Of a DNA stretch of 64,000 nucleotides, positions 1 to 64,000 are shown piece after piece. The translations under genes were made by a program, and so were the position numbers. Positions within the stretch are counted from its first letter, which is position 1; each line of letters starts with the position of its first letter. The stretch lies in NCBI RefSeq assembly GCF_000383675.1, contig NZ_KB911821.1, positions 868,001 to 932,000 on the forward strand. Reading direction: 5' to 3'. Origin of the DNA: Terracoccus sp. 273MFTsu3.1 (GTDB lineage Bacteria; Actinomycetota; Actinomycetes; Actinomycetales; Dermatophilaceae). The notes under the pieces are model-generated. The model was not told the origin of the DNA. It did no database searches and saw only the letters and a list, made by a program, of their open reading frames with translations.

Positions 1-1
1 G

Positions 2-643
2 CACGTCGTCGAGGAGCCGCGCCTGTCCCGGCCCCGGGCGCCGCACCGTGGCTTCGTCATCGGGGTCCACGCCAAGAGCCTGCGCGCGGGCATGGACCCC
101 CTGCCCGTCATCGAGGGCATCGTCGCCACGCTGCCCGAGATGCCCGGCGCCCGGCTGCGCGTCGACGCCCACACCGACGTCATGACGCCGGGCGGCCCTC
201 GGCACGCGACCGACCTCGAGCCCCGGCTCCGGGAGCTCGCAGCGACCGACGGCGTCGACCTGCACGTGCACGACTACTTCAGCGACGACGACCTGTGGGA
301 CTACCTCCAGTCCCTCGACGTGTCGGTGCTGCCCTACCGCTTCGGCACGCACTCGGGGTGGCTCGAGGCGTGTCACGACCTCGGGACGACGGTCGTCGCC
401 CCGGACTGCGGCCACTACGCCGACCAGCGTCCGTGCCTCCTCTACGGCGCGCCGGGATCCCTGGCGGCCGCGGCCCCGACGCTCCGGGACGCCCTCCTGA
501 GCGCGTACCACGAGCGCCCCTCGTGGCGGGCCGAGCCGGAGGAGCGCAGGCGCGAGCGCCATGACGTCTCGCGCGCCCACGAGCAGGTGTATGCCGCCGT
601 GCTGGCCGCGGCTGCGGAGCGGGGTGTCGCATGCGCGTCGTGA
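2..643 (+). CDS. Glycosyltransferase, C-terminal part (5' end outside window)
   Basis: The reading frame is open from base 2, so the gene starts before the window. The visible 213 residues look like the second Rossmann half of a GT-B glycosyltransferase. There is a beta-strand entry FVIGVHAKSLRAGMDPLPVI-like segment, and a late region with DVSVLPYRFGTHSGWLEA followed by a Gly/Pro-rich nucleotide-sugar site. Family 4 is the best guess because the order of elements (VLPY..THSGW..E) matches GT4 donor-site topology. It would transfer a sugar from an NDP-sugar at the cytoplasmic face of the membrane. The stop overlaps the next gene by 13 bases, so the two are translationally linked. Donor and acceptor cannot be told from the sequence. 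Confidence 0.8.
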   Translation, partial: HVVEEPRLSRPRAPHRGFVIGVHAKSLRAGMDPLPVIEGIVATLPEMPGARLRVDAHTDVMTPGGPRHATDLEPRLRELAATDGVDLHVHDYFSDDDLWDYLQSLDVSVLPYRFGTHSGWLEACHDLGTTVVAPDCGHYADQRPCLLYGAPGSLAAAAPTLRDALLSAYHERPSWRAEPEERRRERHDVSRAHEQVYAAVLAAAAERGVACAS

Positions 644-1713
644 TCCTCGCTGCCGCGAGGCACCCCATCGCGGAGCCGTTCGCCGGTGGCCTGGAGTCGC
701 TGACGTGGCACCTCGTGCGGGGGCTGAGGCGACGCGGTGTCGACGTGTCCTTCTTCGCCGGCCCGGGGAGCGACCCGACGCTGGGGGCGACCGCGCTCGA
801 CGTCGAGCCCCTGCGCCTGAGCCACACCGCCCGGAGCGACACGTCGATGGTGCCGGAGGCCTGGCTGCGCGAGCACCACGCGTACCTGCAGGTCATGCTG
901 GCGCTCCAGCGACGTCCGGATGTCGCGGTCGTGCACAACAACAGCCTCCACCACCTGCCCGTCGCGATGGCCGACTCGCTGCCGTCACCCGTGCTCACGA
1001 CCCTGCACACTCCGCCGACCCCGTGGCTCGAGCCCGCGATCGAGATCGGCTCCCGGTCACGAAACCCCATGCGGCACAGCCATTTCGTCGCCGTGAGCGA
1101 GCACACCGCGCGGTCGTGGGCGCATGTCACGCCCGCGCACGTCGTGCACAACGGCGTCGACGTCGACCGGTGGGTCGAAGGACCCGGCGGCGACGACCTC
1201 GTCTGGGTGGGACGGCTCGTGCCGGAGAAGGCGCCGCACCGAGCCATCGCCATGGCGCGCGCGGCAGGCCGACGGCTTCGCCTGGCGGGCCCCGTCGGCG
1301 ACGCGGACTACTTCACCCAGCACGTAGCGGGCGAGCTCGGGGACGACGTCGAGTACGTCGGCCACCTCGGTACCGACGGCCTCGTCGCCCTCGTCGGGGC
1401 GAGCGCCGCCATGCTCGTGACGCCGGAGTGGGACGAGCCGTACGGCCTCGTCGCCGCGGAGTCTCTCGCGTGCGGCACGCCGGTCGTGGCCCTCGACCGT
1501 GGTGGCCTGCGCGAGTTCGTCGTGCCCGGGGTCGGGGTGCTGCTCCCCCGCGACTGCGACGACGCGGCTGCTGCCGACGCCGTGGCCGCAGCCGTCGACC
1601 TCGACCGCGCCGCGTGCCGCGCCCATGCCGTCGTCGCCTGCTCGGTGGACCGCATGGTCGAGAGCTACCTCGGGATCTACGAGTCCCTCAGCGCGATGTC
1701 GGGTGCCGCATGA
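631..1713 (+). CDS. Glycosyltransferase, GT4-like
   Basis: A 360-residue GT-B fold glycosyltransferase. The N-terminus MRVVILAAARHPIAEPFAGG carries the Gly-rich acceptor-domain loop typical of family 4, followed by ESLTWHLVRGLRRRGHDV-like helix. Mid-protein HFVAVSEHTARSW and VHNGVDVDRW are the classic linker motif of GT4 enzymes, and WDEPYGLVAAESLACGTPVV is the EX7E donor-site motif near residues 270-285. It probably adds a hexose to a surface glycan or glycolipid using an NDP-sugar. It starts inside the previous gene and overlaps the next by ATGA, so the four glycosyltransferases form one operon. Substrate is unknown. Confidence 0.9.
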   Translation: MRVVILAAARHPIAEPFAGGLESLTWHLVRGLRRRGVDVSFFAGPGSDPTLGATALDVEPLRLSHTARSDTSMVPEAWLREHHAYLQVMLALQRRPDVAVVHNNSLHHLPVAMADSLPSPVLTTLHTPPTPWLEPAIEIGSRSRNPMRHSHFVAVSEHTARSWAHVTPAHVVHNGVDVDRWVEGPGGDDLVWVGRLVPEKAPHRAIAMARAAGRRLRLAGPVGDADYFTQHVAGELGDDVEYVGHLGTDGLVALVGASAAMLVTPEWDEPYGLVAAESLACGTPVVALDRGGLREFVVPGVGVLLPRDCDDAAAADAVAAAVDLDRAACRAHAVVACSVDRMVESYLGIYESLSAMSGAA

Positions 1714-2828
1714 TCGGCTGGTACGTCCACCACCAGGGGCTCGGCCACCTGACCCGCCTGCAGGCCGTCGCCGAGCACCTCGGGACACCGGTCACGGGCA
1801 TCAGCTCCCTGCCGGCCCCCGACGGATGGGCGTCCGAGTGGCTGCAGCTCGACCGCGACGACCGGATGCCTGCCGACGAGGTCGCCCGCGCCGACCCCAC
1901 GGCGGGTGACGTGCTGCACTGGGTCCCGCGGCACGACGCCGGACTGGCCCGCCGTGCCGCGGCGCTGACCGAGTGGGTCACGCGGACACGGCCCTCGCTC
2001 GTCGTCGTCGACGTGTCGGTGGAGGTCGCGACGCTCGTCCGGCTGTGCGGGGTACCCGTGGTCGTGCTGGCGATGCCCGGAGAGCGCACCGACCGGCCCC
2101 ACGTCCTCGCCTACGATCTGGCCGATGCCCTGCTCGCCCCGTGGCCCGAGGCAGCCCATGCGACCGGCTGGCCCGCGTCGTGGCGCGACAAGCTGTGGGC
2201 GGTCGGGGGGATCTCGCGATTCGACGACCGGGTCCCGGCGCGTCGACGCACGTCCCTCGGCTCGTCCGCGGGCGGCATCGAGGCGTTGGCGGACGGACCC
2301 GAAGCCGGGCCGGAGCCCGAGGAGGCCTCGTCGCGACGGGTCCTCGTCCTCTGGGGCGGCGGCGGTCGGTCGACGTCCGCCGTCGAGGTGGCCGCGGCGC
2401 GGGCCGCGACGCCGGGCTGGGAGTGGGTCGAGCGCGGACCCGACTCGCCGTCGCCCGACCTGTGGGCCGACCTCGAGTCCGCCGACGTCGTCGTCACGCA
2501 CGGCGGCCAGAACGCCGTCGCCGAGGTCGCGGCGGCGCGACGTCCCGCCATCGTCGTGGCCCAGCCGCGGCCCTTCGACGAGCAGGTGGCGACGGCCGCC
2601 GCCGTCGACCGGCTCGGGGCCGCGGTCGGCGTCCCCGCCTGGCCGCTCGCCACGGCGTGGCCCGGGCTGCTCGAGCAGGCTCTCGACCGTGGCGGGGAGG
2701 GCTGGCGCCGGTGGTCCACCGGCAACGGGGCGGCCTCCGCGGCAGCGAGGCTGGACGAGCTCGCCGCCCGCCACGACCGCCTCCACCGCCTCCACCGCAC
2801 CGGCGACGACATCCGCACGGCGTCGTGA
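1710..2828 (+). CDS. Glycosyltransferase, GT1/GT28 (MurG/UGT-like)
   Basis: 372 residues, starting at the ATG of an ATGA overlap with the upstream gene. The N-terminal MIGWYVHHQGLGHLTRL has the G-x-G-H-x-x-R signature of MurG and UGT-type transferases (HGxGHxxR). The C-terminal VVTHGGQNAVAEVAAARRP is the HGG-N-E donor diphosphate-binding site of the same superfamily. The middle carries a long charged, Gly/Glu-rich linker (residues about 180-205) before the second Rossmann domain. Probably a glycosyl transfer step in the same glycan as the neighbours. A GTGA overlap couples it to the next gene. The family is clear but the sugar is not. Confidence 0.85.
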   Translation: MIGWYVHHQGLGHLTRLQAVAEHLGTPVTGISSLPAPDGWASEWLQLDRDDRMPADEVARADPTAGDVLHWVPRHDAGLARRAAALTEWVTRTRPSLVVVDVSVEVATLVRLCGVPVVVLAMPGERTDRPHVLAYDLADALLAPWPEAAHATGWPASWRDKLWAVGGISRFDDRVPARRRTSLGSSAGGIEALADGPEAGPEPEEASSRRVLVLWGGGGRSTSAVEVAAARAATPGWEWVERGPDSPSPDLWADLESADVVVTHGGQNAVAEVAAARRPAIVVAQPRPFDEQVATAAAVDRLGAAVGVPAWPLATAWPGLLEQALDRGGEGWRRWSTGNGAASAAARLDELAARHDRLHRLHRTGDDIRTAS

Positions 2829-3742
2829 CCCCCGCCGACTCGCCGGCAGTCCGGGCGACCACGTGCAGCGCGCCCCGGGTGGCCGTGGTGACGATCGTGC
2901 ACGGGCGCCACACGCACCTCGCCCGCCAGCTGTGGGGCCTGCGTCGCCAGAGCCGGCAGCCCGACCTGCAGGTGGTCGTCGCGATGGACGACCCGGACGT
3001 CGAGCCGCTCGCCCGGTCGCAGGCGGGGCCGTGGGACGTGCGGGTCGCCAGCCTGCCGCGACGCGAGGGCAGGCTGCCCCTGGCCGCGGCGCGCAACCTC
3101 GGGGTCGCCGTCGCTGCCGGCGCCGGCGCCGAGCAGGTCGTGCTCCTCGACGTCGACTGCATCCCGTCGCCGCGGCTCGTCGAGCGGTATGCGGCCGTGC
3201 TGGTCGACGAGCACCGCCGCAGTCCCGAGCCGGGCGGCGCACCGCTCGTCCTCTCCGGCGAGGTGGCCTACCTACCGCCGGCGCCGACGGGACGCGACTA
3301 CCGGGACCTCGATCTCGCTGCCCTCGCGGCGCCGCACCCCGCCCGGCCGGTGCTGGCGCCGGACGAGGTGCGTCCCGCCGAGGACCTGCGGCTCTTCTGG
3401 TCGCTGTCCTTCGCGCTGACCGTGCGCTCGTGGGACGCCGTCGGAGGCTTCGACGAGGCGTACGTCGGCTACGGCGGCGAGGACACCGACTTCGGCCAGC
3501 GCCTCGGCGCCTGCGGCGGGCGCCTGCTCTGGGTCGGAGGTGCTGCCGCACACCACCAGCACCACCCGACGAGCTCACCGCCCGTCCAGCACGTGCAGGA
3601 CGTCGTCGACAACGCGAACCGGTTCGCCCGCCGGTGGGGCTGGTGGCCGATGGAGGGGTGGCTCGACGCGTTCGCCACGCGGGGGCTCACCCGGCGCGAA
3701 CCCGACGGCACGTGGCGGGTCACGGGAGACGTGCCGGACTGA
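2825..3742 (+). CDS. Glycosyltransferase, GT2/galactosyltransferase-like (GT-A)
   Basis: 305 residues from a GTG that overlaps the previous stop (GTGA). It is a GT-A fold enzyme: VAVVTIVHGRHTHLARQL begins the nucleotide-binding strand, VVLLDVDCIPSP contains the DxD metal-binding motif at about residue 100-110, and GGFDEAYVGYGGEDTDFGQR is the catalytic-base GGEDxD motif found in the C-terminal domain of family 7/27-like transferases. This differs from the three GT-B enzymes upstream, so the operon builds at least two linkage types. It ends 3 bases before the convergent stress-protein gene. The product is likely a galactose- or N-acetylhexosamine-bearing surface glycan, by inference only. Confidence 0.88.
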   Translation: MTPADSPAVRATTCSAPRVAVVTIVHGRHTHLARQLWGLRRQSRQPDLQVVVAMDDPDVEPLARSQAGPWDVRVASLPRREGRLPLAAARNLGVAVAAGAGAEQVVLLDVDCIPSPRLVERYAAVLVDEHRRSPEPGGAPLVLSGEVAYLPPAPTGRDYRDLDLAALAAPHPARPVLAPDEVRPAEDLRLFWSLSFALTVRSWDAVGGFDEAYVGYGGEDTDFGQRLGACGGRLLWVGGAAAHHQHHPTSSPPVQHVQDVVDNANRFARRWGWWPMEGWLDAFATRGLTRREPDGTWRVTGDVPD

Positions 3743-3745
3743 CCG

Positions 3746-4273
3746 TCAGCGGGCGAGGACCACGGTGCTCAGGGCGTGCTCGACGACGGCCCGGCTCGTC
3801 GAGCCGAGCGACATACCGGCGAAGCCACCGCTGCCGGTCGCCCCGAGGACGACGAGGTCCGCGACCGCGGACAGGCTGATCAGCTGCTCGGCAGCATGTC
3901 CCGAGAGCACCTTCTGCTCGACGACGACGTCCGGGAAGTCGTCGGCCACCTCGTCCACGACCTCCCCGAGGAAGGCCCGGGTGGCCTCCTCGGGGTCGGC
4001 CGTGAACCACCACGGCGACGTACCGACACGCTCGGGCGGCGCCAGGGGGTAGAGGTGCCAGACCGCGACCGCGACGACCGTCGACCCCGTGGCGCGGGCA
4101 TCGGCACAGGCCCAGCGCAGCGCGGTCCGGCTCTGCTTCGAGCCGTCCACGCCCACGATGATCCTGCCCCTCTGCCGAGCCGCGTCGGCCCCCCACGCCT
4201 CGGCAGGCCGTGTCGCCGCACGTGCCTCGCCGGAGCGCGCAGGACCCGGGTCGCGCCGTCTCGTCTCGTCCAT
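3746..4273 (-). CDS. Universal stress protein (UspA family)
   Basis: 175 residues. After a charged 36-residue N-terminal extension comes RIIVGVDGSKQSRTALRWA, the first strand and ATP-binding Asp of UspA proteins. The C-terminus has GATGSGGFAGMSLGSTSRAV, i.e. G-x2-G-x9-G-S, so this is an ATP-binding Usp. It is single-domain, whereas many actinobacterial DosR-regulon Usps are tandem. The start is placed at the ATG at 4273, behind a good GAGGTGAG ribosome site; longer in-frame extensions are rejected. A DevR-type palindrome lies about 70-90 bases upstream, and the DevS/DevR pair is nearby, so hypoxia or dormancy induction is a reasonable inference. Confidence 0.93.
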   Translation of the reverse strand: MDETRRRDPGPARSGEARAATRPAEAWGADAARQRGRIIVGVDGSKQSRTALRWACADARATGSTVVAVAVWHLYPLAPPERVGTSPWWFTADPEEATRAFLGEVVDEVADDFPDVVVEQKVLSGHAAEQLISLSAVADLVVLGATGSGGFAGMSLGSTSRAVVEHALSTVVLAR

Positions 4274-4342
4274 GGTGCTCACCTCTGGGTCCAGCCTCCG
4301 CCGCGACCCGGCCCGCCGACAGATCCATCGGTCCTGTCCGAT

Positions 4343-4360
4343 CCGGGACCTTGGTCCCGG
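4343..4360. promoter_or_regulatory. Candidate DevR/DosR box
   Basis: A perfect 8-2-8 inverted repeat, CCGGGACC-TT-GGTCCCGG, sits in the 180-base divergent gap between the stress-protein gene and the flavodoxin-like gene. It matches the mycobacterial Dos-box consensus (TTSGGGACTWWAGTCCCSAA) at about 15 of 20 positions, including both GGGAC/GTCCC cores with the correct 4-base spacing. The adjacent devS/devR-like pair provides the likely regulator. Binding is inferred. Confidence 0.7.
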
Positions 4361-4453
4361 CACGTGGCGACCTTTGGCCGTGTCGTCACTCGCCCACCGG
4401 CGCGCACCATCGATGCAGCGCCACGCCCGGCGCCGCCGACCAGGGAGCGCGCC

Positions 4454-5092
4454 ATGTGCACCGTCCTCATCACCTACTCGACCCCACCGCCCCCGCCGGA
4501 GGCGCTGCCCGAGCCGAACGTCACGGGCGTGCTCCCGGCCGCAGGGGCCACGGGCGCGCCGGCCCCGACCCCATCGTTCGCGGCGACGACCGCGGGGATC
4601 GACGAGGCCATCGCCGCGTCGATCGCCGACGAGCTCTCGCACGCGGGGCACCGCGTCACGTGCCGCCCGTGCGTCGCGGTCACCTCGACGGAGGGCTTCG
4701 ACCTCGTCGTCGCCGTCGACCACCTGCACGTCAGTCACTGGAGCGCCCGGCCGCCGGTCCCCGTCCGGCCCACGGAGCCACCTGCTGGCGGGGGCGAGGC
4801 GGGACCGGAGGACGGCCGGTCCACCATCCCGATGACGTGGTGCGCGGACTGGCGCGCCGTCGACGCGTGGGCGCGCAGCGTCGGCGACCACCTCGTGCAC
4901 TTCCTCGAGGTGCGCACCGAGCTGGCCCGGGTGCGGGCCGAGCTCGACCGGTGCCGTGCGATGCTCCGCGCCGTGACGCCCGAGCCTCGTCCGGTCAGCG
5001 CCGTGGAGCTCGGACGGCCCGTGGGACGCGACTCCGGCCGCGCCCACCATCCCCAGCGCCTGGCCTCGGCCGGGCCGACACGGAGGTCCTGA
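4454..5092 (+). CDS. Flavodoxin-like domain protein
   Basis: 212 residues. VLITYSTPP near the N-terminus resembles the strand and start of the FMN-phosphate loop of flavodoxins. The following TTAGIDEAIAASIADELSHAGH and FDLVVAVDHLHVSHW match the helix and second strand of the flavodoxin-domain family that includes HemG-like proteins. CADWRAVDAWARSVGDHLV resembles the C-terminal helix of that family. The normal T/S-x-T-G-x-T phosphate loop is replaced by a Pro/Ala-rich insertion (residues 10-45), so FMN binding is doubtful. The final 50 residues are charged and variable. It is followed by a coupled PPOX gene and probably shares the DevR-box promoter. Function is uncertain; it could also be a degenerate regulator. 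Confidence 0.6.
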   Translation: MCTVLITYSTPPPPPEALPEPNVTGVLPAAGATGAPAPTPSFAATTAGIDEAIAASIADELSHAGHRVTCRPCVAVTSTEGFDLVVAVDHLHVSHWSARPPVPVRPTEPPAGGGEAGPEDGRSTIPMTWCADWRAVDAWARSVGDHLVHFLEVRTELARVRAELDRCRAMLRAVTPEPRPVSAVELGRPVGRDSGRAHHPQRLASAGPTRRS

Positions 5093-5093
5093 G

Positions 5094-8315
<3,222 letters not shown>

Positions 8316-8655
8316 CGGCATACGGGTGCCGGAGGCTGTAACGGATGCACGCCGGCCGCGATGGTGTGGGTGAGGCGGCACCCGATCCCCCGAGCGGGTG
8401 CCGTCTCGCTGCCTGTCCGGAGCCGTCCGTCCTGCGACGTCACCGCCGCCCCTGCCTGGTTGAAGAGCGACGATGCCGCCGGGTGACGAGTACCCAGCGA
8501 GGGCCGCGTCAGTCGCCGCCGTGCGCCGCGCCGTGCCGGACGAAGCGGACAGCCGACCCGCTCGGCACCATCTGTCGGACCTGTCCCCTAGGCTTGAAGG
8601 GCGCCAATCGCGGTCGAGCAAAGGCCGGCGACGGGGTAGCAGTAGGAGTTTTCGC
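8316..8655. other. 340-base intergenic region
   Basis: No convincing gene. A copy of the dispersed word CGGCATAC starts right after the devR stop (8316). TAGGCT at 8589-8594 is a good -10 hexamer for the ANTAR gene, giving a 5' leader of about 55 bases; no clear -35 element is visible. AGGAG at 8644-8648 is the ribosome site. Confidence 0.5.
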
Positions 8656-8994
8656 ATGGAGCCACACGTCGTGGCGGGCACCTCGCCCCGAGCCGGGGTC
8701 GACACGGTCTTCGGGTCGTCCGACGACGCCGACGAGCAGCTGACCCCGGTCGAGACCTATCTCCTCGAGGCGCTCGAGCGCCTCGACGCCGCCGAGTCGC
8801 GCGCCCTTCAGCTCGAGACCGCCCTCGCCCACAGCCGTGACATCGGCGCCGCCATCGGCATCCTCATGGCGTTGCGCCGGGTGACCCGGGAGCAGGCGTT
8901 CGACCAGCTGCGGCGGGCCAGCATGGAGCGCAACGTCAAGCTGCACGTGCTGGCGCTCGAGGTCGTCGAGACGGGGCGCATCGACCGGTCGTGA
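8656..8994 (+). CDS. ANTAR-domain protein
   Basis: 112 residues. The C-terminal 60 residues, from LETALAHSRDIGAAIGILMA through RRVTREQAFDQLRRASMERN, form the three-helix ANTAR RNA-binding domain, with the conserved Ala/Gly pattern (AIGILM) and the final NVKLHVLALEVVETG helix. ANTAR proteins bind paired hexaloop hairpins in RNA and prevent transcription termination. The first 50 residues are a short helical segment with no GAF or receiver domain, so the input signal is unknown; the neighbouring DevS/DevR pair may be relevant. The ATG at 8656 is chosen over a longer 173-residue frame because of the AGGAG site 7 bases upstream. Confidence 0.88.
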   Translation: MEPHVVAGTSPRAGVDTVFGSSDDADEQLTPVETYLLEALERLDAAESRALQLETALAHSRDIGAAIGILMALRRVTREQAFDQLRRASMERNVKLHVLALEVVETGRIDRS

Positions 8995-9143
8995 CCGGAG
9001 GGATTGCCGGCCGCGCCGGTCTCCCGGCACGTCGTCCGCCCTCCCTCCGGAGTGCCTCTCGCCGAGGTGCTTCTGCTCGGCGCCCCCGAGAGAGATGATG
9101 GCGCTCGGTGACCTGCGCACGGGGCCAGGCCGGAAGGAGCAGG

Positions 9144-10751
9144 ATGCAGCCGGACGGCGCCGCGCACGGACCGGGAGAGCCGGGAGAGCCGGGAGAGCCG
9201 AGTGGGCCCGGTGAGCCGGGTCGCAGCCAGGCGCGCCGTGAGCCCGGGACCGGCTTGCGCCGCGCACTCGGACTCACCGCCCTCGGCACCGTCCTGCCCG
9301 GCGCCGGACTGACCCAGACCCGCAGCCGATGGGTCGGCTGGGTCATCCTCGGCATCACCCTCGTCGCGGCCGCCGGCGGGGCCTACGCCCTGCTGAGCCA
9401 GGGCGTCACGAGTGCCGCGCTCGCGGTCGTCGCCCGCCCCGAATGGCTCCGCGGCGCCGTCGTCGTCATCGCGGTCTGGGGCCTCGTCTGGTGCGCGTCG
9501 ATCGTCCTGACCGCCGTCCAGGCACGACCGGGCACGCTCGACCGCGGCCGCACCTTCCTGCTCGCCGCCTTCACGACGCTCATGGTGCTCGTCGTGGGCG
9601 GCGGGGCCATCACCGCCGCGAACTACGCCCTCATCACCCAGGACACCGTCGAGGTCGTCTTCTCCGCGCCGCCGTCGCGACCGGGTGTGGGCGCGAAGGT
9701 CGTCGAGGGCGACGACCCGTGGGCCGAGCAGGCCCGCGTCAATCTCCTGCTGCTCGGCTCCGACGCGGGCTCCGACCGAATCGGCACCCGGACGGACTCG
9801 ATGATCGTCGCGAGCATCGACACGCACTCCGGGCGCACGACGCTCATCTCGATGCCCCGCAACCTGCTCAAGGCGCCGCTCGCCCCCGGCAGCCCCCTCC
9901 TCGCCCGCTACCCGTCCGGCCGCTTCGGCTCACCCGAGCGGTCCTGCGCCCAGAACGAGCCCGGCGCGACCGGCCAGTGCATGCTCACCAACCTCTACAG
10001 CGAGGCGGAGGCGTATGCCGTCGACCACCCGGGCGCGTACCCCAAGGGCGTCGTGCCGGGTCGGGAGGAGATCCGCGGCACCGTCCAGCAGATCGTCGGG
10101 CTGACCATCGACCACGTCGTCGTCATCGACCTCAAGGGCTTCTCGCTGCTCATCGACGCCATGGGCGGCCTCGACATCAATGTCAAGAACGCCGGCACGG
10201 GTGGCCCGCTGCCGATCGGTGGGCGCGTGACGGCCGACCAGCGCATCGTCGGCGTCAAGGCGTGGTTCACACCCGGGCGCCAGCACCTCGACGGGTGGCA
10301 CTCGCTCTGGTACGCCCGCTCGCGTGCCGCCGACAGCGACACGTTCCGGCAGGCCCGGCAGCGGTGCGTGGTCCAGGCGATCGTCGAGCAGGTGAACCCG
10401 GCCGAGATGGTGGGCCGGTACCCCCAGCTGGCCCGCATCGCGCGCGACAACATCTACACCGACATCCCCGCCCGGAGCCTGCCGGCGTTCGTCGACCTCG
10501 TCGAGCGGGTGCAGAAGGCCAGGGTCAACAGCGTGACGCTGACCCTCGACGACGGCATCAAGCCGTGGGACCCCGACTACGCGAGGATCCGCGCCCTCGT
10601 CAGGAAGGGGATCGCCGCGCCGAAGCCGGCGAAGACGCCGACGCCGACGTCCACGACGGCCGGCTCGGCGGGCGGCACCCCCACGGTGACCCGGACGCCG
10701 CGCACCCCCGCGACGCCGAGCCCGACGACGACGCCGTACGCGCAGTGCTGA
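9144..10751 (+). CDS. LytR-CpsA-Psr (LCP) family cell-wall ligase
   Basis: 535 residues. LCP enzymes move undecaprenyl-linked glycopolymers onto peptidoglycan or arabinogalactan outside the membrane. The N-terminal 35 residues are a Gly-Glu-Pro repeat, followed by three hydrophobic segments (about 60-85, 100-125, 135-160), more than the single anchor of most family members. The LCP domain (about 200-440) has LLLLGSDAGSDRIGTRTDSM and TLISMPRNLL, supplying the conserved Asp and Arg residues for the pyrophosphate-lipid. The C-terminus is a Thr/Pro-rich wall-spanning tail. GGAAGGAG lies just upstream of the chosen ATG. It may attach the glycan made by the 1-3742 operon, by inference. Confidence 0.93.
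   Translation: MQPDGAAHGPGEPGEPGEPSGPGEPGRSQARREPGTGLRRALGLTALGTVLPGAGLTQTRSRWVGWVILGITLVAAAGGAYALLSQGVTSAALAVVARPEWLRGAVVVIAVWGLVWCASIVLTAVQARPGTLDRGRTFLLAAFTTLMVLVVGGGAITAANYALITQDTVEVVFSAPPSRPGVGAKVVEGDDPWAEQARVNLLLLGSDAGSDRIGTRTDSMIVASIDTHSGRTTLISMPRNLLKAPLAPGSPLLARYPSGRFGSPERSCAQNEPGATGQCMLTNLYSEAEAYAVDHPGAYPKGVVPGREEIRGTVQQIVGLTIDHVVVIDLKGFSLLIDAMGGLDINVKNAGTGGPLPIGGRVTADQRIVGVKAWFTPGRQHLDGWHSLWYARSRAADSDTFRQARQRCVVQAIVEQVNPAEMVGRYPQLARIARDNIYTDIPARSLPAFVDLVERVQKARVNSVTLTLDDGIKPWDPDYARIRALVRKGIAAPKPAKTPTPTSTTAGSAGGTPTVTRTPRTPATPSPTTTPYAQC
9168..9221 (+). repeat. Collagen-like Gly-Glu-Pro codon repeat in the LCP gene
   Basis: Tandem GGAGAGCCG triplet-of-codon units encode a G-E-P/G-P repeat before the first membrane segment, thus on the cytoplasmic side. 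The units are near-identical at DNA level, consistent with slippage expansion. Confidence 0.75.
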
Positions 10752-10868
10752 GGGGCGAGCAGGAGCCCGCCGCTCCCGGTCGTCCCTCGCGGGCGAGCAC
10801 CTCCGTCGCCTGAGGATCACCCTCGACGGGGGAATCGCCCGACGTGGTCGCCGCCTAGCGTGACGTGC

Positions 10869-11417
10869 ATGAGGACCAGCCCGATCGTCGTCGCCGCGCT
10901 CCTGTCGGTCAGCGCCGTCCCGCTCGCCGCGTGCACCTCGCAGCCGGACCCCGTGCAGGCGCGCATCACCAACCCGGCGCGCGGCACGAGCGTCAACGCC
11001 GAGGTGGGCCGCATCCGGCTCCTCGCGACCCGCATCGACGCACCCGAGGACCGCAAGCTGCTCGGGGGGTCCAACACCGGCCTCTTCACGACGCTCGCCA
11101 ACGACGGCGACGCCGCCGACCGGCTCGTGGGCGTCAGCTCGGTCTACGCGCGTCAGGTCATCATGCGCCAGGGCACCGACGGAGCCGAGGCCCCCGTGCA
11201 GGTCGACGTCCCGGGCAACGGCGTCGTGTCTTTGCAGTACCCGGGCGGCCTGCACCTCGAGATGGTCGACCTCAAGCTCGACGTACGGGCTGGACGTCTC
11301 CTGCCGGTCTCCTTCCGTTTCGAGAAGGCGGGCAGCGTGACGGTCAACGTCTTCGTCGACGGCTTCGGCCTTCCGACCGTCTCACCGGTCTCCCCCGTCG
11401 CGCCCGCGACGAGCTGA
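10869..11417 (+). CDS. Lipoprotein related to PCu(A)C-type (DUF461) proteins
   Basis: 182 residues with a lipoprotein signal: MRTSPIVVAALLSVSAVPLA then Cys in a LAAC lipobox. The body resembles the cupredoxin-like PCu(A)C fold, with RLVGVSSVYARQVIM and YPGGLHLEMVDLK aligning to the two strands that carry Cu(I) ligands (family pattern M/H...M...HxM). Here only H-x-x-M and one Met remain clear, so copper binding may be lost. TAGCGT at 10856-10861 lies 7 bases before the ATG, fitting a leaderless transcript; GTG 10860 would be an alternative. It ends 15 bases from a convergent esterase gene. Confidence 0.65.
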   Translation: MRTSPIVVAALLSVSAVPLAACTSQPDPVQARITNPARGTSVNAEVGRIRLLATRIDAPEDRKLLGGSNTGLFTTLANDGDAADRLVGVSSVYARQVIMRQGTDGAEAPVQVDVPGNGVVSLQYPGGLHLEMVDLKLDVRAGRLLPVSFRFEKAGSVTVNVFVDGFGLPTVSPVSPVAPATS

Positions 11418-11432
11418 CGGGAGCCTCGCTGT

Positions 11433-12866
11433 TCAGGCCAGGTCGAGCACCTGCGGAGGCTCGCTCCAGATCCGGCGGGAGACCTGCTCGGGATAGCTCG
11501 TGACCTCCGGCTCGGCGTCGAACAGTCGAGTCGCTCCGGTGTCGTACGAGGGCCACCCGGGGTCGCCCGTCGTGGCGAAGGCCGTCCACGCGCTCCGCAT
11601 CTGCTCCGACACCGCCTCGGCCTCGGCCGTGGGGTCGCCGATGAGCAGCGCCGGCTGACCGACCGTGAGGGTGCCGAACACGAGCGGCACGTCGAGGCCG
11701 TGACAGGCACCGAGGACCCCGCCCATGCCGGGCGCCGGCCAGGTCAGCTCGTAGAGGTGGACCCGGCCGCCTGCGGCCAGCTGGGCCTCCGCGAGGTGCA
11801 GGGACGGCATACGGAAGAGCCAGTCCGAGCGCACCACGTCGTAGAGCTCCTCGGGGTCGGGGAAGCTCTCGCAGTAGCGCGCCGGGTCGGGGCCGAAGGT
11901 CTCGGCCGCCTCGGCGGCCTGTGCCTCCGTGATCGCGCCCAGCTGCCCGCTCAGCGCCGTGAGCAGCCGCTGCTCGTGGCGGGTGTGGCCGACCATCAGC
12001 GCGACGCGCCCGGTCAGCCCGAGCCACGGCGTCGTCGGGAGCACGTCACCGTCGACGACCGGTGCCAGGGGGACGTGGGCGTGCGCCGCGCGCCCCCAGC
12101 GGTCCGCGTGGAGCTCCATCGTCGCCGCCACGGCGTCGGCGGCGGCGGGCAGCCTCCGGCGGTCGGCAGCAGGCAGCTCAGCGGGGTCGAGACCCAGCTC
12201 GGCCGCGCAGGCCCGCGTGATGTCGGCGGCCAACCGGGGGGTGAAGAACGTGCCGGGCAGGCTCTGCGCGACGGCCCGCTGGAAGAGCCCTGCGGCGCGG
12301 GGCATGGCGAGCAGCGCGGCCACCGAACCGCCACCCGCGGACTGGCCGAAGACCGTGACCCGCTCGGGGTCGCCCCCGAAGGCGCCGATGTTGTCGCGCA
12401 CCCACTCGAGCGCATCGACCTGGTCCAGCAGGCCGCGGTTCGCCGGCGTGCCGTCGACCCAGCCGAAACCCTCCAGGCCGACCCGGTAGTTGAACGTCAC
12501 GACGACGACCCCGCCCTGCGCGAGCGTGCTCCCGTCGTACTCGGGCAGGCCGGACGTGCCGAAGAGGTAGGCGCCTCCCTGGATCCAGACCATGACGGGT
12601 GACCGGCTCCCGAGCCCCGGCGACCAGACGTTGACGGTCAGCCAGTCGTCGCCCTCGTCGGTCAGGGCGTCCATCCCGAAGGCCGCCGACTGTGGCGGCG
12701 GCGGACCGAACGCCCGGGCCGGGCGGGTGCCCGCCCAGGGCTGCACCGGTTCGGGGGCGGCGAAGGGCGCGGGCGGCGCCGCGTACGGGATGCCGCGGAA
12801 GACGGCGAGGCCGCCCTCGGTGGCGCCGCGGACGACGCCACCCGTGACCTCGACGTCGATGTCCAC
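11433..12866 (-). CDS. Type B carboxylesterase
   Basis: 477 residues, alpha/beta-hydrolase fold. VFRGIPYAAPPAP is the family entry motif. DWLTVNVWSPG and VMVWIQGGAYLFGTSG supply the oxyanion-hole Gly-Gly. VTVFGQSAGGGSVAALL contains the nucleophile Ser (G-Q-S-A-G), and the catalytic His is likely in GACHGLDVPLVFGT. It hydrolyses ester bonds of small substrates; no signal peptide is seen, so it is cytoplasmic. The length is normal for bacterial type B enzymes. It stands alone, with only 50 bases to the glutaminase upstream, which might be co-transcribed. Substrate unknown. Confidence 0.93.
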   Translation of the reverse strand: MDIDVEVTGGVVRGATEGGLAVFRGIPYAAPPAPFAAPEPVQPWAGTRPARAFGPPPPQSAAFGMDALTDEGDDWLTVNVWSPGLGSRSPVMVWIQGGAYLFGTSGLPEYDGSTLAQGGVVVVTFNYRVGLEGFGWVDGTPANRGLLDQVDALEWVRDNIGAFGGDPERVTVFGQSAGGGSVAALLAMPRAAGLFQRAVAQSLPGTFFTPRLAADITRACAAELGLDPAELPAADRRRLPAAADAVAATMELHADRWGRAAHAHVPLAPVVDGDVLPTTPWLGLTGRVALMVGHTRHEQRLLTALSGQLGAITEAQAAEAAETFGPDPARYCESFPDPEELYDVVRSDWLFRMPSLHLAEAQLAAGGRVHLYELTWPAPGMGGVLGACHGLDVPLVFGTLTVGQPALLIGDPTAEAEAVSEQMRSAWTAFATTGDPGWPSYDTGATRLFDAEPEVTSYPEQVSRRIWSEPPQVLDLA

Positions 12867-12917
12867 CCGACGATTGTCGCCGCGCCCCCGGCCACGGTGC
12901 CAGTGCTTTGACGGGCG

Positions 12918-14027
12918 TCATCCCCCCGGCGGGGCGGTGTGCGGATCGGGTGCGGACGCGAAGACGTTGAGTCCCAGGGCCCGGCTCAGCGAACGCGTGA
13001 TGAGCTGCCCCCGCACGCTGTTGCCGGCCTCGTCGAGCGGCGGCGACCAGGCGGCGAGGCCACCCTTGCCGGGCGCGACCGTCACGACGGCGCCGCTGAC
13101 GCCGCTCTTGCCCGGGAGCCCGACCTCCCAGAGCCAGTCGCCCGACAGCTCGTAGAGGCCCGCCGTCGCCATGACGGCCAGGACGCGAGCGCACGTCGCG
13201 TCCGAGACGACCCGCTCCCCCGTCATCGGGTTGACGCCACCGTCGGCGAGCGTCGCGGCCATCACGGCGAGGTCGTGCACGTCGACGGACAGCGAGCACT
13301 GCCGGGTGTAGAGGTCGGTCGCGTCGTCGGGGTCGCAGTGCACCCGCCCGTAGCTGTGCAGCAGGTGGGCGATCCCGCGGTTGCGAAGGTTGGTGGCCGA
13401 CTCCCCGGCGTAGACGTCCTCGTCGACGACCAGGCGCCGGCCGGCGAAGGCCGACAGCCCGTCGACGACGACACCCCAGGCCGCCTCGACCCCGGTGTCG
13501 TGGTGGCCTAGCCCGGCCACCTCGGGCACGAGGCTCGTCGCGGCGATCGCTCCGGCGTTGACCATCGGGTTCATCGTGCGGTGGTCGTGCACCTCGACGG
13601 CCATGACCGAGTTGAAGGGAAGCCCGGTCGCGTTGGCGCCCAACAGCTCTCGTGACCGGTCGGCCCCGAGCGCCTCGACGACGAGTGCCAGCACGAACGG
13701 CTTCGAGACGCTCTGGACCGAGAAGCGCACCCCGACGTCGCCGACCTCGAAGGCGCGCCCCGCGACCGAGACGACCGACGCTGCGCACCAGGCGGGGTCG
13801 GCCCGGGCGAGCTGGGGGATGTACGTCGCCACCGTCCCGTCCTCGACGTGGCGGTGCCGGTCGTATGCCGCGTGCAGGAGCTCCCCGACCGTGGTGTCGT
13901 CGGGCAGGTGACCCGTCGACACCCGCGTGACCGGGCCGTCGGGCGGCACCGACCGGGGATCGCCGACGGAGCCGGGGTCGCTGTCGCTGCCCCTGTCATC
14001 CCCGTCCCCGTCGGCCCGCACGTCCAC
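12918..14027 (-). CDS. glsA: Glutaminase (serine-dependent)
   Basis: 369 residues. The beta-lactamase-like glutaminase domain runs from about residue 40 to 350. FSVQSVSKPFVLAL holds the S-x-x-K catalytic pair, HRTMNPMVNAGAIA carries the substrate-binding Asn and Gly-Ala-Ile, and VGLPGKSGVSGAVV is the late conserved Gly loop. It converts glutamine to glutamate and ammonia in the cytoplasm. The first 35 residues are Asp/Gly-rich and unusual, so the true start may be a GTG further in. It is followed by the AbgT/aminopeptidase pair on the same strand, which also deals with glutamate-bearing compounds. Confidence 0.93.
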   Translation of the reverse strand: MDVRADGDGDDRGSDSDPGSVGDPRSVPPDGPVTRVSTGHLPDDTTVGELLHAAYDRHRHVEDGTVATYIPQLARADPAWCAASVVSVAGRAFEVGDVGVRFSVQSVSKPFVLALVVEALGADRSRELLGANATGLPFNSVMAVEVHDHRTMNPMVNAGAIAATSLVPEVAGLGHHDTGVEAAWGVVVDGLSAFAGRRLVVDEDVYAGESATNLRNRGIAHLLHSYGRVHCDPDDATDLYTRQCSLSVDVHDLAVMAATLADGGVNPMTGERVVSDATCARVLAVMATAGLYELSGDWLWEVGLPGKSGVSGAVVTVAPGKGGLAAWSPPLDEAGNSVRGQLITRSLSRALGLNVFASAPDPHTAPPGG

Positions 14028-14051
14028 GTCACGTCACCGGCTGCCGACGGC

Positions 14052-15746
14052 TCAGTTGAGGTGGACGGGAGCGCCGGGGCCCCAGGGGATCCCGATGAGG
14101 TACCACGCGACGAAGAAGAGGATCCACGTGACGAGCACGATGGCCGTGTACGGGATCATCATCGACACGACGGTGCCGAGACCCGCCTTCTTCTGGTAGC
14201 GCTGGCACACGAGCACGATGAACGGGAGGTAGACCATGAGCGGGGTGATGACGTTCATGGGCCCGTCTCCAACGCGGTAGGCCGCGATGACCGTCTGCGG
14301 CGCGATGCCCAGCCGGTAGAAGAGCGGGATGAAGATCGGCGCGAGGATCGCCCACTTGGGGATGACGCCCGGCATGATCAGGTCGATGACGGCCACGAGC
14401 AGGATGAAGCCGACGAGGAGCGCGAGCGCCCCGATGTTGGCGCTCTCGAGGATGTCGGCCAGCCCGGTCGCCGCGAGCCTGCTCATGTTCGAGTAGTTGA
14501 AGTACGCGATGAACTGGGCGATGAGCAGCATGAGGAAGATCAGCCCGCCGAGGCCGTTGAAGGTCTTGACGATCGCGTTGATGACGTTCGTGCTGCCCGT
14601 GAGCGTCTGTGCCCCACGGCCGTAGCCGAGTCCCGCCGCGAGGAAGAGCATCGAGATGATGAAGAGCAGGCTGCTCATGAAGGGCGAGGACCCGAAGATC
14701 TCGCCGGTCTCAGGGTTGCGCAGCGGGGCGTTCGGCAGCGCCGTGAGCAGGGTGACCCCGGCAACGGCGACGAGGGTCCAGATGAGTGACATCCGCAGGC
14801 CCTTGGACTCGAGCGCGAGGTCCTCGTCGGTCGGCACCGTCTCGGGCGGCACGTCGTCGGGGGCCTCCGCGCGGTTCCACCGGCCGAGTCGTGGCTCGAG
14901 GACGCGCTCGGTGACCCACGTCATGACGACGGCGCAGAAGAGGAGTGACGCCGTGCTGAAGAAGAAGTTCTGGGTGACGTTGAGCTCGACGTTCGGCGCG
15001 ACCAGTCCGATGGTCTCGTTGGTCACCTCGGTGATGATGCCGTCGGCGGGGGTGATGAGGACGTTGACGAAGAAGGCGGCGCTGACCCCTGCGTAGGCCG
15101 CCGCGATCCCGGCCAGGGGATGGCGCCCGAGCGACACGAACGCCGCGGCACCGAGCGGGATCAGTACGAGGTAGCCGGCGTCGGAGGCGACGCTCGAGAT
15201 GCCGCCGAGGAGCACGATGATGAAGGTGATCGCGCCCCGCGGGGCGACCTTGACCATCTTGCGGATGAGGGCGGCGATGAGTCCGGCCTCCTCTGCGACC
15301 CCGACGCCGATCATGGCGACGAGGATGACGGCCACGACGCCGAAGTCGTTGAAGTTCTGCACGGCCGTCGTGAAGATGAAACGGATGCCGTCGCCCGTCA
15401 GCAGGCTGTTGGCCGTGATCGTCTCTCGTTCGATCTCGTAGTCCGGGACCGCACCGGTGGGCGGGTGCGGGTAGCCCGGCAGCGAGGTGCCGCCCTCGTA
15501 GTCCGGGACCGCGGGGACCGAGCCGGGCTCGGCCACGTCGGTCGTGACGCTGGCGCCGGTGAGGTAGAGCACGTGCGACAGCACGATGACGGCGATGATG
15601 AGCCCGAGGAAGATGAGCGCCGGGTGCGGCACCTTGTTGCCGAGGCGCTCGATCGCGTCGAGGAAGCGCTGGGTCCCGCCGGACGTGCCGGCTTCGGTCG
15701 CCTCCTCGTCGGCGCGTGACTCCGGTGTGTTCGCCGTGGTGCTCAC
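14052..15746 (-). CDS. AbgT-family transporter (p-aminobenzoyl-glutamate type)
   Basis: 564 residues with about 11-12 membrane segments. RFLDAIERLGNKVPHPALIF is the typical AbgT N-terminus, GIGVAEEAGLIAAL-like and PLGAAAFVSLGRHPLAGI segments follow, and the C-terminus PLMVYLPFIVLVCQRYQ matches the conserved family end. Family members take up p-aminobenzoyl-glutamate or export sulfonamides. The GTG start overlaps the stop of the upstream M17 aminopeptidase (GTGA), so translation is coupled. A plausible role is uptake of aminoacyl- or benzoyl-glutamate conjugates cleaved by that peptidase, or export of its products. Directionality cannot be told. Confidence 0.92.
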   Translation of the reverse strand: MSTTANTPESRADEEATEAGTSGGTQRFLDAIERLGNKVPHPALIFLGLIIAVIVLSHVLYLTGASVTTDVAEPGSVPAVPDYEGGTSLPGYPHPPTGAVPDYEIERETITANSLLTGDGIRFIFTTAVQNFNDFGVVAVILVAMIGVGVAEEAGLIAALIRKMVKVAPRGAITFIIVLLGGISSVASDAGYLVLIPLGAAAFVSLGRHPLAGIAAAYAGVSAAFFVNVLITPADGIITEVTNETIGLVAPNVELNVTQNFFFSTASLLFCAVVMTWVTERVLEPRLGRWNRAEAPDDVPPETVPTDEDLALESKGLRMSLIWTLVAVAGVTLLTALPNAPLRNPETGEIFGSSPFMSSLLFIISMLFLAAGLGYGRGAQTLTGSTNVINAIVKTFNGLGGLIFLMLLIAQFIAYFNYSNMSRLAATGLADILESANIGALALLVGFILLVAVIDLIMPGVIPKWAILAPIFIPLFYRLGIAPQTVIAAYRVGDGPMNVITPLMVYLPFIVLVCQRYQKKAGLGTVVSMMIPYTAIVLVTWILFFVAWYLIGIPWGPGAPVHLN

Positions 15747-17260
15747 GCGTCCCCCTCGGCCGGCCTCTCGAACGCACAGGCCAGCTCGATGAGCAGCCGG
15801 CTCCCGAACCCGGTGGCGCCCTTGTTGCGCCAGCCGCGCGCCTCCGGCAGCTGTGCCGTGCCGGCGATGTCGATGTGGGCCCACGGTTTGTCGCCGACGA
15901 ACTCCTCGAGGAAGAGGGCCGCCGTGATCTGCCCGGCGTTCGGCCCGCCGAGGTTGGTCATGTCGGCGATCGGCGAGTCGAGCTGCGAGCGGTAGCGGCG
16001 GTGCAGCGGCAGTGGCCAGACCGGCTCGTCGACGGCGTCGCCGGCCGCCCGGACCTGGTCGACGAGGGCATCGGAGTTGCCCATGACCCCGGCGATGTCG
16101 ACGCCGAGGGCCCGGAGGCACGCACCGGTCAGGGTGGCGATGTCGACGATGGCGTCGACGTCGAGCTCGACGGCGAGGGCGAGCGCGTCGGCCATGACCA
16201 GGCGGCCCTCCGCGTCGGTGTTCTTGACCTCGACGGTCTTGCCGTTGCGCATCCGGAGCACGTCGCCGAGCTTGAGCGCAGAGCCCGAAGGCATGTTGTC
16301 GGTGCACATGAGGTAGCCGGTCACCTCGGTCTGGCAGCCGAGGTCACGCAGCGCCGTCATCGCCGCGAGCACCGTGGCGGCGCCCGTCATGTCGTTCTTC
16401 ATCTGCGCGTGCGACTCGTCGCTCGGCTTGATGCTGATCCCCCCGGAGTCGTACATGATCCCCTTGCCCACGAGGGCGAGGTGTCCGCGCGACGTCCCCT
16501 CGGGCACGTAGTGCAGGCGGACCATGCGGGGCTCCTCGACGCTGCCGAGGTTGACCCCGAGCAGCCCGCCGCACCCCATCTCGACGAGCTCATCGGGGCC
16601 GACGACGTCGACCTCGAGACCGGCGGGCGGCCCGACCTCCTGGGCGACCTGGCCCATCCGGGTCGCGGTGAGCGCCGCGGCAGGACAGTTCGCGAGATCG
16701 CGGCCGAGGGCTGCCGCTCGGGCGAGCACCTCACCCCGGCGGACGCCCTCGACCGCGGCCTCCGAGTGCTCCGACTCCACGACGACGACGAGCCGCTCGA
16801 GGACCGGTTCGTCCTCGGTCTCGCTGATCCGGAAGCGCCATCGGGCCAGGAGGACTCCCTCGGTGACGGCGCGGGCGAAGGCGCCCGGTGACAGACCGAT
16901 CTCCCGGGCGGGCAGCTCGATCGCGAGGCGAGTGTGCTGGGGCACGGCCCGCGCGAACGTCGCCGCGAGGTCGCGCACCGCGGCCTCGTCCACGTCGTCG
17001 GCCGCCCCGATCCCGACGGCCACGAGGGCACGGCCGCCACTCGGGATCACGATCGTCTGCCCGCGCTTGCCGGTGAAGCCCACGGCGGCCAGGGCGGCCG
17101 CGTCCTGACCGAGGTCGGGCGGCGGCTCGCCTCCCTCGGCCACCGGCACGGCGACCGCCGTGACCTCGTCGGCCCCGGGCAGCTGGGTGACGACGTCGAC
17201 CGTGGCGGACGACCGCGTGGACGGGATGGGATCCAGAGAGCGCATGGCAGGAGTGCTCAC
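15743..17260 (-). CDS. pepA: Leucyl aminopeptidase, family M17
   Basis: 505 residues. The catalytic domain has KGIMYDSGGISIKPS (metal-binding Lys and Asp), KNDMTGAATVLAAM, and NTDAEGRLVMADAL, the M17 signature holding the bicarbonate-binding Arg and metal-binding Asp/Glu. It removes N-terminal residues using two divalent metal ions and normally forms hexamers. The GTG start follows AAGGAGTC; an internal ATG five codons later is less well placed. It is the first gene of a two-gene unit with AbgT. The divergent SLC13 transporter begins 118 bases away, so the gap holds both promoters. Confidence 0.95.
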   Translation of the reverse strand: MSTPAMRSLDPIPSTRSSATVDVVTQLPGADEVTAVAVPVAEGGEPPPDLGQDAAALAAVGFTGKRGQTIVIPSGGRALVAVGIGAADDVDEAAVRDLAATFARAVPQHTRLAIELPAREIGLSPGAFARAVTEGVLLARWRFRISETEDEPVLERLVVVVESEHSEAAVEGVRRGEVLARAAALGRDLANCPAAALTATRMGQVAQEVGPPAGLEVDVVGPDELVEMGCGGLLGVNLGSVEEPRMVRLHYVPEGTSRGHLALVGKGIMYDSGGISIKPSDESHAQMKNDMTGAATVLAAMTALRDLGCQTEVTGYLMCTDNMPSGSALKLGDVLRMRNGKTVEVKNTDAEGRLVMADALALAVELDVDAIVDIATLTGACLRALGVDIAGVMGNSDALVDQVRAAGDAVDEPVWPLPLHRRYRSQLDSPIADMTNLGGPNAGQITAALFLEEFVGDKPWAHIDIAGTAQLPEARGWRNKGATGFGSRLLIELACAFERPAEGDA

Positions 17261-17378
17261 GCCGACTCCTTCCGGAGACGTAGGTCTTGGTCCTTCCGAG
17301 CATGGCCGCGCCGCCCTGCGCCCGATTCACCCGTCGTGGGTGACCGCACGACGGCCCCCGGGCCCCGACGATGGGGCT

Positions 17379-19184
17379 ATGAGCCCCGCGACGACGAGCC
17401 TGGTGGTCCTCGCGGTGACCGTCGTCCTCTTCATCTGGAACCGGCTGCCCGTGGGCGGGGTGGCCGTCATCACCTGCCTCGCGCTGTACGCGACGGGACT
17501 CGTCGACGCGGACACGGCCCTGTCGGGCTTCGGCGACCCCGTCGTCGTCTTCATCGCTTCCCTCTTCGTCGTCAGCGAGGCCATCGACTCGGCCGGCGTG
17601 ACGACGTGGGCCGGCCAGCGCCTCATCGACGTCGTCGGTGACGGACCGGTGCGCGTCATGGTCGCCGTGCTCGGCCTGTGTGCGGTCCTGACCGCCGTCA
17701 TCACCCTCAACGGCTCGGTGGCCGCCCTCCTGCCCATGGTTCTCGTCCTCGCCACCCGGATCCGGCGGTCGCCCTCGCTCATGCTCATGCCGATGGCCTT
17801 CGCCGGGAGCGCCGGATCCCTCCTCGCGCTGACGGGTAGCCCGGTCAACGTCATCGTCTCCAACGCTGCCGTCGACGCCGGTGTCGAGCCCTTCGGCTTC
17901 TTCGACTTCGCCGTCGTCGGCCTCCCCCTCGTCATCGGCACGGTGACCCTCGGGGTCCTGCTCGGGCCACGGGTGCTGCCCCACCGGTCCTCCTCCCAGC
18001 CGGTCCGCGACCTCGGTCGGCACGCGAGCCGGCTCGCCGCCTACTACGAGCTCCACGACGGCTTCTACCGCCTCCGGGTGCGCCCGGGGTCGCCCGTCGT
18101 CGGGGTCCCCGCGTCGAGACTCGACCTCACGGCATACCCGGGGGTGACGCTGATCGGCGTGCAGAGTGCCGGCGGTCACGCCGTGACGGGGGCGACCCCG
18201 GTCGGTGACGACGACGTCGTCGTCGTCAGCGGGGCGAGCGAGGCCGTGAGCCGCCTCGTGCCCGAGCTGCGCCTCGCCGTCGCGATGCGACCGATCACGG
18301 TCGAGTCGGCCGGCATCATGAACCGCGAGGTCGGCGTGGCGGAGGTCGTCGTGCCGCCACGCTCTCCCCTCGTCGGTGAGACGTCCTTCCCCGGCCAGGT
18401 GCGCGGCAGCGACCTCGTCGTGCTCGGGATCCGCCGGCTCGGGAAGGACCTGGGTCCGACGCCGCACGAGCTGGCGGCCGGGGACAGTCTCCTGCTCCAC
18501 GGCACGTGGACGTCGATCGAGGAGCTCGTGCACGACCGTGACGTGCTGCTCGTCGACTCCCCGGATCTCGTTCGGCGGCAAGCAGTTCCGCTCGGTCCGC
18601 GGTCGGGTCGGGCGATCGTCGTCCTCCTCGTCATGGTCCTCCTGCTCGCGCTCGGAGTCGTGCCCCCGGCGATCGCAGGCCTCGCTGCCGCGACCGCGAT
18701 GGTGCTGACGCGGGTCATCAGCGTCAACCAGGCCTACCGAGCCGTCTCGTGGCAGACCGTCGTGCTCATCGGCGGCCTCATCCCGCTGTCGACCGCGATC
18801 GAGACGAGCGGCGCCGCCGACCTCGTGGCCAGGGGGCTCATCGACGTCGTCGGCGAGGGACGGCCCTACGTGCTGCTCGTCGCGCTCTTCGCCCTCACCG
18901 CGGTCCTCGGCCAGGTCGTCAGCAACACCGCCACGGTCCTGATCATCGTGCCGATCGCGGTGGCCGCGGCGCAGGAGACCGGCGTCTCGGTGCTGCCGGT
19001 GCTCATGCTCGTCGCGGTCGCCGGAGCCGCGTCGCTGCTCACGCCCATCGCCACGCCGGGCAACATGATGATCATGGGGCCGGGGGGCTACCGCTTCGGC
19101 GACTACTGGCGCCTCGGGCTGCCGGTCCTGCTCCTCTGGCTCGTCGTCGCCGTCGTCGTCATCCCTCTCGTGTGGCGCTTCTGA
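17379..19184 (+). CDS. SLC13-type permease with two RCK_C (TrkA-C) domains
   Basis: 601 residues. Two membrane halves (about 1-200 and 410-601), each ending in a re-entrant loop motif: LTGSPVNVIVSNAA in the first and GQVVSNTATVLIIVP plus TPIATPGNMM in the second, as in DASS/SLC13 carriers. Between them lie two RCK_C ligand-binding domains (about 215-300 and 310-390), typical of the bacterial subgroup annotated as sodium/sulfate or dicarboxylate symporters. Substrate is not predictable, with sulfate, phosphate or dicarboxylate all possible. It ends 26 bases into the convergent YbhN-like gene, so the two transcripts overlap. Confidence 0.88.
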   Translation: MSPATTSLVVLAVTVVLFIWNRLPVGGVAVITCLALYATGLVDADTALSGFGDPVVVFIASLFVVSEAIDSAGVTTWAGQRLIDVVGDGPVRVMVAVLGLCAVLTAVITLNGSVAALLPMVLVLATRIRRSPSLMLMPMAFAGSAGSLLALTGSPVNVIVSNAAVDAGVEPFGFFDFAVVGLPLVIGTVTLGVLLGPRVLPHRSSSQPVRDLGRHASRLAAYYELHDGFYRLRVRPGSPVVGVPASRLDLTAYPGVTLIGVQSAGGHAVTGATPVGDDDVVVVSGASEAVSRLVPELRLAVAMRPITVESAGIMNREVGVAEVVVPPRSPLVGETSFPGQVRGSDLVVLGIRRLGKDLGPTPHELAAGDSLLLHGTWTSIEELVHDRDVLLVDSPDLVRRQAVPLGPRSGRAIVVLLVMVLLLALGVVPPAIAGLAAATAMVLTRVISVNQAYRAVSWQTVVLIGGLIPLSTAIETSGAADLVARGLIDVVGEGRPYVLLVALFALTAVLGQVVSNTATVLIIVPIAVAAAQETGVSVLPVLMLVAVAGAASLLTPIATPGNMMIMGPGGYRFGDYWRLGLPVLLLWLVVAVVVIPLVWRF

Positions 19185-20295
19185 CGGCCGCAGACTCGGC
19201 GGCGTGGCCGCGTCGCCACCACGCGACCGTCACGGCACCGAGCGCGAGCGGGACGAGCATCCAGCAGACCCGGAAGACGACGAGGCCCGCGACGGCCCGC
19301 GCCTCGAACGGGCCCTGCTCCAGGCCGAGGACGGCGATGACGGCCGCGTCGAGCACCCCGACGCCGCCGAAGGGCAGGGCCGTGAGGGGGTAGCTGACGA
19401 GCAGCGCCACGACGATGGTGACGGTGGGCGCGGCGATCGCCGGCACGCCCGCGAACCGGAGCGACAGCACGAGCAGCAGCGCCTCGCTGAGGACCAGCCC
19501 GACCTGGCAGGCCATGGCCCGGCCCCAACCGCGGCGCAGGACGTCGCCGGCCTGCCGGACGAACTCCGTGGCGCGGGTCGACCACGCCGCGGGGTCGACC
19601 CGCGGGGTGACGCGCCGCAGCTGGCGGCCGACCCACCCGGCGGCACGCGCGGCGGGCCGCTCGCCGCGCGACGCGATGACGAGCCCCACGACGACGACGA
19701 GGCTGACCGCCCCGCTCGAGACAGCGGTCCAGACGTATGCCGGCTCGGCCTGTCCCGCGACCGCCGCCAGTCCCAGCCCCAGGACCGGCGCGCCGAAGCG
19801 CGCCACGTAGTAGGTCAGGGTGTTGAGCGTGATGCCCGCGATGCCCTCGGACGGGGGGATCCCCCACGACCGGAGCATCGCGATGCGCAGCACGACGTCG
19901 CCCGGCGGGGGTGCGACCGTCGCGACGAGGTTCGCCGACAGGTCGTTCGACACGGCCCGGCGCAGTCCGAGGGAGGGCACGAAGACGGCGAGCGGCCCGG
20001 CATTGAGGCACTGGCGCAGCGCGACCACGCCCAACAGGGCCACGACCTGGGCCGGAGCGAGGCTGGTGACGGCGTCCCACACGGCCGACCAGTTGACCCG
20101 GCGCACGACGCGGGAGAACCACCACAGCGCGACGAGCGTCAGGCCGATGCGCAGGGCACCGACGAGCAACCCCCGCCGTCGCGTCGACCGTCGCCGTCCC
20201 TCGGCTCGCGACGGCGGCTCCTTCGGGTGCGGCTGCTCGGACCGCCATGGCTCAGGGGGACCAACCGCAGAGTCCCCCACGGACTCCTGGGCCAC
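19159..20295 (-). CDS. YbhN/UPF0104-type membrane protein (lysyl-PG synthase membrane-domain family)
   Basis: 378 residues with a charged 50-residue start and about eight hydrophobic segments. NLVATVAPPPGDVVLRIAML and LTALPFGGVGVLDAAVIAVL are the conserved intramembrane Pro/Gly motifs of the UPF0104 family, related to the flippase domain of MprF. It probably handles a lipid or lipid-linked sugar. TAGCGT just before the GTG start is a possible -10 box, though spacing for a leaderless start is short. A small gene lies five bases upstream on the same strand. Its 3' end overlaps the convergent SLC13 gene. Confidence 0.8.
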   Translation of the reverse strand: MAQESVGDSAVGPPEPWRSEQPHPKEPPSRAEGRRRSTRRRGLLVGALRIGLTLVALWWFSRVVRRVNWSAVWDAVTSLAPAQVVALLGVVALRQCLNAGPLAVFVPSLGLRRAVSNDLSANLVATVAPPPGDVVLRIAMLRSWGIPPSEGIAGITLNTLTYYVARFGAPVLGLGLAAVAGQAEPAYVWTAVSSGAVSLVVVVGLVIASRGERPAARAAGWVGRQLRRVTPRVDPAAWSTRATEFVRQAGDVLRRGWGRAMACQVGLVLSEALLLVLSLRFAGVPAIAAPTVTIVVALLVSYPLTALPFGGVGVLDAAVIAVLGLEQGPFEARAVAGLVVFRVCWMLVPLALGAVTVAWWRRGHAAESAAVRSATREG

Positions 20296-20300
20296 CGACG

Positions 20301-20507
20301 CTAGTCCGGGAGGCGCCGCAGCTCGAGGAGCGTGAAGCCGAGGTCCTGGAAGCGGTCGAGGATGCCGTGCAGGTGCGGTGCGTCGACGACGTCGCCGTAC
20401 ATGACCGAGCCCAGCGCGCCGACCGGGACGGTCGACTCGTCGAGCTCCGGGAAGGCCGCGCGCGCGACCTCGGGGATCTGCTCGGCCAGGATGAACTCGT
20501 AGCGCAC
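20301..20507 (-). CDS. Small conserved-type protein, unknown function
   Basis: 68 residues from a GTG with a GGGGG-rich ribosome site. The sequence (MRYEFILAEQIPEVARAAFP, then VGALGSVMYGDVVDAP and ILDRFQDLGFTLLELRRLPD) is compact and has the look of a ferredoxin-like alpha/beta single domain; codon use fits the genome. It is not recognised. It sits 5 bases upstream of the YbhN-like gene and probably shares its mRNA. Confidence 0.7.
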   Translation of the reverse strand: MRYEFILAEQIPEVARAAFPELDESTVPVGALGSVMYGDVVDAPHLHGILDRFQDLGFTLLELRRLPD

Positions 20508-20617
20508 GCCGCCCCCTTCGCAGGTCGGACCGGATGCCGAAGGCTCTTGCTCCGATCGTGCCGGTCCGGGTCCGTCGTGGCGTCACCCCGGGCGGGTGAC
20601 CTCGACCCGCCGGCGAC

Positions 20618-23600
20618 CTAGAGGAGCCCGAGACGACGCGCTGCGGCCACGGCGTCGCGGCGCGACCCGACGCCGAGCTTCTGGAAGAGCGAGCGCATCT
20701 GCGTCTTGACGGTGTTGCGGCTCACGGCTCGCGCGTCGGCGATCTCGGCGACGGTCAGGAGCGACGGCAGCTCGCGCAGCAGGCTCAGCTCGCGGGCGCT
20801 GAGGGCGACGTCGAGCAGCGGATCGGGGCGCAGGTCCACACCCGGACGGGAATGCTCGCGCAGCTCGAGGGCGAAGGGCTCGAGCTCGCCGAACCGTCCG
20901 GCACCGACGGCGAGGACGTCGGCGACCTCCGGCGCGACCTCGAGCACCGTCCGGAGCGCGCGCTGGGGGGCAGCCCGGGTGAGAGCGGCGACGAGTCCCT
21001 CGTGCGCGACGGTGGGCTGGGCATTGCGGTGGGCCACCACCGCCTTGACGAGGTGCGCCGTGACCGCCGCGCGCAGGGGAAGCACCGCGGGGTCGACGGC
21101 GAGCAGGGGCGCGACCGCCGATCGGGCAGCGGCGTCGTCGCCGTCCCAGAGGTGACGCACCGATGACATGACGGCGACCTCGACCTCGCACCCGGGCAGT
21201 CCGGCACTCAGCTGCTCGACCTCGAGAGCGAGTCGCGGGAAGCCCGCGAGAAGCACGATCCGGTGCGCCCGCGACAGCTCGCCCACGGCGAGGTCCGTGG
21301 TCATCGACAGTCGCGACACGTCCCTGGCTCCGGCCATGACGCGGGTCGCCACGTCCTGCCGCGCACCGGGCTCGTCCGCGGCCTCCTCGAGGTCGAGGTC
21401 GGCCTCGAGCATCCGCGCGAGCCGACCCAGCTGGACGAGGCCGCGCGCCGCGGTCGTGGAGGCGTCGTCGCCGGACTCCGCGTCCCCGGACACGAGGGCG
21501 GGCATCATCGAAGAGACCTCGGCGATCAGCGCCAGGGCGGTCTGGTTGCGGTCCCGCGCGGTCGCGACGTCGAGGACCTGGTGGGCGCCCCACGCCGCGA
21601 AGACATGAGCGGGCAGCAGTCGGGGTGACAGGGCCCACGGTGTGCCCTGCGCCTCCGCGAGCACACGCTCGGACCATGCCGTCATCTCGACGAGGTCCTC
21701 CTTGCCGGCCGCGACCGAGGCGAGCCCGACCATGGCCTGGAGGGCGGACAGCAGGTGCCCGGCACGGCGAGCGGTGCCGAGGGCCGCCCCGTAGGCCGTC
21801 CGCGCGTCGTCGAGACGGCCCGCGCCGAAGAGGACGCCACCACTCGTCAGCTCGTCGAGGAGGTCGAGATCGGCCTGGGCATGCTCGTGGGGCACGCGAC
21901 CCATCTGACGACTCCGCGCCGAAGACGTCTCTCCCACACCGTGACCGGGGACGGGATCGTCGAAGGTCGGCACGACGTGGCCGCGTGCGGACCGGCTGCC
22001 CGACCACGTCCGGAGGGTGGAGGACAGCTCGGCGGTCAGCCCGTCCGCGACCCGCTCGTCGCCACTGGGCCGGGCGCCGAGGCGCGCGGCCGGGTCCGCA
22101 GCCGACCGTCGGCCCACGTCGTCACCGACGAAGGAGAGCCAGCGCAGGCCGACCGCCAGCAGGCGCTCGAGGGGTAGCGCCCCCGCGTCGTCGCGTCCCG
22201 GGCCGTCGGGCTCCGGCATGGCCTCCGCCCGGGCACCCTCTCCCTCGCCCGCGAGCCATGTGTCGGGCTGCGTCGCGAGGGACACGAGCTGGATCCGGGC
22301 GGCCTCCGGGTCGGACAGGTCGAGGCTCGCGAGGGCTGCGACCGCCGTCATGACGGGGTCACCGATCGGGACCGTGCGCACGGCGGCGTCGATGTCGGCG
22401 GCCCGGCCGTCGAGCAGCAGGTGGAGCGCGTGGTGGTGGATGACGTCGCTCATGAGGTCGAGGTCCCCCGCCGCCTCCGCGTGACGCAGCGCCTGTCCCG
22501 GGACGTCGTGGGCGGCATACCACCGAGCGGCGCGGGCGTGGACCTCCCGAGCGCCACGGAGGCTGCGGGACTCGAGCATCGCGCCGAGGTAGCTGCGCAG
22601 CAGCACGTGGTAGCGGTAGGTCGGCGGACCGACTCGGTCGACCGTGACCATGGCGTTGTCCGACGAGAGCGCCTCGAGCAGCGCACCCGCGTCGTCGCGC
22701 CCGGTCACGGCGGCGGCGAGCTCGGGCGTGAGGTCCTCGAGGACCGAGGTCGAGACGAGGAAGTCGCGCACCTCCCCGTCGAGGCTCGCGAGCACCTCCT
22801 CGACGAGGTAGCCTGACATCGCGCGGTGGCTCCGCGCGAACTCGCGGAGGAAGGCGTCGGCGTCGCGGCCGCGCGCCAACGAGACGGCCGCCAGGGCGAC
22901 CCCGGCCGCCCACCCCTCGGTGAGCTCCTGCAGGTGGCGCACCTGGCCGTCGTCGAGGGCGACGTCGTGACGGGACAGCAGCTCACGGGTGTCGTCGATG
23001 GAGAAGCGCAGCTGGTGCTCGCGCACCTCGACGAGCCGCTCCTCGAGGCGCAGACGGGCCAGGTGCAGCCCCGGGTCGGCACGCGTGCCGACGACGACGT
23101 GCAGGTGCGCCGGGGCCCAGCGGACGACCAGCTCGACGAGCTCCACGCACCGCGGGTCGCGGACGAGGTGCAGGTCGTCGAGGACGAGCCAGGTGTCCGC
23201 CGGCGCCTCACCCGCGAGCTGGACGAGCCGGGTCACGAACGCGTGCCCGGCACGGCTCGGGACCGTCTCCGCGTCGACGGCGGGCAGGTGGGCGCCGACG
23301 GCGGCCTTGAGGGCGCCGAGGAGCGTCTCGCCCATGACCTGGGGGTCGTTGTCCTCACGGTCGAGCGAGGCCCAGCCGACGAGGTCGCCGCGCTGCTCCA
23401 AGGCGTTCGACCAGTCCGCGAGCAACGTCGTCTTGCCCGTGCCGACGGAGCCGGCGACGAGCACGACCGTGCCGCAGGCACGCTCCGTCGCCGAGTCCAG
23501 CGCGCGAGGTGCCGGGATCGTGGCCCGGCGCACCGTGCGGACCGTAAGGCCGGGCGGTCGGTGCTTGGGCGGGCGCCGGAGGGCGGCGGAGCCGACGTCG

Positions 23601-23638
23601 CTGTCGCCGTCGGTCGTGCGCGCAGTCCCCGAGTGCAC
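20618..23638 (-). CDS. Large ATP-binding LuxR-family (LAL/MalT-like) regulator
   Basis: 1006 residues. A P-loop NTPase lies at the N-terminus (LVAGSVGTGKTTLLADW about residue 60-75; Walker B TWLVLDDLHLV about 150), followed by a winged-helix segment (about 200-400), a long helical TPR-like region, and a C-terminal LuxR HTH (ALSARELSLLRELPSLLTVA then VSRNTVKTQMRSLFQKLGVG). LAL proteins are ATP-dependent activators of metabolism or secondary-metabolite genes. No signal ligand can be inferred. The GTG start is provisional because the first 45 residues are low-complexity. It stands alone with about 110 bases to the downstream gene. Confidence 0.9.
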   Translation of the reverse strand: MHSGTARTTDGDSDVGSAALRRPPKHRPPGLTVRTVRRATIPAPRALDSATERACGTVVLVAGSVGTGKTTLLADWSNALEQRGDLVGWASLDREDNDPQVMGETLLGALKAAVGAHLPAVDAETVPSRAGHAFVTRLVQLAGEAPADTWLVLDDLHLVRDPRCVELVELVVRWAPAHLHVVVGTRADPGLHLARLRLEERLVEVREHQLRFSIDDTRELLSRHDVALDDGQVRHLQELTEGWAAGVALAAVSLARGRDADAFLREFARSHRAMSGYLVEEVLASLDGEVRDFLVSTSVLEDLTPELAAAVTGRDDAGALLEALSSDNAMVTVDRVGPPTYRYHVLLRSYLGAMLESRSLRGAREVHARAARWYAAHDVPGQALRHAEAAGDLDLMSDVIHHHALHLLLDGRAADIDAAVRTVPIGDPVMTAVAALASLDLSDPEAARIQLVSLATQPDTWLAGEGEGARAEAMPEPDGPGRDDAGALPLERLLAVGLRWLSFVGDDVGRRSAADPAARLGARPSGDERVADGLTAELSSTLRTWSGSRSARGHVVPTFDDPVPGHGVGETSSARSRQMGRVPHEHAQADLDLLDELTSGGVLFGAGRLDDARTAYGAALGTARRAGHLLSALQAMVGLASVAAGKEDLVEMTAWSERVLAEAQGTPWALSPRLLPAHVFAAWGAHQVLDVATARDRNQTALALIAEVSSMMPALVSGDAESGDDASTTAARGLVQLGRLARMLEADLDLEEAADEPGARQDVATRVMAGARDVSRLSMTTDLAVGELSRAHRIVLLAGFPRLALEVEQLSAGLPGCEVEVAVMSSVRHLWDGDDAAARSAVAPLLAVDPAVLPLRAAVTAHLVKAVVAHRNAQPTVAHEGLVAALTRAAPQRALRTVLEVAPEVADVLAVGAGRFGELEPFALELREHSRPGVDLRPDPLLDVALSARELSLLRELPSLLTVAEIADARAVSRNTVKTQMRSLFQKLGVGSRRDAVAAARRLGLL

Positions 23639-24000
23639 GGCGTCAGTCCTTGCCGGAGGACGCTGGAGGTCGCCCGAACGTCTCCGGGGGGTCGGTGGCC
23701 GGTCGGCTGGAGGGGGGACGTGCTGGGAGGGGCATCACGGTGCACTTTCGTGAGGGGTCACGCCTGCGACACGTTCGGGCCGACCGCTTGAACCGCAGGC
23801 CACCGCGGTGACCGGCCGCTCGGCCCGGTTTCACCGTACCCCTGCCCACAGCCGTCGTTCAGGATTGAGGCGTTTCCTCATGAGTGCGTCCACCGGTGTG
23901 ACCACCGGTTGCCGGGCCGAGCGGCCGGGACGCACCCACCGGGCGAACCGCCCTCGGTGGCCCGGCTGGTCGAGCGTGGAGACCTCACAGGGGTGAGCCG
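23639..24000. other. 362-base intergenic region
   Basis: Upstream of the LAL regulator (leftward) and of a miniprotein gene (rightward), so it should contain two divergent promoters. Nothing was recognised as a known operator. The AT content around 23860-23885 is higher than the surroundings. AGGGGTGAG at 23989-23997 is a strong ribosome site for the miniprotein. Confidence 0.45.
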
Positions 24001-24120
24001 ATGTCCATGAGTGCAGAGTGCGAGAACGGCTGGCACAAGAGGTGCCCGGCGAACGGAACGGTGGACCACACGTGCTCGTGCACGTGTCACTGGGACGACG
24101 ACGACGAGCCCCGCGACTGA
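24001..24120 (+). CDS. Cys-rich miniprotein (39 aa), putative zinc binder
   Basis: A 39-residue frame with a strong AGGGGTGAG ribosome site 3-4 bases before ATG 24001 (a second in-frame ATG is at 24007). It has Cys at 7, 15, 25, 27 and 29 and His at 12, 23 and 30, ending in the cluster HTCSCTCHWD followed by an acidic DDDDE tail. This spacing could hold one zinc or copper ion. It is too short for routine gene calling. I do not recognise a named family, although short C-x-C-x-C-H proteins are common in actinomycetes. It sits beside an arsenic locus, so thiol-metal binding is a tempting but unproven inference. Confidence 0.65.
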   Translation: MSMSAECENGWHKRCPANGTVDHTCSCTCHWDDDDEPRD

Positions 24121-24252
24121 CGCCCTGGGGTCACGGTCGAGACGTTGTCGGGCGTCACGGCGATGACGCTCTCACGGCGCTCACCGCGCAGTCGTGGGCG
24201 CAGTCGTGGGCGCAGTCTGGGCGGTGGCCGCGGCCGCGGCCGGCGGGAGGCT

Positions 24253-25695
24253 TCAGCAGCCGACGGGTCCGCACGCTCCACCGCTGCCCGTCGAGGCGCC
24301 GATCCGGACGAGCTGCGGCACGGCCGGGGCACAGCAGCCGCCGACTGCCCCTTCACCGTCGGCGTCCGCCCGGGTGACGGCCGGCTCGTCGAACAGCCCC
24401 GCCCCGCCGCAGACCCCGGTCTCCGGGAGCGTGAGCTCGACCCGGGCGGCCGCCTCGTGATCACCGGCCAGGGCGGCCGCCACGGAGCGGACCTGCTCGT
24501 AGCCGGTGAGCGCCAGGAACGTCGGCGCGCGACCGTACGCCTTCATCCCGACGACGTAGACCCCCTGCTCGTCGTGGGCCAGCTCGCCTGCACCGTGCGG
24601 GTAGACGGTGCCGCACGAGTGGACGTTGGGGTCGATGAGCGGTGCGAGTCCGAGGGGCGCCTCGAGCCGGGCGTCGAGGCGCAGGCGCAGCTCCGCCATG
24701 ATCGAGTGGTCCGGGCGGAACCCGGTGAGCCCGACGACCTCGTCGAGGCCGTCGATGCGGCGCCCCTCCTCGCTGACCAGGGCCAAGGAGCCTTCGGCGA
24801 CGTGCTCGACGGCCAGCGTCCGGAACCCGGTGACGACCTCGACGAGCCCGGCCGCGACGGCGTCGCGTGCGCGAAGGCCGAGGGCGCCGCGGGCCGGCAG
24901 CTGGTCCGCGTCACCGCCGCCGTAGGCGCTGCCGACGGCCCCCCGTCGCAGCACCCACACCGCCTTCGTACCGGGCTCCTGCTCGGCGAGCGTGGCCAGG
25001 GCGACCAGCGCCGTCAGGGCGGAGTGGCCCGCCCCGACGACTGCCGTGCGCCGCCCCCCGAAACGCGCGACGTCGCGTGCGGCACTGACGTCGGGGACAC
25101 GGTAGGAGACGCGAGCCGCGATGGCGGGCTCGTGCTCTCCGTCTGCCGGGTAACCATCGCTTCCGAGCGGGTTCGGGTGCGTCCACGTGCCCGAGGCGTC
25201 GACGACGGCGCCGGCCGTGACCCGGCTCGTGCGCCCGTCCGCGTGACGGACGTGGACCGTGAACGGCTGCCCCTCGCGGCCGGAGTCGACGACCCGGTCC
25301 CGCCCCTTCCGGGCCACGCCGGTCACCGTGGTCTCGTAGTGGACGCGGTCGCCGAGCGCCTCGGCCAGCGGTCGGAGGTACTCGTCGGCCCACTCGGCAC
25401 CCGTCGGGTAGTGGTCCGCGTCGGGCTCGACCCAGCCCCGGCCGGACAGCAGGCGACGGGCGGCCGGGTCGATGAGCTCGGACCAGCGGGAGAAGAGCCG
25501 CACGTGGCCCCATGACGCCACGGCGGCGCCCGCGCGGTCTCCGCGCTCGAACACGACCGGCTCGAGCGCCTGCTCGAGGAGGCGGGCCGCGGCGGCCAGA
25601 CCGACCGGGCCGGCACCGATGACGGCGACGGCAGCGTCGACCGGTGACGACGCGCCGGCGACGGCCTCGGTGGGTGCGCGGTGGGTGCTGGTCAC
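24253..25695 (-). CDS. FAD-dependent monooxygenase-like flavoprotein of the ars locus (ArsO-like)
   Basis: 480 residues. AVAVIGAGPVGLAAAARLL is the FAD-binding GxGxxG, VVDASGTWTHPNP is the conserved flavin-monooxygenase bend, and RRTAVVGAGHSALTALVAL is a second GxGxxxA motif for NADPH. This arrangement is typical of flavoproteins found in actinobacterial arsenic clusters. The start is GTG 25695 because GGAGG lies 8 bases upstream; a longer frame lacks this. The C-terminal 50 residues are unusual: a Cys-rich tail with one Cys, then Gly-Gly-Cys-Cys, and two more Cys ending in GPVGC, possibly a trivalent-arsenic or disulfide-relay site. It is divergent from arsR1, and the control region lies between them. 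Confidence 0.85.
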   Translation of the reverse strand: MTSTHRAPTEAVAGASSPVDAAVAVIGAGPVGLAAAARLLEQALEPVVFERGDRAGAAVASWGHVRLFSRWSELIDPAARRLLSGRGWVEPDADHYPTGAEWADEYLRPLAEALGDRVHYETTVTGVARKGRDRVVDSGREGQPFTVHVRHADGRTSRVTAGAVVDASGTWTHPNPLGSDGYPADGEHEPAIAARVSYRVPDVSAARDVARFGGRRTAVVGAGHSALTALVALATLAEQEPGTKAVWVLRRGAVGSAYGGGDADQLPARGALGLRARDAVAAGLVEVVTGFRTLAVEHVAEGSLALVSEEGRRIDGLDEVVGLTGFRPDHSIMAELRLRLDARLEAPLGLAPLIDPNVHSCGTVYPHGAGELAHDEQGVYVVGMKAYGRAPTFLALTGYEQVRSVAAALAGDHEAAARVELTLPETGVCGGAGLFDEPAVTRADADGEGAVGGCCAPAVPQLVRIGASTGSGGACGPVGC

Positions 25696-25763
25696 GGGAC
25701 GGCCTCCAGTTCGGTGGGTGGCGTCCCGAGGCTGGGCGGGACCCACACCGTTTCGATGGTTGT

Positions 25764-25824
25764 CGATGTCGACATCGCCATCTTGCGACCGGCATAGACA
25801 GATGTCAACATAGACGGATGTCGA
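25764..25824. promoter_or_regulatory. Candidate ArsR operators between flavoprotein gene and arsR1
   Basis: Two elements are visible. A perfect 14-base palindrome, CGATGTCGACATCG, is at 25764-25777. Then come two adjacent 16-base direct repeats, CATAGACAGATGTCAA (25793-25808) and CATAGACGGATGTCGA (25809-25824), differing at two positions. The second covers the arsR1 start codon (25818), so repressor binding would block both promoter and translation start. All share GATGTC. Binding by an ArsR is inferred. Confidence 0.6.
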
Positions 25825-26171
25825 ATCCGCGATCTCTCCTCGACGTCGTCGCGACGCCCTGCTGTGCGCCGCTGACCCGGTCCCCGATCGGCGAGACGGA
25901 CGCGGAGCGCGTGGCTGCGATGTTCAGGGCCCTGGGCGACCCGGTGCGGCTGCGGCTCTTCTCGAACGTCGCCTCTGCCGAGGGCGGCGAGGCCTGCGTC
26001 TGCGACATCCAGGACGTCGGGGTCTCGCAGCCGACCGTGTCGCACCACCTCAGGAAGCTGCGCGAGGCGGGCCTTCTCGAGTCAGAACGGCGGGGTAGCT
26101 GGGTCTACTACCGCTTGGCCCCGTCAGCGCTCAGGGTCATGTCGGACCTGCTCGCGCCGGTCGACGGCTGA
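25818..26171 (+). CDS. arsR: ArsR-family arsenic-responsive repressor (arsR1)
   Basis: 117 residues. A winged-helix dimer with ALGDPVRLRLFSNV as the entry helix and VGVSQPTVSHHLRKLREAGL as the recognition helix. ACVCDI is the alpha-3 C-x-C-x arsenite site, and an N-terminal CC (ATPCCAPL) adds a third thiol ligand, as in actinobacterial ArsR proteins. Trivalent arsenic or antimony would release it from DNA. It is divergent from the flavoprotein gene, with candidate operators directly at its start. Nearly leaderless: the ATG lies inside the second operator repeat and no Shine-Dalgarno is visible. Confidence 0.93.
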   Translation: MSNPRSLLDVVATPCCAPLTRSPIGETDAERVAAMFRALGDPVRLRLFSNVASAEGGEACVCDIQDVGVSQPTVSHHLRKLREAGLLESERRGSWVYYRLAPSALRVMSDLLAPVDG

Positions 26172-26217
26172 TCCACCCGGGGCCTCTCCCGGCCCCCCTG
26201 TCGTGCTGGGCGCATCG

Positions 26218-26751
26218 CTACCTGTCGATCGTGAGCTGCTGCCGGTGGAAGTCGTAGTGCTGCATGCCATACGCGTACACGTCGGCCAGCGTCATCGTGT
26301 CCCGGAAGAAGGGATCCCATCCGAGCGGGAAGTGCATCCGCCTACCGAGGGCTTCGGCCGACTCGGCGTCGAGTCGGCGGTGCAGCCGGGCGATGGTGTG
26401 GTCGAGCCGGAGGGTCAGCCGAGGGCCGTGGAAGACGAGCGCGCCACCGACGGACCCGAGGTAGTTGATCGCATGGAAGGGCCGGGTCCCCGCGTCGAGC
26501 AGCGCTGCGAAGACCCGGCTGAAGCCGTCCGGCAGCCGCCCGAACAGCCTGACCAGCGGCAGCAGCCGAGCCACGATGAGGAAGCCGAAGACCATGTGCC
26601 ACAACAGCTGCCCATTGGTCCAGCGCGTTCCGTCGCTGCGCCAGCGGAGCTCCCGAGGGCTCGCGGCTGCGACGATCTGGTGAAGGTCGGCTCGGACTCT
26701 CTCCAGATCCTCGTGCAGGCGTTGCCGGTCGACGGACGCCACGGTGGCCAT
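26218..26751 (-). CDS. DinB-fold protein
   Basis: 177 residues. LHEDLERVRADLHQIVAAAS, WTNGQLLWHMVFGFLIVARL and later YGMQHYDFHRQQL give the four-helix DinB/YfiT pattern with three His (WHM, and HYDFH near the C-terminus) that would hold a divalent metal. Many members are thiol-dependent transferases. In an arsenic locus a thiol transferase could be relevant, but the gene may just be a neighbour. Codon use is slightly less GC-biased than flanking genes. Start chosen at ATG 26751; a longer frame continues upstream with low-complexity residues and overlaps the arsC end, so it is rejected. Confidence 0.75.
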   Translation of the reverse strand: MATVASVDRQRLHEDLERVRADLHQIVAAASPRELRWRSDGTRWTNGQLLWHMVFGFLIVARLLPLVRLFGRLPDGFSRVFAALLDAGTRPFHAINYLGSVGGALVFHGPRLTLRLDHTIARLHRRLDAESAEALGRRMHFPLGWDPFFRDTMTLADVYAYGMQHYDFHRQQLTIDR

Positions 26752-26836
26752 GCCCCAGTGTCGCGCGACGGCCGTTGCCAAGACGGCGAATCGCCCCGGA
26801 CGCGCGGCCTCCCGGTCAGGTCGAGGCAGGAGGGTG

Positions 26837-27253
26837 TCAGGCGTCGACGGGGGTGACGCCGAGTGACTCGAGCAGCCCCAGGACGCGCTGCCGGATCTCG
26901 TCGCGGATCGGCCGCACCGCCTCGAGGCCCTTGCCGGCGGGGTCCGCGAGCTCCCAGTCCTCGTAGCGCTTGCCGGGGAAGATCGGGCACGTGTCGCCGC
27001 ACCCCATGGTGATGACGACGTCGGACTCCTTGACCGCCTCGGTCGTGAGGATCTTGGGGGTCTCTTCGGTGATGTCGATGCCCTCCTCCGCCATGGCGGC
27101 GACGGCGGAGGGGTTGACCTCGTCGGCGGGCGCGGACCCGGCGGAGCGCACCTCGACGGCGCCGCCGGAGAGGTGGGCGAGATAGGCGGCGGCCATCTGG
27201 GAGCGCCCGGCATTGTGGATGCAGACGAACAGGACGGAGGGCTTGTCGGTCAT
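26837..27253 (-). CDS. arsC: Arsenate reductase (low-molecular-weight phosphatase fold)
   Basis: 138 residues. SVLFVCIHNAGRSQMAAAYL contains the nucleophile in C-x5-R (C-I-H-N-A-G-R-S), and VVITMGCGDTCPIFPG holds the second-Cys loop of thioredoxin- or mycothiol-coupled arsenate reductases. PAGKGLEAVRPIRDEIRQRV is the C-terminal family helix. It reduces arsenate to arsenite, which Acr3 then exports. The ATG overlaps the acr3 stop as ATGA, so acr3 is upstream and both are translated as a unit from the divergent arsR2 promoter. Confidence 0.95.
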   Translation of the reverse strand: MTDKPSVLFVCIHNAGRSQMAAAYLAHLSGGAVEVRSAGSAPADEVNPSAVAAMAEEGIDITEETPKILTTEAVKESDVVITMGCGDTCPIFPGKRYEDWELADPAGKGLEAVRPIRDEIRQRVLGLLESLGVTPVDA

Positions 27254-28395
27254 GAGAGCTCCTGGGTCGATGGTCGCAGTGACGCGGGCAGCGCGCCCCG
27301 GCTGCCGGGTCGGGCGGTGAAGCGCCTGCGCAGCGCCAGGCTCACGTAGACGAGCGCGACGAGGGCCGGCACCTCGATGAGGGGACCGACGACGCCCGCG
27401 AGGGCCTGTCCGGAGGTCGCGCCGAAGGTGGCGATGGCCACCGCGATGGCGAGCTCGAAGTTGTTGCCCGCCGCCGTGAAGGCGAGGGTCGCCGTGCGCT
27501 CGTAGCCGAGCCCGAGGCCCGCTCCGAGACCGAAGCCGCCGCCCCACATGAGGGCGAAGTAGACGAGGAGCGGGAGGGCGATGCGCACGACGTCCAGCGG
27601 CTGCGAGGTGATGGCCTCACCCTGCAGGGCGAAGAGGATGACGATCGTGAAGAGCAGGCCGTACAGCGCCCACGGGGCGACCCTCGGGATGAACCTCGTC
27701 TCGTACCACTCCCGTCCGCGACGCCTCTCCCCGATGCGGCGGGACAGGAAACCGGCCAGCAGCGGGATGCCGAGGAAGACCAGCACGGACCGTGCGATGT
27801 CCCACGTCGACGCGTCGATGCCGGTCTGCTCGAGGCCGAGCCACCCGGGCAGGACGGAGAGGTAGAACCAGCCGAGCCCGGCGAAGGCGACGACCTGGAA
27901 GACGGAGTTGATCGCCACGAGGACCGCCGCTGCCTCCCGGTCACCACACGCGAGATCGTTCCAGATGATGACCATGGCGATGCACCGAGCGAGCCCGACG
28001 ATGATCAGGCCGGTGCGGTAGGCGGGAAGGTCAGGCAGGAAGATCCACGCCAGGGCGAACATCAGGGCCGGCCCGAGGACCCAGTTGAGCACGACCGAGC
28101 TCAGCAGGAGGCGCGTGTCGCCGGTCACCGAGTCGAGCCGGTCGTATCGGACCTTGGCGAGGACGGGATACATCATGACGAGCAGACCGAGGGCGATGGG
28201 CAGCGAGACGCCGTCCACCTCGACGCGCGCGAGGCCGTCGCCGAGTCCGGGCACGAGACGCCCGAGCAGCAGGCCGGCCACCATGGCGAGCCCGATCCAG
28301 ACCGGCAGGAACCGGTCGAGGGTCGAGAGCTGCGCGGCCACCGGGTCGTGGGCGGGAGACGCGGGGCGTGCAGAAGGGCTGGTCGGGTCGGTCAC
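27250..28395 (-). CDS. acr3: Arsenite exporter, ACR3 family
   Basis: 381 residues with ten membrane segments. LARCIAMVIIWNDLACGDRE is the ACR3 signature, with the conserved Cys needed for arsenite transport, and FTAAGNNFELAIAVAIATFG is the second signature of the family (bile acid/Na+ symporter superfamily). It expels arsenite or antimonite using the proton gradient. GTG start with an Asp/Pro/Ala-rich 30-residue cytoplasmic leader. First gene of the acr3-arsC unit, divergent from arsR2 with a 133-base control gap. Confidence 0.95.
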   Translation of the reverse strand: MTDPTSPSARPASPAHDPVAAQLSTLDRFLPVWIGLAMVAGLLLGRLVPGLGDGLARVEVDGVSLPIALGLLVMMYPVLAKVRYDRLDSVTGDTRLLLSSVVLNWVLGPALMFALAWIFLPDLPAYRTGLIIVGLARCIAMVIIWNDLACGDREAAAVLVAINSVFQVVAFAGLGWFYLSVLPGWLGLEQTGIDASTWDIARSVLVFLGIPLLAGFLSRRIGERRRGREWYETRFIPRVAPWALYGLLFTIVILFALQGEAITSQPLDVVRIALPLLVYFALMWGGGFGLGAGLGLGYERTATLAFTAAGNNFELAIAVAIATFGATSGQALAGVVGPLIEVPALVALVYVSLALRRRFTARPGSRGALPASLRPSTQELS

Positions 28396-28482
28396 CGGTG
28401 TCCTTCGAACGCTGGGTCGGGGTCGCGGGCCTGCCGCATCGACCGCCCTCGATCGCTCAACGTTGGCAGCCGCATCGGCCTG

Positions 28483-28510
28483 TGTCAATATGGACCATCG
28501 TCGATGTCGG
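28483..28510. promoter_or_regulatory. Candidate ArsR operator upstream of acr3/arsR2
   Basis: The divergent gap holds TGTCAATATGGAC at 28483-28495 and GATGTCGG at 28503-28510. The parts TCAAYATRGAC and GATGTCG also occur in the arsR1 operator repeats at 25793-25824, so both repressors may recognise related boxes. Pattern seen by eye; binding not shown. Confidence 0.45.
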
Positions 28511-28528
28511 TGAACGGAAGGTGAACCC

Positions 28529-28873
28529 GTGAGCGTGACCACGTTGAGCACGACCCCGCAGGAGGTCTCCGCCTGCGGCACCTCTCTCGTCGACGTCCTC
28601 GACCGCGTGGAGGCCGACCGCCGGGCCGTACTGCTCAAGGCCCTCGCCGACCCCGTGCGCCTCCAGCTGCTCAGCATCATCAGCGCCGCACCCGGGCGCG
28701 AGGCCTGCGTGTGCGACATGACCGAGGCCGTGCAGGTCTCCCAGCCGACCGTCAGCCACCACCTCAAGACCCTGGTCGACGCGGGCCTGCTCACCCGCGA
28801 GCGCCGTGGCAGCTGGGCGTGGTTCCGGCTCGACGTCGAGCAGCTCGCCGCGGTGCGCGGCTTCCTGGCCTAG
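28529..28873 (+). CDS. arsR: ArsR-family repressor (arsR2)
   Basis: 114 residues from a GTG with GGAAGGTGAAC upstream. ALADPVRLQLLSIISAAPGR and ACVCDMTEAVQVSQPTVSHH give the winged helix with the C-x-C arsenite site; Cys16 (SACGTS) may be the third ligand. It is about 40% alike to arsR1 by eye, especially around the recognition helix, but has a different N-terminus. It is divergent from acr3-arsC and presumably represses it and itself. Having two ArsR copies around one efflux system suggests the locus was assembled from two units. Confidence 0.93.
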   Translation: MSVTTLSTTPQEVSACGTSLVDVLDRVEADRRAVLLKALADPVRLQLLSIISAAPGREACVCDMTEAVQVSQPTVSHHLKTLVDAGLLTRERRGSWAWFRLDVEQLAAVRGFLA

Positions 28874-28889
28874 CGCGCCGGTTCGGGCC

Positions 28890-29729
28890 TCACATCTCCT
28901 CGTGGGTGTCCGGGTCGCCCCCGAAGAGGCGCCCGTCCGCGCGCGCGAGCGCCGAGATCGCGGTGACCTCGGCCTGGCTCAGCTCGAAGCCGAAGATGTC
29001 GAGGTTGGCGCGCTGCCGCTCGGGGTCCGACGACTTCGGCAGGGGCACGACGCCGAGCTGCACGTGCCAGCGCAGGATCGCCTGGGCCGGGGTGACCCCG
29101 TGAGCCTGCGCGGCGGCAGCGACCGGATCGGCCGCGAAGGGGGCGTTCCGCTTGCCGAGCGGGCTCCACGCCTCGGTGACGACCCCGAGCCGCTCGTGGA
29201 CCGCGCGCAGACGCTCCTGCGGGAAGAGCGGGTGCAGCTCGACCTGGTTGAGCACCGGCGTGACACCCGTCGCCTCGATGACGTCGGCGAGGTGCTGCTC
29301 GGTGAAGTTGCTGACGCCGACCGACCGCACGAGGCCGCGTTCGCGACACTCGACGAGCGCCCGATAGGCGTCGGTGTAGAGCCCCACGCTCGGGTTGGGC
29401 CAGTGGATGACGGCGACGTCCACCTGCTCGAGGCCGAGGCGCTCGAGCGAGCCCTCGACGGAGGCGATGGCACGGTCGTACGCGTGGTCGCGCCCCGGCA
29501 CCTTCGTCTGGACGACGATCTCGTCGCGAGGCACCCCCGAGCGGCGGATGGCCTCGCCGACCTCCGCCTCGTTGCCGTAGTTGACCGCCGTGTCGAGCAG
29601 TCGGTAGCCGGCCTCGAGCGCCGACACTATGGCGCGTATGCCGTCCTCGCCCGTGAGCGGGTACGTGCCGAAGCCGGTGGCGGGGAGCGTCGTGCCGTCG
29701 CCGAGGGTGCGTGCCGGAACCTGGGTCAT
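28890..29729 (-). CDS. Aldo/keto reductase
   Basis: 279 residues, TIM-barrel NADPH-dependent reductase. The tetrad is visible: Asp and Tyr in LLDTAVNYGNEAEVG, Lys in IVVQTKVPG and His in VAVIHWPNP. GVSNFTEQHL and PLPKSSDPERQRANLDIFGF are the substrate loop and NADPH-phosphate-binding Lys-Ser-x-x-x-R. It belongs to the AKR5-like group (2,5-diketo-gluconate reductase type) of bacterial enzymes. The substrate is an aldehyde or ketone not otherwise defined. It carries a copy of the dispersed word at 29636, where GGC-ATA uses the very rare Ile codon. Confidence 0.95.
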   Translation of the reverse strand: MTQVPARTLGDGTTLPATGFGTYPLTGEDGIRAIVSALEAGYRLLDTAVNYGNEAEVGEAIRRSGVPRDEIVVQTKVPGRDHAYDRAIASVEGSLERLGLEQVDVAVIHWPNPSVGLYTDAYRALVECRERGLVRSVGVSNFTEQHLADVIEATGVTPVLNQVELHPLFPQERLRAVHERLGVVTEAWSPLGKRNAPFAADPVAAAAQAHGVTPAQAILRWHVQLGVVPLPKSSDPERQRANLDIFGFELSQAEVTAISALARADGRLFGGDPDTHEEM

Positions 29730-29801
29730 GGGTCCAACCTAGGCACTCGGCGGGCCCGGGGCGCGAGGGCCGGCCGACCCGCGGCAGAGGTCGCTCGCGA
29801 G

Positions 29802-30611
29802 TCAGGGGTCGAGCAGCGACGCCATCCTCCTGGCCACGAGCTCCGTGGCGCGCCGGGGTGCGAGTCGGGTCAGCCGGTCGAGCATCCGGGCGTCCTTGCC
29901 GATGACGACGCGGAAGCGTCCCTCCCCGACGCCGTCGACGATGATCCGGCGGGCCGCCTCGACCGGTGAGGTCATCGACGTCGGGGCGTCCTCGTCGGCG
30001 GAGGCGCCGCCCGGCACCGGCACACCGCTGTGCCCGCCGATGTCGGTGGCGACTCCACCCGGGAAGACGCACGTCACCGCCACCGACGTGCCGCGCTGCT
30101 CGGCCCAGAGCCCCTCGGTGAGGAGCATGACGGCGGCCTTGCTCGCGCCATAGACCGTCTGACCGGGCACGGGCGCGAAGGCGCCCATGCTCGAGACGTT
30201 GACGACGCACGCCTGCGGACGGGTCACGAGGTGAGGGAGGAACGCCTTGACGGTGTGGACGACGCCCCAGAAGTTGACCGCCATGACCTTGTCCATCGCG
30301 GCGAGGTCGAGCTCGGAGAAGGGCACGAAGGGCTGGATGATGCCGGCGACGTTGAGCAGTCCGTCGACCCTGCCGTACACGTCGACGACCGCGACCGCGA
30401 GCGCCTCGACGGCGGCGCGGTCGGTCACGTCGACGACGTGGGTGCTCAGCCGGTCACCGGCCCGGGCCGCCTGCACCGTCTCGGCGAGCCCGTCGGCGCG
30501 CAGGTCGACGGCCGCGACGCGCGCGCCTTTCGCGAGCAGACCCAGCACGACCTCGCGACCGATGCCGTTGCCACCCCCGGTGACGACGAAGACCCTTCCC
30601 TCGATCTCCAT
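29802..30611 (-). CDS. Short-chain dehydrogenase/reductase
   Basis: 269 residues, classical SDR. VFVVTGGGNGIGREVVLGLL is the TGxxxGxG cofactor loop, DLRADGLAE after the second strand suggests NAD(H), GLLNVAGIIQ is the NxAG motif and VVNVSSMGAFAPVPGQTVYG then ASK gives the Ser-Tyr-Lys catalytic set. The C-terminus has a charged extension (RRATELVARRM) as in membrane-associated SDRs. GGAGGGGAG lies upstream of the ATG. Possible substrates include lipids or alcohols. Confidence 0.93.
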   Translation of the reverse strand: MEIEGRVFVVTGGGNGIGREVVLGLLAKGARVAAVDLRADGLAETVQAARAGDRLSTHVVDVTDRAAVEALAVAVVDVYGRVDGLLNVAGIIQPFVPFSELDLAAMDKVMAVNFWGVVHTVKAFLPHLVTRPQACVVNVSSMGAFAPVPGQTVYGASKAAVMLLTEGLWAEQRGTSVAVTCVFPGGVATDIGGHSGVPVPGGASADEDAPTSMTSPVEAARRIIVDGVGEGRFRVVIGKDARMLDRLTRLAPRRATELVARRMASLLDP

Positions 30612-30864
30612 GACCCTCTCCCCTCCGGCCACGCGCCGGTGACCGCTCTCCCGGCCGACCGCCGACGGCGTCTCGGTCCGGTCCCTCTTCGATCCTCCTC
30701 CGTGCCGCACCCCTCGGCGGGCAACTGTGACGCAGCTGCCCTCACCCACCCCGAGGGACGCGCCCGGGGGCCCCGACGCGGCACGACCCGCTCGCCCCGG
30801 AGGATGATCGTGAGCGACCCCGGCGACCGAGCGGGGACGTCGACGACGAGGAGGGCGACCACCC

Positions 30865-31230
30865 ATGCCGCAGGACCGCGGACGCTTCCCACGATCCGTC
30901 TTCGAGCACGGCGAGGACCCCGACCCCCGCTTCAGCCTCGCCAACGAGCGCACCTTCCTCGCCTGGATCCGGACCGGGCTCGCTTTCGTCGCGGCCGGGC
31001 TCGCCGTCGAGGCCCTCCAGCTGCCGGTCACCGAGTGGCTCCGCGTGACCATCTCCCTCCTGCTCGTCCTCGCCGGGATGGCCGCCACGGTGCAGGCCTG
31101 GCTCTCGTGGGTGCGCACCGAGCGCGCCATGCGGCGCCTCGCCCCGCTGCCCTCGTCGGGCCTCAAGCTGCCCATCGCACTGCTGCTCGGGCTCGTCGCC
31201 CTCGCCGTCGTCGTCGGCTTGCTGCTGTGA
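30865..31230 (+). CDS. DUF202 membrane protein (YidH-like)
   Basis: 121 residues. RFSLANERTFLAWIRTGLAF is the DUF202 hallmark, followed by two more hydrophobic segments (about 55-80 and 95-118), so three membrane spans. Function of the family is unknown. The stop overlaps the start of another DUF202 gene (GTGA), so the pair is one unit, as often seen for YidH/YidG. Confidence 0.92.
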   Translation: MPQDRGRFPRSVFEHGEDPDPRFSLANERTFLAWIRTGLAFVAAGLAVEALQLPVTEWLRVTISLLLVLAGMAATVQAWLSWVRTERAMRRLAPLPSSGLKLPIALLLGLVALAVVVGLLL

Positions 31231-31568
31231 CCTCGCCGGCGGACCCCGGGCTGCAGGCGGAACGCACCTCGCTCGCCTGGCGCCGCACGGCGCTCTCGGT
31301 GGCCGTCGGCTCGCTCGTCGCGATGCGGGTGCTCCCCCCGCAGCTCGGACCCCTCGGGTATGCCGTCGCCCTCCTCGGCCTGCTGTGGAGCGTCGACATC
31401 GCACTGACGGCACGACGTCGCTACCGCGACGGCAGCCGCCTCGTGCGCCTGCGTGACGACCCGGACGGTCGCGCGGTGGCCGCGGTGCCGATCGCGAGGA
31501 CGGCCGCGATCGCCGGCGTCCTCGCGATCGGAGCCCTCGCACTCGTCATCGTCATCGCGAGCCGCTGA
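31227..31568 (+). CDS. DUF202 membrane protein, second of pair (YidG-like)
   Basis: 113 residues from a GTG overlapping the previous stop. LQAERTSLAWRRTALSVAVG is a DUF202 core with a shorter N-terminus; three hydrophobic stretches follow. The pair with the preceding gene suggests a heteromeric membrane complex. Downstream lies a strong inverted repeat built on the dispersed word. Confidence 0.9.
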   Translation: MTSPADPGLQAERTSLAWRRTALSVAVGSLVAMRVLPPQLGPLGYAVALLGLLWSVDIALTARRRYRDGSRLVRLRDDPDGRAVAAVPIARTAAIAGVLAIGALALVIVIASR

Positions 31569-31569
31569 C

Positions 31570-31613
31570 GACCTCGTATGCCGTGTCCCCTCCGACACGC
31601 GGCATACGAGGTC
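31570..31613. terminator. Hairpin terminator with paired GTATGCCG words
   Basis: Arms GACCTCGTATGCCG-TGTC (31570-31587) and its complement with a two-base bulge (31594-31613), loop of six bases. It lies between convergent DUF202 and MMPL genes and would serve both. No T-run follows. The word GTATGCCG occurs in each arm. Confidence 0.75.
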
Positions 31614-31620
31614 GGCGACG

Positions 31621-33828
31621 TCACGGGGCGGTCTGGACCGCCGGTCGCTCGGCACCCTCAGGGTCACCGGATCCGCTTGCGGGACGAAGCTTCTCGCCCT
31701 CGATGTCGACGTTGGGCATGACGCGGTCCAGCCACCGCGGCAGCCACCAGGCCCTGTCGCCCAGGAACGACATGACCGCCGGGACGAGGGACAGGCGCAC
31801 GACGAAGGCGTCGACCGCGACCCCGAACGCGAGGGCGAAGCCCATGGACTTGATGATCGGGTCCTCGACGAGGACGAAGCCGGCGAAGACCGACATCATG
31901 ATGAGCGCCGCGGCGACGACGACCCGAGCACCGTGCCCGACACCGGCGACGACCGCCTCGCGCGCGGTCTCCCCGTGCACGAAGTCCTCGCGCATCCGCG
32001 AGACGAGGAAGACCTCGTAGTCCATGGCCAGACCGAAGAGGATGCCGATGAGCAGGATCGGCAGGAAGCTGACGAGCGGCCCGGCAGTGTCGAGCCCCAC
32101 GAGCGAGGACAGCCAGCCCCACTGGAAGATCGCGACGGTCGCTCCGAACGCGGCACCGATCGTCAGGAGGAAGCCGAGGGTCGCCGTGAGCGGCACGAGC
32201 AGCGACCGGAACATCAGCATGAGCAGGACGAAGCCGAGCCCGACGACGACGAGCAGGTAGACGGGCAGGGCCGCGGAGAGCTTGTCGGACACGTCGACGC
32301 CGACTGCCGTGACGCCGGTGACCGAGATCTCGGCTCCGGTCGCGCCGGCCGTCACGGCGAGAGCCGAGCGCAGGTCGCGGACGAGGTCGAAGGTCGCCTC
32401 CGCCGTGGGGCCTGACCTCGGGATGACCGCGAGGATCGTCGTGCGTCCGTCGGCGCTCGTCTGCCCGGGCGCGACGGCGAGCACGTCGGACAGGCCGGAG
32501 GCCGCCTTGGCCGCACCCTCCGTGGCCTGCTGCACCTGCTGCTGGGTGTCGCCGTGGACCACCATGACGAGACGGCCGTTGAAACCCTCGCCGAAGCCGT
32601 CCGAGATGAGGTCGTAGGCGATCCGCTTGCTGCTCGCGGCCGGCGCCGTGCCGTCGTCCGGCAGGGCGAGGCGCATGCCGGCGGCCGGTAGCGCGACCGC
32701 GCCGAGGACGACGATGCCGGCGAGGAGCACCGGGACGCGGTGCCGCACCGTGAAGCGGCCCCAGGCGAAGCCGCGGTTGTCGGCCCCCTCGTCGAGGTCC
32801 GTGCCGGCGGCGTCGGCCCGGCGCTGCCGGCGTGAGAGCACCCGGTCGCCGGCGAGACCGAGCAGGGCCGGTAGCAGCGTCACGGCCACGAGGACGGCGA
32901 CGAGCACGGTCCCGGCCGCCGCGAGGCCCATCGCGGTGAGGAACGGGATGCCGACGACCGACAGGCCCGCGAGGGCGATGATGACGGTGAGGCCGGCGAA
33001 GACGACGGCGGTGCCGGCGGTGCCGACGGCACGCCCTGCCGCCTCCTGGCGCTCGAGGCCGAGGGCGAGGTTGTGCCGGTAGCGCGAGGTGATGAAGAGC
33101 GAGTAGTCGATGCCGACCGCGAGACCGAGCATGAGCGCGAGCACCGGAGTCACGCTCGAGAGCTCGACGGCGTGCCCGACGATGAGCAGCCCGATCATGC
33201 CGACGCCCACCCCGATGAGCGCGTTGACCATCGTCATGCCCGCCGCGACGAGCGAGCCGAAGGTGATGACGAGCACGACGAGCGCGACGAGGACGCCGAT
33301 GCCCTCGGTCGAGCCGATCTCGGGTGTCGCGAGCAGGGGCTCCCCACCGGCGGCCACGGCCCAGCCGCTCGGGGCGCCGTCGCCGAGCGCCTCGTAGGCA
33401 GAGCGCTGCTCGGCGGTCAGCTCGTCGGCCGTCCGGTCGAACTGGACCGTGACGAGGCCGTAGCGGCCGTCCGGGCTGAGCGCCTTGGTGTCGAAGGGGC
33501 TGAGGGCACCGACGACCCCCGGGACCTTTCCGGCCCGCGCGACGACGTCGTCGACGACCGCCTTGCCGGCAGGGGCGACGACGGTCTGCCCCTCGGGCGC
33601 CCGGACGACGACGGTGCCCGAGGCCCCGCTCGCCTGCGGGAACTCCTTGGCCAGCGCCTCGAGGGCCCGCTGGGACTCGGTGCCGGGGATCGTGACGCTC
33701 GAGGTCGGGGCACTGCCGAGCGTCAGCAGCACACCGGCGAGCACGGCGAGAAGGACGAACCAGGCGGACGTGACGACGCCGCGACGACCGAACGCGAGAC
33801 GTCCGATCCGGTAGAGCAGGGTGGCCAT
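31621..33828 (-). CDS. MMPL-family (RND-like) transporter
   Basis: 735 residues with two repeats, each a membrane segment, a large extracytoplasmic loop and five more segments. GIDYSLFITSRYRHNLALGL in the first half and GLAMDYEVFLVSRMREDFVH in the second are the MMPL Asp-Tyr motifs for proton relay. Mycobacterial relatives move lipids or siderophores; others export drugs. It is divergent from a TetR gene, and a palindromic operator lies just upstream of its start, so it is likely induced by a TetR ligand. Start at ATG 33828. Confidence 0.93.
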   Translation of the reverse strand: MATLLYRIGRLAFGRRGVVTSAWFVLLAVLAGVLLTLGSAPTSSVTIPGTESQRALEALAKEFPQASGASGTVVVRAPEGQTVVAPAGKAVVDDVVARAGKVPGVVGALSPFDTKALSPDGRYGLVTVQFDRTADELTAEQRSAYEALGDGAPSGWAVAAGGEPLLATPEIGSTEGIGVLVALVVLVITFGSLVAAGMTMVNALIGVGVGMIGLLIVGHAVELSSVTPVLALMLGLAVGIDYSLFITSRYRHNLALGLERQEAAGRAVGTAGTAVVFAGLTVIIALAGLSVVGIPFLTAMGLAAAGTVLVAVLVAVTLLPALLGLAGDRVLSRRQRRADAAGTDLDEGADNRGFAWGRFTVRHRVPVLLAGIVVLGAVALPAAGMRLALPDDGTAPAASSKRIAYDLISDGFGEGFNGRLVMVVHGDTQQQVQQATEGAAKAASGLSDVLAVAPGQTSADGRTTILAVIPRSGPTAEATFDLVRDLRSALAVTAGATGAEISVTGVTAVGVDVSDKLSAALPVYLLVVVGLGFVLLMLMFRSLLVPLTATLGFLLTIGAAFGATVAIFQWGWLSSLVGLDTAGPLVSFLPILLIGILFGLAMDYEVFLVSRMREDFVHGETAREAVVAGVGHGARVVVAAALIMMSVFAGFVLVEDPIIKSMGFALAFGVAVDAFVVRLSLVPAVMSFLGDRAWWLPRWLDRVMPNVDIEGEKLRPASGSGDPEGAERPAVQTAP

Positions 33829-33888
33829 CGAGGTGACTCCAAGGGTCTCGAGGTGCTTCGGTGCCGGGCGTCGCTGACCAGCGATCCT

Positions 33889-33912
33889 CAAGTTAACCGT
33901 TCGGCTAACTTG
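33889..33912. promoter_or_regulatory. Candidate TetR operator
   Basis: A 24-base inverted repeat with perfect outer arms CAAGTTA and TAACTTG and inner CCG/CGG pairs. It lies in the MMPL-TetR divergent region, 61 bases before the MMPL ATG. It is unusually AT-rich against this genome. Likely target of the adjacent TetR. Confidence 0.8.
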
Positions 33913-34040
33913 ATGACAAGCCGATCGGCCGGCTCCGCTAGGGTGACGCGCACCACGCCGTGCCCGTCGACGGCCACCACCCGCGGCGCGGTGGTCGACG
34001 GCATACGGCACCCGCGTGGACGACCGACGAGGAGGCGACC

Positions 34041-34601
34041 ATGGCGCGACCCCAGGCCCCGCGGGGCCACGGCCGCCGGCGCGTCATCGAGGCTGCCGTC
34101 GAGCTCTTCGCCGAGCACGGCGTCACCGGGACGTCGTTGCAGATGATCGCCGACCACCTCGGGGTCACCAAGGCGGCGGTCTACTACCAGTTCCACGCCA
34201 AGGAGGACATCGTCCTGGCCGTCCTCGAGGAGGCGCTCGTCGACATGACGGCCTTCGTCACGGCCGCCGAGGCGGAGGCGACTCCCGACGCGGCCGCGAC
34301 CGCAGCGCTGCGGGGCCTCGTCGACCTCATGATCAGCCACCGCCAGGTCGTGGCCGCGCTGATGCGCGACCCCGAGGTCGAGCGCATCATGGCCGGCCAC
34401 GAGGACCTCACCTCGCTCATCGGACGACTGACCTCCCTGCTCCTCGGGCCGTCGCCCGACCTGCGGCGTCGGATCGCCGTATCGGTCGTCGGGGCCGGCG
34501 TCGCCCAGGCCGGGATCGACCCGATGCTCGCCGACGTCGACGACGAGACGCTGCGTGCCGAGCTGCTCCGGCTCGGTCCGGCGATGCTCCCCCACGACTG
34601 A
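34041..34601 (+). CDS. TetR-family repressor
   Basis: 186 residues. The N-terminal HTH reads GRRRVIEAAVELFAEHGVTG then SLQMIADHLGVTKAAVYYQF, a standard TetR DNA-binding domain; the C-terminal 120 residues form the helical ligand domain. GAGGAGG lies 7 bases before the ATG. Divergent from MMPL with a palindrome between them, so it probably controls the exporter and itself. Ligand unknown. Confidence 0.93.
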   Translation: MARPQAPRGHGRRRVIEAAVELFAEHGVTGTSLQMIADHLGVTKAAVYYQFHAKEDIVLAVLEEALVDMTAFVTAAEAEATPDAAATAALRGLVDLMISHRQVVAALMRDPEVERIMAGHEDLTSLIGRLTSLLLGPSPDLRRRIAVSVVGAGVAQAGIDPMLADVDDETLRAELLRLGPAMLPHD

Positions 34602-34611
34602 CGCCGCCGGT

Positions 34612-35031
34612 TCAGAGGTCGCTGAGGTCCACCGACGTCAGTCCCCAGATGACGAGCACGTCGAGGGCGATGATGATGATCCCCCAGAGCGGGTAGTGCG
34701 GCAGCCACAGGAAGTTCGCGAGTGCCGACAGCACCGCGAGCGCGACGCCGACCGACCGGGCCAGCAGGTTGCCGGTGAAGATGAAGCCACCCGCGACGGC
34801 CGCCGCCAGGCCGATGACCATGTGGAACCAGCCCCACGCGGTCGCGTTGAAGGTGAAGACGTAGCTCGGCGTGCTGACGTAGAACTCGGGCCCGTTGACG
34901 ACGGCGACGAGGCCCTCGACGAACTGGAACAGACCCACGACGAGCATGATCGTCGCGGCGAAGGTGCTCGCGCCCGCAGCCCAGAGCGTGCGGGCACGGC
35001 GAGTGGGGGCGGTGGGACTGGCGCCTGCCAT
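34612..35031 (-). CDS. Four-span membrane protein (DUF7144-like)
   Basis: 139 residues. Four hydrophobic segments (about 20-40, 62-82, 85-103, 113-132) with FQFVEGLVAVVNGPEFYV and WGWFHMVIGLAAAVAGGFIF, the typical motif of a family common in actinobacteria and annotated as DUF7144. Function unknown. Convergent with the TetR gene (10 bases apart), so not co-regulated. Confidence 0.82.
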   Translation of the reverse strand: MAGASPTAPTRRARTLWAAGASTFAATIMLVVGLFQFVEGLVAVVNGPEFYVSTPSYVFTFNATAWGWFHMVIGLAAAVAGGFIFTGNLLARSVGVALAVLSALANFLWLPHYPLWGIIIIALDVLVIWGLTSVDLSDL

Positions 35032-35099
35032 GGCGTCCTCCGTTCAGGTTTCTTTCTGGCGGTCAGGTTCGGGCGGATGCTCTTGCTGCTGAAGGCCGC

Positions 35100-37067
35100 T
35101 CAGGCGAAGACCCCCTCGCGGAACTCCTCGCGCACACGCACCGCGGCCTGGATGGCCTGCATCTGCTCGTCCGTGCACTCGAGGTCGTAGACGTCGCGGA
35201 TGAACTCAGGCAGGTCGGCCCGGTAGTCGTGGGCCCAGGCCCTGAAGGAGCCCGGCACCTGTGCGTTCTTCATGTCGACGAGCGTCTGGAAGAAGGTCGT
35301 GACGGGACGCCACCGCATCCCCGCGGGTATGCCGCGTGGCGACCGCAGCGGCACCTCCTCGCGGCGCGGCCGGTCGGGTCCCAGCCAGGAGGGTCTGCGG
35401 TTGAGCAGGTCGGGGCCGAACTTCGTGACGCCGTCGTTGTCGTGGCTCAGGAGCACGTAGCGCAGCCGGTCGCGGGCCTCCTGCCCCAGGGCGACGAGCT
35501 GCTCGTGGTCGTTGACGACGGTGACGAGGCTCGCGTCCACGTCGGGGCGCGGGGCGCCCGTCACCTCGTGCATCCACTTGCTGCCACCCGGCGTGCCGAT
35601 CCACAGGGCCCGGTCGATCCCGAGGGCCTGCGGCCCCAGGGTGCCCCAGCCGAGCAGCACGTCCTGGCTCGTGTGCGCACCGAGCGACTCGCCGAAGAGC
35701 ACGACCTCAGGCCGCTCGTCCGGGGCCATGTCGCGCACCCGCTGGAAGATGCGCAGCCACAGCAAGCGGTTCTGCTCGCGCGCGTCGCGGACCTTGCCGA
35801 GCGACAGAGGCGACGGGCGCTTGGAGTACTGCATCGTGACGCTCGCGACGTCGCCGCGGGTGAGGTACTGGGCGGCGGCGATCGCGACGTAGTTGACGTA
35901 GCCCGTCCCGGTGGGCGACACGAGCATGAGCAGCGAGCGTGACCAGGCGTCGGTGCGGTCCATCTCGGCGATGGCGAGCTCGACGCGCTCGGTGGGTGTC
36001 GCCGCGCTGTCGAGACCGACGAAGACCTGCACGGGGTGGGCGCGGGCGCGCTCGCCCATCACCGTCGCGATCGAGAGGTCGGGCGGGGTCCGGCCGTCGG
36101 GCAGCGGCTGGCGGTCGGTCACGGGTTCGGGTCGCACGTAGGTGACGGCGTGCCGCCGCCCCTCCCGCCCCAGCGACTCCCACGACACGAGGCTCGCGGG
36201 GTCTCCGCTCGTCATCGGGTGCGTCCAGACGCCGGGTGCGGCCTGCATCCACGGGTCCACCGTCGTCGTCACTGCTTCGATCCGCTGCATGACCCGGGTC
36301 CAGAGCGCGCTGACGGCCAGGCCCGCGCCGGCCACGAAGGCCGCGTGCGAGGCCAGCTGCCAGGCCAGCCCGGCACCGGGCGCCTGCCCGGGTGCGAGCC
36401 GGCGCACCTGTTCGGCGGTCCACCGTTCGACCCAGCCCGCGCCGTAGAGCACCGCGAGGACGCCACCACCGGCGGCCAGCCCACGGAGGGTGGGCACGTC
36501 GTCGACGGTGTCGAGCCCTGTCTCCGAGGCGGACTCGCGCCGGACCCGCTCGATGAGCGCCGAGGTGGCCAGCCCCACCGGGATCGACAGCGGCAGGGCG
36601 GCGAGACGTCCGTCCGCACCGACGGCCCGATCGAGCCGGCGCGCGCCGGCCGTGGCTCCGATGAGCACGGACCCGCACAGGCCCGTGGCGCCCATCCGCC
36701 ACGCCCCCTGTCGCAGGAGCCCGTCCTTCGCCGTCGCGACGCCACGCCGGTCGAGGTAGGCCGCAAGGCCGAGTCCCAGCGGTGCCATGACGAGCTCGCA
36801 CCCCAGGGCGGCGGCGGACCGGCGGCGCTCGTCGGACCATCCGTCCGGGAAGACGGGCCAGGTCGCTGCGGCGTTCGCGACGACGTCGATGACGTCCTGC
36901 GAGGAGAGCGCGACGAGGTAGTGGGCGCCTGTCGACAGGCCGGTGATGATGCCCTGGTCCTGCCAGGAGCGCTTCGACAGCGACGGCGCCAGCGTCGACG
37001 GCGTGACGAAGGAGGCCATGACGAGGCCGACCTTCTGCCCGGTGTGGACGAAGTCCGACTGCTCCAT
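35100..37067 (-). CDS. Membrane alpha/beta-hydrolase (Abhydrolase_9 type)
   Basis: 655 residues. The N-terminal half has about five hydrophobic segments; the C-terminal half has a hydrolase core with nucleophile LFGESLGAHTSQDVL (G-E-S-L-G) at about residue 470, SLLMLVSPTGTGYVNYVAIA before it and HDNDGVTKFGPDLLNRRPSW after. This two-part organisation is that of the PF15420/PF10081 pair found in mycobacteria. It probably acts on a lipid ester at the membrane. ATG chosen because GGGAGGG precedes it. Substrate unknown. Confidence 0.87.
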   Translation of the reverse strand: MEQSDFVHTGQKVGLVMASFVTPSTLAPSLSKRSWQDQGIITGLSTGAHYLVALSSQDVIDVVANAAATWPVFPDGWSDERRRSAAALGCELVMAPLGLGLAAYLDRRGVATAKDGLLRQGAWRMGATGLCGSVLIGATAGARRLDRAVGADGRLAALPLSIPVGLATSALIERVRRESASETGLDTVDDVPTLRGLAAGGGVLAVLYGAGWVERWTAEQVRRLAPGQAPGAGLAWQLASHAAFVAGAGLAVSALWTRVMQRIEAVTTTVDPWMQAAPGVWTHPMTSGDPASLVSWESLGREGRRHAVTYVRPEPVTDRQPLPDGRTPPDLSIATVMGERARAHPVQVFVGLDSAATPTERVELAIAEMDRTDAWSRSLLMLVSPTGTGYVNYVAIAAAQYLTRGDVASVTMQYSKRPSPLSLGKVRDAREQNRLLWLRIFQRVRDMAPDERPEVVLFGESLGAHTSQDVLLGWGTLGPQALGIDRALWIGTPGGSKWMHEVTGAPRPDVDASLVTVVNDHEQLVALGQEARDRLRYVLLSHDNDGVTKFGPDLLNRRPSWLGPDRPRREEVPLRSPRGIPAGMRWRPVTTFFQTLVDMKNAQVPGSFRAWAHDYRADLPEFIRDVYDLECTDEQMQAIQAAVRVREEFREGVFA

Positions 37068-37244
37068 GAGCCCTCCCGGCACTGACCGGCTGCAGGTGGA
37101 CCCGACGTCACACCCGCCCACCTTCGAGCATGGTCACGCGGGGACGCGTTGCGCTCACCCCACCAGGGTGATCTTCGGGCGCGTCGGGCAGCCTTCTGCG
37201 CCAAGGGGTGCCCATCGGGCGTCAGCCGTGAGCATCATGGATCC

Positions 37245-38681
37245 ATGACTGCGAACGTCGAGGTCGACCCGCCCACCGCTCCGACCTCCGTGCCGCCGGC
37301 GCTGACCCATCTGGAGTCCCCGGACGGCCGGTCCTTCGTGGCCCGCGGGCCCGGGAGCGAACGCCCGCTGCCGGGCGACTACCTCGAGCTCGACGGCGAG
37401 GAGGGCATCCTCGCGTTCGTCGAGGAGGTCACGGACGAGGCGTCGGGCTCCGGCTTCGCCGCCACCGGCACGCTGGTGCAGGTCGGGGGCGGCTCCGGTT
37501 CGGGGCGACCCGCGGACTCCCCGTGGCACGAGGTCCCGGTGCGGCCGACCCGACCCGACGCCGTGCAGCGGCTGCTGTCGGCCGGCGACCCCCAGCTGCA
37601 CCTCGGCCACCTCGCGGGCCAGGAGTCGGTGGGCGTCGCGCTCGTGCCCAACCGCCTCAACCGACACACGTTCTGGTGCGGGCAGAGCGGCTCGGGCAAG
37701 ACGTACGCCCTCGGCGTGCTGCTCGAGCGGATCCTCCTGACGACCCGCCTCCCCATGGTCGTCTTCGACCCCAACAGCGACTTCGTGCGCCTGCACGAGC
37801 AGGCCGTCCAGGCCGGCTCGGAGGACGACGAGCAGGCCCACGCACTCCAGGACCGTGGGGTCGTCATCCTGCGGCCCGACGACGAGCAGAACCCGCTGCG
37901 GGTGCGCTTCACCGAGCTCACGTCCCGGGCCAAGGCCGCGGTCCTGCGTCTCGACCCGGTCGTCGACCGGGCCGAGTACAACGCGCTGCTGCGTCTCTTC
38001 GGAGGAGACTTCCAGACCGTGGACGCCGGGCAGATCGTCCCGTACCTGCGATCGCTCGGCGACCCGGACGCCGAAGCCCTGGCCCAGCGCCTGGAGAACC
38101 TCGGCCTCACCGAGTGGACGAAGACGTGGGCCTTCGGCGCCACGGCCGTGACGGACGTCATCGCGCGCCGACCGGCTGCGACGGTCGTCGACCTCGGTGG
38201 CTACGACCGGCCCGAGGAGCAGCTCACCGTGGCCCTGGCCGTCCTCGACGACCTGTGGGCCCGGCGCACCGAACGCCGCCCCCTCCTCATCGTCGTCGAC
38301 GAGGCGCACAACCTCTGCCCCCCGGAGCCCGAGACCCCCCTCGGGGTCGCGGTGCGCGACCGGCTCATCCAGATCGCCGCCGAGGGCCGCAAGTACGGCC
38401 TCTGGCTGCTCCTGTCGACCCAGCGTCCGTCGAAGGTCCACCCGGGCGTCGTGTCCCAGTGCGACAACCTGACGCTGATGCGGATGAACTCGCGGGAGGA
38501 CCTCGACCAGCTGGCGTCGGTCTTCGGGTTCGTGCCCCGCGGACTGCTCGCCCAGGCCGCTCGCTTCCGTCAGGGTGAGGCCCTGCTCGCCGGTGGCTTC
38601 GTCCCGATGCCGAGCGTCGTGCAGGTCCGTGGACGGATCACCCCGCAGGGCGGCACCGACGTCCCGGTGCCGATGCCCTGA
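37245..38681 (+). CDS. HerA-like ATPase (DUF87 type)
   Basis: 478 residues. An N-terminal beta-rich domain (about 1-125) is followed by Walker A CGQSGSGKTYALGVLLER (about 143-150) and Walker B LLIVVDEAHNLCPP (about 345-358), then sensor STQRPSK and an arginine-rich end. This is the FtsK/HerA superfamily as in helicase HerA or conjugation-like ATPases. HerA normally works with NurA; no NurA or other partner is encoded here. It might move DNA or a protein complex. The start is provisional, as no clear ribosome site precedes ATG 37245. Confidence 0.87.
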   Translation: MTANVEVDPPTAPTSVPPALTHLESPDGRSFVARGPGSERPLPGDYLELDGEEGILAFVEEVTDEASGSGFAATGTLVQVGGGSGSGRPADSPWHEVPVRPTRPDAVQRLLSAGDPQLHLGHLAGQESVGVALVPNRLNRHTFWCGQSGSGKTYALGVLLERILLTTRLPMVVFDPNSDFVRLHEQAVQAGSEDDEQAHALQDRGVVILRPDDEQNPLRVRFTELTSRAKAAVLRLDPVVDRAEYNALLRLFGGDFQTVDAGQIVPYLRSLGDPDAEALAQRLENLGLTEWTKTWAFGATAVTDVIARRPAATVVDLGGYDRPEEQLTVALAVLDDLWARRTERRPLLIVVDEAHNLCPPEPETPLGVAVRDRLIQIAAEGRKYGLWLLLSTQRPSKVHPGVVSQCDNLTLMRMNSREDLDQLASVFGFVPRGLLAQAARFRQGEALLAGGFVPMPSVVQVRGRITPQGGTDVPVPMP

Positions 38682-38717
38682 GGGCACGACCTCGGACGCC
38701 GGTCCGGCGACGCTGCG

Positions 38718-39884
38718 TCAGGCGGGCGGCGGTGGTGCCGCTACCGGGAAGGCGATGGCCTCGCCCTCGATGCGCAACCGGAGCTCGGTGCCCTTCGCGG
38801 CGATGAACGCGTTGGAGTGGCGGATGCTGATGATCTCTCCCTCGCGCGCGAGCGCCGAGGTCTCACAACCGGGTTCGCGGCTCGACGTCAGCTCGAGACG
38901 GACCGTGCTCTCGGGACCGAAGTAGTCGGTGTCGACGACGACCCCACGGATCGGTCCCTGCTCGTCGACGCGGATCTGCTCCGGTCGGAGCATCAGCTGC
39001 ACGTGTCCGCGGAGGGTCGTCGCCGCGAGCGGGACGGACCCGAGCGAGCACGTCGCCGTGTCGCCGTCGACCCACGCCTCGAGCATCACCGCGTCGCCGA
39101 GGAACTCGGCCGTGGCCCGGTCGACGGGCCGCGTGTAGACCTCGAGCGGGCTGTCGACCTGCGCCAGCAGACCGTCGCGCATCACGGCGACCTGGTCGGC
39201 GAAGCTCAGCGCCTCGGCCTGGTCGTGGGTGACGAGGACCGTCGTGATGCCGGCGTCGTGCAGCACCTTGGCCACGGTGCGCCGGGTCGCGACCCGCAGA
39301 CCCGCGTCGAGGGCCGAGAAGGACTCGTCGAGGAGCATGAGCTCGGGTTCGCGGGCGAGGGCCCGCGCGAGCGCCACCCGCTGCTGCTGCCCGCCCGAGA
39401 TCTCGTGCGGTCGCCGCGCCGCGAGCGCACTGTCGAGCGAGACCATCTCGAGCAGCTCGGCGACACGCGCCCGCACGGCCTTGCGGCCGCCGGCCAGGTC
39501 GGAGGCGTCGATGCCGAAGGCGATGTTCTGGCCGACGGTGAGGTGCGGGAAGAGCGCGCCGTCCTGGGCGACGTAGCCGACGTCGCGGTGGTGCGCGGGC
39601 ACCCAGGCGTCCGCACCGGCGAGCGCGCGCCCGCTCAGCGTGACCGAGCCCGCGTCGGCGCGCTCGAAGCCGGCGATGAGGCGCAGCAGGGTCGTCTTGC
39701 CCGAGCCCGACGGACCGACGATCGCCGTCGTGCTCCCCGGGTCGACCGACAGGGTGACGCCGCGCAGCACCTGCTGCGGGCCGAAGCTCTTCGTCAGTCC
39801 CTTGACCTCGAGACGGCCCCGGGCCGACGGGTCGTGGTAGTCGACCGGCGCGTGCGAGGAGGTCGACGGGGGTGTCGTGGTCAT
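38718..39884 (-). CDS. fbpC: Iron(III) ABC importer, ATPase subunit
   Basis: 388 residues. Walker [18 protein letters not shown] (about 58-66), ABC signature [16 protein letters not shown] (about 157), Walker [14 protein letters not shown]-loop [14 protein letters not shown], and a C-terminal TOBE-like regulatory domain (about 270-375). It powers the permease. ATGA overlap with the upstream permease gene. Last gene of the three-gene fbp unit. The permease and binding protein are of the ferric type, so iron is the likely cargo; thiamine or putrescine transporters are related but less likely. Confidence 0.93.
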
Positions 39885-41497
39885 TGTCCGGCCGCTTTCT
39901 TCGACTGCTGGAAGAGCAGGTAGGTCATCGGCGCCGACAGCACGACCATGAGCAGGGCGTACGGTGCGGCGCCGGCGTAGTCGATCTCGCTGCTCTTGGC
40001 CCAGAACTCCGTCGCGAGGGTACGCGTGCCGTTCGGTGCGAGCAGGAGGGTCGCCGTCAGCTCGTTGACGATGGCGAGGAAGACCAATGCGGCTCCCCCG
40101 GCCGCGGCCGGCGCCGTCAGCCGCAGCGTGACCCGGACGAATGCGCCGAGGGGACGCACCCCGAGCGCCTGAGCGGCTTCCTCGAGCTCCCGCGGCGCCT
40201 GCGCGAGCCCCGAGCGGAGACTGACCAGCGCACGCGGCAGGAAGAGCAGCACGTAGGCCGCGACGAGGACGACGGCCGTCTGGTAGAACGCCGGCAGGAA
40301 GCGGATGCTCACGGTGACGAAGGCGAGGCCGACGACGATGCCGGGCATCGAGCTCGTGATGTAGTTGGACAGCTCGAGGGAGCGGGTGAACCAGCTCGGT
40401 CGGCGCACCGCGAGGAAGGCCATCGGGAAGGCGACGAGCGTCGTCGCCGCTGCACCGGCCACGCCGTAGAGCAGCGTCTGGAGCAGGGCCGGGACGATCT
40501 CGTCGGGGGCCCAGATCTCCGATCCGCCGAGCACGACCCAACGGACGACGAACCACATCGGGACGCCGACGGCGAGCACGACGAGGAGCAGGAGCGCGAG
40601 CTGCGCCGGCACGTGGAGCCGGCGGAGCGGCATACGCCCCGGGGCCGCCTGCCCGCCGGAGCCGACGCGGGCGTAGCGAGCGGTGCCGCGGCTGCGGACC
40701 TCGGCGACGAGCAGCAGCAGACACAGGACGACGAGGACGCTGGCGAGCATGTTGCCGGCCGCGCCGTTGAAGGTCGACTGGTACTGCACCATGATCGCCG
40801 TCGTGAACGTGTCGAAGCGGATCATGGCGAAGGCACCGTACTCGGCGAGCAGGTGCAGTCCGACGAGCAGCGCGCCACCCGTCATCGCGAGACGCAGCTG
40901 GGGCAGCACGACGCGGCGGAAGACCTGCCACGGTCCGAGCCCGAAGGAGGCCGCGGACTCCTCGAGCGAGGGGTCGAGGCGGCTCAGGGTCGCCGCCGCC
41001 GGGATGTAGACGAGTGGGAAGTACGACAGCACCGAGATGAGCACGCCCGACCAGAGGCCGGCGAGGGACGGCACGGCCGACACCCACCCGTAGCTGTTGA
41101 CGAACGCCGGGATGGCAAGCGGCGCGGCCAGCGCGAGTGCCCAGAACCTGTTGCCGCGCAAGGCGGTCCGCTCGACGAGCCAGGCGCCACCGACGCCGAG
41201 GACGAGGCACAGCGGCACGGAGACGGCCATGAGCAGGATGGTGTTGAGGAGCAGCTCACCGACGCGCGCTCGGAAGATGAGACTGACCGCGGTATCCCAC
41301 CCGGTGGCGACCGTCATGGCGATGACGTAGCCGAGGGGCACGAGCGAGAAGAGCGCGATGAGCACGGCGATGACCGCGAGGGCGGGCGGTCGCCGACGCC
41401 CGGACGCCGGGCCCGGGCGGGTGCCCGGGCCCGGCGTGGGAGCCGTGCCGGTGCCGGACGCGCGGTGCGCGCCGGGTGCGGTGAGGTCGGTGGTCAC
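39881..41497 (-). CDS. fbpB: Iron(III) ABC importer, fused two-domain permease
   Basis: 538 residues with about twelve membrane spans in two homologous halves. Each half has the EAA loop facing the ATPase: [20 protein letters not shown] in the first and [20 protein letters not shown] in the second. This fused arrangement is characteristic of FbpB/SfuB-type ferric permeases. GTG start; 7 bases separate it from the binding protein stop upstream, and the ATPase gene overlaps by ATGA downstream. Confidence 0.93.
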
Positions 41498-41504
41498 CCG
41501 AGAA

Positions 41505-42545
41505 CTACAGCAGACCCGCCTTGGTCATCAGATCGGTGACCGTGGCGGAGTTGAGCTTGGCGGGGTCGACCGTCGGGGCCTGGAGGTCCTTCAGGGGCAC
41601 GAGCGCCGGGTTGGAAGGCACGTCGGAGCCGATGGCGTACTCGAAGGAGGTGCCCTTCTGGAGGACCTCCTGCCCGGCCTTGCCGGTGACGAACTTCAGG
41701 AAGGACTGGGCGGCCGCGGCGTTCTTCGAGGCCTTGAGCACGCCACCACCGGAGACGGACACGAAGGCGCCCGGGTCCTGGTTCTTGAAGTAGTGGGTGC
41801 CGACGTTGGCCGAGTTCTCGCCGGTCTTCGCCTGGTCCCCGTAGTAGTAGTAGTGGTAGATCAGCGCGGTCTCGACCTCGCCGGAGTTGACCGCCTTCAT
41901 CGCGGTGCTGTTGCCCTTGTAGGCCTTGGCGTTGGTCTTCATCGCGGTGAGCCAGTCGTTCGTCACCGTCTCGCCCTTGAGCTCGAGCAGTGCCGAGACG
42001 ATGGCCTGGAAGTCGGCGCCGGAGGGCGAGGCCGCCCAGCGGCCCTTCCACTCGGGCTTGGCGAGGTCGAGCATCGAGGCAGGGAGCTGGTTCTCCTGCA
42101 GCTTGCGCTTGTCGTAGACGAGGACCGTCGAGCGGGCCGCGATCCCGGTCCACTTGCCGGTGGACGGGCGGAACCCGGCGGGGACCTGGTCGAGGGTGGC
42201 CTTGTCGACGTCGGCGAAGAGCCCGGCGTTCTCGACCTGCGTCATGGCGGGGCTGTTCTCGGTGAGGAAGACGTCGGCCGGCGACGCCGCGCCCTCCTGG
42301 ACGATCTGGTTGGACATCTCGGAGTCGTCGCCGTTGCGGACGGTGACCTTGATGCCGGTCTGCTTCGTGAACGCGTCGACCCACTCCTTGGTGAGGCTCT
42401 CGTGCTGCGCGTTGTAGACGGTGATGCTGCCCGATCCGTCGGTCGCGCCGTTGCCGGAGGAGGAGCCGGAGCCGCAGGCCGTCAGGGCGAGGGCGCCGGC
42501 GGCCGCGATGGCGACGCCGATGGTGGTGCGGGGGCGGGAGGTCAT
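41505..42545 (-). CDS. fbpA: Iron(III) ABC importer, substrate-binding lipoprotein
   Basis: 346 residues. Signal peptide with lipobox LTACG (Cys24), then [20 protein letters not shown], the start of class D/FbpA-type binding proteins. Tyr-rich [12 protein letters not shown] at about residue 220-230 holds the tyrosine pair that binds ferric ion in FbpA/FutA. KQNQ-type synergistic-anion residues are not resolved. A DtxR/IdeR-type box lies 59-77 bases upstream, so low iron should induce it. First gene of the fbpABC unit. Confidence 0.95.
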
Positions 42546-42603
42546 GTGAGCTGCCTTCGTGGATCCGGAGGGGCGCGCCGGTCCCGTCGGACGGCGCGCC
42601 TGA

Positions 42604-42622
42604 GTAGGTAAGCCTTACCTTA
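42604..42622 (-). promoter_or_regulatory. DtxR/IdeR-type iron box
   Basis: Reading leftward: TAAGGTAAGGCTTACCTAC, which fits the 19-base iron-box consensus TWAGGTWAGSCTWACCTWA at all but one position. It is upstream of fbpA and about 55 bases upstream of the divergent lsr2 start. Repression of fbpABC when iron-loaded is the expected role. It also overlaps the likely fbpA -10/-35 region. Confidence 0.9.
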
Positions 42623-42664
42623 CACACGGTTGGGAGTGCCTCCGTCCACCCCCCGGCGGCCCAC

Positions 42665-42676
42665 TAGGCTCGTCCC
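42665..42676 (+). promoter_or_regulatory. lsr2 -10 box, leaderless start
   Basis: TAGGCT at 42665-42670 is followed by six bases and then the lsr2 ATG at 42677. This is the classical geometry for a leaderless actinobacterial mRNA starting at the A of ATG. No Shine-Dalgarno is present. Confidence 0.75.
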
Positions 42677-43021
42677 ATGCGCCGGACCATCGTCTCCCTC
42701 GTCGACGACCTCGACGGCACCGAGGCCGCCGAGACCGTCACCTTCGGCATCGACGGGAACTCCTTCGAGATCGACCTCTCCGAGGTGAACGCCGACGCCC
42801 TCCGCGGGGCGCTCGAGGGCTGGGTGGCCCGAGCCCGGCGCGCCGGGGACGAGCGCCGGACGCACACGGCACCCGCGCGGTCGACGACGGTGCTGCCCGC
42901 GGTGGGCGAGTCCCGCAACGCGTTGATCCGGGCCTGGGCGGCCGAGACGGGACACCACGCCCCCGCACGCGGGCGGATCCCACAGGCCGTGGTCACGGCG
43001 TACGACGACGCCCACCGGTAG
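42677..43021 (+). CDS. lsr2: Lsr2 nucleoid-associated silencing protein
   Basis: 114 residues. N-terminal dimerisation domain with IVSLVDDLDGTEAAETVTFG and FEIDLSEVNADALRGALEGW; linker; C-terminal DNA-binding domain with ESRNALIRAWAAETGH, ending in PARGRIPQAVVTAYDDAH, where R-G-R is the AT-minor-groove motif. Lsr2 coats and silences AT-rich or foreign DNA. The length is normal. Many actinomycetes have more than one lsr2; whether this is the main copy is not known. Confidence 0.95.
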   Translation: MRRTIVSLVDDLDGTEAAETVTFGIDGNSFEIDLSEVNADALRGALEGWVARARRAGDERRTHTAPARSTTVLPAVGESRNALIRAWAAETGHHAPARGRIPQAVVTAYDDAHR

Positions 43022-43074
43022 CCGGTCGTTGGCACGTCGCCGGGACCCGGCGTCTCGGCGGACCGCGTCAGCGG

Positions 43075-43290
43075 CTACGCCTGCGGGCGGTCGTGGTACT
43101 CCTGCTCGGTCACCTGCTTGCCGTGCACCCAGTACTGGACCGAGCCGTCCTCGGCCTCGACGGCCGGGCCGTCGAGCCGGTGCAGCCGCGCGGCCGTGAA
43201 GTAGAGGGTGTCTCCCCGCGCGACGATGACCTTGTCGTAGCCGCCCGTGGGGTGGCGGGTTCCGCTTCTCCATTCGGGCTGCGACGTCAC
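43075..43290 (-). CDS. Small protein with HRLDGPA-type repeat motif
   Basis: 71 residues from a GTG. LHRLDGPAVEAEDGSVQYWV then HGKQVT matches the short H-R-x-D-G-P-A/W-V-x-G-K motif repeated in phage and actinobacterial proteins of unknown role. Only one repeat is present. Convergent with lsr2; 66 bases from the PhyH gene. No function can be assigned. Confidence 0.65.
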   Translation of the reverse strand: MTSQPEWRSGTRHPTGGYDKVIVARGDTLYFTAARLHRLDGPAVEAEDGSVQYWVHGKQVTEQEYHDRPQA

Positions 43291-43356
43291 GGTGCTGGGG
43301 TCTCCGGATCTGCTGGTGGACGGTCAGGGTGTGGGGTCAGGTTACTGCGCCCCTCG

Positions 43357-44538
43357 TCAGTGGCTGTCACGCCCGGACAGCTGGCGCGTCAGGGCGGCGC
43401 GCAGCTCGTCGAGGGGCTGGTCGGCGGCGAGGGCCTCGGTGACCAGCTCGGCCTGCGTCCGCGGCGAGAGGCCGTCGACGGGCTGGTCGCGGTCGAGGTT
43501 CGTCGGGAACGCATAGCCCTCGGCGCTCGCGGCGACGACGTTGCCGAGTTCTCGCGGCGTCATCCCGGCAGAGCGCGCCGCCACCAGTGCCGGGTGGATC
43601 GCCTCGACGACCCGCGCGCGGTCGACGGTCTCCATCGCCCTGCCGAAGGCCGAGCTGACCTGCAGCAGGTTGGCCATCCGGCGCACGTCCGTCGTGTGGT
43701 TCGTGCCCGCGGCGTGGAGCAGCGCGGGGTTGAAGAAGACGGCGTCACCGGCCGACAGCGGCAGCTGCACGTGGTGGGCCACGAAATAGGACTGGAACTC
43801 GGGCTGCTGGTAGGCGACGTAGCCGTGCGTGTACTTCTGGCTGTGCGGCAGGTAGAGCGTCGGACCGGACTCCACCGGCATGTCGACGTGCGCGACGGCG
43901 CCCTGCAGGGTCAGCGCCTGGGAGAGGGCGTGGACGTGCGACGGGTAGCGGGCGCACGTCTCGGCGGACTGGAAGCCCAGGTGGTAGTCGCGGTGCACCG
44001 TCTGCCCGGCGCCGCCGGGGTTGACGACGTTGAGCTGCGAGGTGACCTGGTAGCCCGGCCCGAGCCACGCCTGCGCGGCGAGCGCGACGGCGTCGTTGGC
44101 GTAGTAGTCGACGAACGCCCCGGGGTCGGCCACGGCGAGCTTCTCGAGGGCGTTCCAGATGCGGTCGTTGGCGCCCGGCTTCGCGAAGTGGTCGCCCGCG
44201 GCGGTGCCGCTCGCGCGCTGCTCGGCGATCATCCGCTCGAAGGCGGCGGTCGCCCGGTCCAGGGGCTCGGTCCCGAAAGCGCCTGCGAGCACGACGATTC
44301 CGGGGCCGTCGGACAGGGCCCGCGCCAGCTCGGCCTGGACGTCACGCCTGGTCGCGTCGTCCGCCACGGTATGCCGCAGCGTGGCCCAGTCGTAGACGAG
44401 CACCTCCTGCTCGACGCGGTTCGCGTGCGGGTAGTCGGCGAGGTCGGTGCGCTCGGCGAGCACCTCGAGCAGGTCGGGCAGACGGGCGTCCTCGGGACGG
44501 ATCCAGCCCGGGCGTGAGCTGGTCGACGTGGTGGTCAT
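43357..44538 (-). CDS. Phytanoyl-CoA dioxygenase (PhyH) family oxygenase
   Basis: 393 residues, Fe(II)/2-oxoglutarate dioxygenase. The iron-binding H-x-D is TVHRDYHLGF (about 190); the distal His is in NPALLHAAGTNHTTDVRRM, with the following Arg for 2-oxoglutarate (about 275-285). An extra helical C-terminus (about 300-393) is unusual for the core family. It would hydroxylate a small molecule, for instance a sugar or inositol derivative as the neighbours suggest. Divergent from a LacI regulator and sharing a candidate operator at 44652-44671. Confidence 0.92.
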   Translation of the reverse strand: MTTTSTSSRPGWIRPEDARLPDLLEVLAERTDLADYPHANRVEQEVLVYDWATLRHTVADDATRRDVQAELARALSDGPGIVVLAGAFGTEPLDRATAAFERMIAEQRASGTAAGDHFAKPGANDRIWNALEKLAVADPGAFVDYYANDAVALAAQAWLGPGYQVTSQLNVVNPGGAGQTVHRDYHLGFQSAETCARYPSHVHALSQALTLQGAVAHVDMPVESGPTLYLPHSQKYTHGYVAYQQPEFQSYFVAHHVQLPLSAGDAVFFNPALLHAAGTNHTTDVRRMANLLQVSSAFGRAMETVDRARVVEAIHPALVAARSAGMTPRELGNVVAASAEGYAFPTNLDRDQPVDGLSPRTQAELVTEALAADQPLDELRAALTRQLSGRDSH

Positions 44539-44651
44539 GGGGCCCTCCTCGGGCGGATCGACGGTGATCGGGGGCCGGCGGTGCGCCGCTCGGGCGGCGC
44601 TTGCCGTGCCTCAAGGATGCGGTCCGCGGCGTCGTCGACGACCCAGCGGAT

Positions 44652-44671
44652 GACCTCAGAAACACCTCAGG
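44652..44671. promoter_or_regulatory. Candidate LacI-family operator (PhyH/LacI promoter)
   Basis: Reads on the minus strand as CCTGAGGTGTTTCTGAGGTC: two CTGAGG half-sites in direct order five bases apart. A near copy lies before the Gfo/Idh operon (45769-45788). It lies 29 bases before the LacI ATG. Shared operator is inferred. Confidence 0.6.
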
Positions 44672-44699
44672 CCATGGCGCTCGGTACTACGCTCCGGAG

Positions 44700-45752
44700 A
44701 TGGTCGAGCACCGTGCCAGGTCGCACCGCGTCCGTGACATCGCCGAGCAGTCCGGCCTGTCCGAGGCGACCATCGACCGGGTGCTCCACGGGCGGCCCGG
44801 CGCGAGCGCGCGGGCGGTGCGGGCCGTCGAGCAGGCCGTGCTCGACCTCGACCGCCAGCAGACCCAGCTGCGGCTCGCGGCCAGGACCCTGCTGCTCGAC
44901 GTCGTCATCCAGGCTCCCTCGCGCTTCAGCTCGGCCGTCCGGTCCGCCCTCGAGGACGAGCTGCCGGCCTTGCGCCCGGCTGCGGTGCGGGCCCGATTCC
45001 ACCTGCGCGAGAACGCCGACGTCGACGCCGCCGTCGAGCTGCTCGACGGCCTCGGGCGGCGCGGACGCATCTGCCACGGCGTCGTGCTCAAGGCGCCCGA
45101 CGACCCGGCCGTGGCCGCCGCCGTGGGCCGCCTGGCGGGGCGCGGCATCCCCGTCGTCACGCTCGTCACCGACGTGCGCGACAGCGCGCGGGTGGCGTAC
45201 GTCGGGCTCGACAACGCCGCGGCCGGGGCCACCGCCGCCTACCTCGTGTCGCAGGTGCTCGGCGACCGGCCCGGAGACGTGCTGCTGAGCCTCAGCCGGT
45301 CGTTCTTCTTCGGCGAGCGCGAGCGGGCCGAGGCCTTCACCGCCGCCCTCGGCCGCCTGGCGCCGGGCCGGCGCGTGCACACGATCACGGACAGCGACGG
45401 CCTCGACGCGACGACGGCCTCCCTCGTCGGCGAGGTGCTCAGGTCCGAGCCGGACGTCCGCGCGGTCTACTCCGTCGGCGGCGGCAACCGCGCCCTCGTC
45501 GGCGCCTTCGACGCGGCGGGGCGGCCACCGCGCGTCTTCATCGGCCACGACCTCGACGAGGACAACCTCGACCTGCTGCGTTCGGGAGCCCTGACCGCCG
45601 TGCTCCACCACGACCTCCACGCCGACATGCGGGCCGGCGTGCGCCAGGTCATGCGCGCCCACCGTCTCGTGCCCGGGGCGCCCACCTCGGTCGCGGCGAA
45701 CGTCGAGGTCGTGACGGCATACAACATCCCCCCGCGCATCCACGCGCACTGA
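44700..45752 (+). CDS. LacI-family transcription regulator
   Basis: 350 residues. HRVRDIAEQSGLSEATIDRV then LHGRPGAS is the LacI HTH and hinge; the rest is a two-lobed periplasmic-binding-type domain, with GLDNAAAGATAAYLVSQVL and FIGHDLDEDNLDLLRSGALT as the sugar-contact loops. It probably binds a sugar or cyclitol and controls both the divergent PhyH gene and the downstream dehydrogenase operon. Start at ATG 44700 follows CGGAG. The gene ends in CACTGAGGTCC, again carrying the CTGAGG half-site. Confidence 0.92.
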   Translation: MVEHRARSHRVRDIAEQSGLSEATIDRVLHGRPGASARAVRAVEQAVLDLDRQQTQLRLAARTLLLDVVIQAPSRFSSAVRSALEDELPALRPAAVRARFHLRENADVDAAVELLDGLGRRGRICHGVVLKAPDDPAVAAAVGRLAGRGIPVVTLVTDVRDSARVAYVGLDNAAAGATAAYLVSQVLGDRPGDVLLSLSRSFFFGERERAEAFTAALGRLAPGRRVHTITDSDGLDATTASLVGEVLRSEPDVRAVYSVGGGNRALVGAFDAAGRPPRVFIGHDLDEDNLDLLRSGALTAVLHHDLHADMRAGVRQVMRAHRLVPGAPTSVAANVEVVTAYNIPPRIHAH

Positions 45753-45768
45753 GGTCCACCCCGGAGAC

Positions 45769-45788
45769 GCTGAGGTCTTTCTGACGGG
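45769..45788. promoter_or_regulatory. Candidate LacI-family operator (Gfo/Idh operon)
   Basis: CTGAGGTCTTTCTGACG at 45770-45786 matches the divergent operator core CTGAGGTGTTTCTGAGG at 15 of 17 positions. It precedes the first dehydrogenase start by about 125 bases. A third CTGAGGT occurs at 45749, at the stop of the regulator gene. Confidence 0.55.
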
Positions 45789-45913
45789 TCCGAGCGGGCC
45801 CACGGGGGTGCGGCAGCCCGCACGCTGGGGTCATCAACCGGGACCACGACGTCCTCGGTCGCCTCGGCGGACCGGGTGCCGTGGCACCGACACCCCCGCC
45901 CCCAGGAGCTCCC

Positions 45914-46918
45914 ATGCGTCTCGGCCTCATCGGTCTCGGCCGGATCGGCTCGTTCCACGCCGACACCCTCTCCCAGCTGCCCGACGTCGAGTCCCTCGTC
46001 GTCACCGACGTGGTCGCGGAGGCGACGCGGGCCGTCGCCGAGCGGGTCGGGGCCGACCGGGCCGACTCGCCGGCCGCCCTGCTCGCCAGCGGGGTCGACG
46101 GGATCGTCATCGCGGCCGCCACCGGCGCGCACACGGAGCTCATCCGGGCCGGGGTCGAGGCCGGAGTGCCCGTCTTCTGCGAGAAGCCCCTGTCCGGCGA
46201 CCTCGGCGAGGCCGCGGCGATCGCCCGCTTCGTCACCGAGCGCGGTGCGGACGTGCAGGTCGGCTACCCGCGCCGCTTCGACCCGGCCTTCAGCGCCGCC
46301 CGGCAGGCCGTCGAGACCGGCGAGCTCGGCTGGGTCCACACGGTGCGGTCGACGACCCTCGACCCGGCACCGGCGCCCCGCGCCTACCTCAAGACCTCCG
46401 GCGGGATCTTCCGCGACTGCAGCGTCCACGACTTCGACACCGTCCGGTGGGTCACCGGGAGGGAGGTCATCGAGGTCTACGCGACGGGGAGCGCCCGGGG
46501 CGACGAGCTCTTCGCCGAGCTCGGCGACGTCGCCACCGCGGCGACCCTGCTGACCTTCGACGACGGTGCGACCGCGGTCGTGTCGAACACCCGCTACAAC
46601 CCGCGCGGCTACGACGTGCGCCTCGAGCTGCACGGCACCGAGGACAGTGTCGCGGCGGGCTGGAGCGACACCACCCCGCTGCGCAACCTCGAGCCCGGGG
46701 CCACCTGGCCCGCCGGTCCGCCGGCCACCTTCTTCATCGACCGGCTCACGGCCGCCTTCCGCGCCGAGCTGCAGGCGTTCACCGACGTCGTCGCCGGGCG
46801 ACGGACCTCACCGTGCACGGTGGACGACGCGTTGGCCGTGGCGCATGTCGCCGAGGCCGCCGTGCTGTCGTTGCGCGAGCACCGCCCGGTGCGCGTGGAC
46901 GAGGTCAGGCTCCCGTGA
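45914..46918 (+). CDS. Gfo/Idh/MocA-family dehydrogenase, inositol dehydrogenase-like
   Basis: 334 residues. MRLGLIGLGRIGSFHADTL is the GxGxxG NAD site, VPVFCEKPLSGDL has the E-K-P signature with catalytic Lys, and GGIFRDCSVHDFDTVRWVTG has the substrate His/Asp pair typical of myo-inositol 2-dehydrogenases. AGGAG precedes the ATG. It likely oxidises a hydroxyl of a sugar or cyclitol using NAD. GTGA overlap with the second dehydrogenase. Two such enzymes in one operon suggest successive or reciprocal redox steps. Confidence 0.9.
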   Translation: MRLGLIGLGRIGSFHADTLSQLPDVESLVVTDVVAEATRAVAERVGADRADSPAALLASGVDGIVIAAATGAHTELIRAGVEAGVPVFCEKPLSGDLGEAAAIARFVTERGADVQVGYPRRFDPAFSAARQAVETGELGWVHTVRSTTLDPAPAPRAYLKTSGGIFRDCSVHDFDTVRWVTGREVIEVYATGSARGDELFAELGDVATAATLLTFDDGATAVVSNTRYNPRGYDVRLELHGTEDSVAAGWSDTTPLRNLEPGATWPAGPPATFFIDRLTAAFRAELQAFTDVVAGRRTSPCTVDDALAVAHVAEAAVLSLREHRPVRVDEVRLP

Positions 46919-47964
46919 CCGGTCCGGACGACGCCGCCCCGGCGACGGAGCCGCTCCGCGTCGGTGTCCTCGGCGCCGCCCGCATCACCGAGCTCGCCCT
47001 CGTCGAGCCGGCGCGGCTCCTCGGAACCGAGATCGTGGCCGTGGCCGCCCGCGACCGCGGACGCGCGTCCACCTTCGCCGAGGCGCACGGGGTCGAACGC
47101 GTCCACGACTCCTACCTCGACGTCATCGAGGATCCCGAGGTCGAGGTGGTCTACAACCCCCTGGCCAACAGCCTGCACGGCCCGTGGAACGTCGCGGCGC
47201 TGGCCGCGGGCAAGCACGTCTTCACCGAGAAGCCCTCCGCGAGCAACGCCGCCGAGGCCGAGGAGGTCGCTGCCGTCGCCCGTCGGAGCGGGCGGCAGCT
47301 CTTCGAGGGGTTCCACTACCTCTGGCACCCGCTCGTGGCTCGACTGCACGCCGTCCTCGAGAGCGGGGAGCTCGGCGAGCTGCGGCACGTCGAGACCGTC
47401 ATGGACATGCCCGCACCGGCGCCCTCCGACCCCCGGTGGTCCCTGGAGCTGAGTGGCGGGGCGCTGATGGACCTCGGCTGCTACAGCCTGCACACGATGC
47501 GCCTGCTCGCGCCGTACGCGGGGGGCGAGCCGGTGCTCGTCGGCGCCGCGGGCGCCGAGCGAGCCGGGCACCCCGGCGTCGACGAGTGGATGACCGCCCG
47601 GCTCGAGTTCCCCGGCGGTGTCACGGGATCCGCGGGCTGCCACATGTCGAGCGACCACCACCAGATGAGCCATCGTCTCGTGGGGACCGAGGGCGAGGCG
47701 GTCATCAAGGACTTCGTCAACCCGCACGACGACGACCGTCTCGTCGTGACCACCTCGGCCGGCACCCGCACCGAACGGCTCGGGCGACGCTCCTCCTACA
47801 CCTACCAGCTCGAGGCCCTGACGACGGCGATCCGGACCGGCGTCCCCGCCCGCACCGACGCCGACGACGCCGTGCTGACGATGCGCCTCATCGACCAGTG
47901 CTACGACGCGGTCGGCCTCGGCCCGCGCCCCACCCACGCCGACCTCGCGGAGGACCTCCGGTGA
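46915..47964 (+). CDS. Gfo/Idh/MocA-family oxidoreductase, second of operon
   Basis: 349 residues from a GTG overlapping the previous stop. RVGVLGAARITELALVEPAR is a variant NAD loop, and KHVFTEKPSASNAAEA is the E-K-P signature. FEGFHYLWHPLVARLHAVLE and LSGGALMDLGCYSLHTMRLL resemble the trans-1,2-dihydrobenzene-diol dehydrogenase-like and glucose-fructose oxidoreductase subfamily (Y-H substrate site). Its substrate probably differs from that of the first enzyme. GTGA overlap again leads to the barrel protein. Confidence 0.9.
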   Translation: MTGPDDAAPATEPLRVGVLGAARITELALVEPARLLGTEIVAVAARDRGRASTFAEAHGVERVHDSYLDVIEDPEVEVVYNPLANSLHGPWNVAALAAGKHVFTEKPSASNAAEAEEVAAVARRSGRQLFEGFHYLWHPLVARLHAVLESGELGELRHVETVMDMPAPAPSDPRWSLELSGGALMDLGCYSLHTMRLLAPYAGGEPVLVGAAGAERAGHPGVDEWMTARLEFPGGVTGSAGCHMSSDHHQMSHRLVGTEGEAVIKDFVNPHDDDRLVVTTSAGTRTERLGRRSSYTYQLEALTTAIRTGVPARTDADDAVLTMRLIDQCYDAVGLGPRPTHADLAEDLR

Positions 47965-48842
47965 CGACCACCACGGCAGCCGACGAGCTCATGGCCACGT
48001 GCTGGAGCAGCGCCGGCGACGCAGCCTCCGACCGGCCCGACCTGCGCAGCCCGCTGAGCCTGCGCGAGCGCGTCGAGGCCGCGTCGGCGGCCGGCTTCCG
48101 AGGCTTCGGCCTGCTCTCCGACGACCTCCCGGCGGCGGTGGCGGCATACGGGCTCAAGGGGATCCGTGACCTGCTCGCCGACAACGGGATCACCCACCTG
48201 GAGCTCGAGGGCATCCCGTGGTGGTGGGACGACGGCGCCCACGAGGCGGAGTCCTCGCGGGTGCGCAGCGCCCTCCTCGGTGCGGCTGAGGCCCTCGGCG
48301 CCCGACACCTGAAGGTCACCCCCGACGGCGATGCCGCACCGTGGGACCGCGGCCTCTGGGCGGCGCGGTTCGCCGAGCTCGCGGCCCAGGCCGACGGCGT
48401 GGGGGCCCGGCTCGGCATCGAGTTCTTCCCGTGGTCGAACATCGCCTCGCTCCACGACGGCCTCCGGCTCGTCACGGAGGCCGGCCACCCGGCCGGTGGC
48501 GTCATCATCGACACGTGGCACGTCGCGCGCGCCGGCACTCCTGCTGGGGATCTCGCGGCGGTGCCGCTCGAGCGCATCGTCGGGGTCGAGCTGGACGACG
48601 CGGACGAGCAGGTGGTCGGCACGCTCTTCGAGGACACCGTCCACCGCCGGCGGTACTGCGGCGAGGGCGACTTCGACCTCACGGGCATGGTCACCGCCCT
48701 CCGGAGCGCGGGCTGGACCGGACCGTGGGGGGTCGAGATCCTCTCGGACGAGCACCGGGCCCTGCCGGTCGGCGAGGCCCTCCGGCGCGCTGCGACCAGC
48801 GCCCGTAGCGTGCTCGGGGCTGCGTCCTCGCCGACGACGTGA
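47961..48842 (+). CDS. Sugar phosphate isomerase/epimerase-like TIM barrel (AP endonuclease 2 family)
   Basis: 293 residues. Barrel strands are visible as GFRGFGLLSDDL, ITHLELEGIPWWW, RHLKVTPDG, RLGIEFFPWS, VIIDTWHVARAG, VGVELDDADE and WGVEILSDEHR, with metal ligands Glu, Asp-x-W-H and Glu in the expected places for xylose-isomerase-like enzymes (inosose dehydratase, epimerases). The set with two dehydrogenases and a PhyH oxygenase fits a pathway for an unusual sugar or cyclitol. A strong terminator follows at 48849. Confidence 0.9.
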   Translation: MTTTTAADELMATCWSSAGDAASDRPDLRSPLSLRERVEAASAAGFRGFGLLSDDLPAAVAAYGLKGIRDLLADNGITHLELEGIPWWWDDGAHEAESSRVRSALLGAAEALGARHLKVTPDGDAAPWDRGLWAARFAELAAQADGVGARLGIEFFPWSNIASLHDGLRLVTEAGHPAGGVIIDTWHVARAGTPAGDLAAVPLERIVGVELDDADEQVVGTLFEDTVHRRRYCGEGDFDLTGMVTALRSAGWTGPWGVEILSDEHRALPVGEALRRAATSARSVLGAASSPTT

Positions 48843-48848
48843 CGTCGA

Positions 48849-48884
48849 AGGCCCACCGGGCGGCGCGAACCACCCGGTGGGCCT
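48849..48884. terminator. Hairpin terminator, bidirectional
   Basis: Perfect 12-base arms AGGCCCACCGGG (48849-48860) and CCCGGTGGGCCT (48873-48884) with a 12-base loop, between the convergent sugar-operon and Hsp20-partner genes. No T-run. Confidence 0.85.
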
Positions 48885-48910
48885 GCAGCGAGGCGAGCCC
48901 GAGGCTCGGA

Positions 48911-49183
48911 CTACGGCGGCGGCGGGGCGCGCTCCCGGCCGCGGTCGACGGGACCACCCTCGCGCCGCACGGCACGCAGCGTCGCCATGCGGCGCCGGTC
49001 CTCGAGACGTGCCCGCTCGCGAGGCGTTCCATCGCCGTCGTCGGGTCGGCTGTGCGTGCCGCTCGGCGGCCAGGCGGCACCCACGATCGCGTCGAACTCC
49101 GCGCGCAGCAGCTCCTCGTCGTCGCAGACGAGGGCCAGGAAAGCCTCGTCGACGTCGGTGACCGACTCGGTTCGTGTGACCAT
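48911..49183 (-). CDS. Small acidic protein downstream of hsp20
   Basis: 90 residues from ATG 49183. The first half, MVTRTESVTDVDEAFLALVC, then DDEELLRAEFDAIVGAAWPP, is a compact helical acidic unit; the rest is Arg/Pro-rich and low-complexity. It starts 13 bases after the hsp20 stop on the same strand, behind TGAGGACG, so it is co-transcribed. I recall similar short genes next to hsp20 in actinomycetes, but no function is established. Could be an adaptor for Hsp20. Confidence 0.65.
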   Translation of the reverse strand: MVTRTESVTDVDEAFLALVCDDEELLRAEFDAIVGAAWPPSGTHSRPDDGDGTPRERARLEDRRRMATLRAVRREGGPVDRGRERAPPPP

Positions 49184-49196
49184 GACCGTCACGTCC

Positions 49197-49649
49197 TCAG
49201 GCGGTGATGGTCTTCCGGTCGTCGGCTGGGTCGGCGTCGTGCGAGATCGCGATCCGGCGCGGCTTGGCGCGCTCCGCCACCGGGATCGCGAGCCGGAGGA
49301 CTCCCGCGTCGTAGCTCGCGCGGATGTGCTCGGTGTCGAGGCTGTCGCCCAGCACGAGCTGGCGGCTGCAGACGCCCCGTGGCCGTTCGGCGGCGATGAG
49401 GTCGGCATCGCTGGCGCGGGTGGGTCGCTCGGCCTTGACCGTGACGACGTTGCGTTCGACGTCGAGGTCGATGGACTGAGGGTCGACGCCCGGCAGGTCC
49501 AGCTCGACGTGGAAGGTGTCCCCGTCGCGCCAGGCGTCCATCGGCATGGCCGAGGGCCTGGCCAAGGTGCCGCTGGTCCCGAGGGCCAGCTGAGCCATCC
49601 GGTCGAGGTCGCGGAAGGGGTCGCGGAAGGGTTCGGTGCGCATCAGCAT
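49197..49649 (-). CDS. hsp20: Hsp20/alpha-crystallin small heat-shock protein
   Basis: 150 residues. N-terminal [18 protein letters not shown] is the family start; the alpha-crystallin domain includes [40 protein letters not shown] and [12 protein letters not shown] (A-x-x-x-n-G-V-L signature variant). C-terminal I-x-I-like PRRIAIS follows. It holds unfolding proteins as an oligomer. GGAGGTGA lies six bases before ATG 49649, so the longer frame (to 49691) is not chosen. No HspR or CIRCE operator was recognised upstream. Confidence 0.92.
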
Positions 49650-49916
49650 CGTCGTCACCTCCATCATGTCCAGATGCTCCATGGTGGCCACGACCGCATC
49701 TCACGAGTCGTGGCATGCGCTGTAGGAATGTTGTAGCACCGACGAGTTCGTCTGTGCAAGAGCATGATTCGAACAAATGCCCACCCTCGCCAGTTGACCG
49801 GAATGTGTCCATCCAAGGGGTCGACCCGCGTGTCGCGCCGGCCGGGCACGCGCAGGCGGCATCCGCGCGCTGGGCAGCGACTTGGCCCCGGCGCCGAAGC
49901 AGGCGACGATGGCGCC

Positions 49917-50201
49917 ATGGCGAAGTCTGGGGGTGGTCCGCGGTTCTTCAAGCGCCGCGGTGACGAGCTCACGGTCAAGGACGGCGAGGGCAACAAGCAC
50001 CACGCGACGCTCGAACGCGTCGACGCCGACTCGACGCAGGAGGACGGCTCGTTCGTGCTCGGCTACTGCAAGAGCTGCGACTGGACCGGCCCCGCTCGCC
50101 GGGCCCGGGACAAGGCCCGCAAGGACGCGCTCGCGCACTCCGACGAGTGCCCCCGCAAGGGAAAGGTGCGCCTCGGCGTGAGCGAGAACGACCCCCGGTA
50201 G
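49917..50201 (+). CDS. Small zinc-ribbon-like conserved protein
   Basis: 94 residues. Basic start MAKSGGGPRFFKRRGDELTV, then a C-x2-C pair in LGYCKSCDWTG and a later H-x3-C in AHSDECPRKG, fitting a treble-clef or zinc-ribbon site with C-C-H-C ligands. Such proteins are frequent in actinomycetes and usually unnamed. Codon use is normal. A helical Arg/Lys/Ala segment between the ligand pairs suggests nucleic-acid contact. Function unknown. Confidence 0.7.
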   Translation: MAKSGGGPRFFKRRGDELTVKDGEGNKHHATLERVDADSTQEDGSFVLGYCKSCDWTGPARRARDKARKDALAHSDECPRKGKVRLGVSENDPR

Positions 50202-50369
50202 GACCTCGCCGGGCGGCGCGAGGATGTCCGGGCTGTCGAGCCCACCGGTCGCTCGTGGCCACGCCGCGGCGCCCCGCCGGGGGACGCGTACGGCGTGGCC
50301 TCGTCGCTTGCCGCCCTGCCGCGGACGCCCGGGTCTGCGATCGACCACCGTCGGGGCACGCACACGGAA

Positions 50370-50398
50370 GGCCTCTCCGGTCATCGTCCGGGGAGGCC
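50370..50398. terminator. Hairpin terminator, bidirectional
   Basis: GGCCTCTCCGG (50370-50380) and CCGGGGAGGCC (50388-50398) pair with one G-T wobble, loop of seven, between the convergent zinc-ribbon and subtilase genes. Confidence 0.8.
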
Positions 50399-50431
50399 CT
50401 CCGTGGTGGGTGTCGCGGCCGAGCGCGGACG

Positions 50432-53400
50432 CTACGGGTTCACGGCACTCACGATCACGGTGCCGCTTCCGACCAGGATGTTGGTGTCGGTGCGGACCTG
50501 CACCGCGCCCAGCAGGACCCGACCGGTGGCGGGCGCAGCGTTGGCCGTCACGGTGCCGGGGACGGTCCACGACGACCCCGCGGGTCGGAGGGCGTTCGCG
50601 TCGGTGACGACGACGGCACCGAACGCTGCATTGGTGAACACGTCGACGTAGTCGAACGCCGTCGTCCCTTGCGGGACGGCAAAGCCGTCGACGAGGGTCA
50701 GCCACGTGCCCGCTGCCGGGTTGGCGATGGTCACCGACTCCTCGCTGTCCCCGTCGGCCGACTGCCCGGCGAGCACGCAGCTGCCCGTCGTGCAGTTGTA
50801 GACGTACAGGTCGAGGTCGGCGCCCGTGTCAGCGGCGGACCCGATGGTGGCCCGCAGCGACGTCGACCCGGCCGCGACAGTGATCGGGCGCTGCTGTTGA
50901 GCGCCCGCCGCGATGGTCGGCCTGACCATCGTCGCGCTGCCCAGTGTCGAGCCGACGGCGCGGCCGGTGAAGGCGCCGAAGCCGTTGGTCAGCGTGTAGC
51001 TGCGCGCCACCGGGACTCCGAGGGTCGCTGAGGCGATGATGTCGGGGTTGGGCGAGACCGTCGCTCCGAGGATGGACGTCGTCAGGGTGTACGGGGCGAC
51101 CTCGGTGTCGGAGGTGCGCCTCGCCTCCACGGTGACCTCCCAGACGCCGGCCTGCGGGTTGCTCGTCGTGCGACTCGTCGGCGAACCGGTGGCGCAGCCG
51201 CCCGAGGACGGGTTGTAGCAGCTGAGCGACGAGTTGTCGTCGATCGCCACTCCGTAGGGGTGGAACCGGAGGAACCGGACCTGCCCCGCGCCGGGGGTGC
51301 TGCCTCCGCCATCGAGGTCGACCTTGAGGGCGGGGGTGTTGGCCGGGACCGAGTAGAAGTAGCTGGTCACCTGGTTCCGGCCGATGCTGCCCGAGTGGGC
51401 CACCGAGAAGTTGTTCGCCGCGCTGAACGCCTCAGCGGCCACGACGGTGTTCAGGGTCGCCTTCTCGATGCCCGCCGTGGACGGGTCGTCGAGGTTGAGG
51501 ATCGCCGAGTGCGTGCCCGCACTGACGGGGTGGACGGTGACGGCGACCGCGGTCGGGCTGTTCAGGGGCAGTGCCACCGAGGCAGGCGACGAGAAGGTGC
51601 CGTCGTTGCCCACCCAGCTCAGGGCGTAGGTGCGGCTCCCGCCGCCGCCGGAGGTCCGGGTGAAGGTGTAGGTGCGCGTGTAGGAGGCGCCCGGTGCGAC
51701 TCCCTCACGGTCGAAGATGCCCTCGCCGCGCCCGGGCGTCGCGAGGAACCCCGACAGCAGCGTGTGAACCGCGACGGACGAGCTGATGTCGACCGGCTTG
51801 AGGTTCGTCTTGAGCAGGTCCCAGGCCGCACCGACCCTGATCAGGCCGTTGCCCTGCTCGTAGGCGCCGAACCGCGTGGGGTCCAGGTAGCGGGCAGAGG
51901 AGGTCAGGGCCTCGCGCAGCTGCGCCGGCTTGACCTGCACTCCTGACTGCTTCGCCGCACTCACGAGCAGCGCGCCCGCTCCCGCGGCCTGGGGGGACGC
52001 CATGGAGGTGCCCTGCAGCATCGAGTAGCCGGCCGGGAGGTCGTAGGTGCCCGCCACCGGGGACGAGGTCTCCCACATCGGGGTGGTCGAGATCGCAGCG
52101 CCCGGCGCGACGATCTCAGGCTTGAAGCCGCCGTCCTCGCGGGGTCCCCGTGAGGAGAAGCCGTGCAGGTTGTCGACGTAGGCGGAGTCGGAGCCGTAGT
52201 TCTTCCGCCACGTCTCCTTGCTGATGTAGGACCCGACCGCGAGCACCTTGGACGCGACGGCCGGGTCGCCGATCGTGTTGAGGCCCGAGCCGTTGTTGCC
52301 GGCCGAGATGAACATCTGGACGTTGTACTGCTCGATGAGCCGGTTGTAGAGGACCGCACGGGTGTTGTTGCCGTCGTTGAGCGCCGGCAGCCCACCGATC
52401 GACATGTTGATGACGTCGACGTTGCCCTGCTTGGCGATGAACGTCATTCCCTCGATGAGGGCGTGCGAGGTGCACCCGGTGATGAACATGCAGACCCGGA
52501 CGGACTTCAGCTTGGCACCCGGGGCCGCACCGGACATCGCGCCGCCGAACATCTGGTTGGCCGCGGTGATGCCGGCGACGTGGGTGCCGTGCTCACCCGA
52601 GACGATGCCGATGTTGACCACCTTGTTCTTGCCGTCGGTCTGGACGACGAACGGCATGGACTCGTGCTCAGGCGTCGCCGGGTCGTCCGTGCCGAAGTGC
52701 CCGACGTCGAACTTCTTGGCGTAGTCGGTGAGGACCTGGTCGTCGGTCAGGTTGTCGTCCTGGTTGGTGTCGACCCGGACGGTGCCGGCAACCGCGTCCC
52801 ACAGGACCGCGAACCTGTCGGTGCTGTCGCCGTCACGGTTGACGTCGCTGCCGACCTCGCCGCCGAGGCGCGGGTCACCCTCGTCGAAGACCGAGACCCG
52901 ATAGCTTCCGGGTGGGGCGACGTAGGCCACGCCGCCGTAGGTGAAGCTCGGACCGCTGACCTGGGTGGACATGTTGAGCCACGTCGGGTCGTCGTCGGTG
53001 AACGGGTCGGTGGCCGTGACCCAGTCGGTGATCTTGCGTTCCCCGGTCGTCGTCGTGGCCAGGGCAGGGTGGTCCAGGTCGATGCCGGAGTCGACGATGC
53101 CGATGGTGGTGCCCCGGCCGTCCCACGTGGGGTGGGCTGCGGTGAACTGTGCGGCGCCCGTGTCACCGATCGGCATGTAGGCGTTGTTCCTGGGGGTGCT
53201 CGCGCCAGGAGGTGTCTGCGGGGAAGGCGACTGCGCACCCTGGGGGCTCGGGTCGTCCAGAGGAATGACCTCGTCCAGGTCCGCGGCCACGACGCCGTTG
53301 ACGTTGGCTGCTGCCTCAGCCTTGTCGATCGGCACGACGGCGCGGATGTAGCTCACGTCGCTGTCTGCCTTGCTGATCACCGCACCGAGCGACCGCAGAC

Positions 53401-53650
53401 CGGTCGTGACCGTGTTGTTCTGCCCCGGTACGGCCGCGATGAGCAGCGTCACCGTCCGCGAGCCGTTGGCTCGAGCGGTGGCGAGCAGTTCGCGGTCATG
53501 CTTGCCCAGCTGTGACTGCTTCCCTGACGCAGCGCCGGCGTTCGGCGCGCCGAGCGCCTGCGGGGCGCTCAGCCCCGCTGCCCCCAGTGCCCCGACGGCC
53601 GACATGATCACCGCAGCGCGACGTGTTCTCGATCCCAGGAACCTGCCCAT
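50432..53650 (-). CDS. Secreted subtilisin-like serine protease (S8)
   Basis: 1072 residues. Sec-type signal peptide, with an RTRR stretch then a hydrophobic core ending ALGAPNAG, followed by an inhibitor-like propeptide (about 45-120). The catalytic triad is Asp in TIGIVDSGIDLDHPAL, His in SGEHGTHVAGITAAN and Ser in LQGTSMASPQAAGAGALLV; the oxyanion Asn is in MFISAGNNGSGLN. An insertion between Asp and His (about 90 residues) has Asp-rich DVNRDGDS-type loops that may bind calcium. The C-terminal 400 residues hold several beta-sandwich domains (FTRTSGGGGSRTYALSW and later GTTAFDYVDVF). ATG 53650 follows GAGGTGG. It degrades extracellular protein. Confidence 0.93.
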   Translation of the reverse strand: MGRFLGSRTRRAAVIMSAVGALGAAGLSAPQALGAPNAGAASGKQSQLGKHDRELLATARANGSRTVTLLIAAVPGQNNTVTTGLRSLGAVISKADSDVSYIRAVVPIDKAEAAANVNGVVAADLDEVIPLDDPSPQGAQSPSPQTPPGASTPRNNAYMPIGDTGAAQFTAAHPTWDGRGTTIGIVDSGIDLDHPALATTTTGERKITDWVTATDPFTDDDPTWLNMSTQVSGPSFTYGGVAYVAPPGSYRVSVFDEGDPRLGGEVGSDVNRDGDSTDRFAVLWDAVAGTVRVDTNQDDNLTDDQVLTDYAKKFDVGHFGTDDPATPEHESMPFVVQTDGKNKVVNIGIVSGEHGTHVAGITAANQMFGGAMSGAAPGAKLKSVRVCMFITGCTSHALIEGMTFIAKQGNVDVINMSIGGLPALNDGNNTRAVLYNRLIEQYNVQMFISAGNNGSGLNTIGDPAVASKVLAVGSYISKETWRKNYGSDSAYVDNLHGFSSRGPREDGGFKPEIVAPGAAISTTPMWETSSPVAGTYDLPAGYSMLQGTSMASPQAAGAGALLVSAAKQSGVQVKPAQLREALTSSARYLDPTRFGAYEQGNGLIRVGAAWDLLKTNLKPVDISSSVAVHTLLSGFLATPGRGEGIFDREGVAPGASYTRTYTFTRTSGGGGSRTYALSWVGNDGTFSSPASVALPLNSPTAVAVTVHPVSAGTHSAILNLDDPSTAGIEKATLNTVVAAEAFSAANNFSVAHSGSIGRNQVTSYFYSVPANTPALKVDLDGGGSTPGAGQVRFLRFHPYGVAIDDNSSLSCYNPSSGGCATGSPTSRTTSNPQAGVWEVTVEARRTSDTEVAPYTLTTSILGATVSPNPDIIASATLGVPVARSYTLTNGFGAFTGRAVGSTLGSATMVRPTIAAGAQQQRPITVAAGSTSLRATIGSAADTGADLDLYVYNCTTGSCVLAGQSADGDSEESVTIANPAAGTWLTLVDGFAVPQGTTAFDYVDVFTNAAFGAVVVTDANALRPAGSSWTVPGTVTANAAPATGRVLLGAVQVRTDTNILVGSGTVIVSAVNP

Positions 53651-53890
53651 GAACTCCACCTCTGTTGGTTGTTGAGGTACGGCCCCCGTTCCGGACGCTT
53701 GAGGCTATCGACGCGGGCGCCGGGTTGGTGGAGCTTCGGCGACATCGGGATCGCTGAGCTGCTCGAGCCCGACCTCGTCAGGCATCGGAGAGAATGGCTC
53801 GTCAGGCGATGTGGCAGACACCAGCTGCGGTGCCCTGCCCGCCGGCCGCCAGGACCGTCAGCACGACGAGGCGCAGGAGGTAGACCCCGG

Positions 53891-54400
53891 ATGAGTACGC
53901 CTTTTCCCGAACCGACCCAGCCCGCGTCATCGTCGGCTGAGGTCCTGCTTCGCTACCTCGACTACTTTCGCGACCAGGTCACCCAACGGGTCGAGGGTCT
54001 GTCCGAGCACGAGCAGCGAACCAGCCGGCTGCCGTCGGGTTGGACGCCGGTACAGCTCGTCAAGCATCTGACGTACGTGGAGCGGCGATGGCTCGACTGG
54101 GGATTCGAGGGCGCCGCCGTTGCTGAACCCTGGGCCGACAGCCGCGATGGGCGGTGGTTCGTCGACGACGACGAGTCGCTGGCAGAGCTGCTGGCCGCCT
54201 TCCGGAGCCAGGCTGCACGGAGCAACACCGTCGTCAGGTCCCACGACCTGACCGACGTGGGACGTCCCGGACCCAGGTGGAACGGCCAGCCACCGGCACG
54301 GCTGGACAGGGTGCTGCTGCACCTGGTCCAGGAGTACGCGAGGCACGCGGGCCACCTCGACATCGTCTCCGAGCTCGCGGGAGGCCCCACCGGCGAATGA
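53891..54400 (+). CDS. DinB/DUF664-family protein
   Basis: 169 residues. LLRYLDYFRDQVTQRVEGLS, WTPVQLVKHLTYVERRWLDW and HLVQEYARHAGHLDIVSELA give the DinB four-helix fold with the three His metal ligands (KHL, and the ARHAGH region). DUF664 members include mycothiol-dependent enzymes; the substrate is unknown. GGAGGT lies upstream of the ATG. A decayed phosphatase remnant follows directly. Confidence 0.88.
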   Translation: MSTPFPEPTQPASSSAEVLLRYLDYFRDQVTQRVEGLSEHEQRTSRLPSGWTPVQLVKHLTYVERRWLDWGFEGAAVAEPWADSRDGRWFVDDDESLAELLAAFRSQAARSNTVVRSHDLTDVGRPGPRWNGQPPARLDRVLLHLVQEYARHAGHLDIVSELAGGPTGE

Positions 54401-54410
54401 GCCGTCCGCC

Positions 54411-54625
54411 GGGTCGCCCACGGGCACCGACACGGACGGGCTGTACCTGCGGACCAACGACCTGGCCCGCGCGTCCACGGGTCTGCACGCACCCGCCGTC
54501 GCTACGCGAGGTACGGCATCGTCGTGTTCGCCGCGCTGATCCTGCTGGGGTCTGGCGACGTCGGGGCGCGAGCGACCGGGAGCTCGCGGCTGCCGTGTGG
54601 GCGGGAGCAGGAACCTCACGAAGCT
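54411..54625 (+). pseudogene. Remnant of a PAP2-type phosphatase gene with frameshifts
   Basis: A non-coding stretch after the DinB gene encodes, in one frame, TGTDTDGLYLRTNDLARAST plus GLHAPAVA, then after one missing base (near 54503) YARYGIVVFAALILLG, then after a second missing base in a G-run (near 54551) VWRRRGASDRELAAAVWAGA. Joined, these resemble the N-terminal region of actinobacterial PAP2 phosphatases (domain with a helix, ARYG membrane segment and R-x-L-A-A-A-x-W). No start codon in frame, and the catalytic part is absent. This is a decayed or truncated gene, or two sequencing indels; the catalytic loss argues for decay. Confidence 0.5.
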
Positions 54626-54808
54626 CGTCGGCGCGTTGCGTGCACCGCCGGTCATCGAGCGGGTGCTCTCGCCGGCCACGTGACGGGCTCGAGTGCCGGC
54701 TCTCACGCCTCGGCGACCGTGACCGGCGCGACCCGGCTGCTCTCCTACCGCAGGGTCGATCGACCCGGCAGGTGGGACTGGGCGTGGTCGTCCGCCGTGA
54801 TCTGGCGG

Positions 54809-55387
54809 TCAGCTCTCGTGGCCCTCGCGCCGCCGCCTCATCCCGAGCCGCGTTGCTCCTGTGATGACCCGGGCCACGAGGCCCAGGAAGACGAGACCGA
54901 GCAGCATCTGCAGCGTTGCCGCCAGTCGTGCCGTCTCCGACACGGGTGCGATGTCGCCGTATCCGACGGTCGCGAACGTCGTCACCGTGTAGTAGAGGGC
55001 ATCGAGACGTGTCATCGGTTGGGTGTAGCTGCCCGGGTCGATGTTGTCGATCACGTAGTGCGAGCTCGCGAACACGATGAGGAACAGCGGACCCGTCGTC
55101 GCGAGGGCTTCCACCGTCCGGAGCAGGGGATACGGCGAACGAACGATGCTGCGGGTCTGGAAGGCGAGCACCACGACGACGATGACCAACCCGGAGACGA
55201 AGATCATGATCGACCGCGCCTCCGACGACCACGTGAGCGGGATGCGGAAGTAGACGACGACGGCCACGACCAGCGACAGCATGACCCGGAGCAGCGCCAC
55301 GACGACCGCTCGACGCGGGGGCGCGAACAGGGCGACTGTCACACTCGACGCGGGTTCTTCAGCGTGCTGCGGCGGGGGTTCGACCAT
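54809..55387 (-). CDS. Two-pore-type potassium channel (Ion_trans_2)
   Basis: 192 residues. Four hydrophobic segments; the last two flank a pore loop with the selectivity filter TFATVGYGDIAP (G-Y-G). The usual RCK regulatory domain is absent. It would pass K+ and affect membrane potential. Start: ATG 55387 is assumed, with GTG 55405 (overlapping the upstream DUF2252 stop) as alternative. Close packing with DUF2252 suggests an operon. Confidence 0.88.
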   Translation of the reverse strand: MVEPPPQHAEEPASSVTVALFAPPRRAVVVALLRVMLSLVVAVVVYFRIPLTWSSEARSIMIFVSGLVIVVVVLAFQTRSIVRSPYPLLRTVEALATTGPLFLIVFASSHYVIDNIDPGSYTQPMTRLDALYYTVTTFATVGYGDIAPVSETARLAATLQMLLGLVFLGLVARVITGATRLGMRRRREGHES

Positions 55388-55391
55388 CACC

Positions 55392-56858
55392 TCAGACCCC
55401 TTCACGGGCGTCGATCCGGCCCGAGCTGATGGCGTCCAGAAAGGCCTCGTAGTCGTGGTCGTTCTGGACGGCGTACCGTTCCGCGAACTCGGCGACTGCC
55501 TTGTCGAACCGCCTCTTGCTGCCGAGGTAGGCCGCGATGGCGATGGGGTCGCCCGTCCGCGCGTGTGCGCGGGCCAGCGTCCAGCCGCAGATCTGGGCGT
55601 AGAAGGTCATGCCTGCCGGGATCATCGCCTCCACGACCGCCGCCCCCTTCATGTCCCTGAGCTGGCGCCAGTAGTAGTAGCGGTCCGTCTCGATGCCCGC
55701 GGACCAGCCGAGGAAGATGTCGGACGCCGACTGGAGAAGGTGCTGGCCCTCGACCACGCGCTGGCCCGAGTCGGCGTACGCGGATCTGGGCAGGTGCGCC
55801 TCGAGGACGGACCGGGTGGCCTCTTTCACCTGGAGGAACAGGGGGTCCTTCTCGTCGCGCCCCTCCAGCAGCGCCACGAAGGCCCGGGTCCCGACGGAGC
55901 CGACGCCGACGACCTTGCGGGCGACGTCGACGATCGTGTAGCGGTCGAGCAGGCGCCGCCGGCTGTCGCTCAGCGTCACCTTGTAGCGCGCGAAGAACTG
56001 GGTGATGACGTCCTCGATGTCGGCGGCGTCCAGCTCGTAGTACTTCTCGAGCTCGCGGCGCGGGATGAGCACGGGTGGTTGGCTGACGATGCGCTGCTTT
56101 CCGTCGACGACCTCGGTGAGCTTGGCCAGTGCCTGCAGGTTGGTCCGGCGGTGTGCCTTCCGCAGGAAGGCCTCGCCTGCCTTGATCGACGGGCCCTCGT
56201 GTTTGGCCGAGGGGCGCTCGTGGCCCTTGGTGTCCTTGTCCAGGGCCACGAAGCTCCGGCGGGCCCGCTTCATCGCGTGTCGCAGCTCGGCTTCGGACAG
56301 GCGGGCGTACCAGACGTCCAGCGTGTCCTGTTGCGCGAACTCCGTCATCGCCTCTCGGTAGGACCTGCCAACCGTCCGGCAGATCTCGCGGACGTCCGAG
56401 GGCTCGAACTGGTTGTGGCGCGCCGCGATGACGAAGCTGGCGGCCAACCGCCAGACGTCGAACTCGAACGGGCCGGGCAGCGTCTCGTCGAAGTCGTTGA
56501 GGTCGAAGAGCAGCTGCCGTTCCGGCGATGCATAGACCCCGAAGTTCGACAGGTGGGCGTCGCCACACAGCTGCACGTCGAGCCCTGCGGTCCGCCGGGT
56601 GGCGAGGTCTGCGGCCATGATCGCGGCCGAGCCGCGGTAGAAGGTGAACGCGGACGCCATCATCCGGCCGTGCCGGACCGGGACGAGGTCTGGATCTCGT
56701 GTGGCGTTCTGGGCCTCGAGCAGGCTCACAGGGTCTGGCCGTCCGGGCGGTGGGTGCCAGCCGGCCTGTGCCTCGAGCGGCGCGCGGTCCCGCGCCCGCC
56801 TGCCGAGCGCCTGTCGCTCGGCAGCGCTCAGGTGCGGTGGGGTCACTGAAACGGTCAT
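55392..56858 (-). CDS. DUF2252-family protein (kinase-like fold)
   Basis: 488 residues. LCGDAHLSNFGVYASPERQL and FDLNDFDETLPGPFEFDVWR are the family core and resemble the catalytic and metal loops of aminoglycoside-phosphotransferase-like kinases; MMASAFTFYRGSAAIMAADL is the family N-terminal motif. Biochemical role unknown. AGGAGTC lies before ATG 56858. It lies between SulP upstream (8 bases) and the K+ channel downstream, in one leftward unit. Confidence 0.92.
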   Translation of the reverse strand: MTVSVTPPHLSAAERQALGRRARDRAPLEAQAGWHPPPGRPDPVSLLEAQNATRDPDLVPVRHGRMMASAFTFYRGSAAIMAADLATRRTAGLDVQLCGDAHLSNFGVYASPERQLLFDLNDFDETLPGPFEFDVWRLAASFVIAARHNQFEPSDVREICRTVGRSYREAMTEFAQQDTLDVWYARLSEAELRHAMKRARRSFVALDKDTKGHERPSAKHEGPSIKAGEAFLRKAHRRTNLQALAKLTEVVDGKQRIVSQPPVLIPRRELEKYYELDAADIEDVITQFFARYKVTLSDSRRRLLDRYTIVDVARKVVGVGSVGTRAFVALLEGRDEKDPLFLQVKEATRSVLEAHLPRSAYADSGQRVVEGQHLLQSASDIFLGWSAGIETDRYYYWRQLRDMKGAAVVEAMIPAGMTFYAQICGWTLARAHARTGDPIAIAAYLGSKRRFDKAVAEFAERYAVQNDHDYEAFLDAISSGRIDAREGV

Positions 56859-56866
56859 GACGACTC

Positions 56867-58600
56867 CTACGCCTCGGTTGGTCGAGCGTCGGGCCCGGGC
56901 CTCGGCGACGACGAGCGGAACGCCACGACGGCGTCCCTGACGGTCGGGTAGATCTGGTCGACCGAGAGCATCTGCAGGACGCCGAGCTTCTCGAGGGTCG
57001 TGCGCAGGTCCGGGTCGAGGGCGGCCAGAGCCACCGTCGCTCCTCGGTTGTGGACGAACGTCACGAGCTGGTGGAGCGCTGCCCCTGCCGAGTAGTCCAC
57101 GTCGGGGATCGACGAACAGTCGAGCACCAGCCACCGCACGGGGTCCGGCGTCGCCATGATGAGCTGCTGGACCCCGTCGGAGAACTGGTTGGCGTTGGCG
57201 TAGAAGAGGTCGGCGTCGTAGCGGAAGACGAGCAGCCCCGGCGCACTCTGCATGCCCTGCTGCGCTCGGGCGTAGGTCGGCTCGCCCTCGGCGTCGATGC
57301 CCATGACGAACCGGTGTGGTCGGTACTGGCGCCGCACCATCTCCACGATGGAGAGCACCACCGCCAGGACGATGCCCTGCTCCACGCCGACCGCGAAGAC
57401 GACGATCGCGGTGAGGATCGCGATGTAGAACTCGCTGGGGCGGCTCAGCCAGATCCGTCGCAGCCCGGCGATGTCGATGAGGTTGAAGCCGATGAGGAAC
57501 ACGATCGCCCCGAGCACCGGCTTGGGCAGGTTGGTCAGGGCGCTGGTGAAGAACAGCACGATGACGAGCACCACCAGTGCCATGGTGGCGTTGGCCAGCT
57601 GGGTCTTGCCCTTCTGCTCATCGAGGATCTCTGTCTTGGTGGGGCTGCCGTTGACCACGAACGTGCCGCTCAGGCCTGCGGCGAGGTTGGCACCGCTCAG
57701 GCCGACGATGTCTCGGTTGATGTCGACCCGCTGGCCATGTCGCGTGGCGAAGCTGCGCGACGTCGCGGCGCTCTGGGCGATGATGAGGACGAAGCACGAG
57801 AAGGCCACGCCCAGCAGCGGAGGCACGTCGGACCAGCCCACTCCGTGGGGCAGTCCGATCGGCGGAAACCCGCCCTGCATCGGCCCGACGACCGCCACCC
57901 CGTGTGCCGAGACCTGCAGGGTGGAGGCCAGGATGATCGACAGGATCACCGCGACGATCGCGCCCGGGACCTTCGGCACGAAGCGCTTGAAGCCGAGGAT
58001 GATGGCGAGCGTTCCCAGGGCGAAGCCCAGGGTGGGCAGGCTGGCGTCGCCCAGATGGGTCAGCGTCGACCACTGCTGCTCGAACCAGCCGCCCTTTCCC
58101 TTGGGGATCCCGAGCATGTCGGGCAGCTGGCCGGTGAAGACCTGGATGCCCACCCCGGTGAGGAAACCGATCAGCACCGAGGCGGACAGGAAGTCGCCGA
58201 GGAACCCCAGCCGCAGAAGACGGGCGAGCACGAGCAGGACGCCGCAGATGAGCGCGGTCAACGAGGTGAGGGCGAGCCACTGCGGCGAGCTCGGCGCGAG
58301 CCCGGCGATGCCGAGGGCGGCGAGGCCGCCGGCGAGGATCGCTGCGGTGGCGGAGTCGGCGCCGACGACGAGCAGCCGGGATGAGCCGAGCAGCGCGAAG
58401 ACGAGCGCCGGGAAGAGAATGGTGTAGAGACCGGTGATCACCGGCACCTGAGCGATCGAGGTGTAGCCCATGGTCTCGGGGATGGCCACCGCCGCGAGGG
58501 TCAGCCCCGCGATGATGTCCGCCCTCAGCCACGATCGTTGGTATCCGCGCAGCGACTCCGGAGCCAGCCTGGACGCCCTGTCGGGCCGATCCGTACTCAT
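56867..58600 (-). CDS. SulP-family anion transporter with STAS domain
   Basis: 577 residues. RADIIAGLTLAAVAIPETMG and TGLYTILFPALVFALLGSSR are the SulP motif; the transport domain (about 1-430) has about 12-14 spans, and the C-terminal STAS domain (about 455-565) has VDYSAGAALHQLVTFV. Substrates of the family include sulfate, bicarbonate and oxalate. Transport may be sodium-dependent, as for BicA. ATGA overlap with the upstream MFS gene, so translation is coupled. Confidence 0.92.
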   Translation of the reverse strand: MSTDRPDRASRLAPESLRGYQRSWLRADIIAGLTLAAVAIPETMGYTSIAQVPVITGLYTILFPALVFALLGSSRLLVVGADSATAAILAGGLAALGIAGLAPSSPQWLALTSLTALICGVLLVLARLLRLGFLGDFLSASVLIGFLTGVGIQVFTGQLPDMLGIPKGKGGWFEQQWSTLTHLGDASLPTLGFALGTLAIILGFKRFVPKVPGAIVAVILSIILASTLQVSAHGVAVVGPMQGGFPPIGLPHGVGWSDVPPLLGVAFSCFVLIIAQSAATSRSFATRHGQRVDINRDIVGLSGANLAAGLSGTFVVNGSPTKTEILDEQKGKTQLANATMALVVLVIVLFFTSALTNLPKPVLGAIVFLIGFNLIDIAGLRRIWLSRPSEFYIAILTAIVVFAVGVEQGIVLAVVLSIVEMVRRQYRPHRFVMGIDAEGEPTYARAQQGMQSAPGLLVFRYDADLFYANANQFSDGVQQLIMATPDPVRWLVLDCSSIPDVDYSAGAALHQLVTFVHNRGATVALAALDPDLRTTLEKLGVLQMLSVDQIYPTVRDAVVAFRSSSPRPGPDARPTEA

Positions 58601-60216
58601 GTGCGGCTTCCCTCCTTGGTGGGCCGGGCGTCCTCCGAGCGATACCGCGCCAGCAGCTCCAGCTCTCCCGCATGCTTCGGGAACAGGACGAACACGATGA
58701 CGGCACCCACGAGGATCGCGATGATGCCTGCCGTGTAGGCCCAGTCGGCGCCCGACAGGAACGACTCCCGGGCCGCGGCGATGATCTGCGCCGAGTACTG
58801 CGGGTACTGCCCGGCCACGGCGTCGGCACCGGCGAACGACTTCGTGAGCTCGTTCTGCACGCTGCTCGTGATCTCGTCGCCGTTCGGGGCGGCGGCGATG
58901 CTGGCACTGACGGCGGCGGCATACCCCGCCGTGAGCAGTGCCCCGAAGATGGACTGCATGATGGCACCGCCGAGGTCACGTTGCAGGTCGGCGGTGCCCG
59001 AGGCCATTCCGGCCCGCTGCACCGGGACGGCGCCGGTGAGCGAGTGCGACGCCGGCGTGCCCGCGAACCCGACGCCGATCCCGATGAAGGCGTAGGCGAG
59101 TGCGATCTGCCAGTAGGAGCTGCCTTCGGACCAGAAGACGAGCATCCAGGCGAACGCGACCAACAGGAACACGTAGCCGGCGAGCAGCGTGAACCGGGAT
59201 CCGCGTCGCTCGATCAGCGTCGCCGAGCGCGGCGCGACGAGGACCATCAGGACCACTGCTGGCAGGAAGGCCGCACCGGCCTCGAAGGTGGAGTAGCCGA
59301 GGACGTTCTGGAGGTACTGCTGGCTGACGAAGGCGGACGCCATCAGCGAGCCGAAGACGATGATCCCCGCGCACGCCGCCACCCAGAAGACGCGGCGCCC
59401 AGCGATGTGGAGGTCGTAGAGCGGCACGGAGGCCCGACGCTGTCGCGCGACGAAGGCGACCAGCGCGGCGGTCGCGAGGACCGCGAGGCCGAGTGCCAGC
59501 GTGCCCTTGCCGGGGACGGGAGCGAAGTTGATCGCGAGGATCAGCGCGCCGACGAGGACGACGGACAGTATGCCGCCGAGGTTGTCGACCGGATCGGTGG
59601 TCTCGTTCACGTGGGCCGGCACGAGCATCACGGCCATGACGAGCGCGACCGCGGCCAACGGAAGCGTGACGAGGAAGACCGACCCCCACCAGAAGCGCTC
59701 GAGCAGGAAGCCGGCGACCAGCGGTCCCACGGCGGCGATGCCACCACCGATCGCAGACCACAAGGCGATCGATCGGGTCCGCGCGGGGCCCGCCCACAGG
59801 GCGGCGATCAGCGCGAGGGTGGTCGGATAGGCCATGCCTGCCGACACGCCGCCGAGCACCCGCGCCAGGAACAGCACGACGTCTGAAGCGGCGTAGGCCG
59901 CCAACAGGCAGGCCGGCACGGACAGCGCCATACCGAGGATGAGCAGCAGCTTGCGCCCGTAGCGGTCGCCGATCGCTCCCAGGTAGAGCACCGATCCGGC
60001 GAGCCCGAGGGAGTACCCGACCGCGATGAGATCGAGCGTCGTCTGGGAGGAGTTGAAGGCGCGGCCGATCGACGGCAGCGCGACGTTGGCGACCGACAGG
60101 TTGAGGTTCGCGACCGCTGCGACCGTGATCAGGGCGAGCAGGACGAGCCCCGCGCGCTTCGGCTGGGTCGATGCCTCCGCCCCGGTCGCGCCGACGGGCG
60201 GCGGGCCGTCAGCCAT
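58597..60216 (-). CDS. MFS drug-efflux transporter, DHA2 (14-span) family
   Basis: 539 residues with about 14 membrane segments. Motif A variant LGAIGDRYGRKLLLILGMAL (G-D-R-x-G-R-K), motif C-like GPLVAGFLLERFWW and NLNLSVANVALPSIGRAF, the DHA2 start with the conserved N-x-A-L-P. These carriers export lipophilic drugs or antiseptics. First gene of the MFS-SulP-DUF2252-channel unit. It carries two copies of the dispersed word (58917, 59568). Confidence 0.92.
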   Translation of the reverse strand: MADGPPPVGATGAEASTQPKRAGLVLLALITVAAVANLNLSVANVALPSIGRAFNSSQTTLDLIAVGYSLGLAGSVLYLGAIGDRYGRKLLLILGMALSVPACLLAAYAASDVVLFLARVLGGVSAGMAYPTTLALIAALWAGPARTRSIALWSAIGGGIAAVGPLVAGFLLERFWWGSVFLVTLPLAAVALVMAVMLVPAHVNETTDPVDNLGGILSVVLVGALILAINFAPVPGKGTLALGLAVLATAALVAFVARQRRASVPLYDLHIAGRRVFWVAACAGIIVFGSLMASAFVSQQYLQNVLGYSTFEAGAAFLPAVVLMVLVAPRSATLIERRGSRFTLLAGYVFLLVAFAWMLVFWSEGSSYWQIALAYAFIGIGVGFAGTPASHSLTGAVPVQRAGMASGTADLQRDLGGAIMQSIFGALLTAGYAAAVSASIAAAPNGDEITSSVQNELTKSFAGADAVAGQYPQYSAQIIAAARESFLSGADWAYTAGIIAILVGAVIVFVLFPKHAGELELLARYRSEDARPTKEGSRT

Positions 60217-60665
60217 GATGTTCGGCCCTCCTGACGGCCGACATCTCGGGCATCTGCGCTCGCACTCGTGTCATCGCTGACCCCTCCCGCTCGAGAGCAC
60301 CGGGCACCATTCTCGGCCTCGTCGGGGCGGGCGCGCATCACCCCGATGGGGTGGGGCTACAGCTCCAGCGGTTGCCCGTCCAGCCGGGTCACCCCCGCAC
60401 GCATCTCAGCACCGCGGGCAGCCTGGCCCTCGACAGTGACGGCCGCACACGTACCGCCGCCGGCCGGCCACGAGCAGGCTTGTCCCTATGAGGGATTGGC
60501 GCGGGGTGGGCTTCGCCACGTCGGGCCATGGTGATGCGCTGGTCTCGCAGTGGTCCCTGGTTGAGGGGCAAGCGATGCCAGGGCTCCTGCAGCGCAAGGC
60601 CGCACATCCCGTTCACTCCGCCGTGATCTGCTGACGACCGACATCTTCCGGCGCATGATGGGCCC
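60217..60665. other. 449-base intergenic region
   Basis: Divergent promoter region between the MFS gene and a membrane-protein gene. A small inverted repeat CACCCC-GAT-GGGGTG is at 60339-60353. No gene is supported. A 48-codon frame at 60488 lacks a ribosome site. Confidence 0.4.
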
Positions 60666-61388
60666 ATGCCCAACGAGCCGTCGACGGATCCCCGGCCAGG
60701 GCCACCTGGCGACACCGGTTCCGGACAGATGGGTGTCGTGGCGGCGCCGGAGACGTACGTGTGGCCCCTGGTCGCCCTCATCGTGGTCATCCTTCCGCAG
60801 GTTCTGGTGCCGGAGAGGATGCGAGAAGGGCCCCCGATCGCCGTGCCCGCGACCGAGGCGGCGGTGGTCCTGATACTCCTCGCCGTGGCTGCGAAACCGG
60901 GCCCGGTCCCACGGGCTGCTCGTCCGCTGGTCCTCTCGCTCGTGGCCGTCCTCATCGTGGCGAACACCGGCGCCGCCGCCAGGCTCGTGGCGCTCGTCCT
61001 GCGAAGCACGCCCGAGGGTGAGACGCCTCCCACCGTGACACAGCTACTCGTCACTGCCGTCACCCTGCTCGCCACGAACATCGTGACCTTCGGGCTGCTC
61101 TACTGGCAGATCGACGGCGGCGGCCCCGACGTGCGCCAGGTCGGTGCCGCGCGCTATCCCGACTTCCAGTTCCCCCAAACCGGCGTCGAGGGACTCGCGC
61201 CACCCGACTGGCAGCCACGGTTCCCAGACCACCTCTACCTGGCGTTCACCAACGTGGTCGCGTTCAGCCCCACCGACACGCTCCCGTTGACCCATCGCGT
61301 CAAAGGACTGATGGCGATCCAGTCGATGATCTCCCTGGCCGTTCTCGTCGTGGTGCTGTCCCGGGTGATCAACATTCTCCCGCCTTAG
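60666..61388 (+). CDS. Membrane protein, unknown function (DUF1345-like)
   Basis: 240 residues with about five hydrophobic segments. The conserved second half HLYLAFTNVVAFSPTDTLPL then HRVKGLMAIQSMISLAVLVV resembles the pore-like C-terminus of DUF1345/ion-channel-type proteins, with TFGLLYWQIDGGGPD before it. The soluble segment (about 150-200) is between membrane segments 4 and 5. Function unknown. Codons are somewhat less GC-rich than neighbours (an ATA codon occurs in VVLILLAV), a weak sign of a different history. Confidence 0.7.
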   Translation: MPNEPSTDPRPGPPGDTGSGQMGVVAAPETYVWPLVALIVVILPQVLVPERMREGPPIAVPATEAAVVLILLAVAAKPGPVPRAARPLVLSLVAVLIVANTGAAARLVALVLRSTPEGETPPTVTQLLVTAVTLLATNIVTFGLLYWQIDGGGPDVRQVGAARYPDFQFPQTGVEGLAPPDWQPRFPDHLYLAFTNVVAFSPTDTLPLTHRVKGLMAIQSMISLAVLVVVLSRVINILPP

Positions 61389-61527
61389 GCACGGCGCTCA
61401 TCCGGGTCTTGCTTGAGCGTGTCGACGACCCTCCGAGAGGCCGTCGACATCATCGCCGCCCTCGCGGCACGCCTGCCCGTGAAGTGCCGCGACGGCCGCC
61501 GACGGTCGGACACGCCCCTAGGACGAC

Positions 61528-61571
61528 GGAAGGGCCCCTGACCGGCGTTTCCGCTGGTCAGAGGCCCTTCC
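61528..61571. terminator. Hairpin terminator, bidirectional
   Basis: Arms of 19 bases, 61528-61546 and 61553-61571, pair at all but two positions (one G-T), six-base loop. It lies between the membrane-protein gene and the tRNA, both ending here. Confidence 0.85.
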
Positions 61572-61581
61572 GAGCACTGGG

Positions 61582-61662
61582 TGGCAGGTGAAGGATTCGA
61601 ACCTTCGTAGCTCTCGCGACGGATTTACAGTCCGTTTCCATTGGCCGCTCGGACAACCTGCC
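61582..61662 (-). tRNA. tRNA-Tyr: tRNA-Tyr (anticodon GTA)
   Basis: 81 bases on the minus strand. Acceptor stem GGCAGGT/ACCTGCC, anticodon loop CTGTAAA within an ACGGA/TCCGT stem (anticodon GUA), class II long variable arm and GGTTCGAATCC T-loop. Discriminator is A; CCA is not encoded. This reads the TAC/TAT codons. A terminator hairpin follows. Confidence 0.97.
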
Positions 61663-61798
61663 TTGGTGCGTCTGGAAGGATAGCAAGAGATCGGGCGCGG
61701 TCCGAAATCGGGGCTGCGGCGACCACTTCGTCGTGTCCGCACCGCCTCCGCGCACCCGCCCGACAGACCAGACAACAGCATCCGGAAGGACCCCACCG

Positions 61799-62293
61799 AT
61801 GGCCGACTCCTCGTTCGACATCGTCAGCAAGTTCGACAAGCAGGAGATCGCGAACGCGGTCAACAGCGCCAGCAAGGAGATCGCGACGCGCTACGACTTC
61901 AAGAACGTCGGCGCCTCCGTCGACCTCGCCGGCGAGGTCATCAAGATGAAGGCGAACACCGAGGAGCGTTGCCTCGCCGTGCTCGACGTCGTGCAGACGC
62001 ACCTCGTCAAGCGCAAGGTCAGCCTCAAGCACCTCGACGTCCCCGAGGCCGGACCGCGCCTCTCGGGCAAGGAGTACCACCTCGACGCGCCCCTCAAGGA
62101 GGGCATCTCCCAGGAGAACGCGAAGAAGATCAACAAGCTGATCCGCGACGAGTGGCCCAAGGGCGTCAAGAGCCAGATCCAGGGCGACGAGCTGCGCGTC
62201 TCGAGCAAGTCCCGCGACGACCTCCAGGCCGTCCAGCGGATGCTTCGCGAGGCCGACCTCGACGTCGCGCTCACCTTCACGAACCAGCGCTGA
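61799..62293 (+). CDS. yajQ: YajQ-family nucleotide-binding protein
   Basis: 164 residues. MADSSFDIVSKFDKQEIANA is the family N-terminus; two ferredoxin-like halves are visible, with KEYHLDAPLKEGISQENAKK and IRDEWPKGVKSQIQGDELRV the conserved central motifs. YajQ relatives bind RNA or c-di-GMP; role here unknown. GGAAGGA precedes the ATG. Two hairpins follow the stop. Confidence 0.96.
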   Translation: MADSSFDIVSKFDKQEIANAVNSASKEIATRYDFKNVGASVDLAGEVIKMKANTEERCLAVLDVVQTHLVKRKVSLKHLDVPEAGPRLSGKEYHLDAPLKEGISQENAKKINKLIRDEWPKGVKSQIQGDELRVSSKSRDDLQAVQRMLREADLDVALTFTNQR

Positions 62294-62298
62294 CCCCT

Positions 62299-62325
62299 CG
62301 GTTCGCCTGTGTGACAGGCGAGCCG
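62299..62325. terminator. yajQ terminator hairpin
   Basis: CGGTTCGCCTGT (62299-62310), loop GTG, ACAGGCGAGCCG (62314-62325): 12-base stem with one wobble, six bases after the yajQ stop. Confidence 0.75.
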
Positions 62326-62337
62326 ACCACGACAGAC

Positions 62338-62373
62338 CACGTATGCCGCCCACCCCGGTGGGCGGCATACGTG
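62338..62373. terminator. Hairpin with paired GTATGCCG words
   Basis: Perfect 17-base arms, CACGTATGCCGCCCACC (62338-62354) and its complement (62357-62373), two-base loop. It separates yajQ and the convergent Nudix gene. Each arm contains GTATGCCG, as at 31570-31613. Confidence 0.8.
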
Positions 62374-62377
62374 CGTC

Positions 62378-63166
62378 TCAGAGCGGGCGGGCGAGGTCGC
62401 GCAGGTCGGGGAAGACCTCGACGGCGAGGGGCCACCAGAAGAGGTGGCCGCACAGCTCGGCGTACTCCTGCGGCGTGACCCAGCGCGTCTCGTGGATGCC
62501 GTCGTCGCCGTCGGTGAGCTCGGGCCGCACGTCGTCGAGCCGGGTGCGGAAGACCTGGAGGAACGGCTTGTCGCGGCCGAAGACGTTGTCATCGGTCTTC
62601 GGCGTGAACCGCTCGTAGCCGCACGAGAGCACGTCGGGGTGCCGCAGCCTGAGGCCGGTCTCCTCGAAGGTCTCCCGGACGGCGTTCTCGACCGGCGTCT
62701 CGTCGCCCTCGCGCCAGCCTCCCGGCGAGCCCCACTGGTCGCGACGGACGCTGTGCACGACGACGAAGTCTCCTCGTCGGTCGCGGACGAAGACCATCGC
62801 CGCGAGCACCCGCGCCGGGTCGAGCGGGTCGTCGGAGGCCACGAGGTCGACGTCGCTCGGGCCGTTGGGGAAGGACACGTCGAGGATGCGCCGCACCCCC
62901 CGGTCGCGTTTGCGCTTGCGCAGCCGCAGCCCGGACGCGTTGAGCCGGCGGGCGAGGTCGACCCCGGTCGTCGGCGTCGCGCCCGCGTCCACGGCGTCCT
63001 GCCAGCGCCCCTGCGGCACGTCGTAGTGGTCGCCGTCGAACGACCGCGGGTGCAGCCGGGCGGCCCGGGCGACCTCGTGCAGCTCGTCGTAGGAGGCGTC
63101 GCTGACGAGGTGGGCGAAGAGCCGACCGTGGGCGGGCCAGATCGGCTGGTCGATCCACACGGTCAT
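62378..63166 (-). CDS. DUF4031-Nudix hydrolase fusion
   Basis: 262 residues. N-terminal DUF4031 (about 1-85): MTVWIDQPIWPAHGRLFAHL then HPRSFDGDHYDVPQGRW, common in actinomycetes. C-terminal Nudix domain (about 115-255) with box GGWREGDETPVENAVRETFE then ETGL, matching G-x5-E-x7-R-E-U-x-E-E-x-G-U. It would hydrolyse a nucleoside diphosphate derivative, possibly an NDP-sugar or oxidised nucleotide. Start at ATG 63166. Confidence 0.93.
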   Translation of the reverse strand: MTVWIDQPIWPAHGRLFAHLVSDASYDELHEVARAARLHPRSFDGDHYDVPQGRWQDAVDAGATPTTGVDLARRLNASGLRLRKRKRDRGVRRILDVSFPNGPSDVDLVASDDPLDPARVLAAMVFVRDRRGDFVVVHSVRRDQWGSPGGWREGDETPVENAVRETFEETGLRLRHPDVLSCGYERFTPKTDDNVFGRDKPFLQVFRTRLDDVRPELTDGDDGIHETRWVTPQEYAELCGHLFWWPLAVEVFPDLRDLARPL

Positions 63167-63304
63167 GCCTCGAAGCCTAGGCCAGGCCGCCGACGCGTGC
63201 CGTCCGGTGCCCTGTGGACGACGCCGGTTGAGTCTCCCGCGCCCGACCTAGCCTCGGACGAACGCGGCCACCGTCCGGGCGGCCCACGATCGAGGAGAGC
63301 ACCC

Positions 63305-63595
63305 ATGTCCCGTTCCGTCGTTGACACCGAACGCATCGCCGCCGCAGCCGGCGACATCCACCGGCTCGCCGACACCATCACGTCGAGCACCGCCGAGCTG
63401 CGCGGGCGCCTCGCCGGCATGGGTGCGGACTGGCAGGGCCCGGCCAAGGTCGAGTTCGAGCGCGTCATGCACGACTACCAGCGCATCCAGGCGCAGATGA
63501 CCGAGGCCCTGGCCGACGTCGGCCGCCTCACCCTCAAGGCGTCGTCGGCCTACGCCGAGCACGAGAACGCGACCCGCGCCCTCTTCGCGCGCTGA
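63305..63595 (+). CDS. WXG100-family (Esx-like) small protein
   Basis: 96 residues. Helix-turn-helix hairpin with the W-x-G motif at the turn (GMGADWQGPAKVEFERVM, about residue 43-45). Typical type VII secretion substrate, normally dimeric. TAGCCT at 63249-63254 could be its -10 box and GAGGAGAG the ribosome site. No eccC or other ESX machinery is in view, so it is an orphan here. Convergent with groEL. Confidence 0.9.
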   Translation: MSRSVVDTERIAAAAGDIHRLADTITSSTAELRGRLAGMGADWQGPAKVEFERVMHDYQRIQAQMTEALADVGRLTLKASSAYAEHENATRALFAR

Positions 63596-63658
63596 CCCCT
63601 CCCCGGGCACCCGGCACACGCCCTTCCGGCGCCGCAGGACGTCGGGCGGCGGACGGCG

Positions 63659-63692
63659 AAGGGCGGCTCCCCCGTGAGGAGGAGCCGCCCTT
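63659..63692. terminator. Hairpin terminator, bidirectional
   Basis: AAGGGCGGCTCC (63659-63670) and GGAGCCGCCCTT (63681-63692), perfect 12-base arms, ten-base loop, between the WXG100 gene and groEL. Confidence 0.88.
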
Positions 63693-63726
63693 GCGGCGTG
63701 CTGCGGTGCTGCTCAGACGGGTGGGC

Positions 63727-64000
63727 TCAGAAGCCCATGCCGCCCATGCCGCCCATGTCGTCGCCACCGGGCATGGCCGGCGCGTGCTTCTCGGGCTTGT
63801 CGGCGATGACGGCCTCGGTCGTGAGGAAGAGCGCCGCGATCGAGGCTGCGTTCTGCAGCGCCGAGCGGGTCACCTTGACCGGGTCGATGATGCCGGCGGC
63901 GAGCAGGTCGACGTACTCACCCGACGCGGCGTTGAGACCGTGACCGGCCTCGAGACCGCGCACCTTCTCCGCGACGACTCCACCCTCGAGACCGGCGTTG
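63727..64000 (-). CDS. groEL: Chaperonin GroEL, C-terminal fragment (cut by window end)
   Basis: About 91 C-terminal residues are visible: [20 protein letters not shown], then [20 protein letters not shown] and the equatorial-domain helix [20 protein letters not shown]; ends in the Gly-Gly-Met repeat (MGGMGGMGF) of most GroELs. The 5' part lies beyond base 64000. It folds proteins as a double heptamer. With Met-rich tail it is a GroEL1/GroEL2-type copy; which paralogue cannot be decided. Confidence 0.96.

Follow-up and report, generated by a model that had tools for sequence, protein, structure and literature searches.

The window, which is the whole 64-kb stretch of DNA analysed here, contains 24 copies of GTATGCC, all 24 of which are followed by G to give the word GTATGCCG, with 12 copies on the plus strand and 12 on the minus strand. 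The preliminary description of this DNA had reported exactly this pattern, and its counts and positions are borne out. A pyrimidine follows the word in 23 of the 24 copies, as had also been claimed and as a count of the printed contexts confirms; the exception is the copy at 19735. When genes in the window are called with a simple purpose-made gene caller, 17 of the 24 copies lie in genes and 7 lie between genes. The host genome is that of a Terrabacter.

Copies within genes occur in several reading frames. The TAT-GCC frame is used at 589-596 (+), 6546-6553 (+), 10013-10020 (+), 22513-22520 (-), 31358-31365 (+), and 58917-58924 (-), and the GCA-TAC frame at 6608-6615 (-), 13863-13870 (+), 18130-18137 (-), 45715-45722 (-), and 48142-48149 (-). 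Other copies are read as GGC-ATA (29636-29643, 35327-35334, and 59568-59575, all +), as CGT-ATG (11805-11812 and 40628-40635, both -), or as CAT-ACC (44369-44376, +). Codon frames had previously been assigned to 18 sites, and 17 of these assignments stand, while the copy at 19735-19742 (+), which is also the only one followed by G, is called intergenic.

The remaining intergenic copies are found at 8316-8323 (-), immediately past a called gene end, at 33999-34006 (-), and in two closely spaced inverted pairs. The first pair consists of a left arm at 31576-31583 (+) and a right arm at 31600-31607 (-), which together form a terminator-like hairpin at 31574-31609 with a predicted RNA fold of -19.9 kcal/mol, between the convergent called genes 31227-31568 (+) and 31621-33828 (-). 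The second pair, at 62341-62348 (+) and 62363-62370 (-), forms a hairpin with a 15-pair stem at 62339-62372 (RNA fold -29.6 kcal/mol), and is likewise flanked by two called genes that converge on it, 61799-62293 (+) and 62378-63160 (-). A search of positions 60000-64000 of the window for classical U-tailed terminators found none.

The number of copies in the window far exceeds expectation. Markov models of order 1, 2, and 3 predict 0.78, 0.80, and 1.09 copies on both strands, and the excess of 24 over 1.09 has a Poisson probability of 4e-24; the earlier estimate of about two copies was therefore generous, but the excess that it was meant to reveal is real. A genome-wide count had been put forward as a test of this excess, and the excess holds throughout the genome. 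In the whole 4.94-Mb genome, GTATGCCG occurs 2244 times (1133+/1111-) compared to 257 copies of the reversed word, which serves as a rough control and not as a model, and in 434 kb of the genome 191 copies are observed compared to 9.9 expected (Markov 3). The strand split over these 434 kb is 91+/100- (summed), which strongly supports the earlier claim of strand balance without polarity. The word also has sharp edges, since one-base variants at positions 5-8 occur only 0-4 times each in 434 kb. It has a weak extended form, cGTATGCCGyc, and apart from this motif and a codon-period bias the flanks of different copies are unrelated. This rules out a REP or other interspersed repeat element, which would need a long unit with common flanks. 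Copies are spread fairly evenly, with a mean spacing of 2195 bp and a coefficient of variation (CV) of 0.87.

The word is not distributed equally between coding and noncoding DNA. Its density is 1.415 per kb between genes compared to 0.317 in genes, a 4.5-fold difference, and among gap types it is highest in convergent gaps (1.99 per kb), followed by tandem (1.54) and divergent gaps (0.92). Inverted +/- pairs less than 45 bp apart are observed 9 times compared to 1.34 in simulations (maximum 6 of 2000). All 9 of these pairs fold into hairpins, and none of the 9 lies in a divergent gap. We infer that close inverted pairs of GTATGCCG may have been reused as transcription terminators.

Comparison of Terrabacter species indicates that the word persists better than the DNA around it. 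The fractions of words kept are 59/67, 22/30, 25/35, and 12/20, compared to 0.67, 0.39, 0.39, and 0.28, respectively, for the average 8-mer, where all figures are sums over pairwise comparisons with one common reference and are not independent. TAT codons are kept in 41 of 45 cases inside words compared to 20 of 78 elsewhere. On this comparative evidence, GTATGCCG is actively kept by evolution between Terrabacter species.

The preliminary description had suggested a comparison with sister genera. Within the family, 22 of 36 genomes are rich in GTATGCCG, compared to 0 of 22 outside it, and the density across genera ranges from background up to about 1 per 0.9 kb (4724 copies in 4.2 Mb). Some of the other family genomes carry a different word. 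The variant GGATGCCG occurs 3949 and 3816 times in two whole genomes compared to 453-1027 times in ten others, GAATGCCG occurs 3135 times in one genome compared to 18-235 times in eleven, and CGTAGACC occurs 1183 times in Arsenicicoccus piscis compared to 191-373 times in twelve genomes. In total, the family has at least six variants of GTATGCCG (five one-base and one two-base), three of which are confirmed genome-wide. In addition, five Janibacter/Marihabitans genomes contain 1311-1854 copies of CGAAGGGGG, a word of nine bases that is unrelated to GTATGCCG and is found only 11-71 times in 17 other genomes. No comparable word was found in eight genomes, from each of which 31-80 kb were sampled. 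One further candidate, GTGTACCA in Nostocoides F2B08, was rejected as a variant because it belongs to a repeated stretch with common flanks and is not dispersed. In a genome of another family (G055), CGGATGCC is enriched but its edges are not sharp. Judged by these counts, the words differ between genera like dialects.

A search for com genes had also been proposed, and the core competence genes are present. ComEC (PF03772) is found in 36 of 36 family genomes, word-rich and word-free alike, and in the host genome comEA precedes comEC and a Tad locus adjoins prfB. The prfB-adjacent Tad locus is also present in most word-free genomes examined. Each genome has several ATPases of the T2SSE family (PF00437). 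With bit score and frame length as the criteria of class, a match of the class of the prfB-locus TadA is lacking in word-free G014, G021, and G022 but present in six other word-free genomes, G009, G010, G016, G017, G018, and G027; word-rich G015 and G029 have no more than a partial match. Thus, among the competence genes examined in the family genomes (ComEC and the Tad locus), none follows the presence of the word. The 10 ComEA proteins compared, of 24, look alike in word-rich and word-poor genomes, and no word-linked feature was seen in the Tad pilins across nearly all of one alignment and part of another. A small secreted lamin-tail-domain (LTD) protein adjoins tad in Terrabacter and Humibacillus. 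By frame length it is found in 10 of 14 word-bearing genomes compared to 1 of 8 genomes that lack a word of the GTATGCCG type, or in 12 of 14 if two longer frames are included, one of which is a longer, different protein. As a receptor it was rejected after a survey of 43 further genomes (including some duplicates of the same genome), in which many word-rich genomes lack it and word-free G016, G017, and G078 have it.

Together, these features suggest that GTATGCCG quite probably serves Terrabacter and many related bacteria as a DNA uptake sequence, read by a putative competence receptor. Of the candidates listed in the preliminary description, this is the one favoured, because of the sharp edges of the word, its maintenance, its enrichment between genes and in hairpins, its lineage variants, and its replacement. 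In the proposed mechanism, a putative surface receptor of the competence machinery would bind GTATGCCG on extracellular double-stranded DNA, and word-bearing DNA would enter more often via ComEA/ComEC, probably aided by a Tad-type pilus, and would be integrated into the chromosome by recombination. Donor DNA that bears the word would thereby restore mutated words and spread new ones, so that copies would accumulate to thousands where coding load permits, with the highest density in intergenic DNA, and inverted copies lying near each other could be put to use as terminators. If the taste of the receptor shifts, the word of a genome would drift to a new dialect or be replaced. Receptor recognition, biased uptake, terminator function, and drive are the steps that we infer here. 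A broader reading, which we favour with somewhat less confidence, is that the word belongs to an independently evolved third system of DNA uptake sequences. Such a system would be a first for a Gram-positive phylum and would span the actinobacterial family with at least six variants, with the word exchanged for an unrelated nine-mer in Janibacter/Marihabitans and with a putative competence receptor, perhaps located on the Tad pilus.

Could the word simply reflect the proteins encoded? Over 434 kb, 98 of the 118 coding copies with an assigned frame read TAT-GCC or GCA-TAC and hence encode Tyr-Ala or Ala-Tyr, as would be expected from codon, codon-pair, or dipeptide bias; the earlier claim of varied reading frames is thus correct in that several are used, but their use is uneven. 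However, TAT makes up 142 of 2449 tyrosine codons overall compared to 65 of 93 in G-TAY-GCC-G, and GCA makes up 737 of 16337 alanine codons overall compared to 33 of 78 in CG-GCN-TAC, so codons that are rare genome-wide are preferred inside the word. These counts refute the codon-bias reading and strongly support the earlier statement that protein need does not explain the word, which is moreover densest outside genes. A repeated gene family fares no better given the unrelated flanks, and there is almost no chance that explanations of this kind account for GTATGCCG. A mutational bias, whether due to a DNA methylase, to a repair enzyme, or to something else, would create or protect the word without selection and would be expected to operate regardless of strand or reading frame. 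Creation should not slow loss, yet the words and their TAT and GCA codons outlast the average, and the slow loss also disfavours the methylase effect listed earlier as a candidate. A bias confined to one exact 8-mer with near-empty neighbours at positions 5-8, and exchanged in a clade of relatives for a 9-mer that bears no resemblance to it, matches no known behaviour of such processes; a mutational origin is highly improbable.

Proteins that act on the chromosome offer another type of explanation. A Chi-like recombination signal for a RecBCD/AddAB-type helicase-nuclease would be an over-represented, lineage-dependent oligomer, and Chi itself differs between groups. Chi is also one-directional and strand-biased, whereas the balance of GTATGCCG, both genome-wide and over 434 kb, holds when strands are counted without reference to the replication origin; +/- hairpins also have no reason under this explanation, and it is very unlikely. 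The word might instead be bound by a protein that organises the chromosome or manages DNA (a nucleoid protein, occlusion factor, or condensin loader), that requires a site every 2 kb, and whose specificity drifts between genera. The fairly even spacing, the lack of strand bias, and the maintenance between species would all agree with this, and changes in the protein could yield lineage-specific words. Such a protein would have no obvious use for hairpin-forming inverted pairs at gene ends, several sampled relatives manage without any comparable word, and the density varies from background to about 1 per 0.9 kb within one family. The nucleoid-protein site proposed in the preliminary description explains variants and hairpins less well and is doubtful overall.

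If GTATGCCG is indeed an uptake sequence, a third case, in Actinomycetota, would give independent replicates in the form of variant words, mixed and word-free genomes, and an exchanged word. These could address the old questions of whether such a word is a side effect of receptor bias or serves as a species barrier, and of how word and receptor change jointly. In practice, transformation of soil actinobacteria could become easier if the right word were added to donor DNA, and the number of words that a gene carries could give a hint of its past transfer. Among the literature matches listed, there are no uptake or transformation experiments for these genera, and among the matches listed from the open PMC literature, there is no prior report of GTATGCCG or of any Actinomycetota uptake sequence.

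Several known systems resemble GTATGCCG in part. Chi, KOPS, and HIP1 are also short, over-represented, and chromosome-wide. Unlike GTATGCCG, however, the first two have strand polarity and the third is a palindromic octamer. Micrococcus luteus belongs to the same phylum as the host, and both have ComEA/ComEC and Tad genes; M. luteus is not known to have an uptake word. Its Flp pili have been linked to DNA uptake in one report (PMC6370729).

As of 2025, one account names Neisseriaceae and Pasteurellaceae as the only families known to have DNA uptake sequences (DUS) or uptake signal sequences (USS), respectively, with cores of CTG in DUS and GCGG in USS (PMC12616744). Both families are Gram-negative. 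In PMC1852404, such words are described as having about 1000 or more copies, similar strands, and +/- pairs in terminators, with about 930-1520 exact copies per genome for the USS of Pasteurellaceae, while other papers describe DUS dialects that follow phylogeny within one family, Neisseriaceae (PMC3630211), and two variant types of USS with a receptor that is still only predicted (PMC12616744). Like GTATGCCG, the DUS of Neisseriaceae has thousands of copies, balanced strands, a short exact core with a weak extension, +/- hairpin pairs (in terminators for DUS), and dialects. It differs in its unrelated sequence and in its ComP receptor, of which no counterpart was found for GTATGCCG among the candidates examined. 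GTATGCCG has an actinobacterial host and is replaced by an unrelated word in Janibacter. The USS of Pasteurellaceae is similar in copy number, hairpin pairs, and variant types, but is unrelated in sequence, and the host of GTATGCCG is Gram-positive; the USS of H. influenzae also has an A/T-rich extended motif, which GTATGCCG does not. Because the CTG and GCGG cores are absent from GTATGCCG, CGTAGACC, and CGAAGGGGG on either strand, GTATGCCG is neither DUS nor USS proper. The traits that it has in common with both are copy number, strand balance, enrichment between genes and in hairpins, dialects, and a host with the core competence genes.

The 8-base word GTATGCCG (GTATGCC followed by G) occurs 24 times in the window, compared to 0.8 to 1.1 copies expected under first- to third-order Markov models. 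A recount returned the same positions and the same split of 12 plus and 12 minus copies as the preliminary description, with G after every GTATGCC (24/24) and a pyrimidine after GTATGCCG in 23 of 24 copies. The suspected genome-wide excess is also present: 1133 plus and 1111 minus copies are found on 18 contigs (4.94 Mb), compared to 116 plus and 141 minus copies of the reversed word, a rough control for which ratios reach about three even in word-poor genomes. In 434 kb of chromosome, there are 191 copies (91 plus, 100 minus) compared to 9.9 expected (Markov order 3). Over these 434 kb, one-base variants at positions 5–8 occur 0–4 times each, and those at positions 1–4 occur 0–86 times, in most cases about as often as expected or less; C at position 1 (14 vs. 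3.8 expected, order 2) and G at position 2 (86 vs. 43, order 2) depart from this most clearly. The preferred flanking bases are C at position 0, T or C at 9, and C at 10. Spacing averages 2195 bp (CV 0.87), and the widest word-free gap in a 320-kb block, 10.3 kb, is a ribosomal-protein operon, as judged by its protein sequences.

It had been proposed that protein need does not explain the word, and codon use rules out such a cause. Of 2449 tyrosine codons, 142 are TAT overall, compared to 65 of 93 in the context G-TAY-GCC-G; among alanine codons, GCA accounts for 737 of 16337 overall, compared to 33 of 78 in CG-GCN-TAC. The excess is not a codon effect. Density is 1.415 per kb between genes (69 copies) and 0.317 in genes (122 copies), with approximate gene boundaries called by our own simple gene caller.

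The word is also conserved. In alignments to seven other Terrabacter genomes, of unequal lengths (3 to 151 kb), the four larger comparisons kept 59/67, 22/30, 12/20, and 25/35 words, while the average 8-mer, a baseline without composition matching to the word, was kept at 0.674, 0.392, 0.279, and 0.394, respectively (binomial P between 9e-5 and 3e-3). The smaller comparisons kept 5/7 (8-mer 0.579), 3/5 (0.314), and 0/0. Codons provide the better control: TAT was kept at 41/45 sites inside words vs. 20/78 elsewhere, and GCA at 25/30 vs. 207/683, with single comparisons varying in significance (e.g., P = 0.21 for TAT in genome G005). Sites that were not retained mostly differ by one or two bases, and word sites therefore seem to be gained and lost mainly through point mutation.

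Words also pair. Nine plus/minus pairs lie within 45 bp, compared to 1.34 expected from random placement at observed densities with random strands (simulated maximum 6 in 2000 runs), and each of the nine forms a hairpin when folded, with energies of −18.5 to −36.2 kcal/mol. Tandem gaps hold six of them, convergent gaps three, and divergent gaps none; single-word density is highest in convergent gaps (1.99 per kb vs. 0.92 in divergent gaps). Two of the nine hairpins fall in the window, at 31574–31609 and 62339–62372, and both lie between convergent called genes. A scan of window positions 60000–64000 found no classical U-tailed terminators, so any terminator there lacks a T run. We infer that paired-word hairpins act in termination.

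By TadA, the nearest named relatives of the window's genome are Terrabacter strains (98–99% identity). All nine genomes of its genus are rich in GTATGCCG (1423–2358 copies, the lowest in a 74% complete genome). In family f1, which we take to be GTDB's Dermatophilaceae, 22 of 36 genomes carry 939 to 4724 copies and the other 14 carry 11 to 293, while none of 22 genomes from other families of the order is rich (at most 167 copies; control 184). Among 43 genomes of named loci, several of them identical to genomes of the earlier set, the count is 1102 or more in 27, 149–404 in 5, and 18–60 in 11. In the NCBI taxonomy, Terrabacter and Janibacter belong to Intrasporangiaceae, Ornithinimicrobium to Ornithinimicrobiaceae, and Flexivirga to Dermacoccaceae.

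Over-represented 8-mers in 20–80 kb samples per genome revealed close variants of GTATGCCG in several poor and some rich genomes. GGATGCCG, in G034 and Humibacillus sp. DSM 29435 (G024/G063), reaches 3949 and 3816 copies in two genomes vs. 453–1027 in ten others; GAATGCCG, in a Phycicoccus MAG (G020), 3135 vs. 18–235 in eleven others; and CGTAGACC, two bases away from GTATGCCG, 1183 in Arsenicicoccus piscis vs. 191–373 in twelve others, two of which are other Arsenicicoccus genomes (234 and 253). At the sample level, GTACGCCG occurs in G031, CGTACGCC (probably the GTACGCCG variant shifted by one base) in G032, GTATGACG beside GTATGCCG in Flexivirga meconopsidis (G035), and GTATGCGG in Nostocoides sp. 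F2B08 (G028; nine copies in 20 kb). Twelve near-identical stretches with shared flanks around GTGTACCA in Nostocoides sp. F2B08 (L204) are probably a repetitive gene. CGGATGCC in G055, from another family of the order (L141, L161; 35 vs. 3.9 expected in 40 kb), has a right edge that is not sharply bounded, and may be a related word outside f1 or a codon effect. GGACGCCG in G036, a 77% GC genome (L122; 43 vs. 9.0 in 20 kb), may be a word or may simply reflect codon bias. G8/C8 runs are in excess in G016 (L056, L057, L150; 44 vs. 5.6 in 60 kb).

In four Janibacter genomes and one Marihabitans genome (L192, L195, L200, L208, L231), GTATGCCG is at background (22–41 copies) and the unrelated CGAAGGGGG takes its place, with 1311 to 1854 copies, alike on both strands, vs. 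11–71 in 17 others. Across five loci of 17.7–21.2 kb, CGAAGGGGG has sharp edges (64 copies vs. 0–18 for one-base variants), is denser between genes (1.0 per kb) than in genes (0.6), and forms five +/−, three −/+, and one −/− pairs under 60 bp; three of the +/− pairs lie at what seems to be a single homologous place. A TadA tree of 55 named loci, built by a quick method, requires 12 changes of word state; 18 of its 52 inner branches have <80% support, and some states come from 11–21 kb alone. Humibacillus, with GGATGCCG, falls among the GTATGCCG genomes within the Terrabacter group, and CGAAGGGGG is restricted to one clade, which also holds word-free Kribbia. In contrast to the other Janibacter, Janibacter sp. 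HTCC2649 (L175) groups with Knoellia and carries 2982 GTATGCCG copies; it therefore seems to be assigned to the wrong genus.

GTATGCCG is kept by evolution, and word identity is set lineage by lineage. We infer that a reader of the sequence exists. Uptake of word-bearing DNA would account together for the scatter, the absence of polarity, and occurrence in any frame, as well as for tolerance-driven placement, reuse in hairpins, and the variants, replacement, and absence of words. The window's genome has comEA-comEC and a Tad pilus locus adjoining prfB, with TadE-like and TadE/G-like genes. Among rich and word-free genomes, none of the genes tested (ComEC, the T2SSE/TadA class, the Tad locus, and the lamin-tail-domain protein) tracks GTATGCCG. 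Since competence genes also occur in genomes without a word, either those genomes take up DNA unselectively, or they have lost the receptor alone, or uptake is not the right explanation. The lamin-tail-domain protein is small and looks secreted; in Terrabacter its gene lies directly 3′ of the genes for the Tad pilus (L142:16575–17033), and in Humibacillus it also adjoins tad. Divergent from the tad operon lies a gene for a 1426-aa protein with FHA and FtsK/SpoIIIE domains (L142:5393–9673). Relatives of this protein occur at 34 of the 44 named tad loci with a word and at 11 of the other 25.

PMC12616744 (2025) names Neisseriaceae and Pasteurellaceae as the only families with known uptake sequences. 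PMC13020248 (2026) describes a repository of terminators that draws on thousands of genomes and was searched for uptake motifs, with uptake words reported for Neisseriaceae (DUS) and Pasteurellaceae (USS); PMC1852404 places paired uptake words at gene ends in Neisseria and Pasteurellaceae. Among the literature matches listed, there was no report of uptake words for f1. By its sequence, GTATGCCG is neither DUS nor USS. Of the uptake-type candidate raised in the preliminary description, the likeness to DUS and USS stood in every computable feature tested, except that a receptor tracking the word was not found. GTATGCCG is probably a new uptake word of the same kind as DUS and USS.
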